Shown here: positions 1 through 64,000 of the stretch, piece by piece
Position numbering within the stretch: position 1 is the first letter of the stretch
How the letters are laid out: each line of letters starts with the position of its first letter
Origin: Collinsella aerofaciens
GTDB taxonomy: Bacteria; Actinomycetota; Coriobacteriia; Coriobacteriales; Coriobacteriaceae
Direction of reading: 5' to 3'
DNA length: 64,000 bases
Assembly (NCBI RefSeq): GCF_963360655.1
Contig: NZ_OY725712.1
Span: 1,302,001-1,366,000 of the forward strand
Translations under genes and position numbers: made by a program
Notes under the pieces: generated by a model
Told to the model about the DNA's origin: nothing
Seen by the model: the letters and a program-made list of their open reading frames with translations, nothing else
The model's database searches: none

Positions 1-1
1 C

Positions 2-331
2 GATGCCGTCTCTGCCGAGACCCCCTCTATTCTGTCCATCTTTGCCGGTCGCATTGCCGATACCGGCGTCGATCCGCTGCCCCTCATGGCGGAGTCCGTA
101 AAGAAGGCTGCCGTCAAGCCTGCTGCCGAGGTTCTTTGGGCGTCTACGCGCGAGGTCCTCAATATCTTCCAGGCGGAGTCCGTTGGCTGCCAGATCATTA
201 CGGTTCCCAATGCCCTTCTTGCCAAGCGCAAGAATTTCGGAAAAGATTTACTCGAGTACTCGCTTGATACGGTCAAGGGCTTCGCCCGCGACATTCAGGC
301 ACTTGGTTTCCATATCCTGCCCGAGGAGTAG
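2..331 (+). CDS. Transaldolase / fructose-6-phosphate aldolase-like protein, C-terminal part
   Basis: The reading frame is open from the left edge of the window and ends at TAG 329-331, so only the last 109 residues are visible and the start lies outside. The visible part matches the second transaldolase (2928-3632) at about 81 of 107 aligned residues by eye, including FAGRIADTGVDP, EVLWASTRE and GCQIITVPN. The family is a small TIM-barrel Schiff-base aldolase acting on sugar phosphates; the catalytic lysine lies upstream of the visible part. It ends 9 nt before the PTS IIA gene, so it is probably the first visible gene of that operon. Exact substrate unknown. Confidence 0.85.
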   Translation, partial: DAVSAETPSILSIFAGRIADTGVDPLPLMAESVKKAAVKPAAEVLWASTREVLNIFQAESVGCQIITVPNALLAKRKNFGKDLLEYSLDTVKGFARDIQALGFHILPEE

Positions 332-340
332 GGGGCGAGC

Positions 341-787
341 ATGCTGACCGATCTTCTTAAGCCCGAGCTTGTTGCCTGCCACGTCGAGGCCTCCGATTGG
401 GAGGAAGCGATCAAGGCATGCGGTAAGCTGCTCGTTGACGCCGGCAAATGCGACCAGAGCTATGTTGACGCCATGATTTCGTCGGTTCACAAATTCGGTC
501 CCTATATGGTCTTGGAAGAGGGCATTGCCATGCCTCACGCTCAGGCCGATGGCAATGTGAGCGAGGCCGGCATCTGCATTGTCACGCTTGACCCTGCCGT
601 TGCATTTGGACATGAGGATTTCGATCCGGTTCACGTGCTCGTGGGTATTTGCGCACCCGACCCCAAGGCTCATCTTGGCTGCTTGGCGGAGCTTTCGCAG
701 ATGTTCGAGGACGAGGACTGCGTTGCCAAGCTCAGCGCATGCGATACGCCCGAGCAGGTTTTGGAGACCATGCGTTCATTCTTTTAG
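341..787 (+). CDS. PTS sugar transporter subunit IIA, ascorbate/mannitol type
   Basis: A 148-residue cytoplasmic phosphocarrier of the EIIA type 2 fold. The phospho-accepting histidine is most likely His66 in GIAMPHAQ. It would take phosphate from HPr and pass it to the IIB protein encoded next. The length is normal for a stand-alone UlaC-like IIA. It sits 9 nt after the aldolase and 75 nt before IIB, in one operon. The transported sugar cannot be fixed from sequence; an ascorbate or pentitol-like substrate is suggested by the UlaA-type IIC. Confidence 0.9.
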   Translation: MLTDLLKPELVACHVEASDWEEAIKACGKLLVDAGKCDQSYVDAMISSVHKFGPYMVLEEGIAMPHAQADGNVSEAGICIVTLDPAVAFGHEDFDPVHVLVGICAPDPKAHLGCLAELSQMFEDEDCVAKLSACDTPEQVLETMRSFF

Positions 788-862
788 GCCTTAATGGCAC
801 GGCGATGCGTCGCCGCTTTTGGATAGACGGAAAACCGTCACGTGTAGGAGAGGAAGGTTGCC

Positions 863-1138
863 ATGCATATCATCACCGTATGCGGAAACGGCATCGGGTC
901 TAGCCTGATGCTCGCTGGCAAAGTCGAGGAGCTTTGCGAGGAGGAGGGCATCAAGGCCGACGTTGAGTCTATGGACCTGAACGGTGCTTCTTCCGCAAAT
1001 CCGGATCTGTTCATCACCGTTAAGGAGCTCGCTCCCGAGCTTCACGGTAACGTCGTGATCGTTCGCAGCTACGTGAACAAGAAGAAGATCCGCGAAGACG
1101 CCCTCGAGGCAATCAAGGCGGCCGCCGCTAACGCCTAA
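863..1138 (+). CDS. PTS sugar transporter subunit IIB, ascorbate type
   Basis: A 91-residue IIB protein. Cys7 in the N-terminal loop CGNGIGSS is the expected phosphocysteine, as in UlaB/SgaB. A good Shine-Dalgarno (gagaggaagg) lies just upstream of ATG 863. It would relay phosphate from IIA (341-787) to the substrate carried by the UlaA-like IIC downstream. Size and Cys-loop are typical of the lactose/ascorbate IIB superfamily. Confidence 0.9.
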   Translation: MHIITVCGNGIGSSLMLAGKVEELCEEEGIKADVESMDLNGASSANPDLFITVKELAPELHGNVVIVRSYVNKKKIREDALEAIKAAAANA

Positions 1139-1209
1139 AGCGGCACAAAAAGGGGCGGTTCCCTGTGGAAGAGGGAAACGCGCCCACGTTAAAAAGAAAG
1201 GAAGCCCAG

Positions 1210-2601
1210 ATGCAAGTCATCCTTCCCATACTTGAGTTTATCCAATCGATTCTGACCAAGCCAGCATGGATTATGGGTCTGTTCGCTTTTGTGGGCCTTG
1301 TCGCGCTTAAGCGTCCCGCCCACAAGGTGATGACAGGCACCCTGAAGCCGATCCTTGGCTACATCATGCTGTCTGCCGGCGCCGCTGTTGTTCAGGAGAA
1401 CCTTGCTCCGCTGGGTACCTTCATCGAGACCGGTTTCCACATCACCGGCGTCGTGCCCAACAACGAGGTTGTCGTTTCGATGGCTCAGAGCGTCCTCGGC
1501 GTTCAGACCATGATGATCCTGATTCTCGGCTACGTCGTGAACATTATCATTGCCCGCTTTACCAAGTTTAAGTACATCTTCCTGACGGGCCATCACAGCA
1601 TGTTCATGGCTTGCCTGCTGTCTGCCGTTCTGCAGGCATCTGGCTTCCAGGATGTCCAGCTTGTCATCGTGGGCGGCATGTTCCTGGGCCTCGTGAGCGC
1701 TATGCTTCCCGCCGTTGGTCAGCGTTTCACCGAGAAGGTTACCGATGGCGATGAAATCGCCATGGGCCACTTCGGTTCACTCGCCTATTACATCTCCGCT
1801 GCAGTCGGTACGCTTTTTGCTAAGGACGCCGAGGAGAACAGCACCGAGAAGATCGAGGTTCCCGAGAAGTTCTCCTTCCTGCGCGACACCACCATCTCCA
1901 CGGCTCTTACCATGGCCTTCTTCTACCTGGTTACCGCTTTCGCCGCTTACATCGCAGATCCTGCGGTCGTTACCAAGACCGCTGGCGGCGACAATGTAAT
2001 CGTCTACGCCCTGACCTGTGCCCTGTCCTTCGCCGTCGGTGTCACTATCGTCTACAACGGCGTTCGTATGATCCTTGCCGACCTGGTCCCGGCTTTCCAG
2101 GGCATCTCCAACAAGCTGATCCCCGGCGCCATCCCCGCCGTCGACTGCGCCGTCTTCTTCCCCTATGCTCCCACCGCCGTCATCCTCGGCTTTGTTGCCT
2201 CCTTCATCGGTGGCGTGGTCGGTATGTTCATCGTGGGCGCTACCTTGGGCATCTTCATCATCCCGGGCATGGTTCCCCACTTCTTCTGCGGTGCTACCGC
2301 AGGCATCTACGGCAATGCTACCGGCGGTCGCAAGGGCGCAGCTCTTGGTGCTTTCGTCAACGGCCTGCTCATCACCTTTGCCCCGGCTCTGCTCCTGCCT
2401 GTTCTTGACGTCTTTGGCTTCAAGAACACTACGTTCGGCGACTTCGATTTCTCCGTCATTGGTATTACGCTTGGCCGCGCTGCCGAGGCCTTCGGTACCA
2501 CCGGTGTCTACGCGATTCTCGCTGTCCTTCTGGTCGTCGCCTTCGTCCCCAACTTCATCCACACCAAGGGTGCTGTGATTAACCACGTTGAGGAAGAGTA
2601 A
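1210..2601 (+). CDS. PTS sugar transporter subunit IIC, UlaA/SgaT family
   Basis: A 463-residue polytopic membrane protein with about ten or more hydrophobic segments, of the ascorbate-type PTS permease family (UlaA/SgaT). The frame is open further upstream to 1165, but ATG 1210 is preferred because aaagaaagga stands about 8 nt before it and the UlaA-like hydrophobic N-terminus begins there. It forms the translocation channel working with IIB and IIA encoded upstream. A strong intrinsic terminator follows at 2660-2699, closing the operon before the second aldolase. Confidence 0.9.
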   Translation: MQVILPILEFIQSILTKPAWIMGLFAFVGLVALKRPAHKVMTGTLKPILGYIMLSAGAAVVQENLAPLGTFIETGFHITGVVPNNEVVVSMAQSVLGVQTMMILILGYVVNIIIARFTKFKYIFLTGHHSMFMACLLSAVLQASGFQDVQLVIVGGMFLGLVSAMLPAVGQRFTEKVTDGDEIAMGHFGSLAYYISAAVGTLFAKDAEENSTEKIEVPEKFSFLRDTTISTALTMAFFYLVTAFAAYIADPAVVTKTAGGDNVIVYALTCALSFAVGVTIVYNGVRMILADLVPAFQGISNKLIPGAIPAVDCAVFFPYAPTAVILGFVASFIGGVVGMFIVGATLGIFIIPGMVPHFFCGATAGIYGNATGGRKGAALGAFVNGLLITFAPALLLPVLDVFGFKNTTFGDFDFSVIGITLGRAAEAFGTTGVYAILAVLLVVAFVPNFIHTKGAVINHVEEE

Positions 2602-2659
2602 TCCAGGCATACGTTAAGCCCTAATCGGGCGGAGCTCCGATAACCGGCTCCTACACGAA

Positions 2660-2699
2660 AAGGCGGCGTCATCTCTTGTGAGGTGCCGCCGCCTTTTTT
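2660..2699 (+). terminator. Intrinsic terminator of the PTS operon
   Basis: Left arm 2660-2674 (AGGCGGCGTCATCTC) pairs with right arm 2679-2693 with one mismatch and a G-U pair around loop TTGT, followed by six T. It separates the PTS operon from the downstream aldolase gene, which therefore has its own promoter region. Confidence 0.9.
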
Positions 2700-2809
2700 C
2701 TTGAAGCGAGTGTGGATTCGATTGGTTTTGCTGTAAATAAGCGCCGTGAACGGAAATGGCGCAGCGCGCCGAAAAACCGTTTTGCCGCTGGAAAGTCTTT
2801 GATAAAAGT

Positions 2810-2889
2810 GGTAAAGATGCTAAACCGTTTACCGATAAAGCTTAAAAGCTGCAGCTCAAACCTAGGTAAGCATGGCTAAAGTGTTTACC
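2810..2889. promoter_or_regulatory. Two GGTAAA/TTTACC inverted repeats upstream of the second aldolase
   Basis: GGTAAA 2810-2815 and TTTACC 2828-2833 are separated by 12 nt; GGTAAG 2865-2870 and TTTACC 2884-2889 by 13 nt. The first overlaps the odd palindrome TAAACCGTTTA at 2821-2831. They sit 39-118 nt before ATG 2928 and look like paired operators for a sugar-responsive regulator. The rest of the 2602-2927 gap shows only the PTS terminator; no clear -35/-10 pair was found. The regulator is unknown. Confidence 0.4.
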
Positions 2890-2927
2890 AGCTCAATGGC
2901 CTTATGCAAACGAAAGGAATCAGGCAG

Positions 2928-3632
2928 ATGGCAATCAAGGTGTTCGCTGACGGTGCAAACCTCGAGGGCATGCTCGACATGTACGAGAACGGCAACGTTC
3001 AGGGTTTCACGACCAACCCGTCCCTTATGAAGAAGGGCGGCGTGACGGATTACCGCGCGTTTGCCAAGGAGGTCCTGGCACACATCACCGATGTGTCCGT
3101 GTCGTTTGAGGTCTTTGCCGACGACATCGAGACCATGGAGGTCGAGGCGCGCGAGATCGCTACCTGGGCCGAGAACGTCTACGTCAAGATTCCGTGCGTG
3201 ACCACCAAGGGTGAGTCCACCGCCGAGCTGGTCCGCAAGCTTTCCGCCGACGGCATCAAAGTCAACGTCACCACCATCTTTACGCCCGAGCAGGTCGACG
3301 AGATGGTCGAGGCTGTTGACGCCGAGACGCCGTCCATCATTTCGCTCTTTGCCGGCCGTATCGCCGATACCGGCGTCGATCCCATTCCGTTTATGACGGA
3401 GTCGGTCGAGAAGGCCGCCGCCAAGCCCAACTGCGAGGTCCTGTGGGCGTCCACGCGCGAGCTCATCAACATTTACCAGGCCGAGGCCTGCGGTTGCCAG
3501 ATCATTACAGTGCCCAACAGCATCCTGGCCAAGCGCAAGAACATCGGTCGCGACCCGTACGAGGTCTCGCTCGACACCGTGCGCGGCTTTGCCAAGGATA
3601 TCGCGGCGCTCGGTTTCCATATCCTGCCGTAA
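2928..3632 (+). CDS. Transaldolase / fructose-6-phosphate aldolase-like protein
   Basis: A 234-residue small-transaldolase (TalC/Fsa-type) TIM barrel. FADGANLEGM at the N-terminus, TTNPSLM, and NVYVKIP carrying the likely Schiff-base lysine are visible. The start is placed at ATG 2928 (MAIKVFADG), with GAAAGGA about 10 nt upstream; ATG 2904 would add an unlikely basic octapeptide. It probably cleaves or forms a sugar phosphate made by the neighbouring PTS, but the substrate is not determined. It is a paralogue of the truncated gene at the left edge (about 76% identical where they overlap). Own promoter region with candidate operators upstream; bidirectional terminator downstream. Confidence 0.88.
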   Translation: MAIKVFADGANLEGMLDMYENGNVQGFTTNPSLMKKGGVTDYRAFAKEVLAHITDVSVSFEVFADDIETMEVEAREIATWAENVYVKIPCVTTKGESTAELVRKLSADGIKVNVTTIFTPEQVDEMVEAVDAETPSIISLFAGRIADTGVDPIPFMTESVEKAAAKPNCEVLWASTRELINIYQAEACGCQIITVPNSILAKRKNIGRDPYEVSLDTVRGFAKDIAALGFHILP

Positions 3633-3680
3633 GCAAGGGTACCCCCGCCTGCGACGTGCAAAATTGAGAGTATTCAGCAA

Positions 3681-3696
3681 GGTAAAGGCTTTTACC
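3681..3696. promoter_or_regulatory. GGTAAA-N4-TTTACC palindrome after the aldolase
   Basis: Perfect 6-bp arms GGTAAA 3681-3686 and TTTACC 3691-3696. The same half-sites occur twice upstream of the aldolase gene, so this may be a third binding site for the same regulator, or a small hairpin in the 3' untranslated region. Confidence 0.35.
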
Positions 3697-3713
3697 AGCT
3701 AGATAAAGCACGG

Positions 3714-3758
3714 AACAGCCCCCGTTTTGGCTCTGACGACGCTAAAACGGGGGCTGTT
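3714..3758. terminator. Bidirectional terminator hairpin between aldolase and tex
   Basis: AACAGCCCCCGTTTT at 3714-3728 pairs perfectly with 3744-3758 (15 bp, 15-nt loop). The A/T ends on both sides fit termination of the two convergent genes. Confidence 0.85.
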
Positions 3759-3858
3759 TGTGACTTTATTGCCTCTGAGGGGCATCCGGAACGGCGGAAT
3801 TTGCAGAATACTCGCGATTCTGCACGTCGCGAGAGGGGGGACCCTTGCTTTAGGCGGT

Positions 3859-6006
3859 TTACTTCCCCTGCACCATGGTGAGCGAGATCTTCTTGCGGTC
3901 GCGATCGACTTTTTCGACCCACACCTTCACCGTGTCGCCGACGCGCACGACATCACTCGGGTGCTTAACGAAGCGGTTGGCCAGCTTGGAGATGTGCACG
4001 AGGCCGTCCTGGTGCACACCCACGTCGACGAAGGCGCCAAAGTCGACGACGTTGCGCACCGTGCCCTTGAGTTCCATGCCGGGCTCCAGGTCGTCGATGG
4101 AAAGCGCCGAGCGGCTAAAGACTACCTCGGGCGCGTCGTCGCGCGGGTCGCGGCCGGGCTTTTTGAGTTCGTTAACGATGTCGATGAGCGTGAGGGTGCC
4201 GCAGTCTAGGTCGCTTGCCAGCGCCGAGATGCTGCCCAGGCGGCGCTCGATATCGGGTACGCCGCCACGGCTGAGTTCGCTGGCGGCAACGCCGGCGCGC
4301 TCCAGGACGGCCGTGGCCACCTCGTAGCTTTCGGGGTGGACGCTCGTCGCGTCGAGCGGGTTCTTACCGCCGCTGATGCGCAGGAAGCCCGCGGCGTTGA
4401 GGTATGCCTTGGGCCCCAACTTGGGGACCTTTTTGAGCTGGCGGCGATCGGTAAAGGCGCCGTTTTCCTCGCGGTACGCCACGATGTTCTTGGCCACGCT
4501 CGGCGTGATGCCCGATACGTATCCCAGCAGGCTCGCGCTCGCGGTATTTACGTCGACGCCCACGCGGTTGACGACGTCTTCCACCACGTGACCCAGCGTG
4601 CGCGAAAGCTCGGCCTGGTCAAGGTCGTGCTGGTATTGGCCCACGCCGATAGACTGGGGCGGGATCTTGACGAGCTCTGCCAGCGGGTCCTGCAGGCGGC
4701 GGCCCAGGCTCATGGCACCGCGCACGGTGACGTCCAGGTCGGGATACTCCTGGCTTGCGAGCTCGGAAGCGGAGTACACCGACGCGCCGGCCTCGTTGAC
4801 GATGGTGTATCGCAGTCCGGGTGCCTGCTCGGCAATGAACTCCGAGACGACTTCCTCGGTCTCGCGGCTGGCGGTGCCGTTGCCGATGACGATGGTGTTG
4901 ACGCCGTCCTTCTTGACGAGGCGGGCGAGCTCGCGCTTGGTGCCGACGACGTCGTGGCGCGGCTTGGTGGGGTAGACCACGCCGTGGTCGAGCAGCTTGC
5001 CGGTCTCGTCCATGACGGCGACCTTGCAGCCGGTGCGGTAGCCCGGGTCGAGCGCGAGCACGCGGGCGCCGCGGACGGGACGGGCCGAGAGCAGGCCCTC
5101 GAGATTCTTGGCAAAGACGTTGATGGCCTCGGTCTGGGCGCGGACGGTGAGCTTGGCACGGGCCTCGCGCTCCAGCGAGGGGGCCATGAGGCGCTTGTAA
5201 CCATCAGCGATGGCGGCATCGAAGATGGGAGCAAACACGCCCTGGCGGCGGGGCCAGCGGCTGCCGAGGCGTGCCGTGGCAGCGGCGCCGTCGACGTTCA
5301 CGCGCACGCGGAGCTTGCCCTCGCGCTCGCCGCGGTCGATAGCCAGCACGCGGTGGTTGGGGATGCGGCGCAGCGGCTCGTCAAAGTTGTAGTAGGGCTC
5401 GTAGGGAGTCTTCTCGGCGGGGTCGGTGGCCTCGACGACGATATCGGCGGTGTTTTGCGTAAAGGCGCGCAGGTCGGCGACGTTCTCGGGGTCCTCGGCC
5501 ACCGTCTCGGCCACGATGTCGGCGGCGCCGGCGAGTGCCTTCTCGGGCGTGTCGAAGCCGGCGTCCTCGTTGACGTAGGCCGCGGCGGCGTCGAGCGCGC
5601 TGCCCTTGGCGGATGCCTGCATGATGATCATGTTGGCGAGCGGCTCCAGGCCGGCCTCGCGGGCCTTCTGCGCGCGGGTCATGCGCTTTTTGCGGTAGGG
5701 CTTGTAGAGGTCCTCGACGCGCTGGAGCTGCGTGGCCTCGCGAATCTGCTGCTCGAGCTCGGGCGTGAGTTTGCCCTGGGCGTCGATGAGCAGGATGACG
5801 TCCTCTTTGCGCTGCTCGAGATTGCGCAGGTAGGACAGGCGCTCGTCGAGCGCGCGCAGGGCGACGTCGTCCATGCCGCCCGTTGCTTCCTTGCGGTAGC
5901 GCGAGATAAAGGGGATGGTGTTGCCCTCGTCGATGAGCTTGACGGCCGCCTCGACGTTGGCGGCCTTAAGGTTGAGCTCGCGGGCGAGCTGGGCGATAAG
6001 ATCCAT
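3859..6006 (-). CDS. tex: Tex-like S1 RNA-binding transcription accessory protein
   Basis: A 715-residue Tex homologue. In order: N-terminal helical Tex region; YqgF/RuvX-like nuclease fold around residues 320-440 (RVLALDPGYRTG); helix-hairpin-helix region (LLGYVSGI, FTDRRQLKKVPKLGPKA); C-terminal S1 domain from about residue 640 (GTVRNVVDFGAFVDVG). The frame extends 29 residues further upstream, but ATG 6004-6006 is chosen because AAGGAG stands directly before it and the family begins with this MDLIAQLA-type helix. The role in this family is transcription/RNA quality control; the precise reaction is not settled. Single-gene unit, convergent with the aldolase. Confidence 0.93.
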   Translation of the reverse strand: MDLIAQLARELNLKAANVEAAVKLIDEGNTIPFISRYRKEATGGMDDVALRALDERLSYLRNLEQRKEDVILLIDAQGKLTPELEQQIREATQLQRVEDLYKPYRKKRMTRAQKAREAGLEPLANMIIMQASAKGSALDAAAAYVNEDAGFDTPEKALAGAADIVAETVAEDPENVADLRAFTQNTADIVVEATDPAEKTPYEPYYNFDEPLRRIPNHRVLAIDRGEREGKLRVRVNVDGAAATARLGSRWPRRQGVFAPIFDAAIADGYKRLMAPSLEREARAKLTVRAQTEAINVFAKNLEGLLSARPVRGARVLALDPGYRTGCKVAVMDETGKLLDHGVVYPTKPRHDVVGTKRELARLVKKDGVNTIVIGNGTASRETEEVVSEFIAEQAPGLRYTIVNEAGASVYSASELASQEYPDLDVTVRGAMSLGRRLQDPLAELVKIPPQSIGVGQYQHDLDQAELSRTLGHVVEDVVNRVGVDVNTASASLLGYVSGITPSVAKNIVAYREENGAFTDRRQLKKVPKLGPKAYLNAAGFLRISGGKNPLDATSVHPESYEVATAVLERAGVAASELSRGGVPDIERRLGSISALASDLDCGTLTLIDIVNELKKPGRDPRDDAPEVVFSRSALSIDDLEPGMELKGTVRNVVDFGAFVDVGVHQDGLVHISKLANRFVKHPSDVVRVGDTVKVWVEKVDRDRKKISLTMVQGK

Positions 6007-6098
6007 GGGACTCCTTGCGTTTAAGGTGCGTTTGCAGCACAGGGCTACCAAGGATACCACCCGTCCCAAAAGACTGTTTTGGGGTTGCGCCACGAAAG

Positions 6099-6238
6099 GG
6101 GCCTATCTACTACGTTTGAACCGTATGGGTCGACCATCCCCCGGTTTTCCGAAAATCGGCAAGCCGTCTACCTGCGGTTTTAATTTCGCGAAATTCGGCA
6201 TGGTTGAGGGTAATCGGTTAAACGTAGTAGATAGGCCC
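6099..6238. repeat. 140-bp palindromic element with perfect 19-bp ends
   Basis: 6099-6117 (GGGCCTATCTACTACGTTT) is the exact reverse complement of 6220-6238. Inside, AACCG and ACCAT blocks also pair imperfectly. It lies between the starts of tex and the end of the Gfo/Idh operon, both leftward. The neighbouring sequence 6007-6098 is tex leader, and nothing was recognised in 6239-6309. It has no ORF; it could be a small non-autonomous mobile palindrome, an RNA hairpin or a protein-binding site. Confidence 0.8.
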
Positions 6239-6309
6239 ATTTGGTGGCGAACGAATCAAGCCGAGGTACAAAATAGCCCCCGCCCTAGAAAAATCGTCGG
6301 CAAGGTAGC

Positions 6310-6344
6310 AAAAAGCCCCGCGGGCAGGAGGCTGCTCGCGGGGC
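6310..6344 (-). terminator. Terminator of the SDR-MFS-Gfo/Idh operon
   Basis: GCCCCGCG 6315-6322 pairs with CGCGGGGC 6337-6344. On the minus strand the stem is followed by five T (A run 6310-6314). It lies about 70 nt beyond the stop codon at 6418. Confidence 0.85.
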
Positions 6345-6417
6345 AAAGAAGAGGGGCTTATTGGTGGCGGACCGAGGGGTTCGGCATGGGGTATCTGCCG
6401 CGGCCGCTCTTAAGGCA

Positions 6418-7458
6418 TTACAGCTCGACGAGCTGGCCGGTCTCGGCGGCCTCCTTGATGGCGTTGAGAAGCGTGAGCGTCTTAACGTTATCGGCGGGGG
6501 TCACGACGGGCTCGACCTCGCGGCGAACGACCTTCACAAAGTGCTTGAGCTGCATCTTGTGCGGCAGCGCCGGGTCCACGGCCGGGATCTCCATCTGCAG
6601 CGGCTTGTGCCAGTTGGAGGCGCCGTCGTAGGAGAACCGGTGCAGGCGGGGCAGCGAAAGGGCGCCCTTAGTGCCGCCGATAAAGTAGGCGTCGGCGTCG
6701 AAGGGGCGGTACTGCGGATCCTCGCGAGCGGTGGCCTCCCAGTTCCAGGGGCTGGCGGTGGCGTCAGAGATGGTCATGCTTGCGAGCGCGCCATCGGCAA
6801 AACGGACGTTGACCACGGCGGAGTCCTCGGTCTCAAAACCGCGGGCGGCGCTGGACTGCATGCCCTGGACGGCAACGGGCTCGCCCAGCAGGTAGCGGAG
6901 CAGGTCGACGTCGTGCACCAGGTTGACCAGGATCGGGCCGGCACCCTTCTTGCGGCGCCACTCGACATCGAAGTACTCGTCATTCTTATAGATCATGTAG
7001 TGGAAGCTCGACACGGTGAGCTTGCCCAGCTCGCCGGACTCGATGATCTCCTTGGCCTTGTTGACGAAGGGATTGTGGCGACGGTGCTGACCCACGAGTA
7101 CGGGCACGCCGGCGGTCTCGGCCTCGGCGGCAAAGGCCTGGGCATCCTCGAGGTCGTTGGAGATCGGCTTTTCGACCAGCGGCACGATGTTGCGCTTCAC
7201 AGCCTCGCGGGCAACGCCCAGGTGTAGGTCGTTGGGCGTGGCGATGATGACGGCCTCGGGCTTGACCTCGTCCATCATCTGGGCGGGATCGGTATAAAAC
7301 GGCACGCCGGCGGCCTCGGCCGTGGCGCGGGCGCCCTCAAAGGCGTCGGCGATGGCGACGAGCTCGGCCTCGGGCTCCTCGGTGACAAAGCGGATGTGGT
7401 TGCGGCCCATGGCGCCGGCGCCGATAACGGCAATGCGGACGGGGTTGAGCTCAGACAT
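6418..7458 (-). CDS. Gfo/Idh/MocA family oxidoreductase
   Basis: A 346-residue NAD(P)-dependent dehydrogenase. The Rossmann motif GAGAMG is at residues 13-18 and the family signature EKP at 96-98; the C-terminal alpha/beta substrate domain follows and the length is typical. It is the last gene of a leftward operon SDR (8848-9729), MFS (7525-8781), then this gene. Together they suggest uptake and oxidation of a sugar, sugar acid or cyclitol. The substrate cannot be read from sequence. Confidence 0.9.
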   Translation of the reverse strand: MSELNPVRIAVIGAGAMGRNHIRFVTEEPEAELVAIADAFEGARATAEAAGVPFYTDPAQMMDEVKPEAVIIATPNDLHLGVAREAVKRNIVPLVEKPISNDLEDAQAFAAEAETAGVPVLVGQHRRHNPFVNKAKEIIESGELGKLTVSSFHYMIYKNDEYFDVEWRRKKGAGPILVNLVHDVDLLRYLLGEPVAVQGMQSSAARGFETEDSAVVNVRFADGALASMTISDATASPWNWEATAREDPQYRPFDADAYFIGGTKGALSLPRLHRFSYDGASNWHKPLQMEIPAVDPALPHKMQLKHFVKVVRREVEPVVTPADNVKTLTLLNAIKEAAETGQLVEL

Positions 7459-7524
7459 TTCGACTCCTTAATACTGGTGGCGGTGGAATGCGGCAAGGGG
7501 GCGGTCCTTGTCGCATCGGTAAAA

Positions 7525-8781
7525 CTAGGCGGACTTCTTCTTGCTGTCGGAGACCATCATGTAGACGGTGAGCACGACGGCGATGGCGGCGATCACAATG
7601 GCGCCGTAGAAGGACTGCTGGTAGGCGGCGCTGCCAGCCTCGGCGTGATACAGCACGGCGGTGATGGGCTGGCTGATCCAGGTGGAAGCGGCATAGCCCA
7701 AAAACATGATGCCGTAGTTGACGCCGATGTTGCTGGTGCCGAAGGCGCCACCGGTGAGCGGCGGGTAGATGACGAGCAGGGCGCCAAAGCTAAAGCCGAG
7801 CAGGGCGAGCGCCACAAAGAACATACTCTGCGTAAAGCTCATCGACATGATGACGAGTGCGACGATGGTGACGACAAGGCTGATGAGCAGCGACTTATAG
7901 GCGCCGAGCTTGTCGATGATCTGGCCAAAGGACAGACGGCCAACCAGGTTGGCGCAGGTGTTGACGGAGACCACCACACCGCCGAGGGCGACGGCCGCGG
8001 CGCTCGTGGGGTCGGCGAAGAGCTGGACGGCGGCGATGGAGGCAACCTTGCCCACGAGCAGGGTGCCCGCGGTGGCGGCAAAGGCGAAGGTGACGATGAG
8101 AACCCAGAAGCGCGGGGTCTTGACCATCTCGCCCGGGGTGAGGTCGCCGAAGGTACCGGCATGCGCGCCGCCCTTGGGGGCCTCGAAGCCCTCGGGCAGC
8201 CAACCGGCCTCGGGGGCCTTCAGGAACAGGGCGGAGGCGGTGATCATCACAAAGAAGATAACGCCGAGCGCCTTAAGGGCGCCAAAGATTCCCAGGCTTG
8301 GGATGAGCAGCGAGGCGAGCACCGGGGACAGCACGGCGGGGCCGGCGGTCGAAGCGGCCAGGGTGATGCCGGAGGCAAGGCCCTTCTTGTCGATGAACCA
8401 CTTCTGACCCGTGGTGAGCGCCGGGTTGTAGCCCAGGCCGTTGCCGATGGCGGCGACGAGCGAGAACCACAGGTAGAACTGCCACGGCTCGGTGACGGTG
8501 CCGGACATGAACCAGCCCACGCCGTAGCACACGGCGGCGGCGATCACGACGTTGCGCGGGCCGATCTTGTCGGAGATGCGGCCGGCGAAGATGCCCGTCA
8601 CGGCCATGATGGTCTGGAAGACCGGGAAAGCCCAGGTAAGGGCGCTGGACCACTCGGGGTAGACGGCGAGCAGGTTCTTGCTCACGACGGAATACAGCGC
8701 GATGGAGCTGATGAAGAACATGGTGACGCACGCGGCGGAAAGCACGACGGCGCGACCCTTGTTGGAGTTGGTGGAAGCCAT
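7525..8781 (-). CDS. MFS transporter, OxlT-like (oxalate/formate antiporter family)
   Basis: A 418-residue major-facilitator protein with about 12 membrane spans. The loop GRISDKIGPR between helices 2 and 3 is the family A motif, and a related loop (GRLSFGQIIDKLG) occurs in the second half. QKWFIDKKGLASG resembles the OxlT subgroup, which carries organic anions. It stands between an SDR and a Gfo/Idh dehydrogenase in one leftward operon, so it probably imports their substrate; this is inferred only from position. Confidence 0.88.
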   Translation of the reverse strand: MASTNSNKGRAVVLSAACVTMFFISSIALYSVVSKNLLAVYPEWSSALTWAFPVFQTIMAVTGIFAGRISDKIGPRNVVIAAAVCYGVGWFMSGTVTEPWQFYLWFSLVAAIGNGLGYNPALTTGQKWFIDKKGLASGITLAASTAGPAVLSPVLASLLIPSLGIFGALKALGVIFFVMITASALFLKAPEAGWLPEGFEAPKGGAHAGTFGDLTPGEMVKTPRFWVLIVTFAFAATAGTLLVGKVASIAAVQLFADPTSAAAVALGGVVVSVNTCANLVGRLSFGQIIDKLGAYKSLLISLVVTIVALVIMSMSFTQSMFFVALALLGFSFGALLVIYPPLTGGAFGTSNIGVNYGIMFLGYAASTWISQPITAVLYHAEAGSAAYQQSFYGAIVIAAIAVVLTVYMMVSDSKKKSA

Positions 8782-8847
8782 TGGACTCTTTCTAATCGAT
8801 ACGGAGGAGGAACAGGCGTGTCCGCGGGTCCTCCCTGTCGGGTTGGT

Positions 8848-9729
8848 TTACTGGTCAGTCGGCTTGGCGACGCCGGACTCATCGGACCAAAGCTCGACAC
8901 CCTTGTTCTTGAGGTAGTTGTCGGCATAGGCGCGACGGCCGCCGGGCTTGGCGGTGAGGTCGCCCATCATATTGGAGAAGCCACCATCGACCTTGATGGC
9001 GTCGCCGGTGGTAAAGTCCGAGCGCTTGGACGCCAGGAACATGACGGCGTTGGCGATATCACTGACCTCGCCGATGCGACGCGTGGCGATCAGGCGGCTG
9101 CGGCTCTTTTCGACCTCGGGGTCGGCGTAGAAGTTGGCCGACATCGGGGTCTTAACGAAGCAGGGCTCGACGCAGTTGGAGCGGACGCCGTAGGGGCCCC
9201 ACTCGGCGGCGAGCATCTTGGACATCATGTTGACGCCGGCCTTGGTGGAGCTGTACACGCCCGAGAACGTCTCGGGGGAGTGGCTGGCGACGGTCGAGAT
9301 ATGCACCAGGCGGCCCTGGCCGGCCTTGATCATCTCGCGACCAAAGCGCTGCGAGGTGATGAAGTAACCGGTGAGATTGACGTTGAGCACCTGCTCCCAG
9401 TCGCTCAGCGGCAGGTCCTCCATGGCGGCGAAGCGCAGGATGCCGGCGGTGTTGACGAGAACGTCGACGCGGCCGAAGTCGGCGATGGTGGCGTCGACGG
9501 CGGCCTGAACCTCGGCCTCGTCGGTGGCGTTCATCTTGTAACCCTCGGCGTGGATGCCAAACTCGGCGGCGAGGTCGGCGGCAGCGGCCTTGACCTTTTC
9601 CTCGTCCAGATCGAGCAGGACGACGTTAGCGCCGTTGCGGGCGAACTCGCGGCAAATCTCGACGCCCATACCGCCGAGTGCGCCGGTCACGGCGCAGACA
9701 TCGCCCTCGAGCTTAAGCCAGTTGCTCAT
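8848..9729 (-). CDS. SDR family NAD(P)-dependent oxidoreductase
   Basis: A 293-residue classical short-chain dehydrogenase. Cofactor motif TGALGGMG is at residues 15-22, NTAG at 93-96, and the catalytic Ser145-Tyr159-Lys163 set (ISTVAS, YSSTK) is complete. It is about 35 residues longer than the usual 250-260, owing to a C-terminal tail after the VDGGF motif. First gene of the leftward three-gene operon and divergent from a LysR regulator, which likely controls it. Substrate unknown. Confidence 0.92.
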   Translation of the reverse strand: MSNWLKLEGDVCAVTGALGGMGVEICREFARNGANVVLLDLDEEKVKAAAADLAAEFGIHAEGYKMNATDEAEVQAAVDATIADFGRVDVLVNTAGILRFAAMEDLPLSDWEQVLNVNLTGYFITSQRFGREMIKAGQGRLVHISTVASHSPETFSGVYSSTKAGVNMMSKMLAAEWGPYGVRSNCVEPCFVKTPMSANFYADPEVEKSRSRLIATRRIGEVSDIANAVMFLASKRSDFTTGDAIKVDGGFSNMMGDLTAKPGGRRAYADNYLKNKGVELWSDESGVAKPTDQ

Positions 9730-9848
9730 AGGAACTTCCCTTCTTGTGCCTCCCGGTGGGTCGCTCCCATTAACCGACCCACGTGGTTTTCGCTGGTTAT
9801 CGTATGCTTTGCATTTGCGCAGGTGAATTGCATATTTGTTAGAATGGC

Positions 9849-9865
9849 GTTAACCGTAGGTTTAC
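9849..9865. promoter_or_regulatory. Candidate LysR-type binding site in the divergent promoter region
   Basis: GTTAACC 9849-9855 and GGTTTAC 9859-9865 form an imperfect dyad (6 of 7 bp, 3-nt centre) midway between the divergent SDR operon and the LysR gene. LysR regulators usually bind such dyads and control the neighbouring divergent gene. A second short palindrome, TGTGGCCACA, lies at 9930-9939 close to the LysR start. Confidence 0.35.
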
Positions 9866-9961
9866 ACCGTGCGATGCAGTTTTTCTCAATTGAGCGCGTG
9901 ACCTGCGAAAACAACCCCCTGTGGCATCATGTGGCCACAGACGCGAAAACGGGAGATTGAC

Positions 9962-10840
9962 GTGTACGATCGACGACTTGAGGCCATATCGGCCGCCGCG
10001 GAGCTGGGAAGCTTCTCGCGTGCGGCGGCAAAATTGCGCGTGTCGACCCCGGCACTCGTCAAGCAGGTGTCGGGCTTCGAGGCCGAGTTCGGCATCACGC
10101 TGTTCGAGCGCTCGCACTCGGGTGTCAAGGTGACGCCGGCCGGCGCCCTGCTGGTGGACGACGCGCGCTCGATCATGCGGCAGTCCGAGGACGCGCTACG
10201 CCGTGCCAGACGCGCGGCGGGCGATGGCGGTGCCGTGCGTCTGGGCGTGTCGATGATGTGCCCGGGGCGCCAAACGCTGTCGATGTGGTCGGACATTCAC
10301 GATCTGGAACCGTCGCTGCGATTTGAGATCGTGCCGGTAAGCGACCTCTATGACGAGCGCGAATCCGTCATGCGCAGCCTTGGTCGCGAGGTGGATGTAG
10401 TGCAGTCGAGTTTTTCGACCCCACGCTGGGGTGATGCCTGCCAAAAGCTCCGCATCGTTAACGTGCCGTTTTATATCGACCTGCCGCGTACGAGCCCGCT
10501 GGCGCGTAAGACGCGCATCACGGTCGCCGACTTGGAGGGCATGCGCCTGCGCGTGCTCCGCCACGGCAACGACGCAATGGACAGTCTGCGCATCGACCTT
10601 CTGGCCGACGGCGGCGTTGACGTGATCGACGTGGACAGCTTTGACTTTGCGCTCTTTAACGAGGCGGAGGAAAAGGGCGACGCGGTGCTCACCTGCGGGG
10701 CGTGGTCGGGGGTGCACCCGGTCTTTGTGGGCGTGCCGTTCCTGTGCGGCCGTGAGGTGCCGGTCTTTTTGCACTATCCGCTCGAGCCCACCCTCCAAGT
10801 CCAAAAATTCGTCAACGCCATGGCCCAGCTTCTCACCTAG
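9962..10840 (+). CDS. LysR family transcriptional regulator
   Basis: A 292-residue protein. The winged helix-turn-helix occupies roughly residues 1-60 (AAELGSFSRAAAKLRVS, TLFERSHSGVKVT), followed by a periplasmic-binding-like effector domain. GTG 9962 is chosen over ATG 9929 because GGGAG lies 6 nt before it and the family starts at this YDRRLEAI helix. Divergent from the SDR-MFS-Gfo/Idh operon and most likely its regulator; the inducer is unknown. Confidence 0.88.
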   Translation: MYDRRLEAISAAAELGSFSRAAAKLRVSTPALVKQVSGFEAEFGITLFERSHSGVKVTPAGALLVDDARSIMRQSEDALRRARRAAGDGGAVRLGVSMMCPGRQTLSMWSDIHDLEPSLRFEIVPVSDLYDERESVMRSLGREVDVVQSSFSTPRWGDACQKLRIVNVPFYIDLPRTSPLARKTRITVADLEGMRLRVLRHGNDAMDSLRIDLLADGGVDVIDVDSFDFALFNEAEEKGDAVLTCGAWSGVHPVFVGVPFLCGREVPVFLHYPLEPTLQVQKFVNAMAQLLT

Positions 10841-10892
10841 CTCACCTGGGACGGGGCTCTTTTGGCTACTTTTGCCGTCCTACCTGCGCAAT

Positions 10893-10917
10893 GCGAAAAA
10901 TGAGGTGCGAAAAATGA
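10893..10917 (+). promoter_or_regulatory. Tandem GCGAAAAATGA repeat and -10 box upstream of the pilus locus
   Basis: GCGAAAAATGA occurs at 10893-10903 and again at 10907-10917 (14-nt period). A good -10 hexamer TATAAT follows at 10934-10939. This is the likely control region of the pilus operon; no convincing -35 box was found, so an activator binding the repeats is plausible. Nothing else was recognised in 10841-11007. Confidence 0.4.
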
Positions 10918-11024
10918 CTCCAAATCGGTCACGTATAATTTTGCTTTTGCCCTGAGCTGGTTGTAGAATGACAAGGCCTAAACGAACTACTTGTGCAGCT
11001 TGCTCGAATGCTCGGGCTGCGGCT

Positions 11025-11031
11025 GGGGGGG
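11025..11031 (+). repeat. G7 tract in the pilus adhesin leader
   Basis: Seven consecutive G, separated by 7 nt from a GTG at 11039 that is in frame with the ATG 11069 signal-peptide frame. It may act as a G-rich ribosome-binding site of variable length. A short upstream frame from ATG 11008 reads into it in another register. Confidence 0.4.
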
Positions 11032-11105
11032 TGCGCCCGTGCAGGGTCCTTTCGGTCATATTGCGTCGATGCGCCGCAGCTTTGTGATGTTGCTAGCGGT
11101 CTTAT

Positions 11106-14100
11106 GTGCGTTCGTTATGGTCGGGGGGGGGGTTGCCCTCGCGTGCGTACGGTGACGATGGCAACCTTATAGCGAACCCAACCTTTACCAACCAAGCTTC
11201 TGGTTGGTCGACGACCTCTCCGAGAAAGAGAATCGGCGAGGCGTCGCACCTCGACCTCCCCACGAAGCTCCTCAACGGTCAAAGAAACCTCAAACAAGCT
11301 AACGGTAATCACTTTGCGCTTGCGTGGAATCTTAAGCCACAGGATACCGATGCTTATTTTGAACCCGGATCAACCTACACCACCTTTTCCACCCAGAGCG
11401 GCTCCACGTACGAGTGGGGCCTCAACCATCGCGCCGCAACCGAACATGACGTGCTGATGCTCACGATGGGTCCTCAACAGGCGAATCTGTCGGTTAACAA
11501 CGCAGGCCAAGACCAGCTCATGCAGCTGCGGACTTGGCTTAAGGCGCAGGGCAAGATGCCCCAGGGAAATACCGTTGAGCAGTACACCGTTTACAGCGAT
11601 TCCTTTGCTGCAAATGGCGGCTTTGCTGGTAGCAGCGCCGACGGATCCCACTTCTCGTTTGAGCAGGGCGACGGTCGCATTGCGCTTTCTGTGTGGCTCG
11701 TAAGCTCTAACGGACAGGGTTGGTTCTCATTTGGCACCAACAGTACACACTATTATCGAGCGCTTCCCGAGCAAGACGATGAGTTTGCCTATCGGGCAGT
11801 CTATACCGCAGCGTCCGAAAATACGATGCTTGCACTAACTTGCTACGATTCAAATCTTACGGGGGCAAACGAACAATACCGGGAGTGGTTTGGCAATCTG
11901 GTCAATGACGTTCACGTGGAAAAGCAGGGCACGCGTGACATTTATACTGACTTTGGCAAGGTATATCAAGAAAATTCGTCCGAGACCATGACAACGTTAA
12001 ATAACTATGCGTTCTCGACCTCGAATCTTAAGAACGAAAATACGAACATTGCTAACGGCAGTTTTGAAGACGATATACATCTAGGGAACAAGAGCACCAG
12101 CAAGTTTACGCTGTGCTCGCCCCATTGGCGCACGACCGAGACGGACCATCGTATCGAGATCGTTGCCCAGAACGACTACTATATCGACCCAGTTGGACAT
12201 TCTGTTCCATTTGCACCCTCGGATGGCGAGTACGCCGCCGAGCTCAACGCACACGAGGCGAGTTCGCTCTACCAATATGTGACGACCGAGCCGGGAAAAC
12301 AGTATGAGTGGGGGCTCGACCACCGCGGCCGCTCGGGTCGAGACGCCATGGCCCTTATCATCGGTCCGCGACAAGAAAACGAGCCGTACAAGGACAATCA
12401 AAAGGCACTCGATCAGTACCAGCAAATTGTTCAATGGATTCAAATGAGCGTCGACAACTATGTCGGCTTGGATGTGGTCAATTTTTCCCAATCGGGCTGC
12501 AGCAAAAAGATCATCCTGTATTCAACCAAGTTTGACAAAGTGGGCGGATTTGCCAATGCGTCCAGCGGAAGCGCGTTCTCATGGACGGCCGATGCGGAGC
12601 ATACCGAAAAATGGTGCGTATGGATCATGGCGTCCGAAAACGACGCGTGGGCTTCCTACGGTTCCAACGCGCTCGAGCAGAGCAAAAAGGTTGACTACGA
12701 CTATACCTACACCATTCCGGATGGCCAAAACCAGAGCGTCTTTGCTTTTGTGGCCTACAACACGGCCAACGGGAGCAATTCGACCGGCAACTTCCTCGAC
12801 AATATCTCGTTTAGGGAGTTCTATCGCATCGAGACATACACGACGCCCAACGGAAGCGGAACGTATTTTTATAACGCCAATACCAAGACGGCGGACTTTA
12901 CCTATGCCAAAAACTACGTAGGTAAACAGGAGAAGAACTCCTACTTTATGGTCGATGCCAAACGCGATGACGGGGCAGTCTTTATCGGTGCTTTTGTCAA
13001 CGGCGAGTTCTATTCCGCAGACGACGACGCACATTGGACCAGATTGGAAGATGGTACCTATCGCTTTGAGGCCGACAAGGTCACAAAGCACTACAAAGTG
13101 CACCTCGTGTTTTCCAAGGCAGGCGTTCAATACGATGTGAACGGCGGCAAAGCGTATCACTACGATCCGCACAATGAGTCCACGGGCGATTTCGTACAGC
13201 TTTCTGGCGCTGGAGCGAGCTATACCTCCCATGCTGCCGTTGGACAAAACGACGACTGGAAGTTTATGGGCTGGGAGTACGCGGGCTCGGGAAAAGCCGT
13301 TCGCTTCGATGCCAAACACACGGTGACCCATACAGCTCCCGAGGGCACCACGGATTCCGGCACTCTTACCATTAAGGGCAAGAAGGTCAATCCGGATACC
13401 GGTGCTGTGGGCGATGCGGTAACCGTCGAAAACATTCCCGAGAGCCAGGGCGCGACGTTCGTGGCGCAATGGAAGTATCGTCAGGCCTTTGTTGCCCAGC
13501 TTAAAAATGCCGATGGCACGTGGAGCAACGTAACGACGGGCGGCACGGTCAGCTCCAAGCTTAAGGGGGCAAAGGGCTCCATCGATGCCGGGGATGGCTC
13601 GGGCAAGGACGAGGACGCGTACAAAAAATCGGGCGTTGCCTACTTTGTGGATGACGGCACGTTTGTGGAGGCGGTGGCCGCTCCCAAGGAGGGCTATCAC
13701 TTTGAGGGTTGGTACGACCTATCGAATCCGGACGCCCCGGAGCTGCTGTCGTCTTCACCCACCTATACGTACAACGTGAAGGACCGCCATACGGGATGCG
13801 TATACGCACGATTCACCCCGCGCACCTACACACTCAAGGTTTCCAAGAGCGTTACGGGCAATATGGGCGACAAGCGTGCCTACTTTAAGATGACGGCGAC
13901 CTTTACGGGCCTCAAGGCTGGTCAGACCTACGCCATCGAGTATTCGGATGCGTCTGCCCAAGGCAGCCATGCGCTCGTGGCGCGACCGAATGATCGGGCC
14001 GAGACCGTGGAAAACAAGACGGCCTTTACGGCCGATGGCCAGGGCAAGGCGACCGTGCCGTTTGCCGTTAAGGACGGCCTGACCGTTTCGATTAAGGCGC

Positions 14101-14375
14101 TGGATTACAACGCGGTCTATACCGTGAGCGAAGACGATTATTCGTCGTTGGGGTACCACGCCGAGCTTGCGGGTGCGAGCGGCACGCTCAACGGTCCGCG
14201 TGTGACCGTTGCCGTTGAAGCTAAGGCCACCAATTCCCGACAGGTCGCGGTGCCTACGGGTATTACGCGCAACCCCATCTATGCCCTGGCGATTTTGGCC
14301 GCCGGCGTGCTGTTGGCTACGGGCATGGTTGCGCTGCGTTTACGCCGCGGCTCCAAGAGGGGCGGGCGCCTATGA
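11106..14375 (+). CDS. Ancillary pilus adhesin, Cpa-position, signal peptide out of frame at a G10 tract
   Basis: The intact frame 11106-14375 encodes 1089 residues. From ATG 11069 a perfect signal peptide (MRRSFVMLLAVLCAFVMV) begins, but it is in another frame; removing one G from the run 11123-11132 joins it to LPSRAYG and the rest of the protein. Two related N-terminal modules (about residues 18-270 and 314-575) share YEWGL(N/D)HR and MxGPRQ-like blocks. Then come InlB/Listeria-Bacteroides-type repeats (about 716 and 861), a DUF7601-like pilin domain (from about 907), the sorting motif VPTG (1049-1052), a membrane helix and a basic tail. As sequenced it is either off or made without an export signal from GTG 11106. 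First gene of the pilus operon; overlaps the next by 4 nt. Probably a tip or base adhesin; ligand unknown. Confidence 0.8.
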   Translation: MRSLWSGGGLPSRAYGDDGNLIANPTFTNQASGWSTTSPRKRIGEASHLDLPTKLLNGQRNLKQANGNHFALAWNLKPQDTDAYFEPGSTYTTFSTQSGSTYEWGLNHRAATEHDVLMLTMGPQQANLSVNNAGQDQLMQLRTWLKAQGKMPQGNTVEQYTVYSDSFAANGGFAGSSADGSHFSFEQGDGRIALSVWLVSSNGQGWFSFGTNSTHYYRALPEQDDEFAYRAVYTAASENTMLALTCYDSNLTGANEQYREWFGNLVNDVHVEKQGTRDIYTDFGKVYQENSSETMTTLNNYAFSTSNLKNENTNIANGSFEDDIHLGNKSTSKFTLCSPHWRTTETDHRIEIVAQNDYYIDPVGHSVPFAPSDGEYAAELNAHEASSLYQYVTTEPGKQYEWGLDHRGRSGRDAMALIIGPRQENEPYKDNQKALDQYQQIVQWIQMSVDNYVGLDVVNFSQSGCSKKIILYSTKFDKVGGFANASSGSAFSWTADAEHTEKWCVWIMASENDAWASYGSNALEQSKKVDYDYTYTIPDGQNQSVFAFVAYNTANGSNSTGNFLDNISFREFYRIETYTTPNGSGTYFYNANTKTADFTYAKNYVGKQEKNSYFMVDAKRDDGAVFIGAFVNGEFYSADDDAHWTRLEDGTYRFEADKVTKHYKVHLVFSKAGVQYDVNGGKAYHYDPHNESTGDFVQLSGAGASYTSHAAVGQNDDWKFMGWEYAGSGKAVRFDAKHTVTHTAPEGTTDSGTLTIKGKKVNPDTGAVGDAVTVENIPESQGATFVAQWKYRQAFVAQLKNADGTWSNVTTGGTVSSKLKGAKGSIDAGDGSGKDEDAYKKSGVAYFVDDGTFVEAVAAPKEGYHFEGWYDLSNPDAPELLSSSPTYTYNVKDRHTGCVYARFTPRTYTLKVSKSVTGNMGDKRAYFKMTATFTGLKAGQTYAIEYSDASAQGSHALVARPNDRAETVENKTAFTADGQGKATVPFAVKDGLTVSIKALDYNAVYTVSEDDYSSLGYHAELAGASGTLNGPRVTVAVEAKATNSRQVAVPTGITRNPIYALAILAAGVLLATGMVALRLRRGSKRGGRL
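11123..11132 (+). repeat. G10 homopolymer in the adhesin signal peptide, putative phase-variation switch
   Basis: Ten G in a row within the signal-peptide coding region. With ten G, translation from ATG 11069 stops at TGA 11153-11155. With nine (or twelve) it continues into the 1089-residue adhesin. Homopolymeric G runs of this length are classic slipped-strand mispairing sites. Confidence 0.75.
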
Positions 14376-15004
14376 GAAGACATGGCGCCAGCAATGCTGG
14401 TGATGGGCCAGCCGCACGAGCGGCCCCGCAGGGAAGACCCCGGGGCTCGCGGTATTCGGCCGCGTCGAACGTGAGGTTGGGCGCCCATGCGGCGCCAGAT
14501 CTGGGAGAAGCGGACGACCGGCGCGATATCGTGGGTTTTCTGGCGCGCTTGGCATTTTTTGTCGTGACGCTCTGGCTGCTCTTTGGCGTGGTCTTGGGCG
14601 TGGGTGCAGTCACGACTGGCGAGATGGCCCCGCGTATCTGTTCGGGTGACGTCATGCTCTACTGGAGGTTCAGCCAGAGCTTCAACGAGGGTGACGTGGT
14701 GGTATACACCGCGGATGGCGCAGAGCGCCTAGGCCGCGTGGTTGCCCGTCCCGGTGATGAGGTCACGATTACCGAGGAAGGCGAGCTCATGGTTAACGGG
14801 GCTGTTGTTGTGGAAAGCGACATCACCACGCCGACGCCGCGCTATGAGTCTGCTGTGGACTATCCCGTGCGCCTGGGAACGGATGAGTTCTTTGTACTGG
14901 CAGATTTGCGTGAGGGCGGCCACGACAGCCGCCTGTACGGGCCGATTGCCCGCTCGCAGATCAAGGGCAACGTGATCAGCGTGCTGCGCAGGTCGAACCT
15001 GTAG
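14372..15004 (+). CDS. SipA-like inactive signal peptidase, pilus assembly factor
   Basis: A 210-residue membrane-anchored protein with the signal peptidase I fold (membrane helix about 54-80, then GEMAPRICSGDV and RVVARPGDE boxes). The two catalytic residues are missing: the Ser of the usual SM box is Glu84, and the Lys before RVV is Gly121. Streptococcus pyogenes SipA likewise lacks the dyad (Asp and Gly) and is needed for pilus polymerisation rather than for cleavage. Start ATG 14372 overlaps the adhesin stop (ATGA). Position between adhesin and pilin matches the FCT order. A normal length and otherwise conserved boxes argue against decay. Confidence 0.85.
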   Translation: MRRHGASNAGDGPAARAAPQGRPRGSRYSAASNVRLGAHAAPDLGEADDRRDIVGFLARLAFFVVTLWLLFGVVLGVGAVTTGEMAPRICSGDVMLYWRFSQSFNEGDVVVYTADGAERLGRVVARPGDEVTITEEGELMVNGAVVVESDITTPTPRYESAVDYPVRLGTDEFFVLADLREGGHDSRLYGPIARSQIKGNVISVLRRSNL

Positions 15005-15055
15005 GCACGGAGATTGGTTTTATTAAGGGCATATGCCCGAGAGGAAGGATGCAAC

Positions 15056-16159
15056 ATGAAAACTGGAAAGAGACGACTGACAGCATTTGCAGTTGTGGCT
15101 GCCACGATGCTGCTGGCTTTGGTGGGAGTTGTCGCGCCCGCGTGGGCGGAGGACAGTGCCGCTCAACCGCATCTGCCGGTAAAAGACAACAAGGTTACGA
15201 TCACCTCGACGCTTGCCATGAATGAGAATGCCGTGGTGCCTAATGCGACGTTTAACTATTCGATTGCGCCGGCGGATGAGGAGAGTGAGCTTACGAGCAC
15301 GAGCGGTATGCCCGTTTATGCTGGAGTGACAGACGCCGTCACGCTTTCGCCGACTTCCGTTAATTTTTCCAACAAAGACCTTACAAGCACAGAGAATACC
15401 GGTGAGAAAACTAAGACAATAACCGCCAAACTGAGTGCCGAAATTAAAACCTCTCTGTTCAAGGCTCCGGGTATCTATCGATATAAAATTACGCAGACGC
15501 CGTCAGGGCTGGACGGTCTCAACGTTACATACAATGAGCTCTTCCTGGATGTTTACGTAGAAAACGAAGAGAATGGCGGTTCGGGCTATGTTGTTAAGGG
15601 CTGTATTCTTAGAACAGAAGCAGGCTCGGGCGAGAAGACCGCAGGTTTTTTGAACAAATATGTCACCCATAAGCTGACCATCACAAAGGTCGTCATGGGC
15701 AACCAAGGTGACAAGAATAAGGACTTTAATTTTACCTTCACGATTAAAGGCGCTGACGGGGAGAGCTATGAGTACGCCACTGTGAAAAACGGTGCCACCA
15801 CCATGAGCCAAACTCCAGCTACGTCGGGAACTGCGGTTACCGTAAGCCTTAAGCATGGGGAATCCGTCATCGTTTACGGTCTCTCATCGGAGGATAAATT
15901 CGCCGTAACTGAGGCGGATTATCATGGCGACGGTTATAAGACGTCGTACAAGATTGGTGATGGCACCAATTCGACAGAAGGTAGCTCTATTGTCGAGAAA
16001 GCTATCGGTGCTTACGACACCACGGTGATCTTTACCAACACCAAGGATGTTACCGTTCCGACCGATGTTATTCGGACGGTCGTTCCCTATGCGGCAATCG
16101 TCGCGTTTGCTGCCGTGATGGGCGTGGTCTTCTTCCGTCCTCGTCGTAATCGTCGTTAA
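15056..16159 (+). CDS. FctA/Spy0128-like major pilin
   Basis: A 367-residue secreted pilin. Signal peptide about 1-31 (cleavage after AWA), two Ig-like isopeptide domains (about 40-203 and 204-333), sorting motif VPTD at 334-337, membrane helix and RPRRNRR tail. Alignment by eye with S. pyogenes Spy0128: the C-terminal domain keeps Lys211, Glu286 and Asn328 for an internal isopeptide bond, whereas in the N-terminal domain Asn200 is kept but the Lys position is Ser51 and the Glu position Gln147. ATG 15056 is chosen for its GAGGAAGG at 7 nt. It follows the SipA-like gene and precedes the sortase, which should polymerise it. Confidence 0.9.
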   Translation: MKTGKRRLTAFAVVAATMLLALVGVVAPAWAEDSAAQPHLPVKDNKVTITSTLAMNENAVVPNATFNYSIAPADEESELTSTSGMPVYAGVTDAVTLSPTSVNFSNKDLTSTENTGEKTKTITAKLSAEIKTSLFKAPGIYRYKITQTPSGLDGLNVTYNELFLDVYVENEENGGSGYVVKGCILRTEAGSGEKTAGFLNKYVTHKLTITKVVMGNQGDKNKDFNFTFTIKGADGESYEYATVKNGATTMSQTPATSGTAVTVSLKHGESVIVYGLSSEDKFAVTEADYHGDGYKTSYKIGDGTNSTEGSSIVEKAIGAYDTTVIFTNTKDVTVPTDVIRTVVPYAAIVAFAAVMGVVFFRPRRNRR

Positions 16160-16179
16160 AACAGCGAGGATTACAGCCG

Positions 16180-16914
16180 ATGGAGCTTAAACGCATAGCT
16201 CGGCTGGCGAGAGCCGGCGACCGCGTGCTTACGTGGTTTGCCGGCTTTCTCGTGCTGCTCATGCTGCTGTACGGGGGCTATTCGCTGTGGGATACAAACA
16301 ACGTTATGAACGGCGGGTTCATCAGCGATGAGCTGCTGCACTACAAACCCACCGGGACCAACGATTGCGCACGCCTGCAGGATCTGATGGCCAAAAATCC
16401 CGACGTTGTCGGATGGGTCACCATCGATGGCACCAACATCGATTATCCCTTCGTTCAGGGAAAAGATAACCAGGAATACCTCAACAAAAACGTGTTGGGG
16501 GAGTCCGCGGTTTCGGGAGCGGTGTTTTTGGATACGCGCAACAGCCGCGCGATGACCGATCCCTACAATCTGCTCTATGCGCACCACATGGATAACGGTG
16601 CGATGTTTGGCGATGTCGATCGGTTTCTAGACAGGGGCTTCTTTGACCTGCACCGCACGGGCACGCTCTACACAAAGGATGGGGCGTTCCGGCTGCGCAT
16701 CGTTGCCGTGTGTTCGTTTGCTGCGAGTGATGACATTATCTTTGGGCCGGGAAACCTGGACCAGGCCTCGATGCAGACGCTGCTCACGCATATCTCGCAG
16801 ACGGCGGTGCATGCGGACATGGATGACGTTGGCCCTGATTCGCGCATCATCGCTCTTTCTACCTGCAGTGATAAAACAAACGGGCGCCGAGCACTTATAG
16901 CAGAGGTCTTGTAG
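16180..16914 (+). CDS. Class B sortase, pilus polymerase
   Basis: A 244-residue transpeptidase with an N-terminal membrane anchor (about 17-35). It has the catalytic His135 (YAHHM), Cys229 (LSTC) and Arg236 (NGRR) of class B sortases. Class B-like sortases polymerise FctA pilins with VPTG motifs in streptococci, matching VPTD/VPTG in the two upstream surface proteins. It starts 20 nt after the pilin gene; last gene of the pilus operon. No clear terminator was found after it. Confidence 0.93.
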   Translation: MELKRIARLARAGDRVLTWFAGFLVLLMLLYGGYSLWDTNNVMNGGFISDELLHYKPTGTNDCARLQDLMAKNPDVVGWVTIDGTNIDYPFVQGKDNQEYLNKNVLGESAVSGAVFLDTRNSRAMTDPYNLLYAHHMDNGAMFGDVDRFLDRGFFDLHRTGTLYTKDGAFRLRIVAVCSFAASDDIIFGPGNLDQASMQTLLTHISQTAVHADMDDVGPDSRIIALSTCSDKTNGRRALIAEVL

Positions 16915-17056
16915 CTCATTGAATATTCCGATTAAGCTGCGCCCCATAGGCTGCATCAAGTTTGAGGCTCTCGGTCCATCATGGTAGAGTTGTCCGCGCG
17001 TGAATTTCGGCACACTGCGCGCTATCTGAGCTTTTACCGTTTGGAGGAGTGAGCTT

Positions 17057-18148
17057 GTGAATGCTTCTGTCGCCAAGAAGGCCAGCCAGGCGGTGCGCCT
17101 TCTGATGATGGCGCTCACGGCAGTTCTTATCTTTTTCTTCATCAATGTCATGTTGCTCGTCTCCGACATCCAGGGCACGGCGCGCGTGGTCAACTACGCC
17201 GGTCTGGTGCGCGGCACCACGCAGCGAATCGTTAAGCTCGAGGATGCAGGCCAGCCACAAGACGACCTGCTCAAGGCCGTTGATTCATACATTAGTGGTT
17301 TGCGCTACGGAAGCGACGACCTCAATCTCGTCCGTCTCGATGACGATGAGTATCAGGCAAAGATGACCGAGCTCGCGAGCTATTTTGACAAGCTTCGCAC
17401 CGAGATTGCCCGTGTGCGCGAAGTCGGCTACGAGAACACCGACATCATCGCCATGAGCGAGGAGTTCTTTGGCATTTGTGACGATGCCACGAGGCTTGCG
17501 GAGGACTACTCCCAGGAGAAGGCCACGGCGCTCAATCGCCTTGAGGGTTTGGTGATTATCGACATCGTGGGCCTGGTGGCGACCTTTGCGGTCGAACTTG
17601 CTCGCGCGGTGCGCACTGCCGCGCTCAATCGCGAGCTGCAGAACAAAGTCTATCTCGATGAAGCCACGGGACTGCCCAACAAGAACAAGTGCGAGGAAAT
17701 CTTGGGGCAGGGGCATCCCGTTTCCGCCGAAGCGCCTGTTGCGCTGTGTGTTTTCGATCTTAACAATCTGCATACGGTCAATAACAGCTTTGGCCACGAG
17801 AAGGGTGACGAGTACATCCGTTCTTTTGCCCAGCAGCTGGGGTGCGTGGCGTCCGAGACCTGCTTTGTGGGCCGCGACGGCGGCGATGAGTTTATCGCGG
17901 TGCTGTGGGATGCCGATCGAGCTGCCGTGGAATCCTGTCTCGCTCGGATTCGTGCGAACGTGAGCGAGTATTCCGAGGCTCACCCCGACATGCCTATCAG
18001 CTACGCGGTGGGCTATGTGCTTTCCAGTGATTATGATGAACCGCCCACGATGCGCGAGCTCTTTTCCCAAGCCGACAAAAACATGTACATCGACAAGAAC
18101 CGCGTAAAGACAGCCGAGGCAGCTGGGCCGCAACGCGAGGAGCGGTAA
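17057..18148 (+). CDS. Membrane-bound GGDEF protein (putative diguanylate cyclase)
   Basis: A 363-residue protein. A membrane helix (about 15-36) is followed by an extracytoplasmic four-helix sensor region resembling PilJ/NarX-type domains (YAGLVRGTTQRIVKLE), a second membrane helix (about 165-185) and a cytoplasmic GGDEF domain. The active-site motif RDGGDEF is intact, so c-di-GMP synthesis is likely. GTG start at 17057 with GGAGGA upstream. It lies just after the pilus operon; a link to surface attachment is suggestive only. Confidence 0.9.
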   Translation: MNASVAKKASQAVRLLMMALTAVLIFFFINVMLLVSDIQGTARVVNYAGLVRGTTQRIVKLEDAGQPQDDLLKAVDSYISGLRYGSDDLNLVRLDDDEYQAKMTELASYFDKLRTEIARVREVGYENTDIIAMSEEFFGICDDATRLAEDYSQEKATALNRLEGLVIIDIVGLVATFAVELARAVRTAALNRELQNKVYLDEATGLPNKNKCEEILGQGHPVSAEAPVALCVFDLNNLHTVNNSFGHEKGDEYIRSFAQQLGCVASETCFVGRDGGDEFIAVLWDADRAAVESCLARIRANVSEYSEAHPDMPISYAVGYVLSSDYDEPPTMRELFSQADKNMYIDKNRVKTAEAAGPQREER

Positions 18149-18170
18149 GCCTGTAACAGAGGGCATAGAA

Positions 18171-18207
18171 AAGCCTCCGCAGCTCGTGTGGCTGCGGAGG
18201 CTTTATT
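18171..18207 (+). terminator. Terminator after the GGDEF gene
   Basis: AAGCCTCCGCAGC 18171-18183 pairs perfectly with 18191-18203 (13 bp, 7-nt loop), followed by TTATT. Confidence 0.85.
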
Positions 18208-18235
18208 CGTTGCGGTGCATTGTGTTTGGGTCGTT

Positions 18236-18317
18236 GAGATGAGTCGATTTGCCCCGAAAGAGGAGGGCATTGACCTTAGGGTCATGCCCGACGAATGAGC
18301 GGCAAATCGGCCATCTC
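18236..18317. repeat. Dispersed structured element, copy I
   Basis: Outer stem 18236-18253 with 18301-18317 (GAGATG and CGATTTGCC blocks, one bulge). Inner hairpin 18265-18289 has GGGCAT, GACC, loop TTAG, GGTC, ATGCCC. Same inner-hairpin plan as copies II-V; the conserved middle stem and flanking GACGCTGC are not evident, so this is the most diverged copy. It lies between convergent genes. Confidence 0.6.
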
Positions 18318-18328
18318 GGCGAGCCGAA

Positions 18329-20248
18329 CTACTCCAGCTCAAACGCTCCGGTATAGAGCTGGTAGTAATACCCGCGCTTGGCGATCAGCTCGTCGTGGTT
18401 GCCGCGCTCGATGATGCGGCCGTGGTCCAGACAGATGATCGCGTCGGAGTTGCGCACGGTGGACAGGCGGTGTGCGATGACAAACGTCGTGCGGCCTTCC
18501 ATGAGCTTGTCCATGCCGGCCTGCACGATAGCCTCGGTGCGGGTATCGATGCTCGACGTGGCCTCGTCCAGAATCATTGCCGGCGGATCGGCGACGGCGG
18601 CGCGTGCGATCGAAATCAGCTGACGCTGGCCCTGCGACAGCTGCGCGCCGTTGCCGGTGAGCATGGTGTCGTAGCCGTCGGGCAGGCGGGTGATAAAGTC
18701 GTCCGCGCCCGCGAGCTTGGCCGCCGCGATGCACTCCTCGTCGGTGGCATCCAGATTGCCGTAGCGGATGTTATCCATCACGGTGCCGGTGAACAGGTTT
18801 ACGTCCTGCAGCACCACGCCCAGCGAGCGGCGCAGGTCTGCCTTGCGGATCTTGTTGACGTTGATGCCGTCGTAGCGAATCTTGCCGTCGGCGATGTCAT
18901 AGAAGCGGTTGATGAGGTTGGTGATGGTCGTCTTACCGGCACCGGTGGCGCCGACAAACGCGACCTTCTGGCCCGGCTTGGCAAACACGGACACGCCGTG
19001 CAGCACCTCGTGGTCGGGCGTGTAGCCAAAGTCGACGTTGTCCATGACCAGGTCGCCACGCAGCGGCACGTACTCGATCTCGCCGGTTGCGCGGTGCGGA
19101 TGTTTCCACGCCCACATGCCGGTGTGGTGGTCGGCCTCCTCGAGCTGCCAGGTGTCGGGGTTGACCTGCGCGTTGACGAGCGTCACATAGCCTTCGTCGG
19201 CTTCGGGCTCCTCGTCGATGAGCTCAAAGATGCGGTCGGCGCCGGCGAGGCCCATGACCACTGCGTTGATCTGCTGCGAGATCTGACCGATCTGTCCGCA
19301 GAACTGCTTGGTCATGTTGAGGAACGGCACTACGACGGCGATGGACAGCGTCATGCCCGAGATGCTCAGATTGGGCACGCCCAGCGCCAGGAAAATGCCG
19401 CCTGCCAGTGCGACCAGCACGTAGAGCAGGTTGCCCAGGTTCATAAGGATAGGCATGAGGATGTTGGCGTACATGTTGGCCTTCTGCGAGACCTCGAAGA
19501 GCTTTTCGTTGCGCTCGTCAAAATCGGCCTCGGCGGCAGACTCGTGGCAGAATGCCTTGACGACCTTCTGGCCGTTCATGACTTCCTCGATATGGCCCTC
19601 GACCACGCCGAGCTCGGTCTGCTGCGCAATGAAGAAGCGCGCGGAGTTGGAGCCGAGCAGCTTGGTCATAAAGGTCATAAAGGCGACGCCGGCCACAATG
19701 ACCAGGCACATCCACACGCTGTAGTACAGCATGATAAAGAACACCGTGACGATGACGATGGTCGTCATGAGCAGGTTGGGCAGCGACTGGCTGATCATCT
19801 GGCGCAGCGTGTCGATGTCGTTGGTGTAGTGGCTCATGATGTCGCCGCGCTGATGCGTGTCGAAGTAGCGAATCGGCAGGTCCTGCATACGGTTGAACAT
19901 CTTCTCGCGCAGCTTTTCGAGCGAGCCCTGCGTGACGATGGCCATGGCGCGGTTCCAGAAGAGCGAAGACAGGATGCCGATGCCGTAGATGCAGGCGAGG
20001 GTGGTCACGAGCTGTGCGATCTTGGGCTGTGCGGCTTCCCAATCGCCCGACTGCCACGATTCGCTAATAATCTGCAGAGCGCTCTGAAGGAAGGTCGCAC
20101 CGATGGAGTTGATGATGGCGCAGAGCACCACGCCGACAACGACGAGGGGCAAAAGCACGGGGTAGAAGCCAAAGAGCGTCTTGATGAGGCGCGACATGGT
20201 GCCGCCCTTGCGGTTGAGTGCGCGCTCGGCGGTCGTTGCCTTACTCAT
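18329..20248 (-). CDS. ABC exporter half-transporter, subunit 2
   Basis: A 639-residue fused membrane domain (six spans) and nucleotide-binding domain of the MsbA/LmrA type. Walker A GATGAGKTT, signature LSQGQRQL and Walker B plus catalytic Glu in LDEATSS are canonical. It starts inside the previous gene (8-nt overlap 20241-20248), so the two halves are translationally coupled and probably form a heterodimer. Between the membrane and ATPase domains it carries an extra segment rich in acidic and His/Trp residues (around ADHHTGMWAWKHPH). Likely multidrug or lipid export under the MarR regulator. Confidence 0.92.
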   Translation of the reverse strand: MSKATTAERALNRKGGTMSRLIKTLFGFYPVLLPLVVVGVVLCAIINSIGATFLQSALQIISESWQSGDWEAAQPKIAQLVTTLACIYGIGILSSLFWNRAMAIVTQGSLEKLREKMFNRMQDLPIRYFDTHQRGDIMSHYTNDIDTLRQMISQSLPNLLMTTIVIVTVFFIMLYYSVWMCLVIVAGVAFMTFMTKLLGSNSARFFIAQQTELGVVEGHIEEVMNGQKVVKAFCHESAAEADFDERNEKLFEVSQKANMYANILMPILMNLGNLLYVLVALAGGIFLALGVPNLSISGMTLSIAVVVPFLNMTKQFCGQIGQISQQINAVVMGLAGADRIFELIDEEPEADEGYVTLVNAQVNPDTWQLEEADHHTGMWAWKHPHRATGEIEYVPLRGDLVMDNVDFGYTPDHEVLHGVSVFAKPGQKVAFVGATGAGKTTITNLINRFYDIADGKIRYDGINVNKIRKADLRRSLGVVLQDVNLFTGTVMDNIRYGNLDATDEECIAAAKLAGADDFITRLPDGYDTMLTGNGAQLSQGQRQLISIARAAVADPPAMILDEATSSIDTRTEAIVQAGMDKLMEGRTTFVIAHRLSTVRNSDAIICLDHGRIIERGNHDELIAKRGYYYQLYTGAFELE

Positions 20249-22055
20249 GTGCCTCGCCTCCTTCCTGGGTCTGAGCTTGCGTTACGGATGCCTCGGTGTC
20301 GGCCTCGACGGCTCCTTCGCCCTCGGCAGACATCTTGTTTTGCGAGGTAAAGGTCTCGCGGTAGATCTCGCTCGTCTTGAGCAGCTCGTCATGGTTGCCG
20401 ATCTGCGCGATACGGCCACCCTCCATGACGATGATGCGATCGGCGTCCTGCACGGAGCTGATGCGCTGGGCGATGATGAGCTTGGTCGTGTTGGGCAGAT
20501 AGCTTGCCAACCCTGCGCGGATCTTGGCGTCGGTCTTGGTGTCGACAGCGCTGGTGGAGTCGTCCAGGATTAAGATCTTGGGGCGACGCAGCAGGGCACG
20601 CGCAATGCACAGGCGCTGCTTCTGACCGCCGGAAACATTGGAGCCGCCCTGTTCGATCCAGGTGTCATAGCCCTTGGGGAAGCCATCGACAAACTCGTCG
20701 GCGCAGGCCAGATGTGCCGCCTCGCGGACTTCCTCGTCGGTGGCGTTCGGGTCGCCCCAGCGCAGGTTCTCGGCAATGGTGCCGCTAAACAGCACGTTTT
20801 TCTGCAGCACCATGGCCACTTGGTGGCGCAGCGCGTCCAGGTCGTAGTCGCGTACGTCCATGCCGCCCACGCGCACGGTGCCTTCGGTGGCGTCGTACAG
20901 ACGGGCGATGAGGTTTACAAGCGTGGACTTGGCCGAGCCGGTACCGCCGATGATACCGATGGTCTCGCCGCTCTTAATGTGCAGGTCGATATCGTCGAGC
21001 GCCTGGCGCTTCGCATGCGCGGAATACTTAAAGCTCACGTGGTCAAAGTCGATGGAACCGTCGGCAACCCCGAGCACGGGCTCGGCGGGATCGGCGATCG
21101 TGGGCTCGGCGGCCAGCACCTCGGTAATGCGGTGCGCCGATTCGTCGGCCATGGTCACCATGACAAAGATCATCGACAGCTGCATCAGGCTCATGAGGAT
21201 CGCGAAGCCATAGGTAAAGATCGAGGAGAGCTGGCCCACGTCGAACAGCGTGCCCTGGCTCGTGATGATGAGCTTGGATCCCAGGTAGATGATGATGACA
21301 AATGCGCCGTTGACGCAGATGTTCATCATGGGGTTGTTAAAGGCGAGCAGCTTCTCGGCGCGGGTGAAGTCCATCTGGACGTCGTGCGCGGCGGTGGCGA
21401 ACTTCTCCTTCTCAAAGTCTTCGCGCACGTAGCTCTTGACCACGCGCATGCCGGTGACGTTTTCCTCGACGGACTCGTTAAGGGCGTCGTACTTGTGGAA
21501 CACGCGCGAGAAGATGGGGCGTACCTTAAAGATGATAAAGAACAGTCCAAAGCCCAGCAGCGGAATGATGACCAGGTAGACCATGGCGACGCTGCCGCCC
21601 ATGGCGTAGGCCATGGCAAAGGCAAAGACCAGCACCAGCGGCGCGCGCACGGCGATGCGGATGAGCATCATAAAGGCCTGCTGCACGTTGTTGATGTCGG
21701 TGGTGAGGCGGGTGACGAGCGAGGAGCTCGAGAACTCATCGATGTTGGCAAAGCTGAACGTCTGGATCTTGTAGAACAGGTCGTGACGCAGGTTCTTGGC
21801 GAAGCCGCAGCTCGCATGACTGCAGGTGACGCCGGCAGCGGCACCAAAAGCGAGCGACGTCAGTGCGATGAGCACCAAAAAGCCTGCGGTGGGAAGCATC
21901 TGGGCGACGGTGGCACCGTCTTTGATGGCGTCGATCATGTCGGCGGTGATAAACGGGACCATCATTTCGCAGAGCACCTCGCCAAGCACCAGCAGCGGCG
22001 TGGCGATCGTGACCGTCTTGTAATCGCGGATGCTTCCCATGAGGGTTTTAATCAT
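20241..22055 (-). CDS. ABC exporter half-transporter, subunit 1
   Basis: A 604-residue half-transporter: six membrane spans, then an ATPase domain with Walker A GGTGSAKST, signature VSGGQKQR and Walker B LILDDSTSAVD. Asp replaces the catalytic Glu after Walker B, the usual mark of the degenerate-site partner in heterodimeric exporters such as LmrCD or BmrCD. The tail (about 575-604) is low-complexity Glu/Thr. It overlaps the MarR gene by 8 nt upstream and the partner subunit by 8 nt downstream. Confidence 0.92.
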   Translation of the reverse strand: MIKTLMGSIRDYKTVTIATPLLVLGEVLCEMMVPFITADMIDAIKDGATVAQMLPTAGFLVLIALTSLAFGAAAGVTCSHASCGFAKNLRHDLFYKIQTFSFANIDEFSSSSLVTRLTTDINNVQQAFMMLIRIAVRAPLVLVFAFAMAYAMGGSVAMVYLVIIPLLGFGLFFIIFKVRPIFSRVFHKYDALNESVEENVTGMRVVKSYVREDFEKEKFATAAHDVQMDFTRAEKLLAFNNPMMNICVNGAFVIIIYLGSKLIITSQGTLFDVGQLSSIFTYGFAILMSLMQLSMIFVMVTMADESAHRITEVLAAEPTIADPAEPVLGVADGSIDFDHVSFKYSAHAKRQALDDIDLHIKSGETIGIIGGTGSAKSTLVNLIARLYDATEGTVRVGGMDVRDYDLDALRHQVAMVLQKNVLFSGTIAENLRWGDPNATDEEVREAAHLACADEFVDGFPKGYDTWIEQGGSNVSGGQKQRLCIARALLRRPKILILDDSTSAVDTKTDAKIRAGLASYLPNTTKLIIAQRISSVQDADRIIVMEGGRIAQIGNHDELLKTSEIYRETFTSQNKMSAEGEGAVEADTEASVTQAQTQEGGEAHE

Positions 22056-22554
22056 CCAGTTCCTCCCAGGTTACGCGGATTTTTTCGAGCATCTCGGCGA
22101 GCTGTTCGCGCTCGTCGTGCGTAAGGGCGCTAAAGGCCTGTTCCCTAAAGCGAATGCGGGCTGCCTGCTCAACACGGGCCTTTTCCCATCCCGCTTCGGT
22201 CAGGCGGATGGTGAGCTGCCGACGGTCTTTGGGATTGCGACTGCGCTCGATAAGACCGCCCAGTTCGAGCTTGGACAGAATCTCGGAAAGGGACCCTGGC
22301 TTGAGGTCGAAGTGCATGCCGAGCTCCTGTTGGGACAGCTCGCCGGTCGGCTGCTTGGCGAGTAGGCAGACAATAGGCGCCTTGCCAGATATGCCGCCGC
22401 CGTGAAAATGCATGTAATGGCCGCAAAAACCCAGGCCGCTCAGGATGCGCTTGGCGAGTTTGTCTTCGGCGCTGACCGCTTCGGGTACATCCGCCGGCTG
22501 TGACGGGTCGCCGCCGGGCCCGTGCGAACAAAGGTTAAGAGGTTCATCGCACAT
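22048..22554 (-). CDS. MarR family transcriptional regulator
   Basis: A 168-residue winged-helix regulator; recognition region GELSQQELGMHFDLKPGSLS and wing NPKDRRQLTIRLT. Cys/His-rich N-terminus (MCDEPLNLCSHG, GFCGHYMHFHGG) may sense metals or oxidants. First gene of the exporter operon, with ATGATTAA overlap into subunit 1, so it probably autoregulates and represses the transporter. A good Shine-Dalgarno (AAAGGAG) precedes ATG 22554, and a candidate operator lies at 22579-22608. Confidence 0.9.
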   Translation of the reverse strand: MCDEPLNLCSHGPGGDPSQPADVPEAVSAEDKLAKRILSGLGFCGHYMHFHGGGISGKAPIVCLLAKQPTGELSQQELGMHFDLKPGSLSEILSKLELGGLIERSRNPKDRRQLTIRLTEAGWEKARVEQAARIRFREQAFSALTHDEREQLAEMLEKIRVTWEELDD

Positions 22555-22578
22555 GAATCAGTGTTGCTCCTTTCTTTA

Positions 22579-22608
22579 GTTAGGTAGTGGAATTGTTTTG
22601 TGCCTAAC
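22579..22608. promoter_or_regulatory. Candidate MarR operator
   Basis: GTTAGG 22579-22584 and CCTAAC 22603-22608 form a dyad; the extended half-sites TTAGTTAGGTA and TGCCTAACCAA match at 9 of 11 positions. It stands about 25 nt upstream of the MarR start codon. Confidence 0.45.
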
Positions 22609-22655
22609 CAATTTAGGAGTGTGAGAAATCAATGTCAAGGTGCCAAACTTATTAA

Positions 22656-22800
22656 GTTACGGCGTTTTGCCAAACGCCGTAACCGCTCGACGCTGCAAAC
22701 GCTCCTAAGCGGCAATCTGGCGTTCAATCGTCGGGCATGGCCACAAGGCCTATGCCCTCCTCTTTCACGCCACCTTGCTCGCTTAGGAACGTTTTCGCTG
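22656..22800. repeat. Dispersed structured element, copy II
   Basis: First hairpin 22656-22683: perfect 12-bp stem GTTACGGCGTTT around TGCC. Then GACGCTGC, and an outer stem 22697-22711 with 22780-22794 (AAACGCTCCTAAGCG, one mismatch). The middle stem is TGGCGT/ACGCCA and the inner hairpin 22733-22757 has GGGCATGGCC and loop ACAA. It ends in TCGCTGTC. It lies between divergent genes, so it is not simply a terminator. In the rest of the gap, 22801-23001, only a possible -10 box (TACACT 22946-22951) was seen. Confidence 0.85.
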
Positions 22801-23001
22801 TCCGTCCTCAACCTGTGATTCCGCCACGGTCCGTTTCGGTGCATGCAATCCCTTGGGGACGGAGGAAAAGGGATCATTTTCCGTAACCTTTCCGCAACAA
22901 TTTACCCTTCGCGCTGCTCGACTCCGCTCACAACGTCCCCTGCGCTACACTTAGTCGCACTGTGGCGCTGCTGCGCCGTGCCCGAACCAAGGGAGACCCT
23001 C

Positions 23002-23826
23002 ATGAAGAACACTCAGCTGCTGCTGATCAACGATATGTGCGGCTACGGCAAGGTCGCGCTTTCCGCCATGCTGCCGGTGCTGTCGCACATGGGCTACCGC
23101 ATCCACAACCTGCCGACGGCACTTGTGTCCGATACGCTCAACTATCCCAAGTTCTACATCCACGACACCACCGAGTACGTGCGCCAGAGCCTCGCCATCT
23201 GGGAGGAGCTCGGCTTTGAGTTCGACGCCATCTCTACCGGCTTTATCGTGACCGAGGAAGAGACGCGCATCATTTCGGACTTCTGCCACCGTCGCGCGCA
23301 AAAGGGTACCAAGGTGTTCGTCGACCCCATCATGGGCGACAACGGCAAGCTCTACGCCGGCGTGCCCGAGTCCACGATCGGTCTCATGCGCAGCCTGCTC
23401 GAGTGCGCCGACTATGCGGTGCCAAACTACACCGAGGCGTGCCTGCTCACCGATACGCCCATTGCCGAGCAAATCACGCCCGATGAGGGCCGCACTCTTG
23501 TGGATGCCGTGCGTGCCCTGGGCGCCAAGTCGGTGGTCATTACGAGCGCTGTGGTCGACGGTGCGAATGTCGTCATCGGTTACGACCATGTGGCGGGGGA
23601 GCACTTCACGATTCCCTTTGAGCTCATTCCGGTCTATTTCCCGGGCACGGGCGACACGTTCTCGGCGGTGCTCGTCGGCCGCGTTATGGCCGGTTGGAGC
23701 CTGCAGCGCGCGACGTCCGATGCCATGCGCGTGGTGGCTGGGCTTATCGAGCGCAATGCCGACCAAGAGGACAAGTCGGCTGGCCTTCCCATCGAGGCCT
23801 GCCTGGATGTGATTGACCATGAGTAA
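23002..23826 (+). CDS. Pyridoxal/pyridoxamine kinase (PdxY/PfkB-like)
   Basis: A 274-residue ribokinase-fold kinase. It begins with the typical LLINDMCGYGKVALSAML segment, contains DPIMGDNGKLY and NYTEACLL, and has the anion-hole/catalytic motif GTGDTFSA near residue 215. It would phosphorylate B6 vitamers to pyridoxal phosphate. ATG 23002 is preferred over the longer open frame because AGGGAG precedes it. Overlaps the next gene by 8 nt (ATGAGTAA). Confidence 0.9.
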   Translation: MKNTQLLLINDMCGYGKVALSAMLPVLSHMGYRIHNLPTALVSDTLNYPKFYIHDTTEYVRQSLAIWEELGFEFDAISTGFIVTEEETRIISDFCHRRAQKGTKVFVDPIMGDNGKLYAGVPESTIGLMRSLLECADYAVPNYTEACLLTDTPIAEQITPDEGRTLVDAVRALGAKSVVITSAVVDGANVVIGYDHVAGEHFTIPFELIPVYFPGTGDTFSAVLVGRVMAGWSLQRATSDAMRVVAGLIERNADQEDKSAGLPIEACLDVIDHE

Positions 23827-24148
23827 TGCTGGCGAGGGCGGCGCCAAGCCTGCGGGCGAGAACAAGCCGCTCGGCGCGCCGCGGGGCAAGCGTCCGCGCA
23901 TCCGCGTGAGCTGCGTGGACCAGCTGGGTGCGTGCCGCTGCCACCATGGTCACAAGCCGGGCGACGTTTTTGACTTCGACCGAGACCGCGGCAAGATGTG
24001 CGCCATGGCCTGCCATGTGGGCTTTCCCTATATCGATATCCTGCGCTATGGCGGAACCGTGCCTGGCAACGAGCCCGGCACGGCAAAGTTCTGCTGCCCC
24101 GAAGTCGATACACTGAACATTTGGCTCGCCGAGATCGTCGACGAGTAG
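23819..24148 (+). CDS. TIGR04076 family protein
   Basis: A 109-residue protein of unknown function. After a Gly/Lys-rich N-terminus it shows the family pattern: Cys pair (CRCHHGHKPGDVF), CAMACHVGFPYI, LRYGG and a C-terminal CCPE. The many Cys/His residues suggest a metal site. It is translationally coupled to the pyridoxal kinase, which may indicate a related role. Confidence 0.8.
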   Translation: MSNAGEGGAKPAGENKPLGAPRGKRPRIRVSCVDQLGACRCHHGHKPGDVFDFDRDRGKMCAMACHVGFPYIDILRYGGTVPGNEPGTAKFCCPEVDTLNIWLAEIVDE

Positions 24149-24150
24149 TC

Positions 24151-24243
24151 GAGCGTGGATTTTCTCCCGTTTAGAGCGTACTTGAGCGCTCAAAGTGGGA
24201 GATTGTCCACACTCAATTTGTATGCGGGAGATTATCCACGCTC
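24151..24243. repeat. Three copies of an 18-nt motif between convergent genes
   Basis: Motif GAGYGTGGAYWWTCTCCC: 24151-24168 on plus, 24197-24214 and 24226-24243 on minus (29-nt period). The outer copies can pair with each other, and a perfect palindrome TTGAGCGCTCAA sits between them at 24182-24193. Function unknown; termination or a repetitive element are possible. Confidence 0.6.
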
Positions 24244-24280
24244 ATTTTGCGCCGAAGACGTGGCCCGCGACCTCGCTTAC

Positions 24281-24727
24281 CTACAGCTGCTCGAGCATAG
24301 CGGTACAACCGGCGAGCACGTCGCGGTAGGTGGCGTCGAAGTTGCCGGTGTACCAGGGATCGGCCACGTCGCCGGGGCGCTCGGTCCAATCGAGCAGGCG
24401 CGTAATTTTGCCGTCGGGGTCGTCGCCAAAGATGCGACGCAGGTCACGCGCGTTCTCGGCATCCATATAGACAATGTGATCCAAGTCGCCATACTCCGCG
24501 CGACGCACCTGACGTGCGCGATGTGCGACGACGGGAATCCCGACCTCGCGCAGCTTGGCGACCGTGCCACGATGCGGCGGGTTGCCGATCTCCTCGGTTG
24601 AGGTCGCTGCGGAATCGATGACAAACTCCGACTCGCGCCCAGCGCGGCGCACGAGCTCGGTAAACACCGACTCAGCCATCGTCGAGCGACAGATATTCCC
24701 GTGGCAAATAAACAGTACGTGCTGCAT
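24281..24727 (-). CDS. Low-molecular-weight protein-tyrosine phosphatase
   Basis: A 148-residue cytoplasmic phosphatase. The P-loop C8-HGNIC-R14-S and the acid/loop motif DPWY (about 122-125) are intact. This family removes phosphate from tyrosine or arginine residues of regulatory proteins. Stands 33 nt downstream of the DUF4143 ATPase gene on the same strand and may be co-transcribed with it. Confidence 0.93.
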   Translation of the reverse strand: MQHVLFICHGNICRSTMAESVFTELVRRAGRESEFVIDSAATSTEEIGNPPHRGTVAKLREVGIPVVAHRARQVRRAEYGDLDHIVYMDAENARDLRRIFGDDPDGKITRLLDWTERPGDVADPWYTGNFDATYRDVLAGCTAMLEQL

Positions 24728-24760
24728 ATGATGGTTCCTTTCTGGGCGGTCGCGCGGGGG

Positions 24761-26131
24761 TTACAGACTGCCCTTGAGGCAGTTTGCTCCGATAAAGCCC
24801 GCTGCGTACAAGGGGAGATGGCGCAGCTCGCGTCCGTCATCGGTTTCGCTGCGGGCAAAATTGTTCTCGGACAATATGTAGGCATACGGCGACCGGGCTT
24901 TTTCCATAAACGACCCGAGCGTTCTCGCGCGCACGTTGCGTGCGGATTTTACCTCGACGGGAACGATCTCCATACGGTCGGTCTGAAGTAGAAAATCGAG
25001 CTCGCCGTTCGTCTTCCAAGACGACGGTGGCATCCAGTAATACGTCTGCAAACCATTGCCCGAAAATGCCTGCATGACCGAGTTCTCCGCCAAGGCACCT
25101 CGAAAGTCGGAAGACAGCGCAATGGCGGAATCCTCTTTGAGGTCGAGCCAGAGTCGCGGGTTGATACCGAGTTTGTAGAACATGAGGCCCGTATCGAGAA
25201 GATAGACCTTAAAGAAGCTCCCGTCTTCGTCGTCGAAGGGGACGAGGGGAGGTTCGATGCCTTCGGTCAGGTTGTTGACCGATATGATGCCGGCGCCCTC
25301 GAGCCAGTCGAGTGGCTCGATGAGCTTTGAGCGTCGGCCTCCGCGTTCGACCTCGGAGTACTTGAATTTCTTGGTTGAGGATCGTAGCAGCTGGGATGGA
25401 ATGGAGCGCCAGACCTTGCGCGCTGCTACGCCGCTGATCCCGTTTTCGGGGTCGGTCATATCGGCGGTGTAGGTCTCGTCGATTTCGCGCTGCTCGACGC
25501 GCGCGTCTTCGATGGAAAGCGTCTTGCGATATGCGTTGACGGCGGCGGGCATGCCGCCCACGATTTGGTATCGATGAAACAGGTTGAGCGCGGCTTGGTG
25601 TGCGGCGTAGGTCTCGAGCGTGTCGGCGTGGGCACGAACGGCATCGGCCATCTGCTCCTCGCCGAGCGCCCAGAGAAACTCCTCGAACGACATGGGATGC
25701 ATGGTCTCTTGGCGGACGCCACTGGGAAAAGGCAGCTTGCGCTTGCGCGTGGCGACGCCGAGCTGACTGCCGGTCGCGCATATGCGCCAGCCCGAACCCG
25801 AGAAAAAGCGAAGCGAGTTGAGCGCCCGTTCACAGAGCTGAACCTCGTCAAACAGGATGAATGCGGTTTCTTTGCGAATGGGGGTGCGTTTATAGTCTGA
25901 GATTCGTGCCACGATGGTGTCAACGTCGTCGGTGGGGCAGTCGAACAGCGGGGCAATCAGCTCAAGATCGGTCTGAAAGTCGAGTTTGACAAACGCATCG
26001 CCGGCGATTCGTCTGCCGATTTCCTCGGCAGCGTACGTTTTGCCCACGCGTCGTGCGCCACGGATGAGGAGGGGGCGCGAGGCGTCCTTTGTCGCCCATG
26101 ATTCGATAACGGATTCGATTGATCTGCGCAT
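24761..26131 (-). CDS. AAA-type ATPase with DUF4143 domain
   Basis: A 456-residue protein. Walker A GARRVGKT at residues 25-32, Walker B ILFDEVQ, sensor-like CATGS; then a helical middle region and a C-terminal DUF4143, nuclease-like domain (GALAENSVMQAF, ELDFLLQ, PVEVKSA). Such proteins are common accessory ATPases of unclear function. Three related palindromes stand within 110 nt upstream of its start codon and may be its operators. Confidence 0.88.
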   Translation of the reverse strand: MRRSIESVIESWATKDASRPLLIRGARRVGKTYAAEEIGRRIAGDAFVKLDFQTDLELIAPLFDCPTDDVDTIVARISDYKRTPIRKETAFILFDEVQLCERALNSLRFFSGSGWRICATGSQLGVATRKRKLPFPSGVRQETMHPMSFEEFLWALGEEQMADAVRAHADTLETYAAHQAALNLFHRYQIVGGMPAAVNAYRKTLSIEDARVEQREIDETYTADMTDPENGISGVAARKVWRSIPSQLLRSSTKKFKYSEVERGGRRSKLIEPLDWLEGAGIISVNNLTEGIEPPLVPFDDEDGSFFKVYLLDTGLMFYKLGINPRLWLDLKEDSAIALSSDFRGALAENSVMQAFSGNGLQTYYWMPPSSWKTNGELDFLLQTDRMEIVPVEVKSARNVRARTLGSFMEKARSPYAYILSENNFARSETDDGRELRHLPLYAAGFIGANCLKGSL

Positions 26132-26150
26132 GGGGCTGCCTTTCCAATTT

Positions 26151-26240
26151 CATGTACTTCAAATACATAGTTTAGTACGATTTCGTGTACTTGAAATACA
26201 CGAAATCGTGGAAAAACGTGTATTTCAAGTACACGAAATT
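26151..26240. promoter_or_regulatory. Three related palindromes upstream of the DUF4143 ATPase
   Basis: 26152-26168 has arms ATGTA/TACAT. 26180-26206 has perfect 10-bp arms ATTTCGTGTA/TACACGAAAT around CTTGAAA. 26217-26235 has arms CGTGTA/TACACG around TTTCAAG. All share GTAYTTSAAATAC-like cores, the third inverted. AT-rich compared with surroundings. Probably operator sites for the gene starting at 26131. Nothing else was recognised in 26241-26343. Confidence 0.55.
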
Positions 26241-26343
26241 GAACCGCTGGAGCCTGCGGGCGGATAAACACTGCTCGTATGGTGTGGTTTTCATCGGACG
26301 CCCGCCGCGCTGAGCTGTACTTGCGCCTGCCTCGATCCCACCC

Positions 26344-27609
26344 CTATGCCTGCATCGAAGATTGTGCTGCCCGCTTGCGCTCCCAGCGTGCCAGCTTGAT
26401 CGTCACTAGCGTGAGTATCCAGGCTACGAGCGAGAATGCGGCGCCAACCGCGCCCACGTAGGCAATGCCAATCCCGCTTACCACGGCGCCGCCCACCGCG
26501 GTGCCAAACGAAATGCCAACGTTAAATGCCATGGGCTCCACCGAACTCGCGAGCACCATCGATTTGGGATGGCGGCTGCGGGCCACGTCCATAAAGTGCG
26601 TGATGCACGAGACCGAAAACAGGTACATGAGCATCGCCAGGCTAAAGACAAAGACAAGCGCGAGGGGCATGGTGCCGCCAACGGCAAACAGCCCAAACAG
26701 AGCCGCGGCCTGGAGCACAAACGTCACGAGCAGCGCCCTCATGCCAAAGCGCGCATCGATCCATCCGCCCAGGATGTTCGAGATCAGGCAGAACACGCCG
26801 TAGGCCATAAGGGTGGTGCTCGCCTGAACGGTGCCCATGCCCAGCACCTGCTCCAGATAGGGCGTCACGTAGCCGTAGAACACATAGACCGAGCCCACGC
26901 CAAACAAGAAGATGAGCATGCCGGTGATGATGCTCGGCTCGCGCAGAAGCCCCGCCTGCTCGCGGAAGGTGGCAGGCTCGTCGGTTTGTCCGGCGCGCGG
27001 CATAAACGCCACGAGCGCGGCGCAGATCAGAACGGCGAAGGTCAGCGTGCCGTACATGGCAACGTGCCAGTCGAGCGTGTCGGCCACAAACTTGCCGATC
27101 GAGGTCACAAAGACCATCGCCACGGAGAATGCGCCGTACACCACCGAGATAGCGAGTGAGGTCTGCTGCGGGGACAGCAGCTCGGGGATATACGTCACGC
27201 CCACGGCGAGCAGTGCGCCCGAGACGGAGCCCAAGATGATGCGCGAGGCAAACAGCACTTGGAAGTTGGGCGCCAACGCCATGACAAGATTACCGAGTAC
27301 AAAGACAATGCTGTAGCACACGAGTAACTGGTAACGGCGGAAGCGTCCCGTGCTGAGCGCAAGCGCCGGCGTTGCGATGGCGTAGACGAGCGCGAACACG
27401 CTGATGAGTTGGCCTGCGGTGGCAAGTGAGATGCCGAGCTCCGTCGCCAGGTCGCTCTCGATGCCGATGACCACGAACTCCGAGCAGCCGAGCGAAAAGC
27501 CTAACAACACGAGCAGCGCTAGGCAGAGGTTGGTGCGCGCGGGGGAAAGCGCGGCAGCGGTTGATGCTGTTGTGGACGAGGTTGCGGTGGTCAAGGCGGT
27601 TGCTCCCAT
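26344..27609 (-). CDS. MFS transporter, DHA1/AraJ-like
   Basis: A 421-residue transporter with 12 predicted membrane spans. SEFVVIGIESDLATELGIS in helix 1 and the loop STGRFRR are typical of the AraJ/YdhP drug:proton antiporter group. A Thr/Ala-rich N-terminal tail of about 25 residues precedes helix 1. Substrate unknown; efflux of drugs, sugars or arabinose-like compounds is known in the family. Divergent from the LpdD/Idi-like fusion gene. Confidence 0.88.
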   Translation of the reverse strand: MGATALTTATSSTTASTAAALSPARTNLCLALLVLLGFSLGCSEFVVIGIESDLATELGISLATAGQLISVFALVYAIATPALALSTGRFRRYQLLVCYSIVFVLGNLVMALAPNFQVLFASRIILGSVSGALLAVGVTYIPELLSPQQTSLAISVVYGAFSVAMVFVTSIGKFVADTLDWHVAMYGTLTFAVLICAALVAFMPRAGQTDEPATFREQAGLLREPSIITGMLIFLFGVGSVYVFYGYVTPYLEQVLGMGTVQASTTLMAYGVFCLISNILGGWIDARFGMRALLVTFVLQAAALFGLFAVGGTMPLALVFVFSLAMLMYLFSVSCITHFMDVARSRHPKSMVLASSVEPMAFNVGISFGTAVGGAVVSGIGIAYVGAVGAAFSLVAWILTLVTIKLARWERKRAAQSSMQA

Positions 27610-27674
27610 GTTGCGTTATATGAGCTAGATTCAGTCTCTGCAACTCTAGCAGAATACGACAAGAAGCAGCGCCT

Positions 27675-27702
27675 TTGTCACGGTCTGCGCTTGCCTGTAT
27701 AG
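27675..27702 (+). promoter_or_regulatory. Promoter of the LpdD/Idi-like fusion gene
   Basis: -35 TTGTCA 27675-27680, 16-nt spacer, -10 TATAGT 27697-27702. The coding start follows at 27756 with AGGAG upstream. Confidence 0.65.
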
Positions 27703-27715
27703 TCGCAATACAGGC
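27693..27715. promoter_or_regulatory. Palindromic operator overlapping the -10 box
   Basis: Perfect 8-bp arms GCCTGTAT 27693-27700 and ATACAGGC 27708-27715 with a 7-nt centre, covering the -10 box and likely start point. This geometry fits repression by a dimeric regulator. The regulator is not encoded in an obvious place nearby. Confidence 0.6.
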
Positions 27716-27755
27716 GAAGATGGTCTCAGGTACATCGCGGGCGACAGGAGATCCC

Positions 27756-28703
27756 ATGGGTATGCACACGACAAAGGTTGCAGTGGGCGAGGGCAAGTTT
27801 ACGCTCGAGGCCCAGCTGACGGTGACGCCGCGAGGCATGGCGGTGTACGCCTGCTCGCCGGAGTTCGCACACCTGGGCGCCACGGCGCAGGCCATTCCGC
27901 GTCCCGAGCCCGGACGCACGGCGACTGTGAGCATCCTTGCCGTTCCGTGCCATCGCGACGAGATCCCGGCGCACGACATTGCGGCGGCGCTCGCTACGCG
28001 CTTTGGTGTGCCGGTAACCGCAAGCATGGGTTTTCATGTTGAACAGGCGAGCAAGGACGACTTGCAGCGCGTGCTCAATACCACGAAGGAGCTCATCGTC
28101 GCGCTCGAAGAAACCGCGGCCCGCATCTTGCGCGCCGGCTGGGATGAGGGCGGTGCGGGTGCCGAGGTCGTGGCGGTCGATGCCGCGACGGGCAAAGCGC
28201 TCGCTCCCGTCGATCGCATCAAAGCTCATACCGGCGAGGGTATCCTGCACCAAGCATTCCTGACGCTTCTGGTCGAGGGCCAGGGCGAAAACATGCGCCT
28301 GCTGCTCTGTCGCCGCAGCCCGCTCAAGCGCCTGTGGGGCGGGGTGCTGGCCGATAGCTGCGCCGGCCATCCGCTCCCGGGGGAGGGCGTCGCCGCCGCG
28401 ACGGCGCGTCGCATCAACGAAGAGCTCGGCATCATGCGCGAGCCGGACGAGCTCAAGCATCTGGGGCACGTGGTGTACCGCGAGGATCACGGCGACGGCC
28501 GCTGTGAGTGCGAATGGTGCGAGGTCTACCTGGCCCGTGTTAAGCCGGGCGAGCTGCACATCAACCAAGAGGAAATATCGGAAGTACGCCGCGTGGCCCT
28601 CTCCGAGCTCGACGGCTATCTGCAAGGTCATCCCGAGCAGTTGGCCCCCTGGCTCCGCGAGGCCCTCAGCGATCCGTCTATCCGCACGGCCCTCGCCATG
28701 TAA
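27756..28703 (+). CDS. LpdD-like domain fused to an Idi-type Nudix domain
   Basis: A 315-residue protein with two domains. Residues 1-115 resemble the prenylated-flavin chaperone LpdD-like domain (FAHLGATAQAIPRP, HRDEIPAHDIA, MGFHVEQAS). Residues about 150-300 match type I isopentenyl-diphosphate isomerase: metal ligands His158, His165, His205, Glu251 and Glu253 are all at the E. coli Idi positions. The catalytic Cys (ACG versus SCA order) is shifted: Ala203 occupies the Cys67 position with Cys202 just before it. So it may be an isomerase with a displaced Cys, or another Nudix hydrolase. ATG 27756 chosen for AGGAG at 5 nt. Confidence 0.75.
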   Translation: MGMHTTKVAVGEGKFTLEAQLTVTPRGMAVYACSPEFAHLGATAQAIPRPEPGRTATVSILAVPCHRDEIPAHDIAAALATRFGVPVTASMGFHVEQASKDDLQRVLNTTKELIVALEETAARILRAGWDEGGAGAEVVAVDAATGKALAPVDRIKAHTGEGILHQAFLTLLVEGQGENMRLLLCRRSPLKRLWGGVLADSCAGHPLPGEGVAAATARRINEELGIMREPDELKHLGHVVYREDHGDGRCECEWCEVYLARVKPGELHINQEEISEVRRVALSELDGYLQGHPEQLAPWLREALSDPSIRTALAM

Positions 28704-28719
28704 TCGCTGCCCAAACCAT

Positions 28720-28780
28720 CACAACATTCGATGAAAATCTCGAAAACGAGGAAAAGCGTCGAATGTTGTGACGCTTTTCC
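28720..28780. terminator. Overlapping, mutually exclusive hairpins after the fusion gene
   Basis: CACAACATTCGA 28720-28731 pairs with TCGAATGTTGTG 28759-28770. Alternatively GGAAAAGCG 28750-28758 pairs with CGCTTTTCC 28772-28780. The second shares its loop with the first's right arm, so both cannot form at once. Probably a terminator with an alternative fold. Confidence 0.5.
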
Positions 28781-28862
28781 TGTCTGTGCCGGCGAGCTCC
28801 CGTGTCATCTGGGGGTATAAGGCTAGCAAGTGTTTATTTGCGAGGCCAAGGGGGCGCCCCGT

Positions 28863-29732
28863 ATGGATATCGATAACTTTGAATGGTGGTATAGCGAGGG
28901 CGAGGCTCCGGACGAAGAGTGGGACGAGCCCGCGCCGTGTGACGTGTCGAGCGACGAGGACGAGACCGGCAACGATGCCGGTGTCGAGCCTGAAGCCGCC
29001 TCCGATGCCGCCGAACCCCTAACCTTTGAACAGGCTTGGGCCCAGGCCGAGGCCGACGAGGCGAAGGCCGATGCCACGGCCACGCTCGGCGAGCCGGCTG
29101 ATATGTCGATCTCGCCGGCAAAGACCCCACAGCCGCGCCATACCATCGACCCCGGCAGCACGGCATCCTTCAGCATACTCGACGTGCCCGCGCAGGGTGC
29201 CCAGGCGCCCGCCCCCACCCATCGCCCCAACCTGGCTCGCGAGGAAGACGCGGGCCGTCGCTCTCCGCTCGGCCCCATTCTCATCGCCTTTATGGCCGGC
29301 GTCATCGCTTGCTCGGCGATCGGCAGCATCTGGGGTCATGTCGAGCAGCAGCGCCAAGACGCCGCCAAGGTCGAGATGTCTGTCGAGCAATCGCTCAGCC
29401 GCACGCGCTCGGTGCATGTATCGGTCGAGGTCAAGGACGGCGCGACGTGGGACACCGCCCGCGGCGACAGCCAGATGCTCATCCACATCGTGGGTCGCAC
29501 GCTCAAGGGGCAAGCGATCGACGAGTACCAATACGTCAATTCCGAAGGTGACGGCATCGAGCTCAAGCCCGGCGACTACGAGCTCACGGTCGATGAGCCG
29601 CCCGTCGCCACCGACGGCACGCGTTACCGTGCCTCAAAGCGCATGGTTCCGGTGAGTTTTAATTCACAGGCGCCCGATACGGTCGATAGCACGCCGCAGG
29701 GCGGGTTTGACCTTTACGCTATTGCTCAATAA
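28863..29732 (+). CDS. Hypothetical membrane-anchored protein with acidic N-terminus
   Basis: A 289-residue protein, family not recognised. A long acidic, Ala/Glu-rich, probably disordered cytoplasmic part (1-138) is followed by one membrane helix (about 139-160, GPILIAFMAGVIACSAIG) and an external beta-rich domain of about 120 residues (VHVSVEVKDGATW, GDYELTVDEPP). ATG 28863 is chosen (AAGGGGG upstream). The outside domain could bind a ligand or peptidoglycan; no function can be given. Confidence 0.7.
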   Translation: MDIDNFEWWYSEGEAPDEEWDEPAPCDVSSDEDETGNDAGVEPEAASDAAEPLTFEQAWAQAEADEAKADATATLGEPADMSISPAKTPQPRHTIDPGSTASFSILDVPAQGAQAPAPTHRPNLAREEDAGRRSPLGPILIAFMAGVIACSAIGSIWGHVEQQRQDAAKVEMSVEQSLSRTRSVHVSVEVKDGATWDTARGDSQMLIHIVGRTLKGQAIDEYQYVNSEGDGIELKPGDYELTVDEPPVATDGTRYRASKRMVPVSFNSQAPDTVDSTPQGGFDLYAIAQ

Positions 29733-29811
29733 CTGCACCTGTCGCTCAACCCCGCTGCCAAGAGTGGGACAATAGCCCTCGACACCGTTGTTTACTATTG
29801 GAGGAAGTAGC

Positions 29812-30705
29812 ATGTCCACCGTCACTACCATCAAGCGCGGCGGCCTCATCGCGGCCATCGATTCCATGGGCGCCCAGCTCACGAGCCTTGCCCTCAACGG
29901 CAACGAGTATCTGTGGCAGGGCGACCCGGCCTTTTGGGGCAAGCATGCGCCTATCCTGTTCCCCATCGTGGGATCGCTGCGCAACAACATGGCGACATCT
30001 GCGGCCGGCACCTGCGAGATGCCGCGCCACGGACTCGCTCGCATCGTCGAGCACAAGTTGGTCGAGGTTTCGGAGGACGGCTCCTCGGTAACGTACGAGA
30101 TCACTGACACGCCCGAGTCGCTCAAGGCGTTCCCGTTCCACTTTAAGCTCAACATGACCTATGCCCTGACCGGCGACGCCACGCTCACGCAGACCTTTGC
30201 CGTCACCAACACCGGCGACGTGGCCCTGCCGTTCTCGGTGGGCGGTCATCCTGCATTCAACGTGCCCGCCCCCGGTGCCGAAGACGAGGCGTTCGAGGAT
30301 TACGAGCTGGCGTTTACCGAGGCTTGGACTAACGAGGCTCCCATCATCACGCCCGACGGTCTTATGACGTTCGAGGGTAGCTACAAGGCTCCCGATAACT
30401 CGGACGTGCTGCCCATTACGCACCGCAGCTTCGATAACGATGCCATCATGTTCACCGATACCCCGGGCTCCACGCTCACGCTGCGCGGTCGCAAGTCGGG
30501 CCACGGCGTCAAGATCGACTTTGAGGGCTTTAAGTACATCGGCGTGTGGTCTGCCGCCAACGACGCCCCGTTTGTGGCGCTCGAGCCCTGGACCGGTCAC
30601 ACCACCATGGACACCGAGGACGACGTTTTTGAGCACAAGGTCAACACGATCACGCTGGCGCCGGGCGAGACGGACAAGCGCAGTTTTAGCGTTACCTTGC
30701 TCTAG
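29812..30705 (+). CDS. Aldose 1-epimerase family protein (LacX-like)
   Basis: A 297-residue galactose-mutarotase-fold protein. Typical features are GAQLTSL, APILFPIVGSL, the histidine motifs MPRHGLAR and GGHPAFNVP, and the C-terminal EPWTGHT. LacX-type members interconvert sugar anomers; the substrate here is unknown. ATG 29812 has GGAGGAAG upstream. Followed immediately by structured element copy III, whose inner hairpin can terminate it. Confidence 0.9.
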   Translation: MSTVTTIKRGGLIAAIDSMGAQLTSLALNGNEYLWQGDPAFWGKHAPILFPIVGSLRNNMATSAAGTCEMPRHGLARIVEHKLVEVSEDGSSVTYEITDTPESLKAFPFHFKLNMTYALTGDATLTQTFAVTNTGDVALPFSVGGHPAFNVPAPGAEDEAFEDYELAFTEAWTNEAPIITPDGLMTFEGSYKAPDNSDVLPITHRSFDNDAIMFTDTPGSTLTLRGRKSGHGVKIDFEGFKYIGVWSAANDAPFVALEPWTGHTTMDTEDDVFEHKVNTITLAPGETDKRSFSVTLL

Positions 30706-30706
30706 A

Positions 30707-30835
30707 GGTTCCGCCGCTCGGTCGATGCTGCGCGTCGTCCAGAGCGACAAGTTGTCATTCAAAAGGCAAGGCATAGACCTTCTGGTCATGCCTTGCCTTT
30801 TTCATGCCACTTGTTCGCTCTGGACGTCGCTCGCC
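30707..30835. repeat. Dispersed structured element, copy III
   Basis: Conserved GATGCTGC, outer stem 30732-30751 with 30810-30830 (CGTCCAGAGCGA core), middle stem TGTCAT/ATGCCA, and inner hairpin 30763-30799 with loop TTCT. The first GTTAC-type hairpin is reduced here. Begins two bases after the epimerase stop codon. Confidence 0.8.
30763..30803 (+). terminator. Terminator after the LacX-like gene, inside element copy III
   Basis: AAGGCAAGGCAT..GACC 30763-30779 pairs with GGTCATGCCTTGCCTT 30784-30799, loop TTCT, then T residues to 30802. Confidence 0.7.
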
Positions 30836-30854
30836 GGCATTGCCAAAACATCGG

Positions 30855-30870
30855 CGTCCCCAATGACTAC
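30855..30870 (-). repeat. Partial REP-like sequence, minus strand
   Basis: Reverse complement reads GTAGTCATTGGGGACG, identical to the first 16 nt of the REP-like palindromes at 47762 and 63320. The second palindrome arm is missing. It lies just right of element copy III. The remaining gap up to 30968 holds the importer's upstream region; no clear promoter was seen. Confidence 0.6.
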
Positions 30871-30968
30871 CGCGTGTCTATTAATTTTTCGAGCTTGTGC
30901 TGCGCTGCTAGTTGCTGGCGTATATCCTGTTAAGTCGTCAGCATACGATTCAACAGGGAAGGCAGATT

Positions 30969-31895
30969 ATGCATTCTCCCCATCAACGCGACGCGCATCC
31001 ACAGCCGGTGTGCAGCCGTCGTATCTTCTTAGGCAGTGCGTTTGCTGCGAGCGCTTCCGTCGTCGCCGGCGCACTTGCCGGTTGCCAGCGCCCCTCCACG
31101 CTGGAAGTGGCCCAGCCCACGACGGGCGGCGGTCGCGACGACCTGTCCGATTCCGTGATCGGCAAGGACAAGATCCGCATCGGCATGGAGGCGGCCTACG
31201 CCCCGTACAACTGGCAGGTCTCCGAAGCCAGCAAGTACACTATCCCCATCGACAACGTGCAGGGCGCCTATGCCGATGGTTACGACGTGCAGATCGCCAA
31301 GATCGTCTGCAAGGCCCTCGGTGGCGAGCCCGTCGCCGTCAAGCAGGGCTTCTCGGGTCTTATCGATTCGCTCAACAACGGCCAGATCGACCTCATCATT
31401 GCCGGCATGAGCGCCACGCCCGAGCGCGAGGAGTCCGTCGGCTTTTCCGACCCGTACTTCATTGGCTACTTTGGCCTGTTCGTAAAAGAGGGCTCGCCCT
31501 ACCAAAATGCGACCAAGCTCAGCGACTTTAGCGGCGCAACGGTCCTCGGCCAAAAGGACACCATGCTCGATACCGTCATCGACGAGATCCCGGGCGTTGT
31601 CCACAAGAACCCGGTCGATTCGGTCCCCACGGTGTTTTCGAACCTGCTGCAGGGCACCTGCGACGCCGTGACCTACAATACCGAGAACGAGAAGGGCTAT
31701 ATGGCCCAAAACCCGGGTATCGTGCCGATTCGATTTGCCGAGGGCGAGGGCTTTAAGCAGGAGGTCACGGCAAACGTCGGCTGCCGCAAGGGCTCGGACA
31801 AACTGCTTAAGCTCATCGACAAGACACTCAAGGGCATTAGCCAAGAGGAGCGCGACCAAATGTGGGACGCGTGCCTCGACCGTCAGCCGGCATAG
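30969..31895 (+). CDS. Amino-acid ABC transporter substrate-binding lipoprotein
   Basis: A 308-residue type 3 solute-binding protein (IRIGMEAAYAPYNW, GYDVQIAKIVCKALG, DLIIAGMSATPER). The N-terminus has a twin-arginine-like motif SRRIFLG, a hydrophobic stretch and a lipobox LAGC, so it is probably a Tat-exported lipoprotein. ATG 30969 has GGGAAGG upstream. First gene of a three-gene importer for a polar or cationic amino acid; the exact ligand is unknown. Confidence 0.9.
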   Translation: MHSPHQRDAHPQPVCSRRIFLGSAFAASASVVAGALAGCQRPSTLEVAQPTTGGGRDDLSDSVIGKDKIRIGMEAAYAPYNWQVSEASKYTIPIDNVQGAYADGYDVQIAKIVCKALGGEPVAVKQGFSGLIDSLNNGQIDLIIAGMSATPEREESVGFSDPYFIGYFGLFVKEGSPYQNATKLSDFSGATVLGQKDTMLDTVIDEIPGVVHKNPVDSVPTVFSNLLQGTCDAVTYNTENEKGYMAQNPGIVPIRFAEGEGFKQEVTANVGCRKGSDKLLKLIDKTLKGISQEERDQMWDACLDRQPA

Positions 31896-31904
31896 GGAGG
31901 CAGC

Positions 31905-33053
31905 ATGAAAACCATCAATCGCCTGGCCTCCTTTATCAAGGCAGACCACCGTTATGTATACCTGGGCACGAGCGTCATCGCGGCGCTCGGCCTGGCGTTT
32001 AGCCAGCGCAACCCCACGCCGATGAGTTTCTTGGCGCCTACGGGCGTGTTCCAAGACTGCCTCTGGGCAATCCTTTGGGCCTGGCTCGTCGTGTCGGCGG
32101 CGGCGCTGGTCACCAAGCTCATGCACTGGAACGACTATCGCGAAAAGTCGCCGTTCGCATCCGAGCGCTGCCGTCGTGGCGCACGCCTGGGCAGCTACGT
32201 CGTGGTCGCCATCGCGGCGATCTTTTTCGTGGACCGCTGCGTCATGTCGTTTATCGACCTGGTGCAGGTGAGCATTGTCTCGGATTCCAACCCCAGCGAC
32301 TTTTTGTCGAGCCTGGTCTACATGACCTACAAGAGCGGTGACTTCTTCATTCGCGGTATCGAGATCACCATCGCGCTTGCCACCTTCGGCACCGTCATCG
32401 CCTTTTTCCTGGCGCTGCTTTTCGTGTTCCTGCGCATCCAGACGTTCGACCGTGTGGACAACGATCTCACGCGTTTCTTTAAGAGCATCGGCCGCGGCTT
32501 TGCGACCGTTTACTCCACCATCGTGCGCGGCACGCCCATGATGGTCCAGGGTCTGCTCATCTATTACGCGGGCTTTACCGTCCTGCGCAGCATGGGCTTC
32601 GAGACCGCCCAGGCCAACCAGATCTGGAGCACCTTCACTGCCGGCCTCGTCACCATTTCGCTCAACTCCACCGCATACATGATGGAAGTCCTGCGCGGCG
32701 GCATCGAGTCCATCGACGCCGGCCAGGCCGAGGCGGCGCGTTCGTTGGGTCTGTCGCAGTGGCAGGCCATGCGCAAGGTCGTGTTCCCCCAGGGCATTAA
32801 AAACGCGATCCCCGCACTCACCAACGAGCTCATCATCAATATCAAGGATTCGTCGGTGCTTTCGGTCATCGGCGTGTTCGACCTCATGTACGCCACCACC
32901 ACCGTCGCCGGCGTGTACTACCGCCAGATGGAGGTCTACTGCGTTGCACTCGTGGTCTACCTGATCCTGACGCTCGTGGCGAGCCGCCTGCTCGAGGCCT
33001 TTGGCAAAAAGCTCGGCGCCGAGGCCCCGGCCACGCTGCCCAGCTCCAACTAG
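31905..33053 (+). CDS. Amino-acid ABC transporter permease
   Basis: A 382-residue permease of the His/Glu/Gln/Arg family. The conserved core with the EAA loop ([21 protein letters not shown]) lies in the C-terminal 220 residues. The N-terminal 160 residues add extra membrane segments, making it longer than the usual 220-270. Starts 9 nt after the binding-protein gene. Confidence 0.92.
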
Positions 33054-33075
33054 GCTCAAGACGAGGAGAATCATC

Positions 33076-33861
33076 ATGGCAGATACCGCCACTACCGGCG
33101 CTGCGGCCGCCGCGCAAAACCAAGAGCCGCTCATCCGCGTCGAGGGCCTGCGCAAGAGCTTCGGCTCGCTCGAGGTACTCAAGGGCATCGACCTCGCTGT
33201 CAATCCCGGCGAGGTCGTCACCATCATCGGCGCCTCGGGCTCGGGCAAGTCGACCTTCTTGCGCTGCCTCAACCTGCTCGAGACCCCGGACGCGGGCCAT
33301 ATCTGGTTCCACGGCCAGGACCTCACGGCCGAGCGCTGCAACATCAATAAACTCCGCGAGGACATCGGCATGGTGTTCCAGGGCTTTAACCTGTTCAACA
33401 ACATGGATGTGCTCGACAACTGTACCCTCGCGCCCGTCACGCTCAAAAAGATGAGCAAGGCCGAGGCCGAAAAGGTCGCGCTAGAGCATCTGGCAAGCGT
33501 GGGACTCGAAAAGTTCGCACACGCCGCCGTGGGTCGCCTGTCCGGCGGCCAAAAGCAGCGCGTGGCCATCGCCCGCGCTCTGTGCATGAACCCGCAAATC
33601 ATGCTGTTCGACGAGCCGACCTCTGCGCTCGACCCCGAGATCGTGGGCGAGGTGCTCGAGGTCATGCGCAAGCTCGCCGCCGACGGCATGACCATGGTCG
33701 TCGTCACGCACGAGATGGCTTTTGCCCGCACGGTGTCCGACCGCGTGGTCTTTATGGACAAGGGCGTGGTGCTCGAGGACGCCGCGCCGGCTGAGCTCTT
33801 CGGCAATCCCAAGCACCAGCGCACCCGCGAGTTCCTCTCGCGTTATCTCAACGACAAATAA
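33076..33861 (+). CDS. Amino-acid ABC transporter ATP-binding protein
   Basis: A 261-residue GlnQ-type ATPase. Walker [11 protein letters not shown]-loop (VFQGFNLF), signature LSGGQKQR, Walker [14 protein letters not shown] and H-loop VVTHEM are complete. ATG 33076 has GAGGAG upstream; an Ala/Thr-rich 20-residue N-terminal extension precedes the core. Last gene of the importer operon, followed by a terminator. Confidence 0.94.
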
Positions 33862-33870
33862 TGCAAGCGA

Positions 33871-33908
33871 ACGTGGCAAAGGGACCGCCTCTTTGCCACG
33901 TTATTTTT
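33871..33908 (+). terminator. Terminator of the amino-acid importer operon
   Basis: ACGTGGCAAAG 33871-33881 pairs perfectly with 33891-33901 (9-nt loop), followed by TATTTTT. The Shine-Dalgarno of the M20 gene begins immediately after, so some read-through may supply that gene. Confidence 0.85.
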
Positions 33909-33918
33909 GGAGGAAGGC

Positions 33919-35346
33919 ATGGCCGAGGTTTGGCGCTTCTTTGCGCACGAGGATGATTTTGCCGATATCGATGAGGTCGGCGCGTGCGAGCGCCTGGGCC
34001 GCGTGCTGTCGTTTCCGACGATTTCGAGCATGGATGCCCAGACGGTGGACTGGCAGGCGTTTGACGACCTGCGCGCCTATATGCAGCAGGGCTGGCCGCG
34101 CGTGTTTGCGACGGGCGAGGTCGAGCTCATCGACCATTCGCTGCTCGTGACGCTTGCCGGCACCGACCCCGCCCTCAAGCCGGTCATGCTCATGGGCCAC
34201 ATGGACGTGGTTCCCGTGGTGCCGGGCACCGAGACGGACTGGACGCACGATCCCTTTAGCGGGCACGTGGACGACACCTATATTTGGGGTCGCGGCGCCA
34301 TCGATATGAAAGACCAGGTTGCGGGCATCTTGGAGGCCGTTGAGTATGCGCTGGCGCACGGCTGGCAACACGAACGAACGCTGCTGCTGGCCTTTGGCCA
34401 GGACGAGGAAACCACGCAGTACGGCGCGGGGGCGATCGGTCGTGTGCTCGAGAAGCGTGGCGTTGAACTTGAATATCTGATCGACGAGGGTGACTACCGT
34501 ATTGTTTCGGCTGCCGAGTATGGCGCGGGCGAGGGCTGGCTTATGCATGCCGACCTCGCGGAGAAGGGTTACGCCGATATCATACTCAAGACGAAGAGTG
34601 AGGGCGGGCATTCGTCCAACCCCTACGGCGGCACATCGCTCGAGGTGCTCAGCCGTGCCATCACCGCAATCTGCGATATCGAGTGGCCGACGCGCGTGAC
34701 CGACTTGCTTGCCGCTCAACTCGTCGAGTTGGGGCTCTACACGGCCGATGAAATTGCCGCCAACGGGGATGCCATTGTCCGCGATTGCCTCGCCAGCAAA
34801 AAGCTCTATCCGCTGGTGACGACCACCTGCGCGCCCACGCAGATCGAGGGTGGCAGCACCGGCGCCAACGTAATGCCGCAGGATATGTGGGCCAATATCA
34901 ACTTCCGCATGCTCGAGGGTACGAGCGTGGCCGATGTCGTGGCCTGCTGCCGCGAGGCCGTTGCCACCGCTGGGCTCGCCGGCCGAGTCGAGGTCGAGCT
35001 GGGCCCCGGCAGCTCCGAGCCCTCGCCGTCCCCGCGCATCGGTGGACCGGGGCTCGAGGCCGTCCGCGCCATCGCCGCCCGCTATTTCCGTGATCCCAAG
35101 CCGACGGAGGAAAACGGATCGTCTGCGGTGGGCCAAGAGCCGATGAGCATCGTGCCCTCGACCGTGATTGGCGCAACCGATGCCGCCAACTACCAGCGCA
35201 TTTGCCGCGAGTGCATCCGCTTCTCCGCCTTTGTGGTCGACGATGACGAATGTGACCGCGGTGTCCACGGCACCAACGAGCGCATCACCCGTCGCGCCTA
35301 CCTCCAAGGCATCCGCTTCCTCATCGCCCTGCTCCACACGCTCTAG
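33919..35346 (+). CDS. M20 family metallopeptidase (CPS1/PM20D1-like)
   Basis: A 475-residue zinc dipeptidase/aminoacylase-type enzyme. Motifs: LMGHMDVVPV (metal His, Asp), WGRGAIDMKDQ, QDEET and a C-terminal HGTNER with the last metal His. The dimerisation domain lies in between. ATG 33919 has GGAGGAAGG just before it. Substrate probably an N-acyl amino acid or dipeptide, plausibly linked to the upstream amino-acid importer. Its last 19 codons and stop are part of a 61-bp sequence repeated at 46122-46182. Confidence 0.9.
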   Translation: MAEVWRFFAHEDDFADIDEVGACERLGRVLSFPTISSMDAQTVDWQAFDDLRAYMQQGWPRVFATGEVELIDHSLLVTLAGTDPALKPVMLMGHMDVVPVVPGTETDWTHDPFSGHVDDTYIWGRGAIDMKDQVAGILEAVEYALAHGWQHERTLLLAFGQDEETTQYGAGAIGRVLEKRGVELEYLIDEGDYRIVSAAEYGAGEGWLMHADLAEKGYADIILKTKSEGGHSSNPYGGTSLEVLSRAITAICDIEWPTRVTDLLAAQLVELGLYTADEIAANGDAIVRDCLASKKLYPLVTTTCAPTQIEGGSTGANVMPQDMWANINFRMLEGTSVADVVACCREAVATAGLAGRVEVELGPGSSEPSPSPRIGGPGLEAVRAIAARYFRDPKPTEENGSSAVGQEPMSIVPSTVIGATDAANYQRICRECIRFSAFVVDDDECDRGVHGTNERITRRAYLQGIRFLIALLHTL

Positions 35347-35348
35347 AA
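35288..35348. repeat. 61-bp direct repeat, left copy (end of M20 gene)
   Basis: Identical over 61 of 61 bases to 46122-46182. It consists of the final codons and stop of the M20 gene plus AA. The 10.8-kb segment between the copies holds essentially only the giant adhesin. Confidence 0.95.
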
Positions 35349-35410
35349 TGTGACAAAGGGACTGAGCCGATTTCATCGGTAATGAGACAAAAACTGTCAT
35401 AGAAAAAGAC

Positions 35411-35422
35411 TAAGATATCTTA
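35411..35422. promoter_or_regulatory. Palindrome TAAGATATCTTA upstream of the giant adhesin
   Basis: Perfect 12-bp palindrome in an AT-rich stretch 230 nt before the adhesin start. It could be an operator or contain a promoter -10 region. A G+C-rich imperfect hairpin (CTGCC and GGCAG arms) follows near 35477-35508. No clear -35/-10 pair was identified. Confidence 0.35.
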
Positions 35423-35533
35423 AGAGACATATGCCGGGCTTGGTATTCCTTGAACGACTGCGGGCATGTGCCAGACTGCCTCGGCCCCCCGGGGAGTGCC
35501 CGGGCAGGTCGCCGTGTGACTGGGGAGGAAATT

Positions 35534-35614
35534 ATGCAGGAGCTCAGAGAGATGACGTCTCGACTCGTGAATATTGCTACCGGGGGGGTGTCTAAGCAGG
35601 GAACTTCCTGGTGA
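35534..35614 (+). CDS. 26-codon leader ORF upstream of the giant adhesin
   Basis: ATG 35534 has the best Shine-Dalgarno in the region (GGGGAGG, 5-6 nt spacing). It encodes 26 residues (MQELREMTSRLVNIATGG...) and stops at TGA 35612-35614, 28 nt before the adhesin ATG. It crosses a G7 run at 35582-35588; losing one G would fuse it in frame to the adhesin. It may be a leader peptide, or the true 5' end of a phase-variable gene. Confidence 0.45.
   Translation: MQELREMTSRLVNIATGGVSKQGTSW
35582..35588 (+). repeat. G7 tract in the giant-adhesin leader
   Basis: Seven G within the leader ORF. With six G the leader frame continues without stop into the adhesin signal peptide. Shorter than the G10 tract of the pilus adhesin, so any switching would be slower. 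Confidence 0.5.
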
Positions 35615-35642
35615 ACATCGGCCGCGCGAGCGGTGGTCCGTC

Positions 35643-38600
35643 ATGTCTTATGGCCGCCGTCGTGGGCTGCGCCCGGTTTCGCCATATGCGATTGTTCTGG
35701 CCCTCGCCGTCGCGCTGACGGCGAGTTTCTTCCTGCCGCTTCGTGCCGAGGCGGCGATCTCCGACCACACGGTTCCGACGACCTCGCCCTCGGGGACGAC
35801 GATCAACCTGTTTGATTACTGGGTGAATCCCGATGACCATCTGTCGGTTTCCGGCAGCGGCGGCGTCAACGCAGGCCACAAGTTCCAGTTTAACGACGGC
35901 AAGGGTGATGGGCCGCTCAACCAATGGACGGGCGGCACGAGCCCGCGGCCCGGCATCGTCAACAACACGCTTTCAGACGGCTACCCGAAGCTTTCCGAAG
36001 CCTTGGGCGACGAGTCCCTCCGCTACCTGTTCGATTCCTCTGCCCAGACCGGCAAGACGTCCCATTTTGGCGTGACGGGCCTCCTCAAGGTTCAGGGCGG
36101 CTACTACGTCTATGACAGCTCCGAAAACTACGCAGCCTACAACGCTGACAAGAATGCCTTCGACATCTATGGCACCTGGGGCATTGACAAAGTGGGCGAT
36201 TCGTCCCACCAGGGTCAGTTCTTCCCGTTCGACGCGGCAGACAAGGTGTTCAAAGAGGAAAACGGCCAGCTCGTCCAAACCGGCATCAAGGCAGACAACA
36301 CCGGTGATTCGCGCTACAACGGCGGCAAACCCGTCAACCACCACTTCGGTCTCTCAATGTCCACGCGATTCGTGCAGCCCAAGGGCGGCCTGACGAACAA
36401 TAATAATGACATGACCTTCGAGTTCGCCGGCGATGATGACGTCTGGGTGTTCATCGATGATGTCCTCGTGGGTGATATCGGCGGTATTCACAACCGCGCG
36501 AGTCTGAGCATCAACTTTCATACGGGCGACATTAAGGTAAACGACAATTACAACGGCACGCTGAAGAGCAAGTACCAGGAGGCGGGCAAGGCCGGCGACA
36601 CGAGCTGGGAAGGCAACACCTTCGCCGACGACACCAACCACACCCTCAAGTTCTTCTACCTGGAGCGCGGCGCCACCGACTCCAACATGGAGCTCAAGTT
36701 CAACCTCGTGACGGTGCCCGAGTCCGACATCATAAAGTTCGACCAGGACGGCAAGTTCGTACAGAGCGCCGAGTTCGCGCTGTACAAAACAGACGAGAAC
36801 TTTACAGATACGACCAATGACAAGAACGCGCTCCTCGGCTCCGGCACCACGGACGAGGCCGGCCACCTAACGCTCACGAACGACGATGACAACGGCGTCA
36901 TCAACTTCGACGATCTCTACAACAAGAATCACGGTAACAAGTACTACCTCCTGAAGGAGACGCGCGTGCCGGAGGGATACCGCTCGAGTCTCACGGCGAC
37001 AGGTGGCAGCATGCAGCTCGAGTACGTGCCCGCGAGCGCTGAGAACGGCGCGGGCGGCGTCATCATCAACCGCGGCGGTATGGATGCGGACAGCGTCGTG
37101 TGGAAGACTGGTGCGTTTGCCGGCGCGAAGGAGACCATCACCGCACCGGTGAACGTGTACAAGGCGGATGATGACCTGACGAAGTCCGACGAGACCGTCA
37201 ACCTGAAGTCTGGCATACTGTTCGCTGTGGTGCTCAAGCGCGATAAAAGCGCAAACGCAGATATCAAAAATCAGAACAATTGGTACGCCGTGTCGGGCGA
37301 CCCATCGACGGGAATGGGGTACACCCTCGCCGAGAAGCCGAGCAAGGCCGGCGCTATCGAGGCGGCGAAGAAGGACCTGCACGCCTTCACGCTCAACACG
37401 AGCGGCCAGTACCAGGTAGAGATTCAAAATCTGCCCGGTGACATCTCCAAGTACTACTACCTGCTGAGCGGTGATGCCCGCAAGGATGCCGAGTACACGG
37501 TGGCCATCTACCACACAACGGAGAGCTCCATCGCCAACGCGAAGCCCGAGAACACCGTCCACGTGTACAGCGACGGCATCGCAGACGGCACGAACTTCAA
37601 GCGGCAGTTCGCCACGCGCCTGCTCGTCACGAACATCCAGAACCGCCTGTTCGTGCAGAAGACCGATACCGAGGGTAAGCCCGTTGACGGGGCGAAGTTC
37701 GCCCTGTACACCTCCAGACAGGTGACAACAGACGCGAACGGCAAGGTCGTGCTCAAGGGCGAGCAGACCCCCTACGACACCCTGACGACGGGGTCGGTCG
37801 GCAACCCGGTCCCGCTCGAAGGTGCGGGCATATTCCCGAATACAAGCGCCGGTAACAGGCCGCTCGTGAATGGAACTTACTTCCTAAAGGAGGTCTCGGC
37901 TCCCAAGGGCTTCCTGCTTAACGATACGCTCACCAAGGTGATTGTGGACGATTACGGCGTCCATGCCGATGCTGGTACGGACGATGACGGCGTTTCGACG
38001 TTCGTGGGCCCGGGCGCGCTCATGAAGAGTCTGGGCCAGTTTGGCGCAGAGGGCGACATCGACAACACGCTCACGTGGATCAAGGGCCAGCGCCAGACGT
38101 CCGACGGGACGCTCGACGGCAACGACAACCTTTCCTGGAACAATGACGCCAAGGGCGGCGAGGATGAGGTGCACCTCAAGTACGGCGCCAACGGACGTGT
38201 CTACCAGTATGGGCCCACCGAGGAAGGCAAACCTTATTGCTTGGAGACCGAGACGGGCTGGATACGTATGGGCATCACGCAGGACGTGCCTGGTGACACT
38301 AATGCGAAGGGCGCCCGTGCCAATCTGGACGACATGAATTTGAACGCCCTGTTCACAGGTGCCACCTGCGTGCGCGTGGCGAACGAACGCGAGGCGAGCC
38401 TCGAGGTGACGAAGAAGGTTGCCCTGCCCGATGGCCTGACGGGCAATAAGGACGCGGAGTTCACCTTCAAGTTCACCGTGCCCACGACGGCGGGGAAGAC
38501 GTACAAGGCCGCGGTGTTTGAGAACGCGGGGACCGCAAGCGAGAAGCAGGTCGGCAAAATGTTCGACCTCGAGAACGGCCGCGAGCAGACCATCACGGCC

Positions 38601-41600
38601 GACCAGACGATCCGCGTGTACGGTCTCGCCGAGGGTGACCAGTACGCGGTGCAGGAGCTGACCGATACGGACAAGATGCCGGCCGGCTTCACGCTGACCA
38701 AGCGCGAGCAGGGCGGCAACGCCCTGAGCGGCGAGGACGACAGCATCTCCGGCACGATTGCGAAGCAGAACGCCAACGGCACGTTGGCCGAAGCCAACAA
38801 GCTGGTATTCACGAATACCTACAGCGTAAAGCCGCCGGTGACGCTCACCAATGCGTTCTGGGCGCAGAAGGTGCTCCGGGGCCGTGACTGGAAGGATGGC
38901 GATAGCTTCAAGATTTACCTGCGCGCGGACAAGGGAACGCCGATGCCCGCCAGTGCCAAGGATGCGCCCGTGAGTGGTATGAAGCAGGTTGTGAAGACCG
39001 TCAAGAACGGGGACAAGTTCGACTTCGGCAATATTGAGTACGCCAAGCCCGGCACCTACACCTATCTCATTGCCGAGGCCACGCCGTCTCAAAACGACGC
39101 TAGCTGGCTGCCCGGGTTCGGGTATTCAAGCGCTTCCTACCGCGTCACGGTGACGGTGAAGGATAGCGGCGACGGCACGCTGTCGCAGCCGGCAGTCAAG
39201 ATGGAGCAGACCTACACCGACGACGGCGTGAGCCATGAGGACAGCCCGATCGAGGTCGCTGACAAAATCGCCAAGATCACGAACGCCTATAACACCGATG
39301 AGGAGACCATCTCCTTCAACGTGCAGAAGACGTATGCCGACCAGTCCGGTGCAAATCCGCTTGTGAAGGATAAGTTCACGTTCCAGCTCGAGGCACTCGG
39401 CGGGATGAAGAATGATGCCGTGCCGAGTGGAGCCATCGATTTCGGCAAGCTCGCCACCTCCTACAGCGTCGGTGCCAGCAAGGTCCCCATGCCTAAGGGG
39501 TGCACGTCCACCACGACCACGGCGAAGAACGATGACGACGGTATCGCTGCGTTCCCGCAGATCACCTATACGATGGAGAGCGAGAACCTCACCTACGTGT
39601 ACAAGGTGACCGAGGTCAAGGATTCCGATACATCGACGTCCAGTGGCATAGGCTACGACGATACGGTGTACTACGTGCTGGTGAAGAACCAGCAGGTTGA
39701 TAACGAGTCTGGGACGGGTAAGTGCCTGTCCTCCACGGCCACGTATTGGAAGGCCGACGGCACGCAGCTGACGGACACGGGTGGATATATCCCGTTCAAG
39801 AACACCTACACGGTGACGCAGACGACGTCGGCACCGGTTACTGTGCAGAAGACGCTGGCTGGGCGTGCGTGGGAGACGAGCGATGCGTTCGACTTCACCC
39901 TGACGCCAGCGGATGATGCGACGAGGGATGCGGTTAAAAACAAGGTCGTTACCCAGAGGAAGGCTACCGACTCCGATGAGACCGGCGATCTGACGACTAA
40001 GGTTGAGATCGCAGGCGCCGGTGACGCGACGCGTTCTGCAACCTTCGGTGTGGGCGACCTGGTGTTCACCAAGTCGGGCACGTATACGTTCAATGTGAAC
40101 GAGACGAAGCCGACCGACGCGGATAAGACTGGTATTGCGTATGACGGCCATACGTCCACGGTGACGTACACAGTGACCGATATCGAGAACGGCAAGCACA
40201 CCGGTAAGCTGACCGCGTCGGTTGCGTACGACAACAAGCAGGCGACGACGGATGCCGACCGGCAGGTGACGGACGCCGCCGCGTTCACCAACATCTATGC
40301 GGCCTCTGGTACCTACGCGGGCATCGATGTGACCAAGACTCTGGTTGGTACCCCGCTGAAGAATGGCATGTTCCCGTTCACCATCGAGGCGATGACGTAT
40401 AACGGTACGACGGCCCCGGAGCCGGCTGATACCGATAAGTCGTTCAAGAACACCGTGGGCAAGGATGACGGTGACGATACGCAGACCGCCACGATGTCCG
40501 GCAAGCTGAAGATGAACTTCACGCAGCTGAGCTACAACAAGGTGTATGTGTACAAGGTGTCTGAGGCGCATGGCGCCAACGCTGGTGGATACACGTATGA
40601 CACCGAGTACCCCGGTGACGCCTACGTGCTCATTGCGGTGAAGCCGAATCCGGACAACAAAGGCCAGCTCTACACCGAGACGACCATCGCGAAGGGCCCG
40701 GGCGTGACGGCGCTTGTTGGCGGGGGCGGCAACGTTGATGCGCTGACGGCCGAGGCGATTAAGGGCCTCGATACCACGACCAACTACGTGAAGACGGTCT
40801 CGAGTCGCAATGCGAAGCCCGCTACGCCTACCGTCCCGTTCAAGAACAGTTACAAGTCAGACGCCAGCGACGAGCTGACCCCGCAGGTGACGAAGAAGAT
40901 CTCCGGTGTTGAGAGCACGGAGAAGGCGTTCTCGTTCACGCTGACCGCCACGGAAGAGACACAGCAGAAGATCGCCGCCGGCGACTTGGGTGTGTCGGAC
41001 GACCTGGCGGGCGACGCGCACGCGGAGTCCAAGGCCACGAAGGACAAGATTATCAAGGACAAGGGCCAGACGGTCGACTTCTCGAATATGACGTTCAACA
41101 AGGCGGGCGAGTACACGTTCACGCTCACCGAGGTGCACAACGCTGATGATGATCCCGCAGCGGACGGCGTGCAGAACGCCGGCTGGACGATGGACGCCTC
41201 CGCTTACACCGCCACGGTGACGGTGGAGGACGTGGACGCCAAGCTGACCGTCACGGGCGTGACGGTGAAGAAGGATGGTGACGCTGAGGCCAAGCCCATC
41301 AAGGCTGAGGTCAAGGACGGCAAGGTGAACCTCGCCACCTTTACCAACAGCTATGCTGCGAAGGGTTCCGTGACCCTGGCGGCGAAGAAACGCTTTACGG
41401 GCGGTGCGCTCGCGGGGAACGACTTCTCGTTCGCTCTGTACAAGGGTGACAAGGCGGAAGGCACGCCCATTGAGACCGTCACGAACGACGAGAAGGGCAA
41501 CATTACCTTCCAGCCCATCAACTACACCGAGGCAGGTGACTACGAGTACACCATCAAGGAAGTTACCGGTAACGACCAGACCATCGTCTACGACGGTCAG

Positions 41601-44600
41601 AAAGTGAAGGTCAAGGTCAGCGTTACCGATAACAAGAACGGCACGCTGGACGCGACCGTCACCTACGGCGGCGATAAGGCCGTGCCGACCTTCACCAACG
41701 TGAAGCCGACGACGGACGTTACCGTCGAGGCCACGAAAGTTCTCGCGGGCAAGGCGCTGACGGACGGCGCGTTCGCCTTCGGCCTGTACCAAGGCGACAC
41801 GTCCACGGGTAATCCCGTCAAGATCGTCCAGAACGACAAGGAGGGCAAGATCAATCTTGCCCTCACCGGTCTGACCATCGGCGAGTACGACTACAAACTC
41901 AAGGAGGAGAACGTCGGTGCCGATCCGACTATCACCTACGACACCAAGGCGGTGAAGGTTCACGTCTCGGTGAAGGCGGAGGGCGACAAGGCGAAGGCGA
42001 CCGTCACCTATGACGGCAAGAACGATGCCCCGACCTTCACTAACAAGTACCAGCCCGCCGAGACCTCGGTGGCGCTCACGGCGAAGAAGGCCTATGTGAA
42101 GCCCGACAACACGCCGGCCACGCTCAAGGGCGGCGAGTTCACCTTCGACCTGTACGAGGGCGACCTGACGGCTGAGCAGCTGAAGGGCAAGCAACCCATC
42201 CGGAGCGCCAAGAACAGCGAGGACGGCACCGTCACCTTCCCGGCCATCGACTACACCAAGGCCGGCGAGTACAAATACACCGTCGCGGAACAGGAGGGCG
42301 ACCTGTCCCACGTGACCTACGACGCTACGGTGCACCATGCCGTGGTGAAGGTCATGGACAATGCCGGCAAGCTGGACGCCGCTGTTACCTACGATGGTGA
42401 CAAGGCCAATGCCCCCACCTTCACGAACACCTACACCGCAAAGGGATCCGTGGAGCTGACGGCGACCAAGATCGTTGCGGTCGCGCCGGGCTTCACGCAC
42501 GACACCAAGCTGAAGGGCGGCGAATACACGTTCGAGCTGAAGGACGCCGACGGCAAGGTGCTCGGCACCACGACGAACAAGGCCGATGGCACGGTGAAGT
42601 TCACGCGCAAGTTCACGCTCTCCAACCTGGGCGGCGCTGCGAGCAAGGACTTCACCTACACCATCGCGGAGAAGCCGGGCACGGAGCCGGGCATGGTCTA
42701 CGACACCCATGCGCTCATCTACAAGGTGACGGTCGCGGACGATGGCACCGGCTCGCTGACGGCCACACCGCAGGTAACGAGTGGAGACAAGACCTTCACG
42801 AACACGTACCACCCGAAGGAGACCTCGGTAACGCTCAAGGCGACGAAGCGCTTCACGGGTGGCGAGCTCGCAGGGGGCGACTTCACGTTCCAGCTGCTCG
42901 ACAAGGATGGCAACGTGATCCAGACCGTCCAGAATGACAAGGACGGCAAGGTCGCCTTCCAGGCAATCAGCTACGACACGCCGGGCGATCACGACTACAC
43001 CATCAAGGAGGTTGCCGGCAACGACCCGACCGTCGTGTACGACACGAAGGACGTGAAGGTCCACATCAAGGTCTCCGATGAGAAGGGCGAGCTAAAGGCG
43101 ACCGCCACCTACGACGGCGAGGCCGACGTTCCGACCTTCACCAACTCGAAGCCGACGACGGACGTTACCGTCGAGGCGACGAAGATCCTCACGGGCAAGG
43201 ACCTGACGGCCGACGCGTTCACCTTCGGCCTGTACGACCAGGCCGGCAACGAGGTCGCCAAGGGCACCAACGACCGGGGCGGCAAGGTCGAGCTGGCCGT
43301 CAAGAACCTGAACCTGGGCGAGTACGACTACACGCTCAAGGAGGAGAAAGCCGGCCAGACCGTCGACGGCGTGGCCTACGACGCCAAGAAAGTCAAGGTC
43401 CACGTCAAGGTAGAGCAGAACCAGGGCGACAACAACAAGACGAAGGTGACCGTCACCTATGACGGTGCCGCTACGGCTCCCACCTTCAACAACACCTACG
43501 ACGCAAAGGGTTCCGTAATCCTGACGGCGACCAAGACCATCAAGGTTGCGGACGGCTTCGACCACACGACGAAGCCCGCGGACGGCGAGTTCACCTTCGA
43601 CCTGAAGGACGCTGCCGGCAACGTGCTCGACACCGCGAAGAACGATGCAAACGGCAAGGTCAGCTTCACGCGCGAGTTCCAGCTCTCCGACTTGGACGGC
43701 GCCGCGAGCAAGGACTTCACCTACACCATCGTGGAGCAGCCGGGCGCGGAGCCGGGCATGGTCTATGACAGCCATCCCCTCACCTATACGGTGACGGTCA
43801 CGGACGGCGGGAACGGAGCACTGAATGCGAAGGCGATCGTGACGAGCGCATCCGGCTCGGATACCTTCACCAACACCTACCAGCCGGCCGCGACCGGCCT
43901 GGCCCTCGGTGCGCAGAAGAGCTATGTGAAGAAGGACGACAACACGCCGATCGTCCCCAAGTGCGGCGAGTTCACCTTCGATGTGTACGAGGGCAACCTG
44001 ACGGCTGAGCAGCTTGCCGGGGCCAAGCCCGTCCGGACCGCGACCAACGGCGCGGACGGAAGTGTTAACTTCGACGCCTTCTCCTACGCGAAGCCGGGCA
44101 CGCACGAGTACACCATCGTGGAGCGGAAGGGTGATCTGGCCTACGTGACCTACGACGCCGCGGTGCACCATGCCGTGGTGACGGTTGCTGACAATGCCGG
44201 CACGCTGCAGGCGAGCGTCGCCTACGACGGCACGAATGTCACGAAGCCCAGCTTCACCAACACCTACGAGGCACAGGCGACGGACTCCGGCGCGATCGCC
44301 CTCACCAAGAGCGTTGACGTGCACGACGGCAGCTATCAGCTAAAGGCGGGAGACTTCGCCTTCGAGCTGGTGGGGTCTGACGGCTCGGTGATCCAGACCC
44401 AGAAGAACGATGCGCACGGCAAGGTTGCCTTCGACAAGCTGACCTTCGACCATGCGGGCACCTTTACCTACACGGTCCGCGAGGTGCAGCCGACGGGGGA
44501 CGCGCCGGGCGTGCCGGGCGTGACCTACACCGGCAAGACGTACACCCTGACCTACGTGGTGAAGGACAACAACGACGGCAAGCTGGCGGTAGAGAGCTCC

Positions 44601-45920
44601 ACGGCGAAGCCGAGCAAGGGCACCGAGAACGGCGTCACCCCCAACACCATGACGTTTGCGAACAGCTACCAGCCGGGCGCGACCTCCTACCAGATCTCCG
44701 GCATCAAGGTGCTTGAGAATACCGATTCGGCCACCATGCGGACGCCCGCCGATGGCGAGTTCACGTTCGCGCTGATTGACGCGGCCACCGGGCAGGAGAT
44801 TGACCGGACCACGAACGCGGGTATCGCGTTTACCTTCAAGGCCATCTCGTACACTGCGACTGGTTCGCATACGTACCAGGTGAAGGAGGTTGCGGGCCAA
44901 GATGGCACCATCACTTACAGCGATGCGGTGTTGGATGTGACGGTGAGCGTGACCGACGACGGCAGCGGCCAGCTGACCGCGACGGCGAACAAGACGGCCG
45001 CGGATCTGACCTTCACCAACATCTACACGCCGACGGCAACGACGGCGACGATTACCGGAACGAAGGCTCTGACCGGCCGCGACTTGGCCGAGGGTGAGTT
45101 CTCCTTCGACCTGAAGGACGCCGACGGTAACGTGGTGCAGACGGTGCAGAACGGCGCCGACGGCACGTTTGGCTTCGCGCCGCTGCAGCTGGACAAGGTG
45201 GGGACGTACGTCTACACCGTGTCCGAGCGGGCAGGGGCGACGGCGAACGGCGTCACCTACGACACGACGGTCTTTACCGCGACGGTGACGGTGACGGAGA
45301 ATGCGGAGACGCACGCGCTGGAGGCGCAGGTTGCCTACAGCAAGGGCGGCAAGGCTGCGGATGCGGTGGCATTCAGCAACAGCTACGCGCCGGCCGCGAC
45401 TGAGGTGAAGCTGGGGGCCTCCAAGGTGCTGAGCGGCGAAGACCTTAAGGAAGGGCAGTTCTCCTTCCAGCTGAAGGATGCCGACGGCAAGGTGCTGCAG
45501 ACCGCCAAGAACGCGGCGGACGGCACGGTGGGCTTCGAGGCGATCTCGTACGACAAGCCCGGGACGTACGCCTACAGCATCTCCGAGGTGGACGACGGTC
45601 AGAAGAACGTGACGTACGACGCGGCCGAGCACCGGGTAACGGTGACGGTGACGGACGACGGTGCGGGCCATCTGGTGGCGACGGTAACCTATGACGGTGA
45701 CGTGGCGCCGGTGTTCAAGAACACGTACACGCCGCCGACCACCCCGCCGGTCAACCCGCCGACGGAGCCGCCCACCAACCCACCGGTGTCGAAGGAGGAG
45801 AAGCCGGGTCTGCCGAACATGGGCGATACCAGCTTGTCGCCGATGGCCCTGGGTGGCATCGCGGGCGGCGCGGTGGTGCTGATCGCCGCAGGCGTGATTC
45901 TGCGGCGCCGGAACCGGTAA
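35643..45920 (+). CDS. Giant cell-wall adhesin with about 18 tandem pilin isopeptide domains
   Basis: A 3425-residue surface protein. Signal peptide about 1-38 (cleavage after AEA). Residues about 40-360 form a fibro-slime/PA14-like domain (FAGDDDVWVFIDD near 261). SpaA-type domains follow (ETRVPEGY, KTDTEGKPVDGAKFALYT, EVSAPKGFLLND). From about 910 to 3365 run roughly 18 FctA-type domains of 110-145 residues, each ending in a motif like PTFTNTY. A Pro-rich wall spanner (PPVNPPTEPPTNPP), sorting signal LPNMGD, membrane helix and RRRNR end it. LPNMG differs from LPXTG at position 4; no sortase is encoded beside it. Start ATG 35643 has a weak ribosome site; see the leader ORF. Probably host or mucus binding, ligand unknown. 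Confidence 0.9.
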   Translation: MSYGRRRGLRPVSPYAIVLALAVALTASFFLPLRAEAAISDHTVPTTSPSGTTINLFDYWVNPDDHLSVSGSGGVNAGHKFQFNDGKGDGPLNQWTGGTSPRPGIVNNTLSDGYPKLSEALGDESLRYLFDSSAQTGKTSHFGVTGLLKVQGGYYVYDSSENYAAYNADKNAFDIYGTWGIDKVGDSSHQGQFFPFDAADKVFKEENGQLVQTGIKADNTGDSRYNGGKPVNHHFGLSMSTRFVQPKGGLTNNNNDMTFEFAGDDDVWVFIDDVLVGDIGGIHNRASLSINFHTGDIKVNDNYNGTLKSKYQEAGKAGDTSWEGNTFADDTNHTLKFFYLERGATDSNMELKFNLVTVPESDIIKFDQDGKFVQSAEFALYKTDENFTDTTNDKNALLGSGTTDEAGHLTLTNDDDNGVINFDDLYNKNHGNKYYLLKETRVPEGYRSSLTATGGSMQLEYVPASAENGAGGVIINRGGMDADSVVWKTGAFAGAKETITAPVNVYKADDDLTKSDETVNLKSGILFAVVLKRDKSANADIKNQNNWYAVSGDPSTGMGYTLAEKPSKAGAIEAAKKDLHAFTLNTSGQYQVEIQNLPGDISKYYYLLSGDARKDAEYTVAIYHTTESSIANAKPENTVHVYSDGIADGTNFKRQFATRLLVTNIQNRLFVQKTDTEGKPVDGAKFALYTSRQVTTDANGKVVLKGEQTPYDTLTTGSVGNPVPLEGAGIFPNTSAGNRPLVNGTYFLKEVSAPKGFLLNDTLTKVIVDDYGVHADAGTDDDGVSTFVGPGALMKSLGQFGAEGDIDNTLTWIKGQRQTSDGTLDGNDNLSWNNDAKGGEDEVHLKYGANGRVYQYGPTEEGKPYCLETETGWIRMGITQDVPGDTNAKGARANLDDMNLNALFTGATCVRVANEREASLEVTKKVALPDGLTGNKDAEFTFKFTVPTTAGKTYKAAVFENAGTASEKQVGKMFDLENGREQTITADQTIRVYGLAEGDQYAVQELTDTDKMPAGFTLTKREQGGNALSGEDDSISGTIAKQNANGTLAEANKLVFTNTYSVKPPVTLTNAFWAQKVLRGRDWKDGDSFKIYLRADKGTPMPASAKDAPVSGMKQVVKTVKNGDKFDFGNIEYAKPGTYTYLIAEATPSQNDASWLPGFGYSSASYRVTVTVKDSGDGTLSQPAVKMEQTYTDDGVSHEDSPIEVADKIAKITNAYNTDEETISFNVQKTYADQSGANPLVKDKFTFQLEALGGMKNDAVPSGAIDFGKLATSYSVGASKVPMPKGCTSTTTTAKNDDDGIAAFPQITYTMESENLTYVYKVTEVKDSDTSTSSGIGYDDTVYYVLVKNQQVDNESGTGKCLSSTATYWKADGTQLTDTGGYIPFKNTYTVTQTTSAPVTVQKTLAGRAWETSDAFDFTLTPADDATRDAVKNKVVTQRKATDSDETGDLTTKVEIAGAGDATRSATFGVGDLVFTKSGTYTFNVNETKPTDADKTGIAYDGHTSTVTYTVTDIENGKHTGKLTASVAYDNKQATTDADRQVTDAAAFTNIYAASGTYAGIDVTKTLVGTPLKNGMFPFTIEAMTYNGTTAPEPADTDKSFKNTVGKDDGDDTQTATMSGKLKMNFTQLSYNKVYVYKVSEAHGANAGGYTYDTEYPGDAYVLIAVKPNPDNKGQLYTETTIAKGPGVTALVGGGGNVDALTAEAIKGLDTTTNYVKTVSSRNAKPATPTVPFKNSYKSDASDELTPQVTKKISGVESTEKAFSFTLTATEETQQKIAAGDLGVSDDLAGDAHAESKATKDKIIKDKGQTVDFSNMTFNKAGEYTFTLTEVHNADDDPAADGVQNAGWTMDASAYTATVTVEDVDAKLTVTGVTVKKDGDAEAKPIKAEVKDGKVNLATFTNSYAAKGSVTLAAKKRFTGGALAGNDFSFALYKGDKAEGTPIETVTNDEKGNITFQPINYTEAGDYEYTIKEVTGNDQTIVYDGQKVKVKVSVTDNKNGTLDATVTYGGDKAVPTFTNVKPTTDVTVEATKVLAGKALTDGAFAFGLYQGDTSTGNPVKIVQNDKEGKINLALTGLTIGEYDYKLKEENVGADPTITYDTKAVKVHVSVKAEGDKAKATVTYDGKNDAPTFTNKYQPAETSVALTAKKAYVKPDNTPATLKGGEFTFDLYEGDLTAEQLKGKQPIRSAKNSEDGTVTFPAIDYTKAGEYKYTVAEQEGDLSHVTYDATVHHAVVKVMDNAGKLDAAVTYDGDKANAPTFTNTYTAKGSVELTATKIVAVAPGFTHDTKLKGGEYTFELKDADGKVLGTTTNKADGTVKFTRKFTLSNLGGAASKDFTYTIAEKPGTEPGMVYDTHALIYKVTVADDGTGSLTATPQVTSGDKTFTNTYHPKETSVTLKATKRFTGGELAGGDFTFQLLDKDGNVIQTVQNDKDGKVAFQAISYDTPGDHDYTIKEVAGNDPTVVYDTKDVKVHIKVSDEKGELKATATYDGEADVPTFTNSKPTTDVTVEATKILTGKDLTADAFTFGLYDQAGNEVAKGTNDRGGKVELAVKNLNLGEYDYTLKEEKAGQTVDGVAYDAKKVKVHVKVEQNQGDNNKTKVTVTYDGAATAPTFNNTYDAKGSVILTATKTIKVADGFDHTTKPADGEFTFDLKDAAGNVLDTAKNDANGKVSFTREFQLSDLDGAASKDFTYTIVEQPGAEPGMVYDSHPLTYTVTVTDGGNGALNAKAIVTSASGSDTFTNTYQPAATGLALGAQKSYVKKDDNTPIVPKCGEFTFDVYEGNLTAEQLAGAKPVRTATNGADGSVNFDAFSYAKPGTHEYTIVERKGDLAYVTYDAAVHHAVVTVADNAGTLQASVAYDGTNVTKPSFTNTYEAQATDSGAIALTKSVDVHDGSYQLKAGDFAFELVGSDGSVIQTQKNDAHGKVAFDKLTFDHAGTFTYTVREVQPTGDAPGVPGVTYTGKTYTLTYVVKDNNDGKLAVESSTAKPSKGTENGVTPNTMTFANSYQPGATSYQISGIKVLENTDSATMRTPADGEFTFALIDAATGQEIDRTTNAGIAFTFKAISYTATGSHTYQVKEVAGQDGTITYSDAVLDVTVSVTDDGSGQLTATANKTAADLTFTNIYTPTATTATITGTKALTGRDLAEGEFSFDLKDADGNVVQTVQNGADGTFGFAPLQLDKVGTYVYTVSERAGATANGVTYDTTVFTATVTVTENAETHALEAQVAYSKGGKAADAVAFSNSYAPAATEVKLGASKVLSGEDLKEGQFSFQLKDADGKVLQTAKNAADGTVGFEAISYDKPGTYAYSISEVDDGQKNVTYDAAEHRVTVTVTDDGAGHLVATVTYDGDVAPVFKNTYTPPTTPPVNPPTEPPTNPPVSKEEKPGLPNMGDTSLSPMALGGIAGGAVVLIAAGVILRRRNR
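41364..42818 (+). repeat. Four-domain block A-B-C-D in the giant adhesin
   Basis: Domain starts at 41364 (A, residue 1908), 41706 (B, 2022), 42060 (C, 2140) and 42444 (D, 2268). A has the KRFTGG motif, B PTTDVTVEATK, C AYVKPDNTP and VHHAV, D GSVELTATK and EPGMVYD. Total 1455 bp. Confidence 0.75.
42819..44276 (+). repeat. Four-domain block A'-B'-D'-C' in the giant adhesin
   Basis: Domain starts at 42819 (A', residue 2393), 43152 (B', 2504), 43509 (D', 2623) and 43890 (C', 2750). Same four domain types as the preceding block with the last two exchanged; total 1458 bp, only 3 bp longer. Confidence 0.75.
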
Positions 45921-45949
45921 CTGCGGCGGCCGAGAAGGGCTTTGATTGA

Positions 45950-45986
45950 GGGCGGGTGGTCGCAGGGCGCGGCCACCCGCCCTTTT
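45950..45986 (+). terminator. Terminator of the giant adhesin
   Basis: GGGCGGGTGG 45950-45959 pairs with CCACCCGCCC 45973-45982, followed by TTTTC. Confidence 0.88.
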
Positions 45987-46001
45987 CGGTGAAAGGCTAT
46001 G

Positions 46002-46121
46002 TTAGCCCGCCGTTTGCACGTCCGGCTCCGGATGGAACTCGTACTCCGGCTCCATCATCTTCTTCCAGGTCTTCCTGTAGCGCCCGTCCTCGAGCTGCTC
46101 GCGCATGAGCGGCGTCCTGTT
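46002..46121 (-). pseudogene. C-terminal remnant of a gene cut at the 61-bp repeat
   Basis: On the minus strand a 39-codon frame (ending YEFHPEPDVQTAG, stop TAA 46004-46002) runs up to position 46121, exactly where the right 61-bp repeat begins. It has protein-like composition (KTWKKMMEPEYEF) but no start, so it looks like the tail of a gene severed by the rearrangement. Family not recognised. Confidence 0.4.
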
Positions 46122-46182
46122 CCCGTCGCGCCTACCTCCAAGGCATCCGCTTCCTCATCGCCCTGCTCCACACGCTCTAGAA
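46122..46182. repeat. 61-bp direct repeat, right copy
   Basis: Perfect copy of 35288-35348, here not attached to the M20 gene. It marks the right border of the giant-adhesin segment. Confidence 0.95.
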
Positions 46183-46183
46183 G

Positions 46184-46262
46184 CCCGGAAAAGCTGCACG
46201 AAGCAGCCATCTGGACCCGGAAAAGCTGCAAATCTAGGCCAAATACACCCGGAAAAGCTGCA
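46184..46262 (+). repeat. Three 15-nt repeats at exact 32-nt spacing
   Basis: CCCGGAAAAGCTGCA at 46184-46198, 46216-46230 and 46248-46262. The 17-nt spacers differ. The period is about three helical turns, so all sites face the same side of the DNA, as in iteron or recombinase arm sites. The remaining stretch 46263-46482 holds the prfA upstream region; a possible -10 box TATCAT lies near 46320. Confidence 0.75.
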
Positions 46263-46482
46263 AACCGCAGGTGAAGGAGTTACATTCCGTGCGGGTTATA
46301 TGCAGGTATGCCTGCGCACGCTATCATGTATGGGTTAGACCGCAACTATGTACCCCATACGCGAAGGGATGCGCATGTATCTGAAGATCGACATGTTCTA
46401 GCTGGGCTTACCCCCGCAGTGGCGCCGCGCGCCCCATCAACTCTGCCGATTTTCACCTTCACGCACATAAAGGAGTCCCGCC

Positions 46483-47550
46483 ATGCGCGACAAGCTCGAA
46501 AAGATTATTAAGGCCTACGAGGAGCTCGAGAAGAAGCTCTCCGACCCGGCCGTCGCCTCCGACATCAAGGAGTTCACGCGTCTCAACAAGGAGTACGCAC
46601 ACCAGTCCGACCTCATCGCCGCCTCGCGCGAGTACATCGGCGCGCTCGATGACATCGAGGCCGCCAAGGAGATGCTCCGCGACACCAGCGATGCGGACGA
46701 GAAGGAGATGCTCCAGATGGACATCTCCGAGAACGAGGAAAAGCTCCCACAGCTCGAGGAAGACATCAAGTACATGCTCATCCCGAGCGACCCCAACGAC
46801 GACAAGAACACCATCGTCGAGATCCGCTCCGCCGCCGGTGGCGACGAGGCCGCCATCTTTGCCGGCGATCTGTACAAGATGTACCAGCGCTTCTGCGAGT
46901 CGCGTGGTTGGAAGACCACGGTGCTCGATTCCAGCCCCAGCGAGGCTGGCGGCTTTAAGTCCATCGAGTTCAAGGTCGAGGGCGACCGCGTCTACTCCGT
47001 CATGAAGTACGAGTCCGGCGTGCACCGCGTCCAGCGTGTCCCCAAGACCGAGTCCCAGGGCCGTATCCAGACTTCCACGGCTACCGTCGCCGTGCTTCCC
47101 GAGGCCGAGGAGATCGACGTCCAGATTAACCAGTCCGATCTGCGCATCGACACCTACTGTGCTTCCGGCCCTGGCGGTCAGTGCGTTAACACTACCTACT
47201 CCGCCGTGCGCATTACCCACCTGCCCACCAACACCGTGGTGCAGTCGCAGGAGCAGCGCTCCCAGATTCAGAACCGCGAGGTCTGCATGCAGATGCTGCG
47301 CGCCCGTCTGTACGAGATGGAGCTCGAGAAGCAGCAGGCCGAGCTCGGTGCCGAGCGTCAGAGCCAGATCGGCCACGGCAACCGTTCCGAGAAGATCCGT
47401 ACCTACAACCAGCCCCAGGACCGTGTGACCGATCACCGCATCGGCTTCAACTCCACCTACAACGGCGTGCTTCTGGGCGACCAGCTCGGCACCGTCATCG
47501 AGGCCCTCGCCGCCGCCGAGCGAGCCGAGAAGCTGGCACAGGCTGTGTAG
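46483..47550 (+). CDS. prfA: Peptide chain release factor 1
   Basis: A 355-residue RF1. The N-terminal coiled-coil domain is followed by the PxT anticodon tripeptide (PKT in RVPKTES, with RF2 expected to have SPF) and the catalytic GGQ in SGPGGQCVN. Releases peptides at UAA and UAG. AAAGGAG stands upstream of ATG 46483. Together with prmC downstream, which methylates the GGQ glutamine, it forms a classical pair, here separated by 632 bp of repeats. Confidence 0.97.
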   Translation: MRDKLEKIIKAYEELEKKLSDPAVASDIKEFTRLNKEYAHQSDLIAASREYIGALDDIEAAKEMLRDTSDADEKEMLQMDISENEEKLPQLEEDIKYMLIPSDPNDDKNTIVEIRSAAGGDEAAIFAGDLYKMYQRFCESRGWKTTVLDSSPSEAGGFKSIEFKVEGDRVYSVMKYESGVHRVQRVPKTESQGRIQTSTATVAVLPEAEEIDVQINQSDLRIDTYCASGPGGQCVNTTYSAVRITHLPTNTVVQSQEQRSQIQNREVCMQMLRARLYEMELEKQQAELGAERQSQIGHGNRSEKIRTYNQPQDRVTDHRIGFNSTYNGVLLGDQLGTVIEALAAAERAEKLAQAV

Positions 47551-47697
47551 GTTCCGCCGTTCTACCGAACGGCGGACCAGCCGACGCTGCGCGGGCCGCA
47601 TTTGGACAATCTGACGTTCAACTTCAAGGGCGCGACCAGAAGGTCAGCGCCCTTTCGTTTCACGTCACCTTGTCTCAAATGCGACCCGCTCGCTGTC
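47550..47697. repeat. Dispersed structured element, copy IV
   Basis: First hairpin 47550-47578 (CCGCCGTT/AACGGCGG) starts on the last base of the prfA stop codon. Then GACGCTGC, outer stem 47591-47607 with 47671-47689 (GCGGG, CGCATTT), middle stem TGACGT/ACGTCA, and inner hairpin 47628-47652 with GGGCGCGACC and loop AGAA. CGCTGTC follows. Confidence 0.85.
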
Positions 47698-47761
47698 CGT
47701 CCTCTACCTGCGGCGCTGCCTTGCTCCGGATGCGGTATGCTCAACCTGCGGCGCCTTAGAG

Positions 47762-47790
47762 GTAGTCATTGGGGACGTTCTTAAATGACT
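47762..47790 (+). repeat. REP-like palindrome with GTAG head
   Basis: Begins GTAGTCATT, loop GGGGACGTTCTTA, closing AATGACT. The same 29-nt sequence recurs at 63320-63348 with one difference. A GTAG tetranucleotide followed by an imperfect palindrome is the layout of REP sequences handled by RAYT transposases. Confidence 0.7.
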
Positions 47791-47793
47791 AGG

Positions 47794-48182
47794 TTGGGCA
47801 CATTGCTTTGAGATGTTATTCAATCGGCTTTGATGGCCATGAAGTCGGCTACCTGCTCAAAGAAATTAGCGGCATTCATCTGCTATTGAAAATAATGCTC
47901 GAAAAATCGTTCAAGAAGTCGCGGGGCGATTTTTGATGCGTCGCGCGTCAAGTGATTTGGCAAGTTCTTGGTTAGATATTGGTTAGTTTTGGGGCAACCT
48001 TGCCAAAAGCTTGACGAATGCAAATCTAGACGTCGGCGAATGAACACTTTGAGCGAGCTCGGTGCAAAAATCTGGGCTGATTCTCGATAATCGCCTTCAA
48101 TCGTCCCTTGCCAAGCGCTGGCCTCGCGTACAATCTGCTCCGACATTCGCGCGCCGTCCGGCGCTTAAGAGGGGAGGGCCCC
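47794..48182. other. 389-bp gene-free stretch before prmC
   Basis: No convincing gene. Two hairpins are visible: GAAAAATCG 47901-47909 with CGATTTTT 47927-47934, and TTTGGCAAG 47956-47964 with CTTGCCAAA 47999-48007 (the latter enclosing two GGTTAG repeats). Slightly AT-richer than its surroundings. It may hold the prmC promoter, which was not identified. Confidence 0.4.
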
Positions 48183-49433
48183 ATGGCAAACGAGATTTGG
48201 ACCATCAAGCGTTGTCTCGAGTGGACCAAGGAGTACCTGGCCGAGCGCGGCGAGGAGCACCCCCGTCTTTCTGCCGAGTGGCTGCTGTGCGCCGCCACGG
48301 GCCTGGCGCGCATTGACCTATATATGCGCATGGACGAGACGCTTAACGCGGCTCAGCTCGAGACCATGCACGCGGCCGTTGTTCGTCGCGCTAAAGGTGA
48401 ACCGCTGCAGTACATCACCGGCAGCACGCAGTTTCGCATGATCGACGTCACGTGCGCCCCCGGCGTGCTCATTCCGCGTCCCGAGACCGAGATGCTCGTC
48501 GAGGAAGTCCTCAATTATCTGGATGCCGAGGTGCTGAGCCCCGAGGCTGCCGCCCGTCAGCGCGTTGAGCTGCCCTGGAACGATGAGGTTGAGGAGGCAC
48601 GCAAGGCCGAGGCCGCGCTGGCAGACGAACGCGCGACCGCCGAGCGCCGTGCCGCTAACCTGACGGCCGCCGACGAGGCGGCGCTGGGCGGCGATGTGCT
48701 GGGCAGCCGTGCCTATGCCGAGGAGCTGGCCGACCGCGAGGCCGAGGAAGCCGCCGCGCAGGCAGCAGAAGCCGAAGCCGCGGAAGCCGCCGAGCCCGAG
48801 CTCGACGAATACGGCATCGCCATCGAGGGTGCCGACCAGGAGACGGCTTCAGCTCAGGATGCCGCTTCGCCTGCCCCAGCCGAGCCTCGCATCGCCCGCG
48901 TTCTCGAGGTCGGCTGCGGCACGGGCTGCATTTCGCTCTCCCTTGCCTGGGAGCGCCGCGGCCACATTACCTGCACCGCCACCGATATCGAGCCGCGCGC
49001 TATCGATTTGGCCACCAAAAACCGCGATGCGCTTGGCCTCACGTCCGACGAGGTCGCCTTTAGTCTCACCAACCTGGTGAGTTCTATTCCCCGCGAAGAG
49101 TGGGGCACCTTCGACGTGCTTGTCTCCAACCCACCTTACATCCCGACCGGCGTCATGCGCTCGCTGCCGCACGAGGTCAAGGATTTTGAGCCCGACCTGG
49201 CGCTCGAGGGCGGCGCCGACGGCCTCGATATCTTCCGCCGCCTGCTCAATGCGGCGCCTTACATGCTGCGCGCCGGCGGCCTGTTTGCCTGCGAGCTCTA
49301 CGAGGGTGCCCTCGATGCCGCGGCCGAGCTCTGTCGCCAGGCAGGCCTTTCGGACGTGCGTATCGTCCATGACCTCACCGATCGCCCCCGCATCGTCCGA
49401 GCCATCGTCACCGAGCCCAAACAGCGCCAGTAA
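48183..49433 (+). CDS. prmC: Release factor glutamine N5-methyltransferase with a large insertion
   Basis: 416 residues against the usual 280-290. Residues 1-111 form the normal helical substrate-binding domain (GEPLQYITG, PRPETEMLVEEVL). The SAM-binding domain starts at about 238 (LEVGCGTG 241-248) and carries the active-site NPPY at 316-319. Between them about 125 residues of Ala/Glu-rich sequence are inserted exactly at the domain linker. Catalytic motifs are intact, so the enzyme should still methylate the GGQ glutamine of release factors. ATG 48183 has GGGGAGGG upstream. Confidence 0.93.
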   Translation: MANEIWTIKRCLEWTKEYLAERGEEHPRLSAEWLLCAATGLARIDLYMRMDETLNAAQLETMHAAVVRRAKGEPLQYITGSTQFRMIDVTCAPGVLIPRPETEMLVEEVLNYLDAEVLSPEAAARQRVELPWNDEVEEARKAEAALADERATAERRAANLTAADEAALGGDVLGSRAYAEELADREAEEAAAQAAEAEAAEAAEPELDEYGIAIEGADQETASAQDAASPAPAEPRIARVLEVGCGTGCISLSLAWERRGHITCTATDIEPRAIDLATKNRDALGLTSDEVAFSLTNLVSSIPREEWGTFDVLVSNPPYIPTGVMRSLPHEVKDFEPDLALEGGADGLDIFRRLLNAAPYMLRAGGLFACELYEGALDAAAELCRQAGLSDVRIVHDLTDRPRIVRAIVTEPKQRQ

Positions 49434-49447
49434 TATTTATTAACTGG

Positions 49448-49477
49448 TTAGCAAAAATTATAAAGTAGTTTATAATT
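49448..49477 (+). promoter_or_regulatory. hicAB promoter and overlapping palindromic operator
   Basis: -35 TTAGCA 49448-49453, 17-nt spacer, -10 TATAAT 49471-49476. The perfect palindrome AATTATAAA 49456-49464 / TTTATAATT 49469-49477 covers the spacer and -10 box, fitting autorepression by the HicB DNA-binding tail. AT-rich island in a GC-rich genome. Confidence 0.7.
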
Positions 49478-49501
49478 AGGACGGCTGAAAGAGGTCGGCC
49501 C

Positions 49502-49687
49502 ATGCAACCTCCTACCTTTCGGGAAATCATTGCCCTACTCAAGCACGATGGATTCGTGAAGGTCGCGCAAGTCGGTAGTCATGCTAAGTATGTTTCTGGT
49601 GACCGTGTTGTCACCGTGAACGGCTCTGGTGGTGATCGACCAAAGAAGGGCACGTGGGCAAGTATTCGTCGCCAAGCTGAATGGTAG
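49502..49687 (+). CDS. hicA: HicA family toxin (mRNA interferase)
   Basis: 61 residues with the double-stranded-RNA-binding-like HicA fold: REIIALLKHDGF, then VGSHAKY with the catalytic His, then a C-terminal basic region. Toxin-first order (hicA before hicB) is usual. It ends 11 nt before the antitoxin start. Confidence 0.9.
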   Translation: MQPPTFREIIALLKHDGFVKVAQVGSHAKYVSGDRVVTVNGSGGDRPKKGTWASIRRQAEW

Positions 49688-49698
49688 TTGGAGGCAAA

Positions 49699-50145
49699 AT
49701 GAGGCAGCGATTTACCTATGACTGCGTTCTCATAAAAGAAGACGACGGTTACTGCGCCAGTTTCCCGCAGATTCCCGGCGCCTTTGCCGATGGCGATACG
49801 CGCGAAGAAGCGATTGCCCATGCCACCGAGGCACTGATGGCGTTTTTGGCCGACGACCTCAACAACGGTTTGACTCCGGCAGGGTACGAACGCTCGGCCG
49901 AGGTCGTGGCCCTTTCAGTCGAAATCGACCACGAGGACGCTCGGGAAGCGGCGTGCCGAACATTTAAAGACGCAGCGCTGGACCTCAAAGTCTCCGCTCC
50001 GCGGATTACCGCGCTGGTCAAAGCCGGAAAGCTCGATGTTGAACTTGTCGACGGCCGTCGGATGATAACGATAGACAGCATCGAGCGCTACGCCGCCCAA
50101 GAACGCCACGCCGGCAGGCCAAAGAAGTTCGTCGCAGTCCAATAA
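49699..50145 (+). CDS. hicB: HicB family antitoxin
   Basis: 148 residues. The N-terminal HicB fold (YDCVLIKEDDGYCASFPQIPG, FADGDTREEAIAHATEAL) neutralises HicA; the C-terminal part (KVSAPRITALVKAGKL and a short helix) is a DNA-binding region, probably binding the palindrome before hicA. ATG 49699 is chosen over the longer frame because GGAGG lies 8 nt upstream and it matches the family start. Confidence 0.9.
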   Translation: MRQRFTYDCVLIKEDDGYCASFPQIPGAFADGDTREEAIAHATEALMAFLADDLNNGLTPAGYERSAEVVALSVEIDHEDAREAACRTFKDAALDLKVSAPRITALVKAGKLDVELVDGRRMITIDSIERYAAQERHAGRPKKFVAVQ

Positions 50146-50279
50146 CCCCCTCACTTTCACCGACTACTAGAGCCGCTCACCAAACCAACATGCGCTCTGG
50201 GCAAATAGGTTGAACGTTTCGTGCGAGAATGCCCCACAGTAAACAAACTTGCACCAGAGCGTAAGGGGCTGGCATACAC

Positions 50280-51023
50280 ATGCAGACGGTCTATCGGGTA
50301 TACGAGGGAGCGCGCGAGCCGCATCGGCTTGCAGTCGAGCGCACGGCCGAGCTACTCGGTCGCGGCGGCCTGGCGCTTATTCCAACCGAGACGGTCTACG
50401 GTGTCGCCGTGGCGGTCAACGCCTTCTCGGATGCCGTTCCACAAGATACAAGTGAACCTCTGCCGTGGCCGCGCGATCCGCAGGCCACCGTCAACGGCGC
50501 CGCGGTCCCCGCACTCGGCACCGGCTATCGTCGTATCTTTACCCTCAAGCAGCGCGAGCTCACCCAAACGGTTGCCTGGCTGGTCGATGATGCCGAGGCA
50601 CTCGACCGCTATGGCGTGGATATCCCTAACGAGGCCCGCGTGCTCGCCCGACGATGCTGGCCGGGCGCCCTGACTATCGTGGTTAAGGCGGCCCCCTGCG
50701 TGCCGACCTTTATGCGCGCCGCCGACGACACGGTGGCACTTCGCGCTTCGGCCTCGCCCGTGGTGCAGGCGCTCATCCGCGCCTGCGGCAGCCCTCTTGC
50801 CTGCACCAGCGCCAACACGCATGGCGCGCCCGCGCCGGCAAGTTTTGTCACGGTGGAGGAGCGCATCCTGGAGGGGGTCGATGTGGCCGTCGACGCCGGT
50901 GAGACCCCGTGTCGCGACGCCTCAACCATCGTGTCGTTTCAGCACGGCGAGCTCCAGATCCTGCGCCAAGGCGCACTTCCCGCATCAGAGATCGAGCGGG
51001 TCCTGTCCGACCCGATGCAATAG
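50280..51023 (+). CDS. L-threonylcarbamoyladenylate synthase, Sua5/YrdC family
   Basis: A 247-residue YrdC-domain protein. Visible motifs: GGLALIPTETVYGVAV, LKQRELTQ (K-R substrate lysine), CWPGALTIVVKA, SPLACTSANTHG. It makes the threonylcarbamoyl-AMP needed for t6A modification of tRNA. Contains an insertion of about 25 residues between the first two motifs (PLPWPRDPQATVNGAAV). Starts at ATG 50280 and lies 13 nt before glpK. It follows prmC by family habit, with hicAB in between. Confidence 0.88.
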   Translation: MQTVYRVYEGAREPHRLAVERTAELLGRGGLALIPTETVYGVAVAVNAFSDAVPQDTSEPLPWPRDPQATVNGAAVPALGTGYRRIFTLKQRELTQTVAWLVDDAEALDRYGVDIPNEARVLARRCWPGALTIVVKAAPCVPTFMRAADDTVALRASASPVVQALIRACGSPLACTSANTHGAPAPASFVTVEERILEGVDVAVDAGETPCRDASTIVSFQHGELQILRQGALPASEIERVLSDPMQ

Positions 51024-51036
51024 AAAGGTGTAAGCG

Positions 51037-52578
51037 ATGTCGTTGAATCTAGGTAGCCTGGGTATGGAAGACGCCTCGTTTAGCTTTGGCGGTTCCTACA
51101 TCATGGCGCTCGACTGCGGCACTACCTCGGTACTCGCGACTATCGTCGACGAGTACGGCTGCATCGTCGCCCAGGCGCGTCGTAGCGTCAAAACCAGCTT
51201 CCCGCGCCCCGGCTGGGTGGAGCAGGATCCCACGGAGGTGCTTGCCAGTCAGATCGGCGTGATGATGGAGGTCCAGTTTAAGAGCGGCATCCATTCTGAC
51301 CGCATCGCCGCCATCGGTATCTCCAACCAGCGCGAGACCACGGTGGTGTGGGACCGCATAAGCGGCCAACCCATCTATAACGCCATCGTGTGGCAATGCC
51401 GTCGCACCGCACCTCTGATCGACGAGCTGGTCGAGCAGGGCGCAGAAGAGCTGGTGCGCTCCCGCACGGGGCTTACGCTCGACCCGTATTTCTCGGCCTC
51501 CAAGGTGCAGTGGATCCTCGACAACGTCGATGGTGCGCGTGAGAGCGCGGCGGCGGGCGACCTCATGTTCGGCACCATCGACACCTGGCTCATCTACAAC
51601 CTCACCGGCGGTCAGGTATTTGCCACCGACTACACCAATGCCAGCCGCACCGCGCTCTTTAATATCCATGCGCTCGATTGGGACGACGATCTGCTGGCGC
51701 TTTTCGACGTCCCGCGTTCCATGATGCCCGAGGTTCGTTGGAGCTCGGGCGACTACGGCCGCGTCGCGAGCGACATCATGACCAACATGCCACCCATCAT
51801 GGGCGTGGCGGGCGACCAGCAGGCGTCGCTGTTCGGCCACTGCTGCTTCCATCCCGGCCAGACCAAAAACACCTATGGCACGGGTTGCTTTATGCTCATG
51901 AACACCGGCGACGAGATCGTCGAATCCAAGAACGGTCTGGTCTCCACGATCGGTATCGCCGCGGACGGCAAGATCAGCTATGCGCTCGAGGGTTCTATCT
52001 TTGCCGCCGGCTCAACCATGAACTGGCTGCGCAACAACATGGGCATCATCTCGAGCGTGAGCGAGTCCGCGCAACTCGCCACTTCGATTAACGACAACGA
52101 GGGCTGCTACTTCGTCCCCGCCTTCGCAGGCCTGGGCGCTCCCTGGTGGGACCCGCATGCTCGCGGTATCGTGTGCGGCCTGACCGGCGCCTCGAGTCGC
52201 GCGACCATTGTGCGTGCGGCCTGCGAGTCCATGGCCTACCAGAGTTATGACGTGCTACGCGCCATGGAGCAGGACGTGGGACTTTCGATTGAGCGCCTGT
52301 CCGTCGATGGCGGTGCCTCGCGCAACGAGTTCATCATGCAATTCCAGGCTGATCTGCTGGATATTCCCGTGCTGCAGTGCGAGACGGTGGAGACCACGGC
52401 GATTGGCGCCGCGTACTTGGCGGGCCTTGCTGTCGGCTATTGGGAGGATTTGGAGGAGCTGGAGCAAAACGCTCAGATCGTCAAAGTCTTCCATCCTCAC
52501 ATGTCCGCCGAGCGCCGTGAGAGCAACCTCGCTGGTTGGCGTGATGCCGTCAAGCGTTCGCTCAACACCGCTCAGTAG
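51037..52578 (+). CDS. glpK: Glycerol kinase
   Basis: A 513-residue FGGY-family kinase. ATP-binding start motif ALDCGTTS (about 24-31), substrate segments GISNQRETT and WQCRRTAP, hinge KNTYGTGCF, and C-terminal VDGGASRNEFIMQFQADLL. It carries about 22 extra N-terminal residues before the usual MALDCGTT; ATG at residue 23 is an alternative start. Converts glycerol to glycerol 3-phosphate. Short 13-nt gap after the Sua5-type gene suggests co-transcription. Confidence 0.95.
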   Translation: MSLNLGSLGMEDASFSFGGSYIMALDCGTTSVLATIVDEYGCIVAQARRSVKTSFPRPGWVEQDPTEVLASQIGVMMEVQFKSGIHSDRIAAIGISNQRETTVVWDRISGQPIYNAIVWQCRRTAPLIDELVEQGAEELVRSRTGLTLDPYFSASKVQWILDNVDGARESAAAGDLMFGTIDTWLIYNLTGGQVFATDYTNASRTALFNIHALDWDDDLLALFDVPRSMMPEVRWSSGDYGRVASDIMTNMPPIMGVAGDQQASLFGHCCFHPGQTKNTYGTGCFMLMNTGDEIVESKNGLVSTIGIAADGKISYALEGSIFAAGSTMNWLRNNMGIISSVSESAQLATSINDNEGCYFVPAFAGLGAPWWDPHARGIVCGLTGASSRATIVRAACESMAYQSYDVLRAMEQDVGLSIERLSVDGGASRNEFIMQFQADLLDIPVLQCETVETTAIGAAYLAGLAVGYWEDLEELEQNAQIVKVFHPHMSAERRESNLAGWRDAVKRSLNTAQ

Positions 52579-52701
52579 GGTTGCGACGAGCTGCTCGATA
52601 CAACAAACCGTTAAACTTATGCACGGCGCGAGGCAACAACGTCGCCAGGCGTCTTGTCAGCAAGGCCATCTTCCGGCCGCAACGAAAGGGGCAATCAACC
52701 C

Positions 52702-53349
52702 ATGACCGTCACCTACGATACGTCCCGCGTGACGCTTGTCGACCATCCGCTCGTCCAGCACAAGCTGTCGATCTTGCGCGACAAGAGCACCGGCACCAAC
52801 CAGTTCCGCCAGCTCGTGCGCGAGCTTGCGCTCTTTGACGGCTACGAGGCCATGCGCGACCTGCCCATGGAAGACGTCGAGGTCGAGACTCCCATCACCA
52901 CCGCCATGTTTAAGCAGCTTGCCGGCAAGAAGCTCGCCATTGTTCCCATCCTGCGTGCGGGCCTCGGCATGGTCGACGGCATCCTCGACCTGGTGCCCTC
53001 CGCTCGCGTGGGCCACATCGGTATGGAGCGTGACGAGGTTACCCACGAGCCGCATGAGTATTACTGCAAGATGCCCAAGGATATCGACCAGCGCATCTGC
53101 CTGGTTGTCGACCCCATGCTCGCCACGGGCGGTTCGGCCGAGATGGCCATCAGCTACCTGCGCGAGCGCGGTGTTAAGGATATTCGCATGCTGTGTATCG
53201 TCGCGGCCCCCGAGGGCCTCAAGTCACTGACCGAAAAGGACCCCGACGTACATATTTATACCTGCGCCATCGACGACCATCTCAACGAAGCTGCCTACAT
53301 CGTTCCCGGCCTGGGCGACGCCGGCGACCGCATCTACGGCACGCTGTAA
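52702..53349 (+). CDS. upp: Uracil phosphoribosyltransferase
   Basis: A 215-residue UPRT. PRPP-binding motif [13 protein letters not shown] at about 134-146, uracil-binding C-terminal region [17 protein letters not shown]. Salvages uracil to UMP. ATG 52702 gives the normal length; CGAAAGGGGC upstream acts as ribosome site. Followed by a perfect 13-bp hairpin. Confidence 0.96.
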
Positions 53350-53391
53350 TCTCTGGGGCATACCGGCTAACGTCGAAAATACGAAGAAATG

Positions 53392-53426
53392 GTGCGCGCG
53401 GTCGAACAAAAGACGACCGCGCGCAC
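53392..53426. terminator. Hairpin after upp
   Basis: GTGCGCGCGGTCG 53392-53404 pairs perfectly with 53414-53426 (loop AACAAAAGA). There is no T run, so it may terminate weakly or only stabilise the mRNA end. Confidence 0.6.
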
Positions 53427-53541
53427 TCCTGTTAACGGACGTTTTGCCCTGCAGGGTTCGAGAAAAACGTATTACCGTACCTGCGGCATAAAGAAGGTCT
53501 TAAGAAAACGAACAGGTGCGTATTAACCGATGCTTTTTCGG

Positions 53542-53569
53542 TTGTACTTTAGCGATTGGCTCGTACAAT
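53542..53569 (+). promoter_or_regulatory. Promoter of the ATP synthase operon
   Basis: -35 TTGTAC 53542-53547, 16-nt spacer, -10 TACAAT 53564-53569. It lies about 60 nt before the first atp gene. Confidence 0.6.
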
Positions 53570-53631
53570 AGTCACCAATGTTTGGCGGGAACTGTCCTGT
53601 GAGGCGATAAAAAAGGAAAGTGAGGACGCCA

Positions 53632-53943
53632 GTGTTTCAGATAGCCGATCTGCTCGCTATCGTTGCAGGTGCCATCGCGGGCGCGATTGCCTTCCTTCCC
53701 TTTGTCTTTACGCTCAAGCCGGTTCTTGACGATAAGCAGAATGCGGACATGCTCAAGGGCATGGTGAGTCTGGCGGTCTCGGCAGTCGCCCTGCTCGTCT
53801 TTACCTTGGTTGTGTTTGCGTTGTTCGGAGAGGCATTTCGCATGTTCCTCCTGGGCGAGGCGATCGGCTTCGTGGCCTTTATGGCCGCCTGCACGGTTCG
53901 CGTCGCCAAGGCGCTGCGAGATCCTCATGAGGTCGAAAGGTAA
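53632..53943 (+). CDS. ATP synthase subunit I-like membrane protein
   Basis: A 103-residue protein with three to four membrane helices, in the AtpI position before atpB. Sequence similarity to AtpI is weak by eye; the call rests on size, topology and location. AtpI helps assemble the c-ring in other bacteria. GTG 53632 is preferred to GTG 53620 because GAGGA lies 5 nt before it, whereas the earlier start has its AGGA almost touching. Confidence 0.65.
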   Translation: MFQIADLLAIVAGAIAGAIAFLPFVFTLKPVLDDKQNADMLKGMVSLAVSAVALLVFTLVVFALFGEAFRMFLLGEAIGFVAFMAACTVRVAKALRDPHEVER

Positions 53944-53946
53944 GTC

Positions 53947-54750
53947 GTGGAAATTTTTGAAAAGCTGCCTGATGAGATTAATCATCTGGTCAGCGAGTTC
54001 AGCTCCACCCCTGTCGTGGGCGATCTGAGCTGCGGCATCACGCAGTACTCGTTTTGGCTGATCGTCTCCACGATCGTGCTCCTGATCGTCCTGGCCGTGT
54101 TCAAGAAGAAGCAGACCCTGGTTCCCAAGGGCTTCTTCGTCAACGGTTTCGAGTACATCATCGAGTACGTCGAGAACGATATCGGCAAGGGCGTCGTGGG
54201 TGAGAACTGGAAGAAGCACTTCCCGTTCCTGTGCTCGCTTTTCCTGTTCATCCTGATCAATAACATGATCGGCCTGATCCCGGGAATGAAGCCCGGCACC
54301 GGCGCAATCGGCTCCACCGCTGCGCTCGCCATCTTCGCCTTCGTGTACTTCATCTACTACGGATGCAAGGCTCACGGCGTGATCGGCTACATCAAGAGCC
54401 TCGCCCCGCAGGGCGTGAGCTTCCCGATGAACGTGCTTGTGTGGGTCGTCGAGCTTTTCTCGACCTTCCTGCGCCTCATCACGCTCGCCGTCCGTCTGTT
54501 CTGCAACATGTTCGCAGGACACGTGGTCATGGGCTCGTTCGCCATCATGGCGAGCATGTTCATGCAGCCGCTGCTTCAGCAGGTTTCCGCGGCCCACGCC
54601 GTCGGCGCCCTGCCTTCGCTGGCCTGGCTTGCCATCCTCATCCTGATCTATGCGATCGAGCTTGTGGTCGGCGCCATCCAGGCTTACGTCTTCACGGTCC
54701 TTACCGCCGTGTATGTCTCCGAGGCAGAGGAGGTCGCGGAGGAGGAGTAG
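53947..54750 (+). CDS. atpB: F-type ATP synthase subunit a
   Basis: A 267-residue membrane protein. The essential helix ITLAVRLFCNMFAGH carries the proton-channel Arg. Forms the stator half-channels against the c-ring. Starts with GTG 53947, three bases after the previous gene. Confidence 0.95.
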   Translation: MEIFEKLPDEINHLVSEFSSTPVVGDLSCGITQYSFWLIVSTIVLLIVLAVFKKKQTLVPKGFFVNGFEYIIEYVENDIGKGVVGENWKKHFPFLCSLFLFILINNMIGLIPGMKPGTGAIGSTAALAIFAFVYFIYYGCKAHGVIGYIKSLAPQGVSFPMNVLVWVVELFSTFLRLITLAVRLFCNMFAGHVVMGSFAIMASMFMQPLLQQVSAAHAVGALPSLAWLAILILIYAIELVVGAIQAYVFTVLTAVYVSEAEEVAEEE

Positions 54751-54874
54751 TCTTCCGTTCGCGCCTTAAAGGTAAGGCAATTCGTTAAACCGCCGGTGCC
54801 CGTACCCATGGAGCCCGGCAGTTATAAAAAGGTTATCCTGCGTGAAATAAGACACGCACGACAAAGGAGGAATC

Positions 54875-55069
54875 GTGGGAGTTATCGGTTACGGTCTCGG
54901 TGTTATCGGCGCTGGTCTTGCTATCGGCCTGTCTGCTCTGGGTGCTACGGGTGCTATGGCCCGTCAGCCTGAGGTCCAGGGCCGCGTGTTCACCGTCTTC
55001 ATCATGGGCTCCGCCTTCGGCGAGGCTCTGGCTCTGATCGGCTTCGTTGTCGCGCTGATCGTTAAATAG
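54875..55069 (+). CDS. atpE: F-type ATP synthase subunit c
   Basis: A 64-residue hairpin proteolipid, short for the family. Helix 1 is Gly/Ala-rich, the polar loop is ARQPE, and helix 2 holds the ion-binding Glu in FGEALALIG. The residue after the Glu is Ala and the Na+-site Ser/Thr pattern is absent, suggesting proton use. GTG start with strong AAAGGAGG before it. The 124-nt gap before it fits separate, high-level translation of the c subunit. Confidence 0.94.
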   Translation: MGVIGYGLGVIGAGLAIGLSALGATGAMARQPEVQGRVFTVFIMGSAFGEALALIGFVVALIVK

Positions 55070-55084
55070 CACGGAGCGTCAAGT

Positions 55085-55687
55085 ATGAATCTTTCATCCC
55101 AGAAGAGCGCGATCGCACTCTCCGCGTCCGCGGCCGCGCTGCTCATGCCGGTTTCCGCGTTCGCCGAGGACGGCGCTGCCGGTGCGGACATCCTCATCCC
55201 TAAGATGGCGGAGTTCATCCCGGCGCTTATCGCCTTCCTGATTATCTGGATCGTGCTGGCCAAGGTCGCCCTGCCGGGCATCATGAAAACCATGGAGGAG
55301 CGCGGCAAGAAGATCGAGGAGAGCCTCGACGAGGCCGAGAAGACCAAGCAGGAGGCCATCGCCAAGCGCGCTGAGTCCGACTCGATCGTCACCGACGCCC
55401 GTCGTCAGGCTGCCGACATCGTTCTCGAGGCCCGTAAGGACGCCGAGTCCGAGCGCGCCCGTTTCATCGAGGCTGCTCACAAGGAGGCCGAGGAGATCAT
55501 CGCCAAGGCCCATACGACCGTCGAGGACGAGCGCAAGTCCATCTACGCCGGTGCCGCGAGCTCCATCGCCGACCTGTCCGTTGCCGTCGCCACCAAGATC
55601 GTGGGCGAGGCACTCGAGGACGAGTCCGAGCAGAAGAAGCTCATCGAGCGCTACATCCAGGAAGCAGGTAGCCTGAATGCCGACTAG
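55085..55687 (+). CDS. atpF: F-type ATP synthase subunit b
   Basis: A 200-residue peripheral stalk protein: one membrane helix (about 45-63) and a long charged coiled coil. It begins with a signal-peptide-like segment (residues 1-28, ending PVSAFAED) ahead of the usual membrane helix. Overlaps atpH by 11 nt. Confidence 0.94.
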   Translation: MNLSSQKSAIALSASAAALLMPVSAFAEDGAAGADILIPKMAEFIPALIAFLIIWIVLAKVALPGIMKTMEERGKKIEESLDEAEKTKQEAIAKRAESDSIVTDARRQAADIVLEARKDAESERARFIEAAHKEAEEIIAKAHTTVEDERKSIYAGAASSIADLSVAVATKIVGEALEDESEQKKLIERYIQEAGSLNAD

Positions 55688-56153
55688 CCGCTATCAGGAC
55701 AAGGTACTCGAGACCTACGCGCGCTCCCTTTTGGAAGCCGCCAAGGCCGAGAACCATGTGTTCGAGGACCTCGAGATGATCGAGCGCCTGGCTAGCGCCA
55801 GCCCCGAGATTATCGCCGTGCTCGACACCATGTCCAAGCGCGACCAGCTCGACCTTCTTCCCAAGGTGGCAGCTGCCTTTAAGTATGTTGCCGAGGAAGA
55901 CGAGGATGTAGTGGGCGTGACCGTCACCACGGCGATCCCGCTCGACGACGAGCTGCGTCAAACCATCACTAAGAAATGCGAGCAGGACTTCGGCCGCAAG
56001 GTATTCCTTATCGAGCAGGTCGACCCGTCTATCGTGGGCGGCCTGGTGCTCGAGGCCCGCGGCGAGCGTCGTGACATTTCCGTCAAGACGCAGCTGCGCG
56101 TCGCGCAGGAGACCCTCGCAAACTCTGCTAATTCGTACGGAGGTGAAGCCTAA
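55677..56153 (+). CDS. atpH: F-type ATP synthase subunit delta
   Basis: A 158-residue OSCP/delta subunit joining the b stalk to the F1 head. C-terminal motif [23 protein letters not shown] is typical. It starts inside atpF and its stop overlaps the atpA start by one base. Confidence 0.94.
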
Positions 56154-57751
56154 TGTCCGAAACCCTCAATGCCCAGGATATCGCCAAGAAACTGCAGGAG
56201 CAGCTCACGAGCCTCTCCGCGACGGTCGATACGCATGAGGTTTCAACGGTCGACGAGGTAGGCGACGGCATCGCGCGTGTCTCCGGCCTCAAGAGCGCCA
56301 TGGCAGGCGAGCTTCTGGAGTTCAAGAGCTCCGATACCGGTGAGACCGTCTTCGGCCTTGCCCAGAACCTTGACCGTGACGAGGTCGGCGCCGTTCTGTT
56401 CGGTGCCGTCGACTCCATCAAGGAAGGCGACGAGTGCCGCACCACTGGCCGCATTATGGATATCCCCGTGAGCCGTGCCATGCTCGGCCGCGTCGTCAAT
56501 CCGCTCGGCCAGCCCATCGACGGTCTGGGTGACATCGTCGCCACGCATCGTCGCCCCATCGAGTTCAAGGCCCCCGGTGTCATCGACCGTACCCCGGTGT
56601 GCGAGCCGGTTCAGACCGGCCTGTTGGCCATCGACTCCATGGTGCCTATCGGCCGTGGTCAGCGTGAGCTCATCATCGGCGACCGTAAGACCGGTAAGAC
56701 CGCCATCGCCATCGACGCTATCCTCAATCAGCGCGGCAAGGGCATGGTCTGCATCTATGTCGCCATCGGCCAGAAGGCCTCCACGGTTGCCAACATCCGC
56801 GAGACCCTCGCTCAGCACGGTGCGCTCGACTACACCATCATCGTTTCGGCCACCGCTGCCGATTCCGCCCCTATGCAGTACATCGCGCCTATGGCCGGTG
56901 CCGCTATCGGCGAGTTCTTTATGTACAACGGCGAGGACGGCAAGCCTGCCAGCGAGACCAACCCCGGCGGTCACGTGCTCGTCATCTACGACGACCTGTC
57001 CAAGCAGGCCGTGGCCTACCGTCAGATGTCGCTGACGCTGCATCGTCCGCCCGGACGCGAGGCCTATCCTGGCGACATCTTCTACCTGCACTCTCGTCTG
57101 CTCGAGCGTGCCGTCAAGATGTCCAAGAAGAACGGTTACGGCTCCATGACGGCTCTGCCGATCATCGAGACCCAGGACGGCGACGTCTCGGCCTACATTC
57201 CGACCAACGTTATTTCCATTACCGATGGTCAGATCTACCTGCAGTCCGAGCTCTTCTTCCAGGGTCAGCGCCCGGCAGTCGACGTGGGTATCTCCGTGTC
57301 CCGCGTCGGTGGCGATGCACAGACCAAGGCCATGAAGCAGGTCGCCGGCAACCTCCGTCTGGACCTTGCTTCGTACCAGGAGCTCGCCGGCTTTACGCAG
57401 TTCGGCTCCGACCTCGACGAGGCCACGCAAAAGCAGCTTACCCACGGCGCTCGCATGACCGAGCTCCTGAAGCAGCCGCGTTATAAACCGTTTGAGGTTG
57501 GCGAGCAGATCGTTACGCTGTTTGCTGGCAACGAGGGCTTCCTGGATGACCTGGAGATCGCCGACGTGCTGCCTTTCCGTGCCGAGCTTATCGAGTATAT
57601 GGACAATGGCTTTGGCTCGCTGCTCGACAAGGTTCGCGCCAAGAAGATCGACGACGACACCAAGGCCGAGCTCTTGCGTGTCATTGGTGACTTCAAGCAG
57701 CAGTTCATGGCCAAACACCATGCCGACACGACTGGATCAGAGGAGAACTAA
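56153..57751 (+). CDS. atpA: F-type ATP synthase subunit alpha
   Basis: A 532-residue non-catalytic F1 subunit. P-loop [13 protein letters not shown] and the alpha signature [13 protein letters not shown] are present. Start ATG 56153 shares a base with the atpH stop. Confidence 0.97.
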
Positions 57752-57756
57752 GCCCT

Positions 57757-60119
<2,363 letters not shown>

Positions 60120-60122
60120 GTT

Positions 60123-60515
60123 ATGCGTATCCGCATCGTGTGCCCCGTGAGCTGCGCCTATGAGGGCGACGCTGCGTTTGTGTCGATTCCGTCCACGGAT
60201 GGCGAGTTTGGTGTTCTGCCTGCTCACTCCAGCGAAATCTGCACGATCGACCGCGGTTACGTTCGCGTTTCCGATAAGGCCATGGGCACTGTCGACCACA
60301 CGTTTGCCGTGGCCGGCGGCTATGCCCAGGTTGCGGACGATGTCGTGACCGTTCTCGCCGAGCGCGCTTGCGATTTGGCGACCGTCGACGCCGACAAGGT
60401 TAAAGCTGATATTCAAGGTTTTGAAGAGAAGCTGGGTAATTTGTCGGAGGATGATGCACGCCGCGCCTACCTCTATAATGAAATCGCATGGTGTAAGCTC
60501 AAGCTTGCCCAATAG
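60123..60515 (+). CDS. atpC: F-type ATP synthase subunit epsilon
   Basis: A 130-residue subunit: beta-barrel with GEFGVLPAHS and a two-helix C-terminal part (DADKVKADIQGFEEKLGN). Last gene of the operon, followed by a terminator. Confidence 0.95.
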   Translation: MRIRIVCPVSCAYEGDAAFVSIPSTDGEFGVLPAHSSEICTIDRGYVRVSDKAMGTVDHTFAVAGGYAQVADDVVTVLAERACDLATVDADKVKADIQGFEEKLGNLSEDDARRAYLYNEIAWCKLKLAQ

Positions 60516-60551
60516 TCAGACGTTTTAGCGTTCGACCATTTGCGAACACAT

Positions 60552-60590
60552 CATGCCCGGGATGGCTCAGCCACCCCGGGCATGCTTTTT
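60552..60590 (+). terminator. Terminator of the ATP synthase operon
   Basis: CATGCCCGGG 60552-60561 pairs with CCCGGGCATG 60575-60584; TGGCT/GCCA inside extends the stem; CTTTTT follows. Confidence 0.9.
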
Positions 60591-60603
60591 GAAAGGGTAG
60601 ACC

Positions 60604-61887
60604 TTGGATATTATCCGCGTTGAGGGTGGCCACGCCATCGGAGGTTCCGTGCCTGTTTCGGGTGCCAAGAACTCCGCGCTCAAACTTATGGCGGCAACGC
60701 TTCTGGCGCCGGGCAAGACGACGCTGCAGAACGTGCCTGATATTTCCGATGTCCACGTGATGGGCAAGGTGCTCAAGGGTATGGGCGCCACGATCGATGT
60801 TCTCGACGAGCACACGCTCGAGATTGATACCTCTCAGGTCGATTCTTGGGAGGCCCCCTACGAGCTCGTTGCCAAGATGCGTGCTTCCACCGCCGTCATG
60901 GGACCCCTGCTGGGTCGCTTCCATCGCGCCAAAATTGCCATGCCGGGCGGCTGCAACCTGGGTGCTCGCAAGATCGATATGCACATTCTTGGTCTTGAGG
61001 CCCTGGGCGTTGAGTTCGATACCGCCCACGGTTACATCAACGCTAATGCGCCCCAAGGTCTGCGCGGTACCACCGTCACGCTCGAGTTCGCCAGCGTCGG
61101 TGCGACCGAGAACCTCATCATGGCCTCTGTGCGCGCACAGGGTACCACGGTTATCGACAATGCCGCCCGCGAGCCCGAGATCGTCGATCTCGCTAACATG
61201 CTCAACGAGATGGGCGCCAAGATTGTTGGCGCCGGTACGCCCGTCGTGACCATCGAGGGCGTGGAAGAGCTGCATCCTGTTACCCATCGCGTAGTGGGCG
61301 ACCGCATCGAGGCCGGTACCTTTATCGTCGCCGGTGCGCTGATGGCCGACGATCGCGGTGTTGACGTCACGGGTTTTTGCCCCATTCACTTGGGCATGGT
61401 TCTCAAGAAGATGGAGCTTATGGGCATCGATTGCGAGCGTACCGACGACGGCGTCCATGTGAACCGTGCCGAGCGTATCAAGCCGGTCGATATCCAGACG
61501 CTTCCGTTCCCCGGTTTCCCGACCGACATGCAGGCGCAGATTATGGTGCTCTCCGCCCTTGCCGACGGCAGTTCCGTTATTACCGAAAACATCTTCGAGA
61601 ATCGCTTTATGTTTGCCTCTGAGCTGGTGCGCATGGGTGCCGACATTCGTATCGAGAGCCATCATGCCATGATTCATGGCGTCAAGGGCTTCTCGGGTGC
61701 ACAGGTTACCTCGCCCGATCTGCGTGGCGGAGCGGCCCTCGTCGTAGCGGGCTTGATCGCCGACGGGACGACCGAGGTTTCGGCCATCCATCACATCAAG
61801 CGCGGCTACGAGCAGTTTGTCGAAAAGCTGCAGGCGCTCGGCGCGCATGTCGAGCATGCTACCGTCCCCGATCCCGTCATCTACTAA
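60604..61887 (+). CDS. murA: UDP-N-acetylglucosamine 1-carboxyvinyltransferase
   Basis: A 427-residue MurA, first committed step of peptidoglycan synthesis. SGAKNSALKLMAA carries the conserved Lys; the active-site loop MPGGCNLGARKID has Cys as in fosfomycin-sensitive enzymes. TTG 60604 is the start, with AAAGGG about 8 nt upstream; the family begins at this DIIRVEGG segment. Seven codons-length gap before the LCP gene suggests co-transcription. Confidence 0.95.
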   Translation: MDIIRVEGGHAIGGSVPVSGAKNSALKLMAATLLAPGKTTLQNVPDISDVHVMGKVLKGMGATIDVLDEHTLEIDTSQVDSWEAPYELVAKMRASTAVMGPLLGRFHRAKIAMPGGCNLGARKIDMHILGLEALGVEFDTAHGYINANAPQGLRGTTVTLEFASVGATENLIMASVRAQGTTVIDNAAREPEIVDLANMLNEMGAKIVGAGTPVVTIEGVEELHPVTHRVVGDRIEAGTFIVAGALMADDRGVDVTGFCPIHLGMVLKKMELMGIDCERTDDGVHVNRAERIKPVDIQTLPFPGFPTDMQAQIMVLSALADGSSVITENIFENRFMFASELVRMGADIRIESHHAMIHGVKGFSGAQVTSPDLRGGAALVVAGLIADGTTEVSAIHHIKRGYEQFVEKLQALGAHVEHATVPDPVIY

Positions 61888-61899
61888 TACAGGTTGCCT

Positions 61900-63135
61900 A
61901 TGTTTAATAAAAAGCCCCTCGCGGATACCACCGCCCGAAGACCCTCAACTGGTGCGCAGGCCAAGATCTACAGTCGCGATAACGTGGCTCGCTATTCCGA
62001 GCGCGCTCGTCAACGTCGTCGTAGCCACACGATTCGTCACGTCGCGCTCATTGTCGTGCTTGGCGTGCTGCTGAGTGCCACTACCGCTGCCGGCCTGTGG
62101 TTTGCCACCATTATGGGCAAGCTCGGCGATTCTAATGTCATTACCGACAATCTGCGTCGGGTTCTGGTTGACACCGATGAGGCAAAGGATCCGTTCTACG
62201 TGCTGCTTCTTGGCACCGACGGCCGTCCGGGCGAGGATACGTATCGTGCCGACTCGATTATCCTGGCACGCATCGACCCCACGCAAAAGCAGGCGACGCT
62301 CATTTCCGTTCCGCGCGACACCAAGGTCGAGTACAAGGGCGAGACCATGAAGATCAACGCCTGCCATACCGTTGGCGGCGCCGAGGCCATGGTCGAGGCG
62401 GTCAACGAGCTGTGCGGTGTTCAGATTTCCCACTATGCCGAGGTCAGCTTCGACGGTATGCAGGCGCTGATTGATTCGGTTGGCGGTATCGACATTAACG
62501 CAACCGATGATGTTGACGACCCCGAGCACCTGGATATTAAGATTACCGCTGGTCAGCAGCATATGGACGGCGCCACCGCCCTTACCTATGCCCGCTGCCG
62601 CTACACCTATGCCGACGGCGACTACACGCGCATGCGCCACCAGCGTCAGGTGCTTGGCGCCCTTGCCAACCAGATTCTCAATAACTTCGATGCCACGAAG
62701 ATCTTTGGCCTGGTTAATTCGCTGTCCGATATGCTCGTGACCGATATGAGCGTTCAGGATATCGTGGCTACGGTCAATGCCATGCGCGGTATGGATGTCG
62801 ACGGCATCTACTCGGCCAACCTGCCCTCGTATGCCGACGACAGCACCATGATCGACGGTGTGAGCTACGTCTTTGTCTACGAGGACGAGCTCAAGGAAAT
62901 GATGGAGCGCGTCGATGCCGGCAAGGATCCCAAGGGTCCCAACACCATGGGTCTTTCCGACGGTTCCAGCTCTACGATCGGCGACCTGAACAACAACACG
63001 TCTGACGACTACGCAAACGGTACCGCAACCTCATCGGTCAGCTCTGACGATTCCGATGACTCAAGCGATTCGAGCGATTCGGACTACTACGAAGAGCCCA
63101 CCGGCGACGGCAACGGCTACGAAGCCAACTACTAG
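61900..63135 (+). CDS. LytR-CpsA-Psr (LCP) family protein
   Basis: A 411-residue membrane-anchored enzyme. Basic cytoplasmic N-terminus, membrane helix about 47-70, LCP domain about 95-245 with LGTDGR, RADSIILARID, PRDTKVEY, INACHTVGG and CRYTYADGDYTRMRHQRQ (conserved Arg/Asp residues for pyrophosphate and lipid binding). It attaches glycopolymers to peptidoglycan. The tail (about 346-411) is Ser/Asp-rich and disordered. Start ATG 61900 has only a weak ribosome site; TTG 61894 is the alternative. Confidence 0.92.
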   Translation: MFNKKPLADTTARRPSTGAQAKIYSRDNVARYSERARQRRRSHTIRHVALIVVLGVLLSATTAAGLWFATIMGKLGDSNVITDNLRRVLVDTDEAKDPFYVLLLGTDGRPGEDTYRADSIILARIDPTQKQATLISVPRDTKVEYKGETMKINACHTVGGAEAMVEAVNELCGVQISHYAEVSFDGMQALIDSVGGIDINATDDVDDPEHLDIKITAGQQHMDGATALTYARCRYTYADGDYTRMRHQRQVLGALANQILNNFDATKIFGLVNSLSDMLVTDMSVQDIVATVNAMRGMDVDGIYSANLPSYADDSTMIDGVSYVFVYEDELKEMMERVDAGKDPKGPNTMGLSDGSSSTIGDLNNNTSDDYANGTATSSVSSDDSDDSSDSSDSDYYEEPTGDGNGYEANY

Positions 63136-63136
63136 A

Positions 63137-63285
63137 GTTACGCGGTTTTACCAAACCGCGTAACCAGTTGACGCTGCAAACCCGCCAGAGCGGCAATCTG
63201 CCTTTCAACTTCGGCGGCATGATCAAAAGATCAATGCCACCTCGTTTCAAGGCACCTTGCTCGCTCTGGCGGGTTTTCGCTGTCG
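63137..63285. repeat. Dispersed structured element, copy V
   Basis: First hairpin 63137-63164: perfect 12-bp stem GTTACGCGGTTT around TACC. Then GACGCTGC, perfect 15-bp outer stem 63178-63192 with 63262-63276 (AAACCCGCCAGAGCG), middle stem TGCCTT/AAGGCA, and inner hairpin 63216-63238 with GGCATGATC and loop AAAA; ends TCGCTGTC. Best-preserved copy. Confidence 0.87.
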
Positions 63286-63319
63286 GTGCCAAAACATCGG
63301 CGTAACACTTGGCACATGG

Positions 63320-63348
63320 GTAGTCATTGGGGACGTTCTTAAACGACT
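63320..63348 (+). repeat. REP-like palindrome with GTAG head, second copy
   Basis: GTAGTCATT, loop GGGGACGTTCTTA, AACGACT. Differs from 47762-47790 at one base (a G-U pair in RNA). A looser relative without the palindrome (CTTGGGGACGTTCC) follows near 63381. Nothing else was recognised in 63349-63465. Confidence 0.7.
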
Positions 63349-63465
63349 GGTCAAAGGGGGCACTCTTGATGCACTTGGCACTTGGGGACGTTCCTTTTGT
63401 ACCGGCAGTTTGGGACACTCCTTGCTTCAAGAGGCTGGCGTGCGTCAACCTATTCTCGTTGCAGT

Positions 63466-63501
63466 AAAAAAACCGCCCCGTTCTTGGTTGAGGACGGGGC
63501 G
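63466..63501 (-). terminator. Terminator of pepT
   Basis: CGCCCCGTTCT 63474-63484 pairs with AGGACGGGGCG 63491-63501 (one mismatch); on the minus strand the stem is followed by seven T. Confidence 0.85.
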
Positions 63502-63530
63502 ATTCGTCTTTTGGACTTGTGCAGCCAGGC

Positions 63531-64000
63531 TTATGCAAAGCGGGCGACGAGCTCCTGGAGCACGTCGGTCATCTTGACGAGCGAACTGACCGGGACGAAT
63601 TCGTTGACGCCGTGGTAGCAATAGCCGCCGGTGGAAAGGTTGGGGCAGGGCAGACCGCGGAACGACAGCTGCGCGCCGTCGGTGCCGCCGCGAATCGGCA
63701 GCACTTGGGGCTCAACGCCGCAGGCAAGGTAGGCTTCCTTGGCAACATCAATAAGCTCGGGAAAGTCACAAACGATCTCGGCCATATTTCGATATTGCTG
63801 CTTAATCTCGACCGTCACGCGCTCCTCACCCAGACGCTGGTTGAGCATCGAGGCGGCGGCATCAATAAGGTCGAGTTTCTGCTGGAACTTGGCGGCGTCA
63901 TGGTCGCGGACGATGTAGCGCGCCGTGGCGTGGTCGACGGTTGCAGATACACCCTCAAGGTGATAAAAGCCCTCGTAGCCTTCCGTATACTCCGGGCGCT
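63531..64000 (-). CDS. pepT: Peptidase T (tripeptidase), C-terminal part
   Basis: The frame is open to the right edge, so the N-terminal part is outside the window; about 155 residues are visible. They match the M20B aminotripeptidase: TEGYEGFYHLEG, YIVRDHDAAKFQQK, PIRGGTDGAQLSFRGLPCPNL and GGYCYHGVNEF with the last metal-binding His. Releases N-terminal residues from tripeptides in the cytoplasm. Convergent with the LCP gene. Confidence 0.93.
   Translation of the reverse strand, partial: RPEYTEGYEGFYHLEGVSATVDHATARYIVRDHDAAKFQQKLDLIDAAASMLNQRLGEERVTVEIKQQYRNMAEIVCDFPELIDVAKEAYLACGVEPQVLPIRGGTDGAQLSFRGLPCPNLSTGGYCYHGVNEFVPVSSLVKMTDVLQELVARFA

Follow-up and report, generated by a model that had tools for sequence, protein, structure and literature searches.

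The hairpins described here form a family dispersed across a bacterial order. They lie in sense orientation behind stop codons and along the direction of replication, they are gained, lost and replaced at orthologous sites, and their stems are paired without a preference for G-U. Five copies are found in the window (the whole stretch of 64,000 nt of Collinsella aerofaciens DNA that was analysed), where a preliminary description had noted them as structured elements with one shared plan; all five are present in the sequence and do follow that plan.

Architecture, pairing and covariation

The whole element measures ~150–200 bp and consists of an optional 28-nt 5' hairpin, a near-fixed flank (GACGCTGC), a long imperfect hairpin (~105 nt, with fixed internal loops), the sequence TCGCTG(A/T)C and a short 3' linker; the core is ~113 nt long. 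The 5' hairpin has the form GTTACGCGGTTT-TACC-AAACCGCGTAAC or a compensated variant of it. By inspection, the 5' end (the 5' hairpin) and the 3' end (the linker) are not complementary, so that there are no terminal inverted repeats. Directly 3' of the hairpin there is no U-run, near-invariant TCGCTG following the outer stem. Neither GTAG nor CGTC is found as an unpaired end tag, the flanks being GACGCTGC and TCGCTG(A/T)C; CGTC occurs on the bottom strand only, at the opposite end from that of published CGTC repeats. Integron core boxes (consensus GTTRRRY/RYYYAAC) were not seen on inspection of the element ends.

As had been described, copies II, IV and V have a 5' hairpin, complete in each, and copy III a reduced one, of which a remnant is left; copy I has none. 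Copy I (core hairpin at 18222–18332; covariance model score 51.3 bits) exists as stated, except that it lies on the minus strand, directly 3' of an ABC-transporter gene on that strand (18329–20248; Pfam ABC_membrane/ABC_tran) whose sense stop is overlapped by the 5' edge of the core. The other four are on the plus strand. The 5' hairpin of copy II, GTTACGGCGTTTTGCCAAACGCCGTAAC (22656–22683), has a 12-bp stem and a 4-nt loop and is followed by the core at 22689–22800 (119.2 bits). Copy III, with its hairpin remnant at 30707–30723 and its core at 30724–30836 (90.2 bits), lies behind the stop of an aldose-epimerase-like gene (29788–30705; Pfam Aldose_epim). In copy IV the 5' hairpin (47551–47578) begins at the very stop codon (distance 0 nt) of a gene for a peptide chain release factor (46483–47550; Pfam PCRF and RF-1); two successive 3' linkers, perhaps left over from an older copy, stand downstream of its core (47583–47695; 119.9 bits). 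Copy V comprises a 5' hairpin (63137–63164) 1 nt behind the stop (63133–63135) of a LytR-CpsA-Psr gene (Pfam LytR_cpsA_psr), a core at 63170–63282 (124.8 bits) and a 3' linker of type A (...GTGCCAAAACATCGGCG; 63283–63306) common to several of the copies compared. As a whole it is 92–95% identical to four other copies at unrelated loci of the same genome. Two details of the preliminary description need correction: the flank that it gave for four copies is indeed GACGCTGC except in copy III, which has GATGCTGC, and the middle stem TGTCAT/ATGCCA forms five of its six pairs, the sixth position being a T-C mismatch.

Other repeats were noticed in the window. REP-like palindromes of the form GTAGTCATTGGGGACGTTCTTAAA(T/C)GACT (47762–47795 and 63321–63350) occur downstream of many copies. 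Their GTAG tag is that of repeats mobilised by RAYT, and they appear to form a family of their own. A long imperfect inverted repeat (CTACTACGTTT ... AAACGTAGTAG) at 6088–6249, with a similar one in another species (L268), probably represents another dispersed family, and a near-perfect inverted repeat of 97 nt at 26145–26241 is rich in GTACTT/AAATAC units.

Covariation was assessed on 21 copies. Paired cells amounted to 90.4%, versus 71.4% in shuffles and 30–42% in slid controls; the slid controls are lenient, since the structure was drawn from the same 21 sequences and is thereby favoured over them, and the comparison with shuffles is inflated by the relatedness of the copies. Both sides had changed in 27 of 37 pairs, and the covariation score was 0.480 versus 0.158, with none of 500 shuffles as high. 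The covariation on which the preliminary description had staked its proposal is thus strong. Single-strand folding of copy V gave z-scores of about −9.4 and −10.5 on the two strands.

Selection on a sense RNA should leave single mismatches that are far more often G-U than A-C. When mismatches were counted by per-sequence pairing with symmetric scores, the element stems had 12 G-U versus 27 A-C, whereas terminator-like hairpins from the same genus, scored by the identical procedure, had 30 versus 7 (Fisher, P = 1e-5). Because the terminators had been found by their T-run, G-T at stem ends may be over-represented among them, and a count deep in helices was added (G-U/A-C of 11/23 for the element and 18/7 for terminators). 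Among copies at least 90% identical there were 38 compensated pairs, 19 G-U, 26 A-C and 17 other mismatches. A slight A-C excess would implicate the bottom strand instead of the lagging-strand template; as a strand signal (P = 0.02) it was not confirmed within close groups (P = 0.37), and no strand is claimed on this ground. The wobble counts weigh against selection on a sense RNA. They do not thereby prove selection at the DNA level, because conversion between types or arm-templated correction could also compensate changes. The idea of a new structured RNA family is accordingly weakened: on the sense strand there is no excess of G-U over A-C, unlike in terminators of the same genus. More generally, strong covariation alone need not signify a functional RNA, and the comparison of G-U with A-C, which separates the two readings, can be used elsewhere.

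Distribution, stop codons and replication direction

A BLAST-type search of the genome to which the window belongs gave 28 matches, some of them antisense matches of the same hairpin. The covariance model R1 gave 54, or about 35–40 places once antisense self-matches are subtracted, and 34 copies among ~40 places were clear enough for analysis. Within the genus, the covariance model detected the element in 38 of 43 species (0–55 matches per genome, some antisense self-matches included); within the order, it did so in 85 of 247 genomes, representing 24 of 99 genera. The search of relatives proposed earlier thus did yield many further copies. Across the order the flanks, the loops and often the 5' hairpin are kept. 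No match was obtained in phage, plasmid and viral collections; a wider scan of genome contigs, from which close records are possibly absent, gave three single matches in unrelated organisms that we judged to be due to chance. The comparison with Rfam that had been suggested, Collinsella-1 motif included, brought nothing that counts: with E-values up to 1, only matches to microRNA and ctRNA families far below gathering scores were obtained in the window, Collinsella-1 being absent, and in six stretches of genome G002, scanned at the gathering threshold, the only matches were to tRNAs and a SAM riboswitch. A family with these traits was found neither in Rfam nor in the open-access literature searched.

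The preliminary description had placed copies after stop codons and between divergent genes. Both placements are correct, the second for copy II, but the rule itself (sense strand, no more than ~12 nt from the stop) had been missed. Taking the 5' hairpin, or the core where there is none, as the 5' edge, 29 of the 34 copies start 12 nt or less from the stop of a long sense ORF (28 without the miscalled carA-carB copy), and in other genomes 22 of 30 copies are at a sense stop (20-nt limit). By chance, a random intergenic point and strand would fall 0–10 nt behind a sense stop with a frequency of 0.029 (an 11-nt zone, with rough gene calls). The exceptions in this genome are copy II, which lies between divergent genes with no long sense ORF ending there, one copy behind a terminator (L051), L052, one in an orientation opposite to its neighbours (L064) and copy III (18 nt, with its decayed 5' hairpin). 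Just 5' of copy II there ends a possible reading frame of seven codons (MSRCQTY; 22632–22655) with a ribosome-binding-like GGAG upstream. Copies without a 5' hairpin follow the rule too, which is therefore not a property of that hairpin. That the elements are not merely terminators, as had been stated, is consistent with copies between co-transcribed-looking genes (hisF-hisI and pheS-pheT, identified by recognised protein starts) and with the missing U-run. Small mobile palindromes are common, but no other is known to us that keeps to the sense strand and to a position a few bases from stop codons throughout an order.

The copies also tend to run with the replication fork. In G002, a genome in one contig with its origin near 1.87 Mb and its terminus near 0.6–0.8 Mb by GC skew, 26 of 29 copies are co-directional with the fork, versus ~61% of roughly called genes (P = 0.0007; baseline from 400 kb of G002 and the window). 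In G023, for which the copies themselves served to define the replichores, the figure is 24 of 29; the pooled value (50/58, P = 2e-5) is generous for that reason. Higher co-directionality of housekeeping genes may explain part of this bias.

Gain, loss and replacement at orthologous sites

Comparison of orthologous loci, proposed earlier as a check for empty sites, revealed both empty and occupied alleles. At one site (L050) nine species are empty: their two convergent genes overlap at CTAG/TTAG/TTAA. Another 11 carry an insert of ~200–330 bp with TA on both sides (TAG...CTA); in the genome of the window, a different core type with a longer 3' part occupies the same place. This is the one site at which an apparent target-site duplication (TA/CTAG on both sides) was seen. 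Behind tyrS (this name and carA, hisF, pheS and purH were assigned by reading protein ends by eye), three core types start at the identical nucleotide in 10 occupied species; the 10 empty ones keep a typical native terminator, which is gone from the occupied alleles. A terminator was likewise lost from the occupied allele at a further site (L056), and right boundaries are lost at sites other than L050 (tyrS, L056). The copy between carA and carB (L071) was rejected as a stop-adjacent one, the empty-site comparison showing that the element had entered the last carA codons at the shared sequence GGTTCCGCC; in this genome and in G005 the carA frame ends inside the element, giving a new C-terminal tail.

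Internal deletions, tandem copies (L098, L099) and chimeras in which one arm derives from another type (L274 and, in the genome of the window, L068) occur among the copies and indicate recombination between them. Together with the variable copy number, the near-identical copies at unrelated sites and the empty and occupied alleles, they support the mobile-element reading that had been offered as an alternative to an RNA family: the element either moves or is replaced again and again.

It also seems to serve as a specific target for an insertion sequence. An element that resembles the IS110 family by its protein is inserted at the identical base of the 3' foot (TTTCGCT|CATATGACCC) at three unrelated genes (L061 and L272, the same site in two species; L226; L177). 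Another IS110-like element was found in GTAGTCGTTGGG|TGTTCC, inside a REP-like repeat downstream of the hairpin element (L049, L103; several genomes).

As to a mover, the genome of the window holds four identical IS200 copies and one RAYT-like gene. IS200 was rejected as a candidate (four identical copies, with unrelated ends). An orthologue of the RAYT (at least 77% identity) occurs in 20 of 23 sampled high-copy genomes versus 0 of 19 low-copy ones (P = 3e-9), a correlation confounded by the fact that its presence tracks one clade; three high-copy genomes (G019, G029 and G030) have only distant RAYTs. No element copies flank the RAYT gene. The enzyme TnpA_REP binds folded single-stranded DNA in a strand-specific manner and cuts at CT, 5' or 3' of the hairpin (PMC8266576). 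CGCTG is found on both sides of the element hairpin, and such flanks would fit this mode of cutting.

Possible origins and comparison with known systems

We put at about even the chance that the element is a non-autonomous repeat that travels as a single-stranded DNA hairpin, possibly moved by a RAYT-type HUH enzyme. Both its maintenance and its movement would depend on one DNA strand in folded form, most likely the sense strand while it lies exposed as the template of lagging-strand synthesis. The enzyme would act in trans; the best candidate is a RAYT-type nuclease, which would cut at the CT steps of the repeated CGCTG flanks. On arrival the element would replace or displace the native terminator region; copies would then be reshuffled by recombination, and arm mismatches would be removed by hairpin selection or by arm-templated correction. 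Conversion tracts from other types may account for some of the compensated changes. A single clean insertion event was not observed; terminators are missing from the occupied alleles at tyrS and at the L056 site. Nor does the RAYT mechanism explain the stop rule, because a DNA enzyme cannot see the reading frame; that the tie to stop codons comes from exposure of the sense strand at the end of translation is a guess. In a bolder version, which we consider unlikely, the element represents a novel class of mobile single-strand hairpin that inserts in a manner coupled to the termination of translation, for example by entry into the sense strand exposed where ribosomes leave, and that thereby colonises gene 3' ends and replaces terminators throughout the order. 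If the stop rule reflects insertion, target-site choice is tied to gene ends; if it reflects function, the element is a widespread and interchangeable gene-end device.

The fixed place behind stops would be accounted for by a cis-acting RNA at mRNA 3' ends, because the transcript would fold after the ribosome stops, there to act as a terminator, a 3'-end shield or a processing site. Sense orientation and stop adjacency across the order, conservation on the same scale, native terminators missing where the element sits (tyrS, L056) and copies between co-transcribed-looking genes all agree with such an RNA. We nevertheless hold it to be rather unlikely, given stems that show no G-U preference, TCGCTG instead of a U-run after the hairpin, two sites from which the element is missing, in 9 of 20 species in one case and in 10 of 20 in the other, and no Rfam match in the window. 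A host DNA site, such as a cruciform or a replication or transcription signal, kept for its function and with copies spread by selection, would suit the bias along the replication direction, the pairing at DNA level and the occupation of the purH site in two families (L114, L117); it is hard to reconcile with 0–55 matches per genome among species of one genus and with orthologous sites that are freely empty, and we rate it as improbable.

Insertion by a DDE transposase into TA, with duplication of TA (or CTAG) and stop codons supplying the TA, would make the element ERIC- or MITE-like, and ERIC is of similar size and an imperfect palindrome. TA does stand on both sides of the L050 insert, and many left flanks read TA|GTT or TAA|GTT. 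Yet the 5' hairpin and the 3' end do not form terminal inverted repeats, the left junction shifts by several nucleotides, an apparent target duplication is seen at one site only and TA alone fails to explain stops that are true to the reading frame; the probability of this origin appears low. Lastly, the covariation could be a mere by-product of hairpin-templated correction during replication, without function and kept by inertia. It would suit the very high frequency of compensated pairs in closely related copies, where no G-U intermediates bridge the changes, but correction is expected to erase the internal loops and flanks that are fixed across families, and both the arrival at new sites and the stop rule would have to be explained by something else. 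We rate it as very improbable.

REP elements are dispersed extragenic palindromes with conserved stem irregularities, mostly located behind genes (PMC3733652). Our element is likewise a dispersed extragenic palindrome with fixed stem irregularities behind genes, in a genome with a RAYT-like gene. It differs from REP/REPIN sequences in its hairpin of ~105 nt plus a separate 5' hairpin (REPs have 20–40 bp), in having neither a GTAG tag nor a copy beside the RAYT gene, and in its fixed orientation 0–12 nt from a stop codon. ERIC/IRU-type repeats (also RUP and NEMIS) are imperfect palindromes of 100–170 bp, intergenic and with no mover encoded (see PMC2759123). Compared by this description, they resemble the element in size, imperfect palindromy, intergenic location and absence of an encoded mover. 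To our knowledge, neither a stop-codon rule nor a replication bias has been reported for ERIC. DDE-type MITEs, ERIC/IS630-like ones included, are set apart by their terminal inverted repeats. Intrinsic terminators share with the element a hairpin behind the stop, and native ones are absent at two occupied sites; the element has no U-run, is far longer and has a G-U/A-C pattern unlike that of terminators from the same genus. From a structured RNA family it is distinguished by the lack of tolerance for G-U over A-C on the transcribed strand. Integron attC sites are imperfect hairpins with fixed extrahelical features and free stem sequence that lie behind a stop codon in fixed orientation. The element, too, is an imperfect hairpin with fixed loops, behind a stop and in fixed orientation; it differs in having no GTTRRRY/RYYYAAC boxes, and its copies do not form cassette arrays but are scattered behind housekeeping genes.
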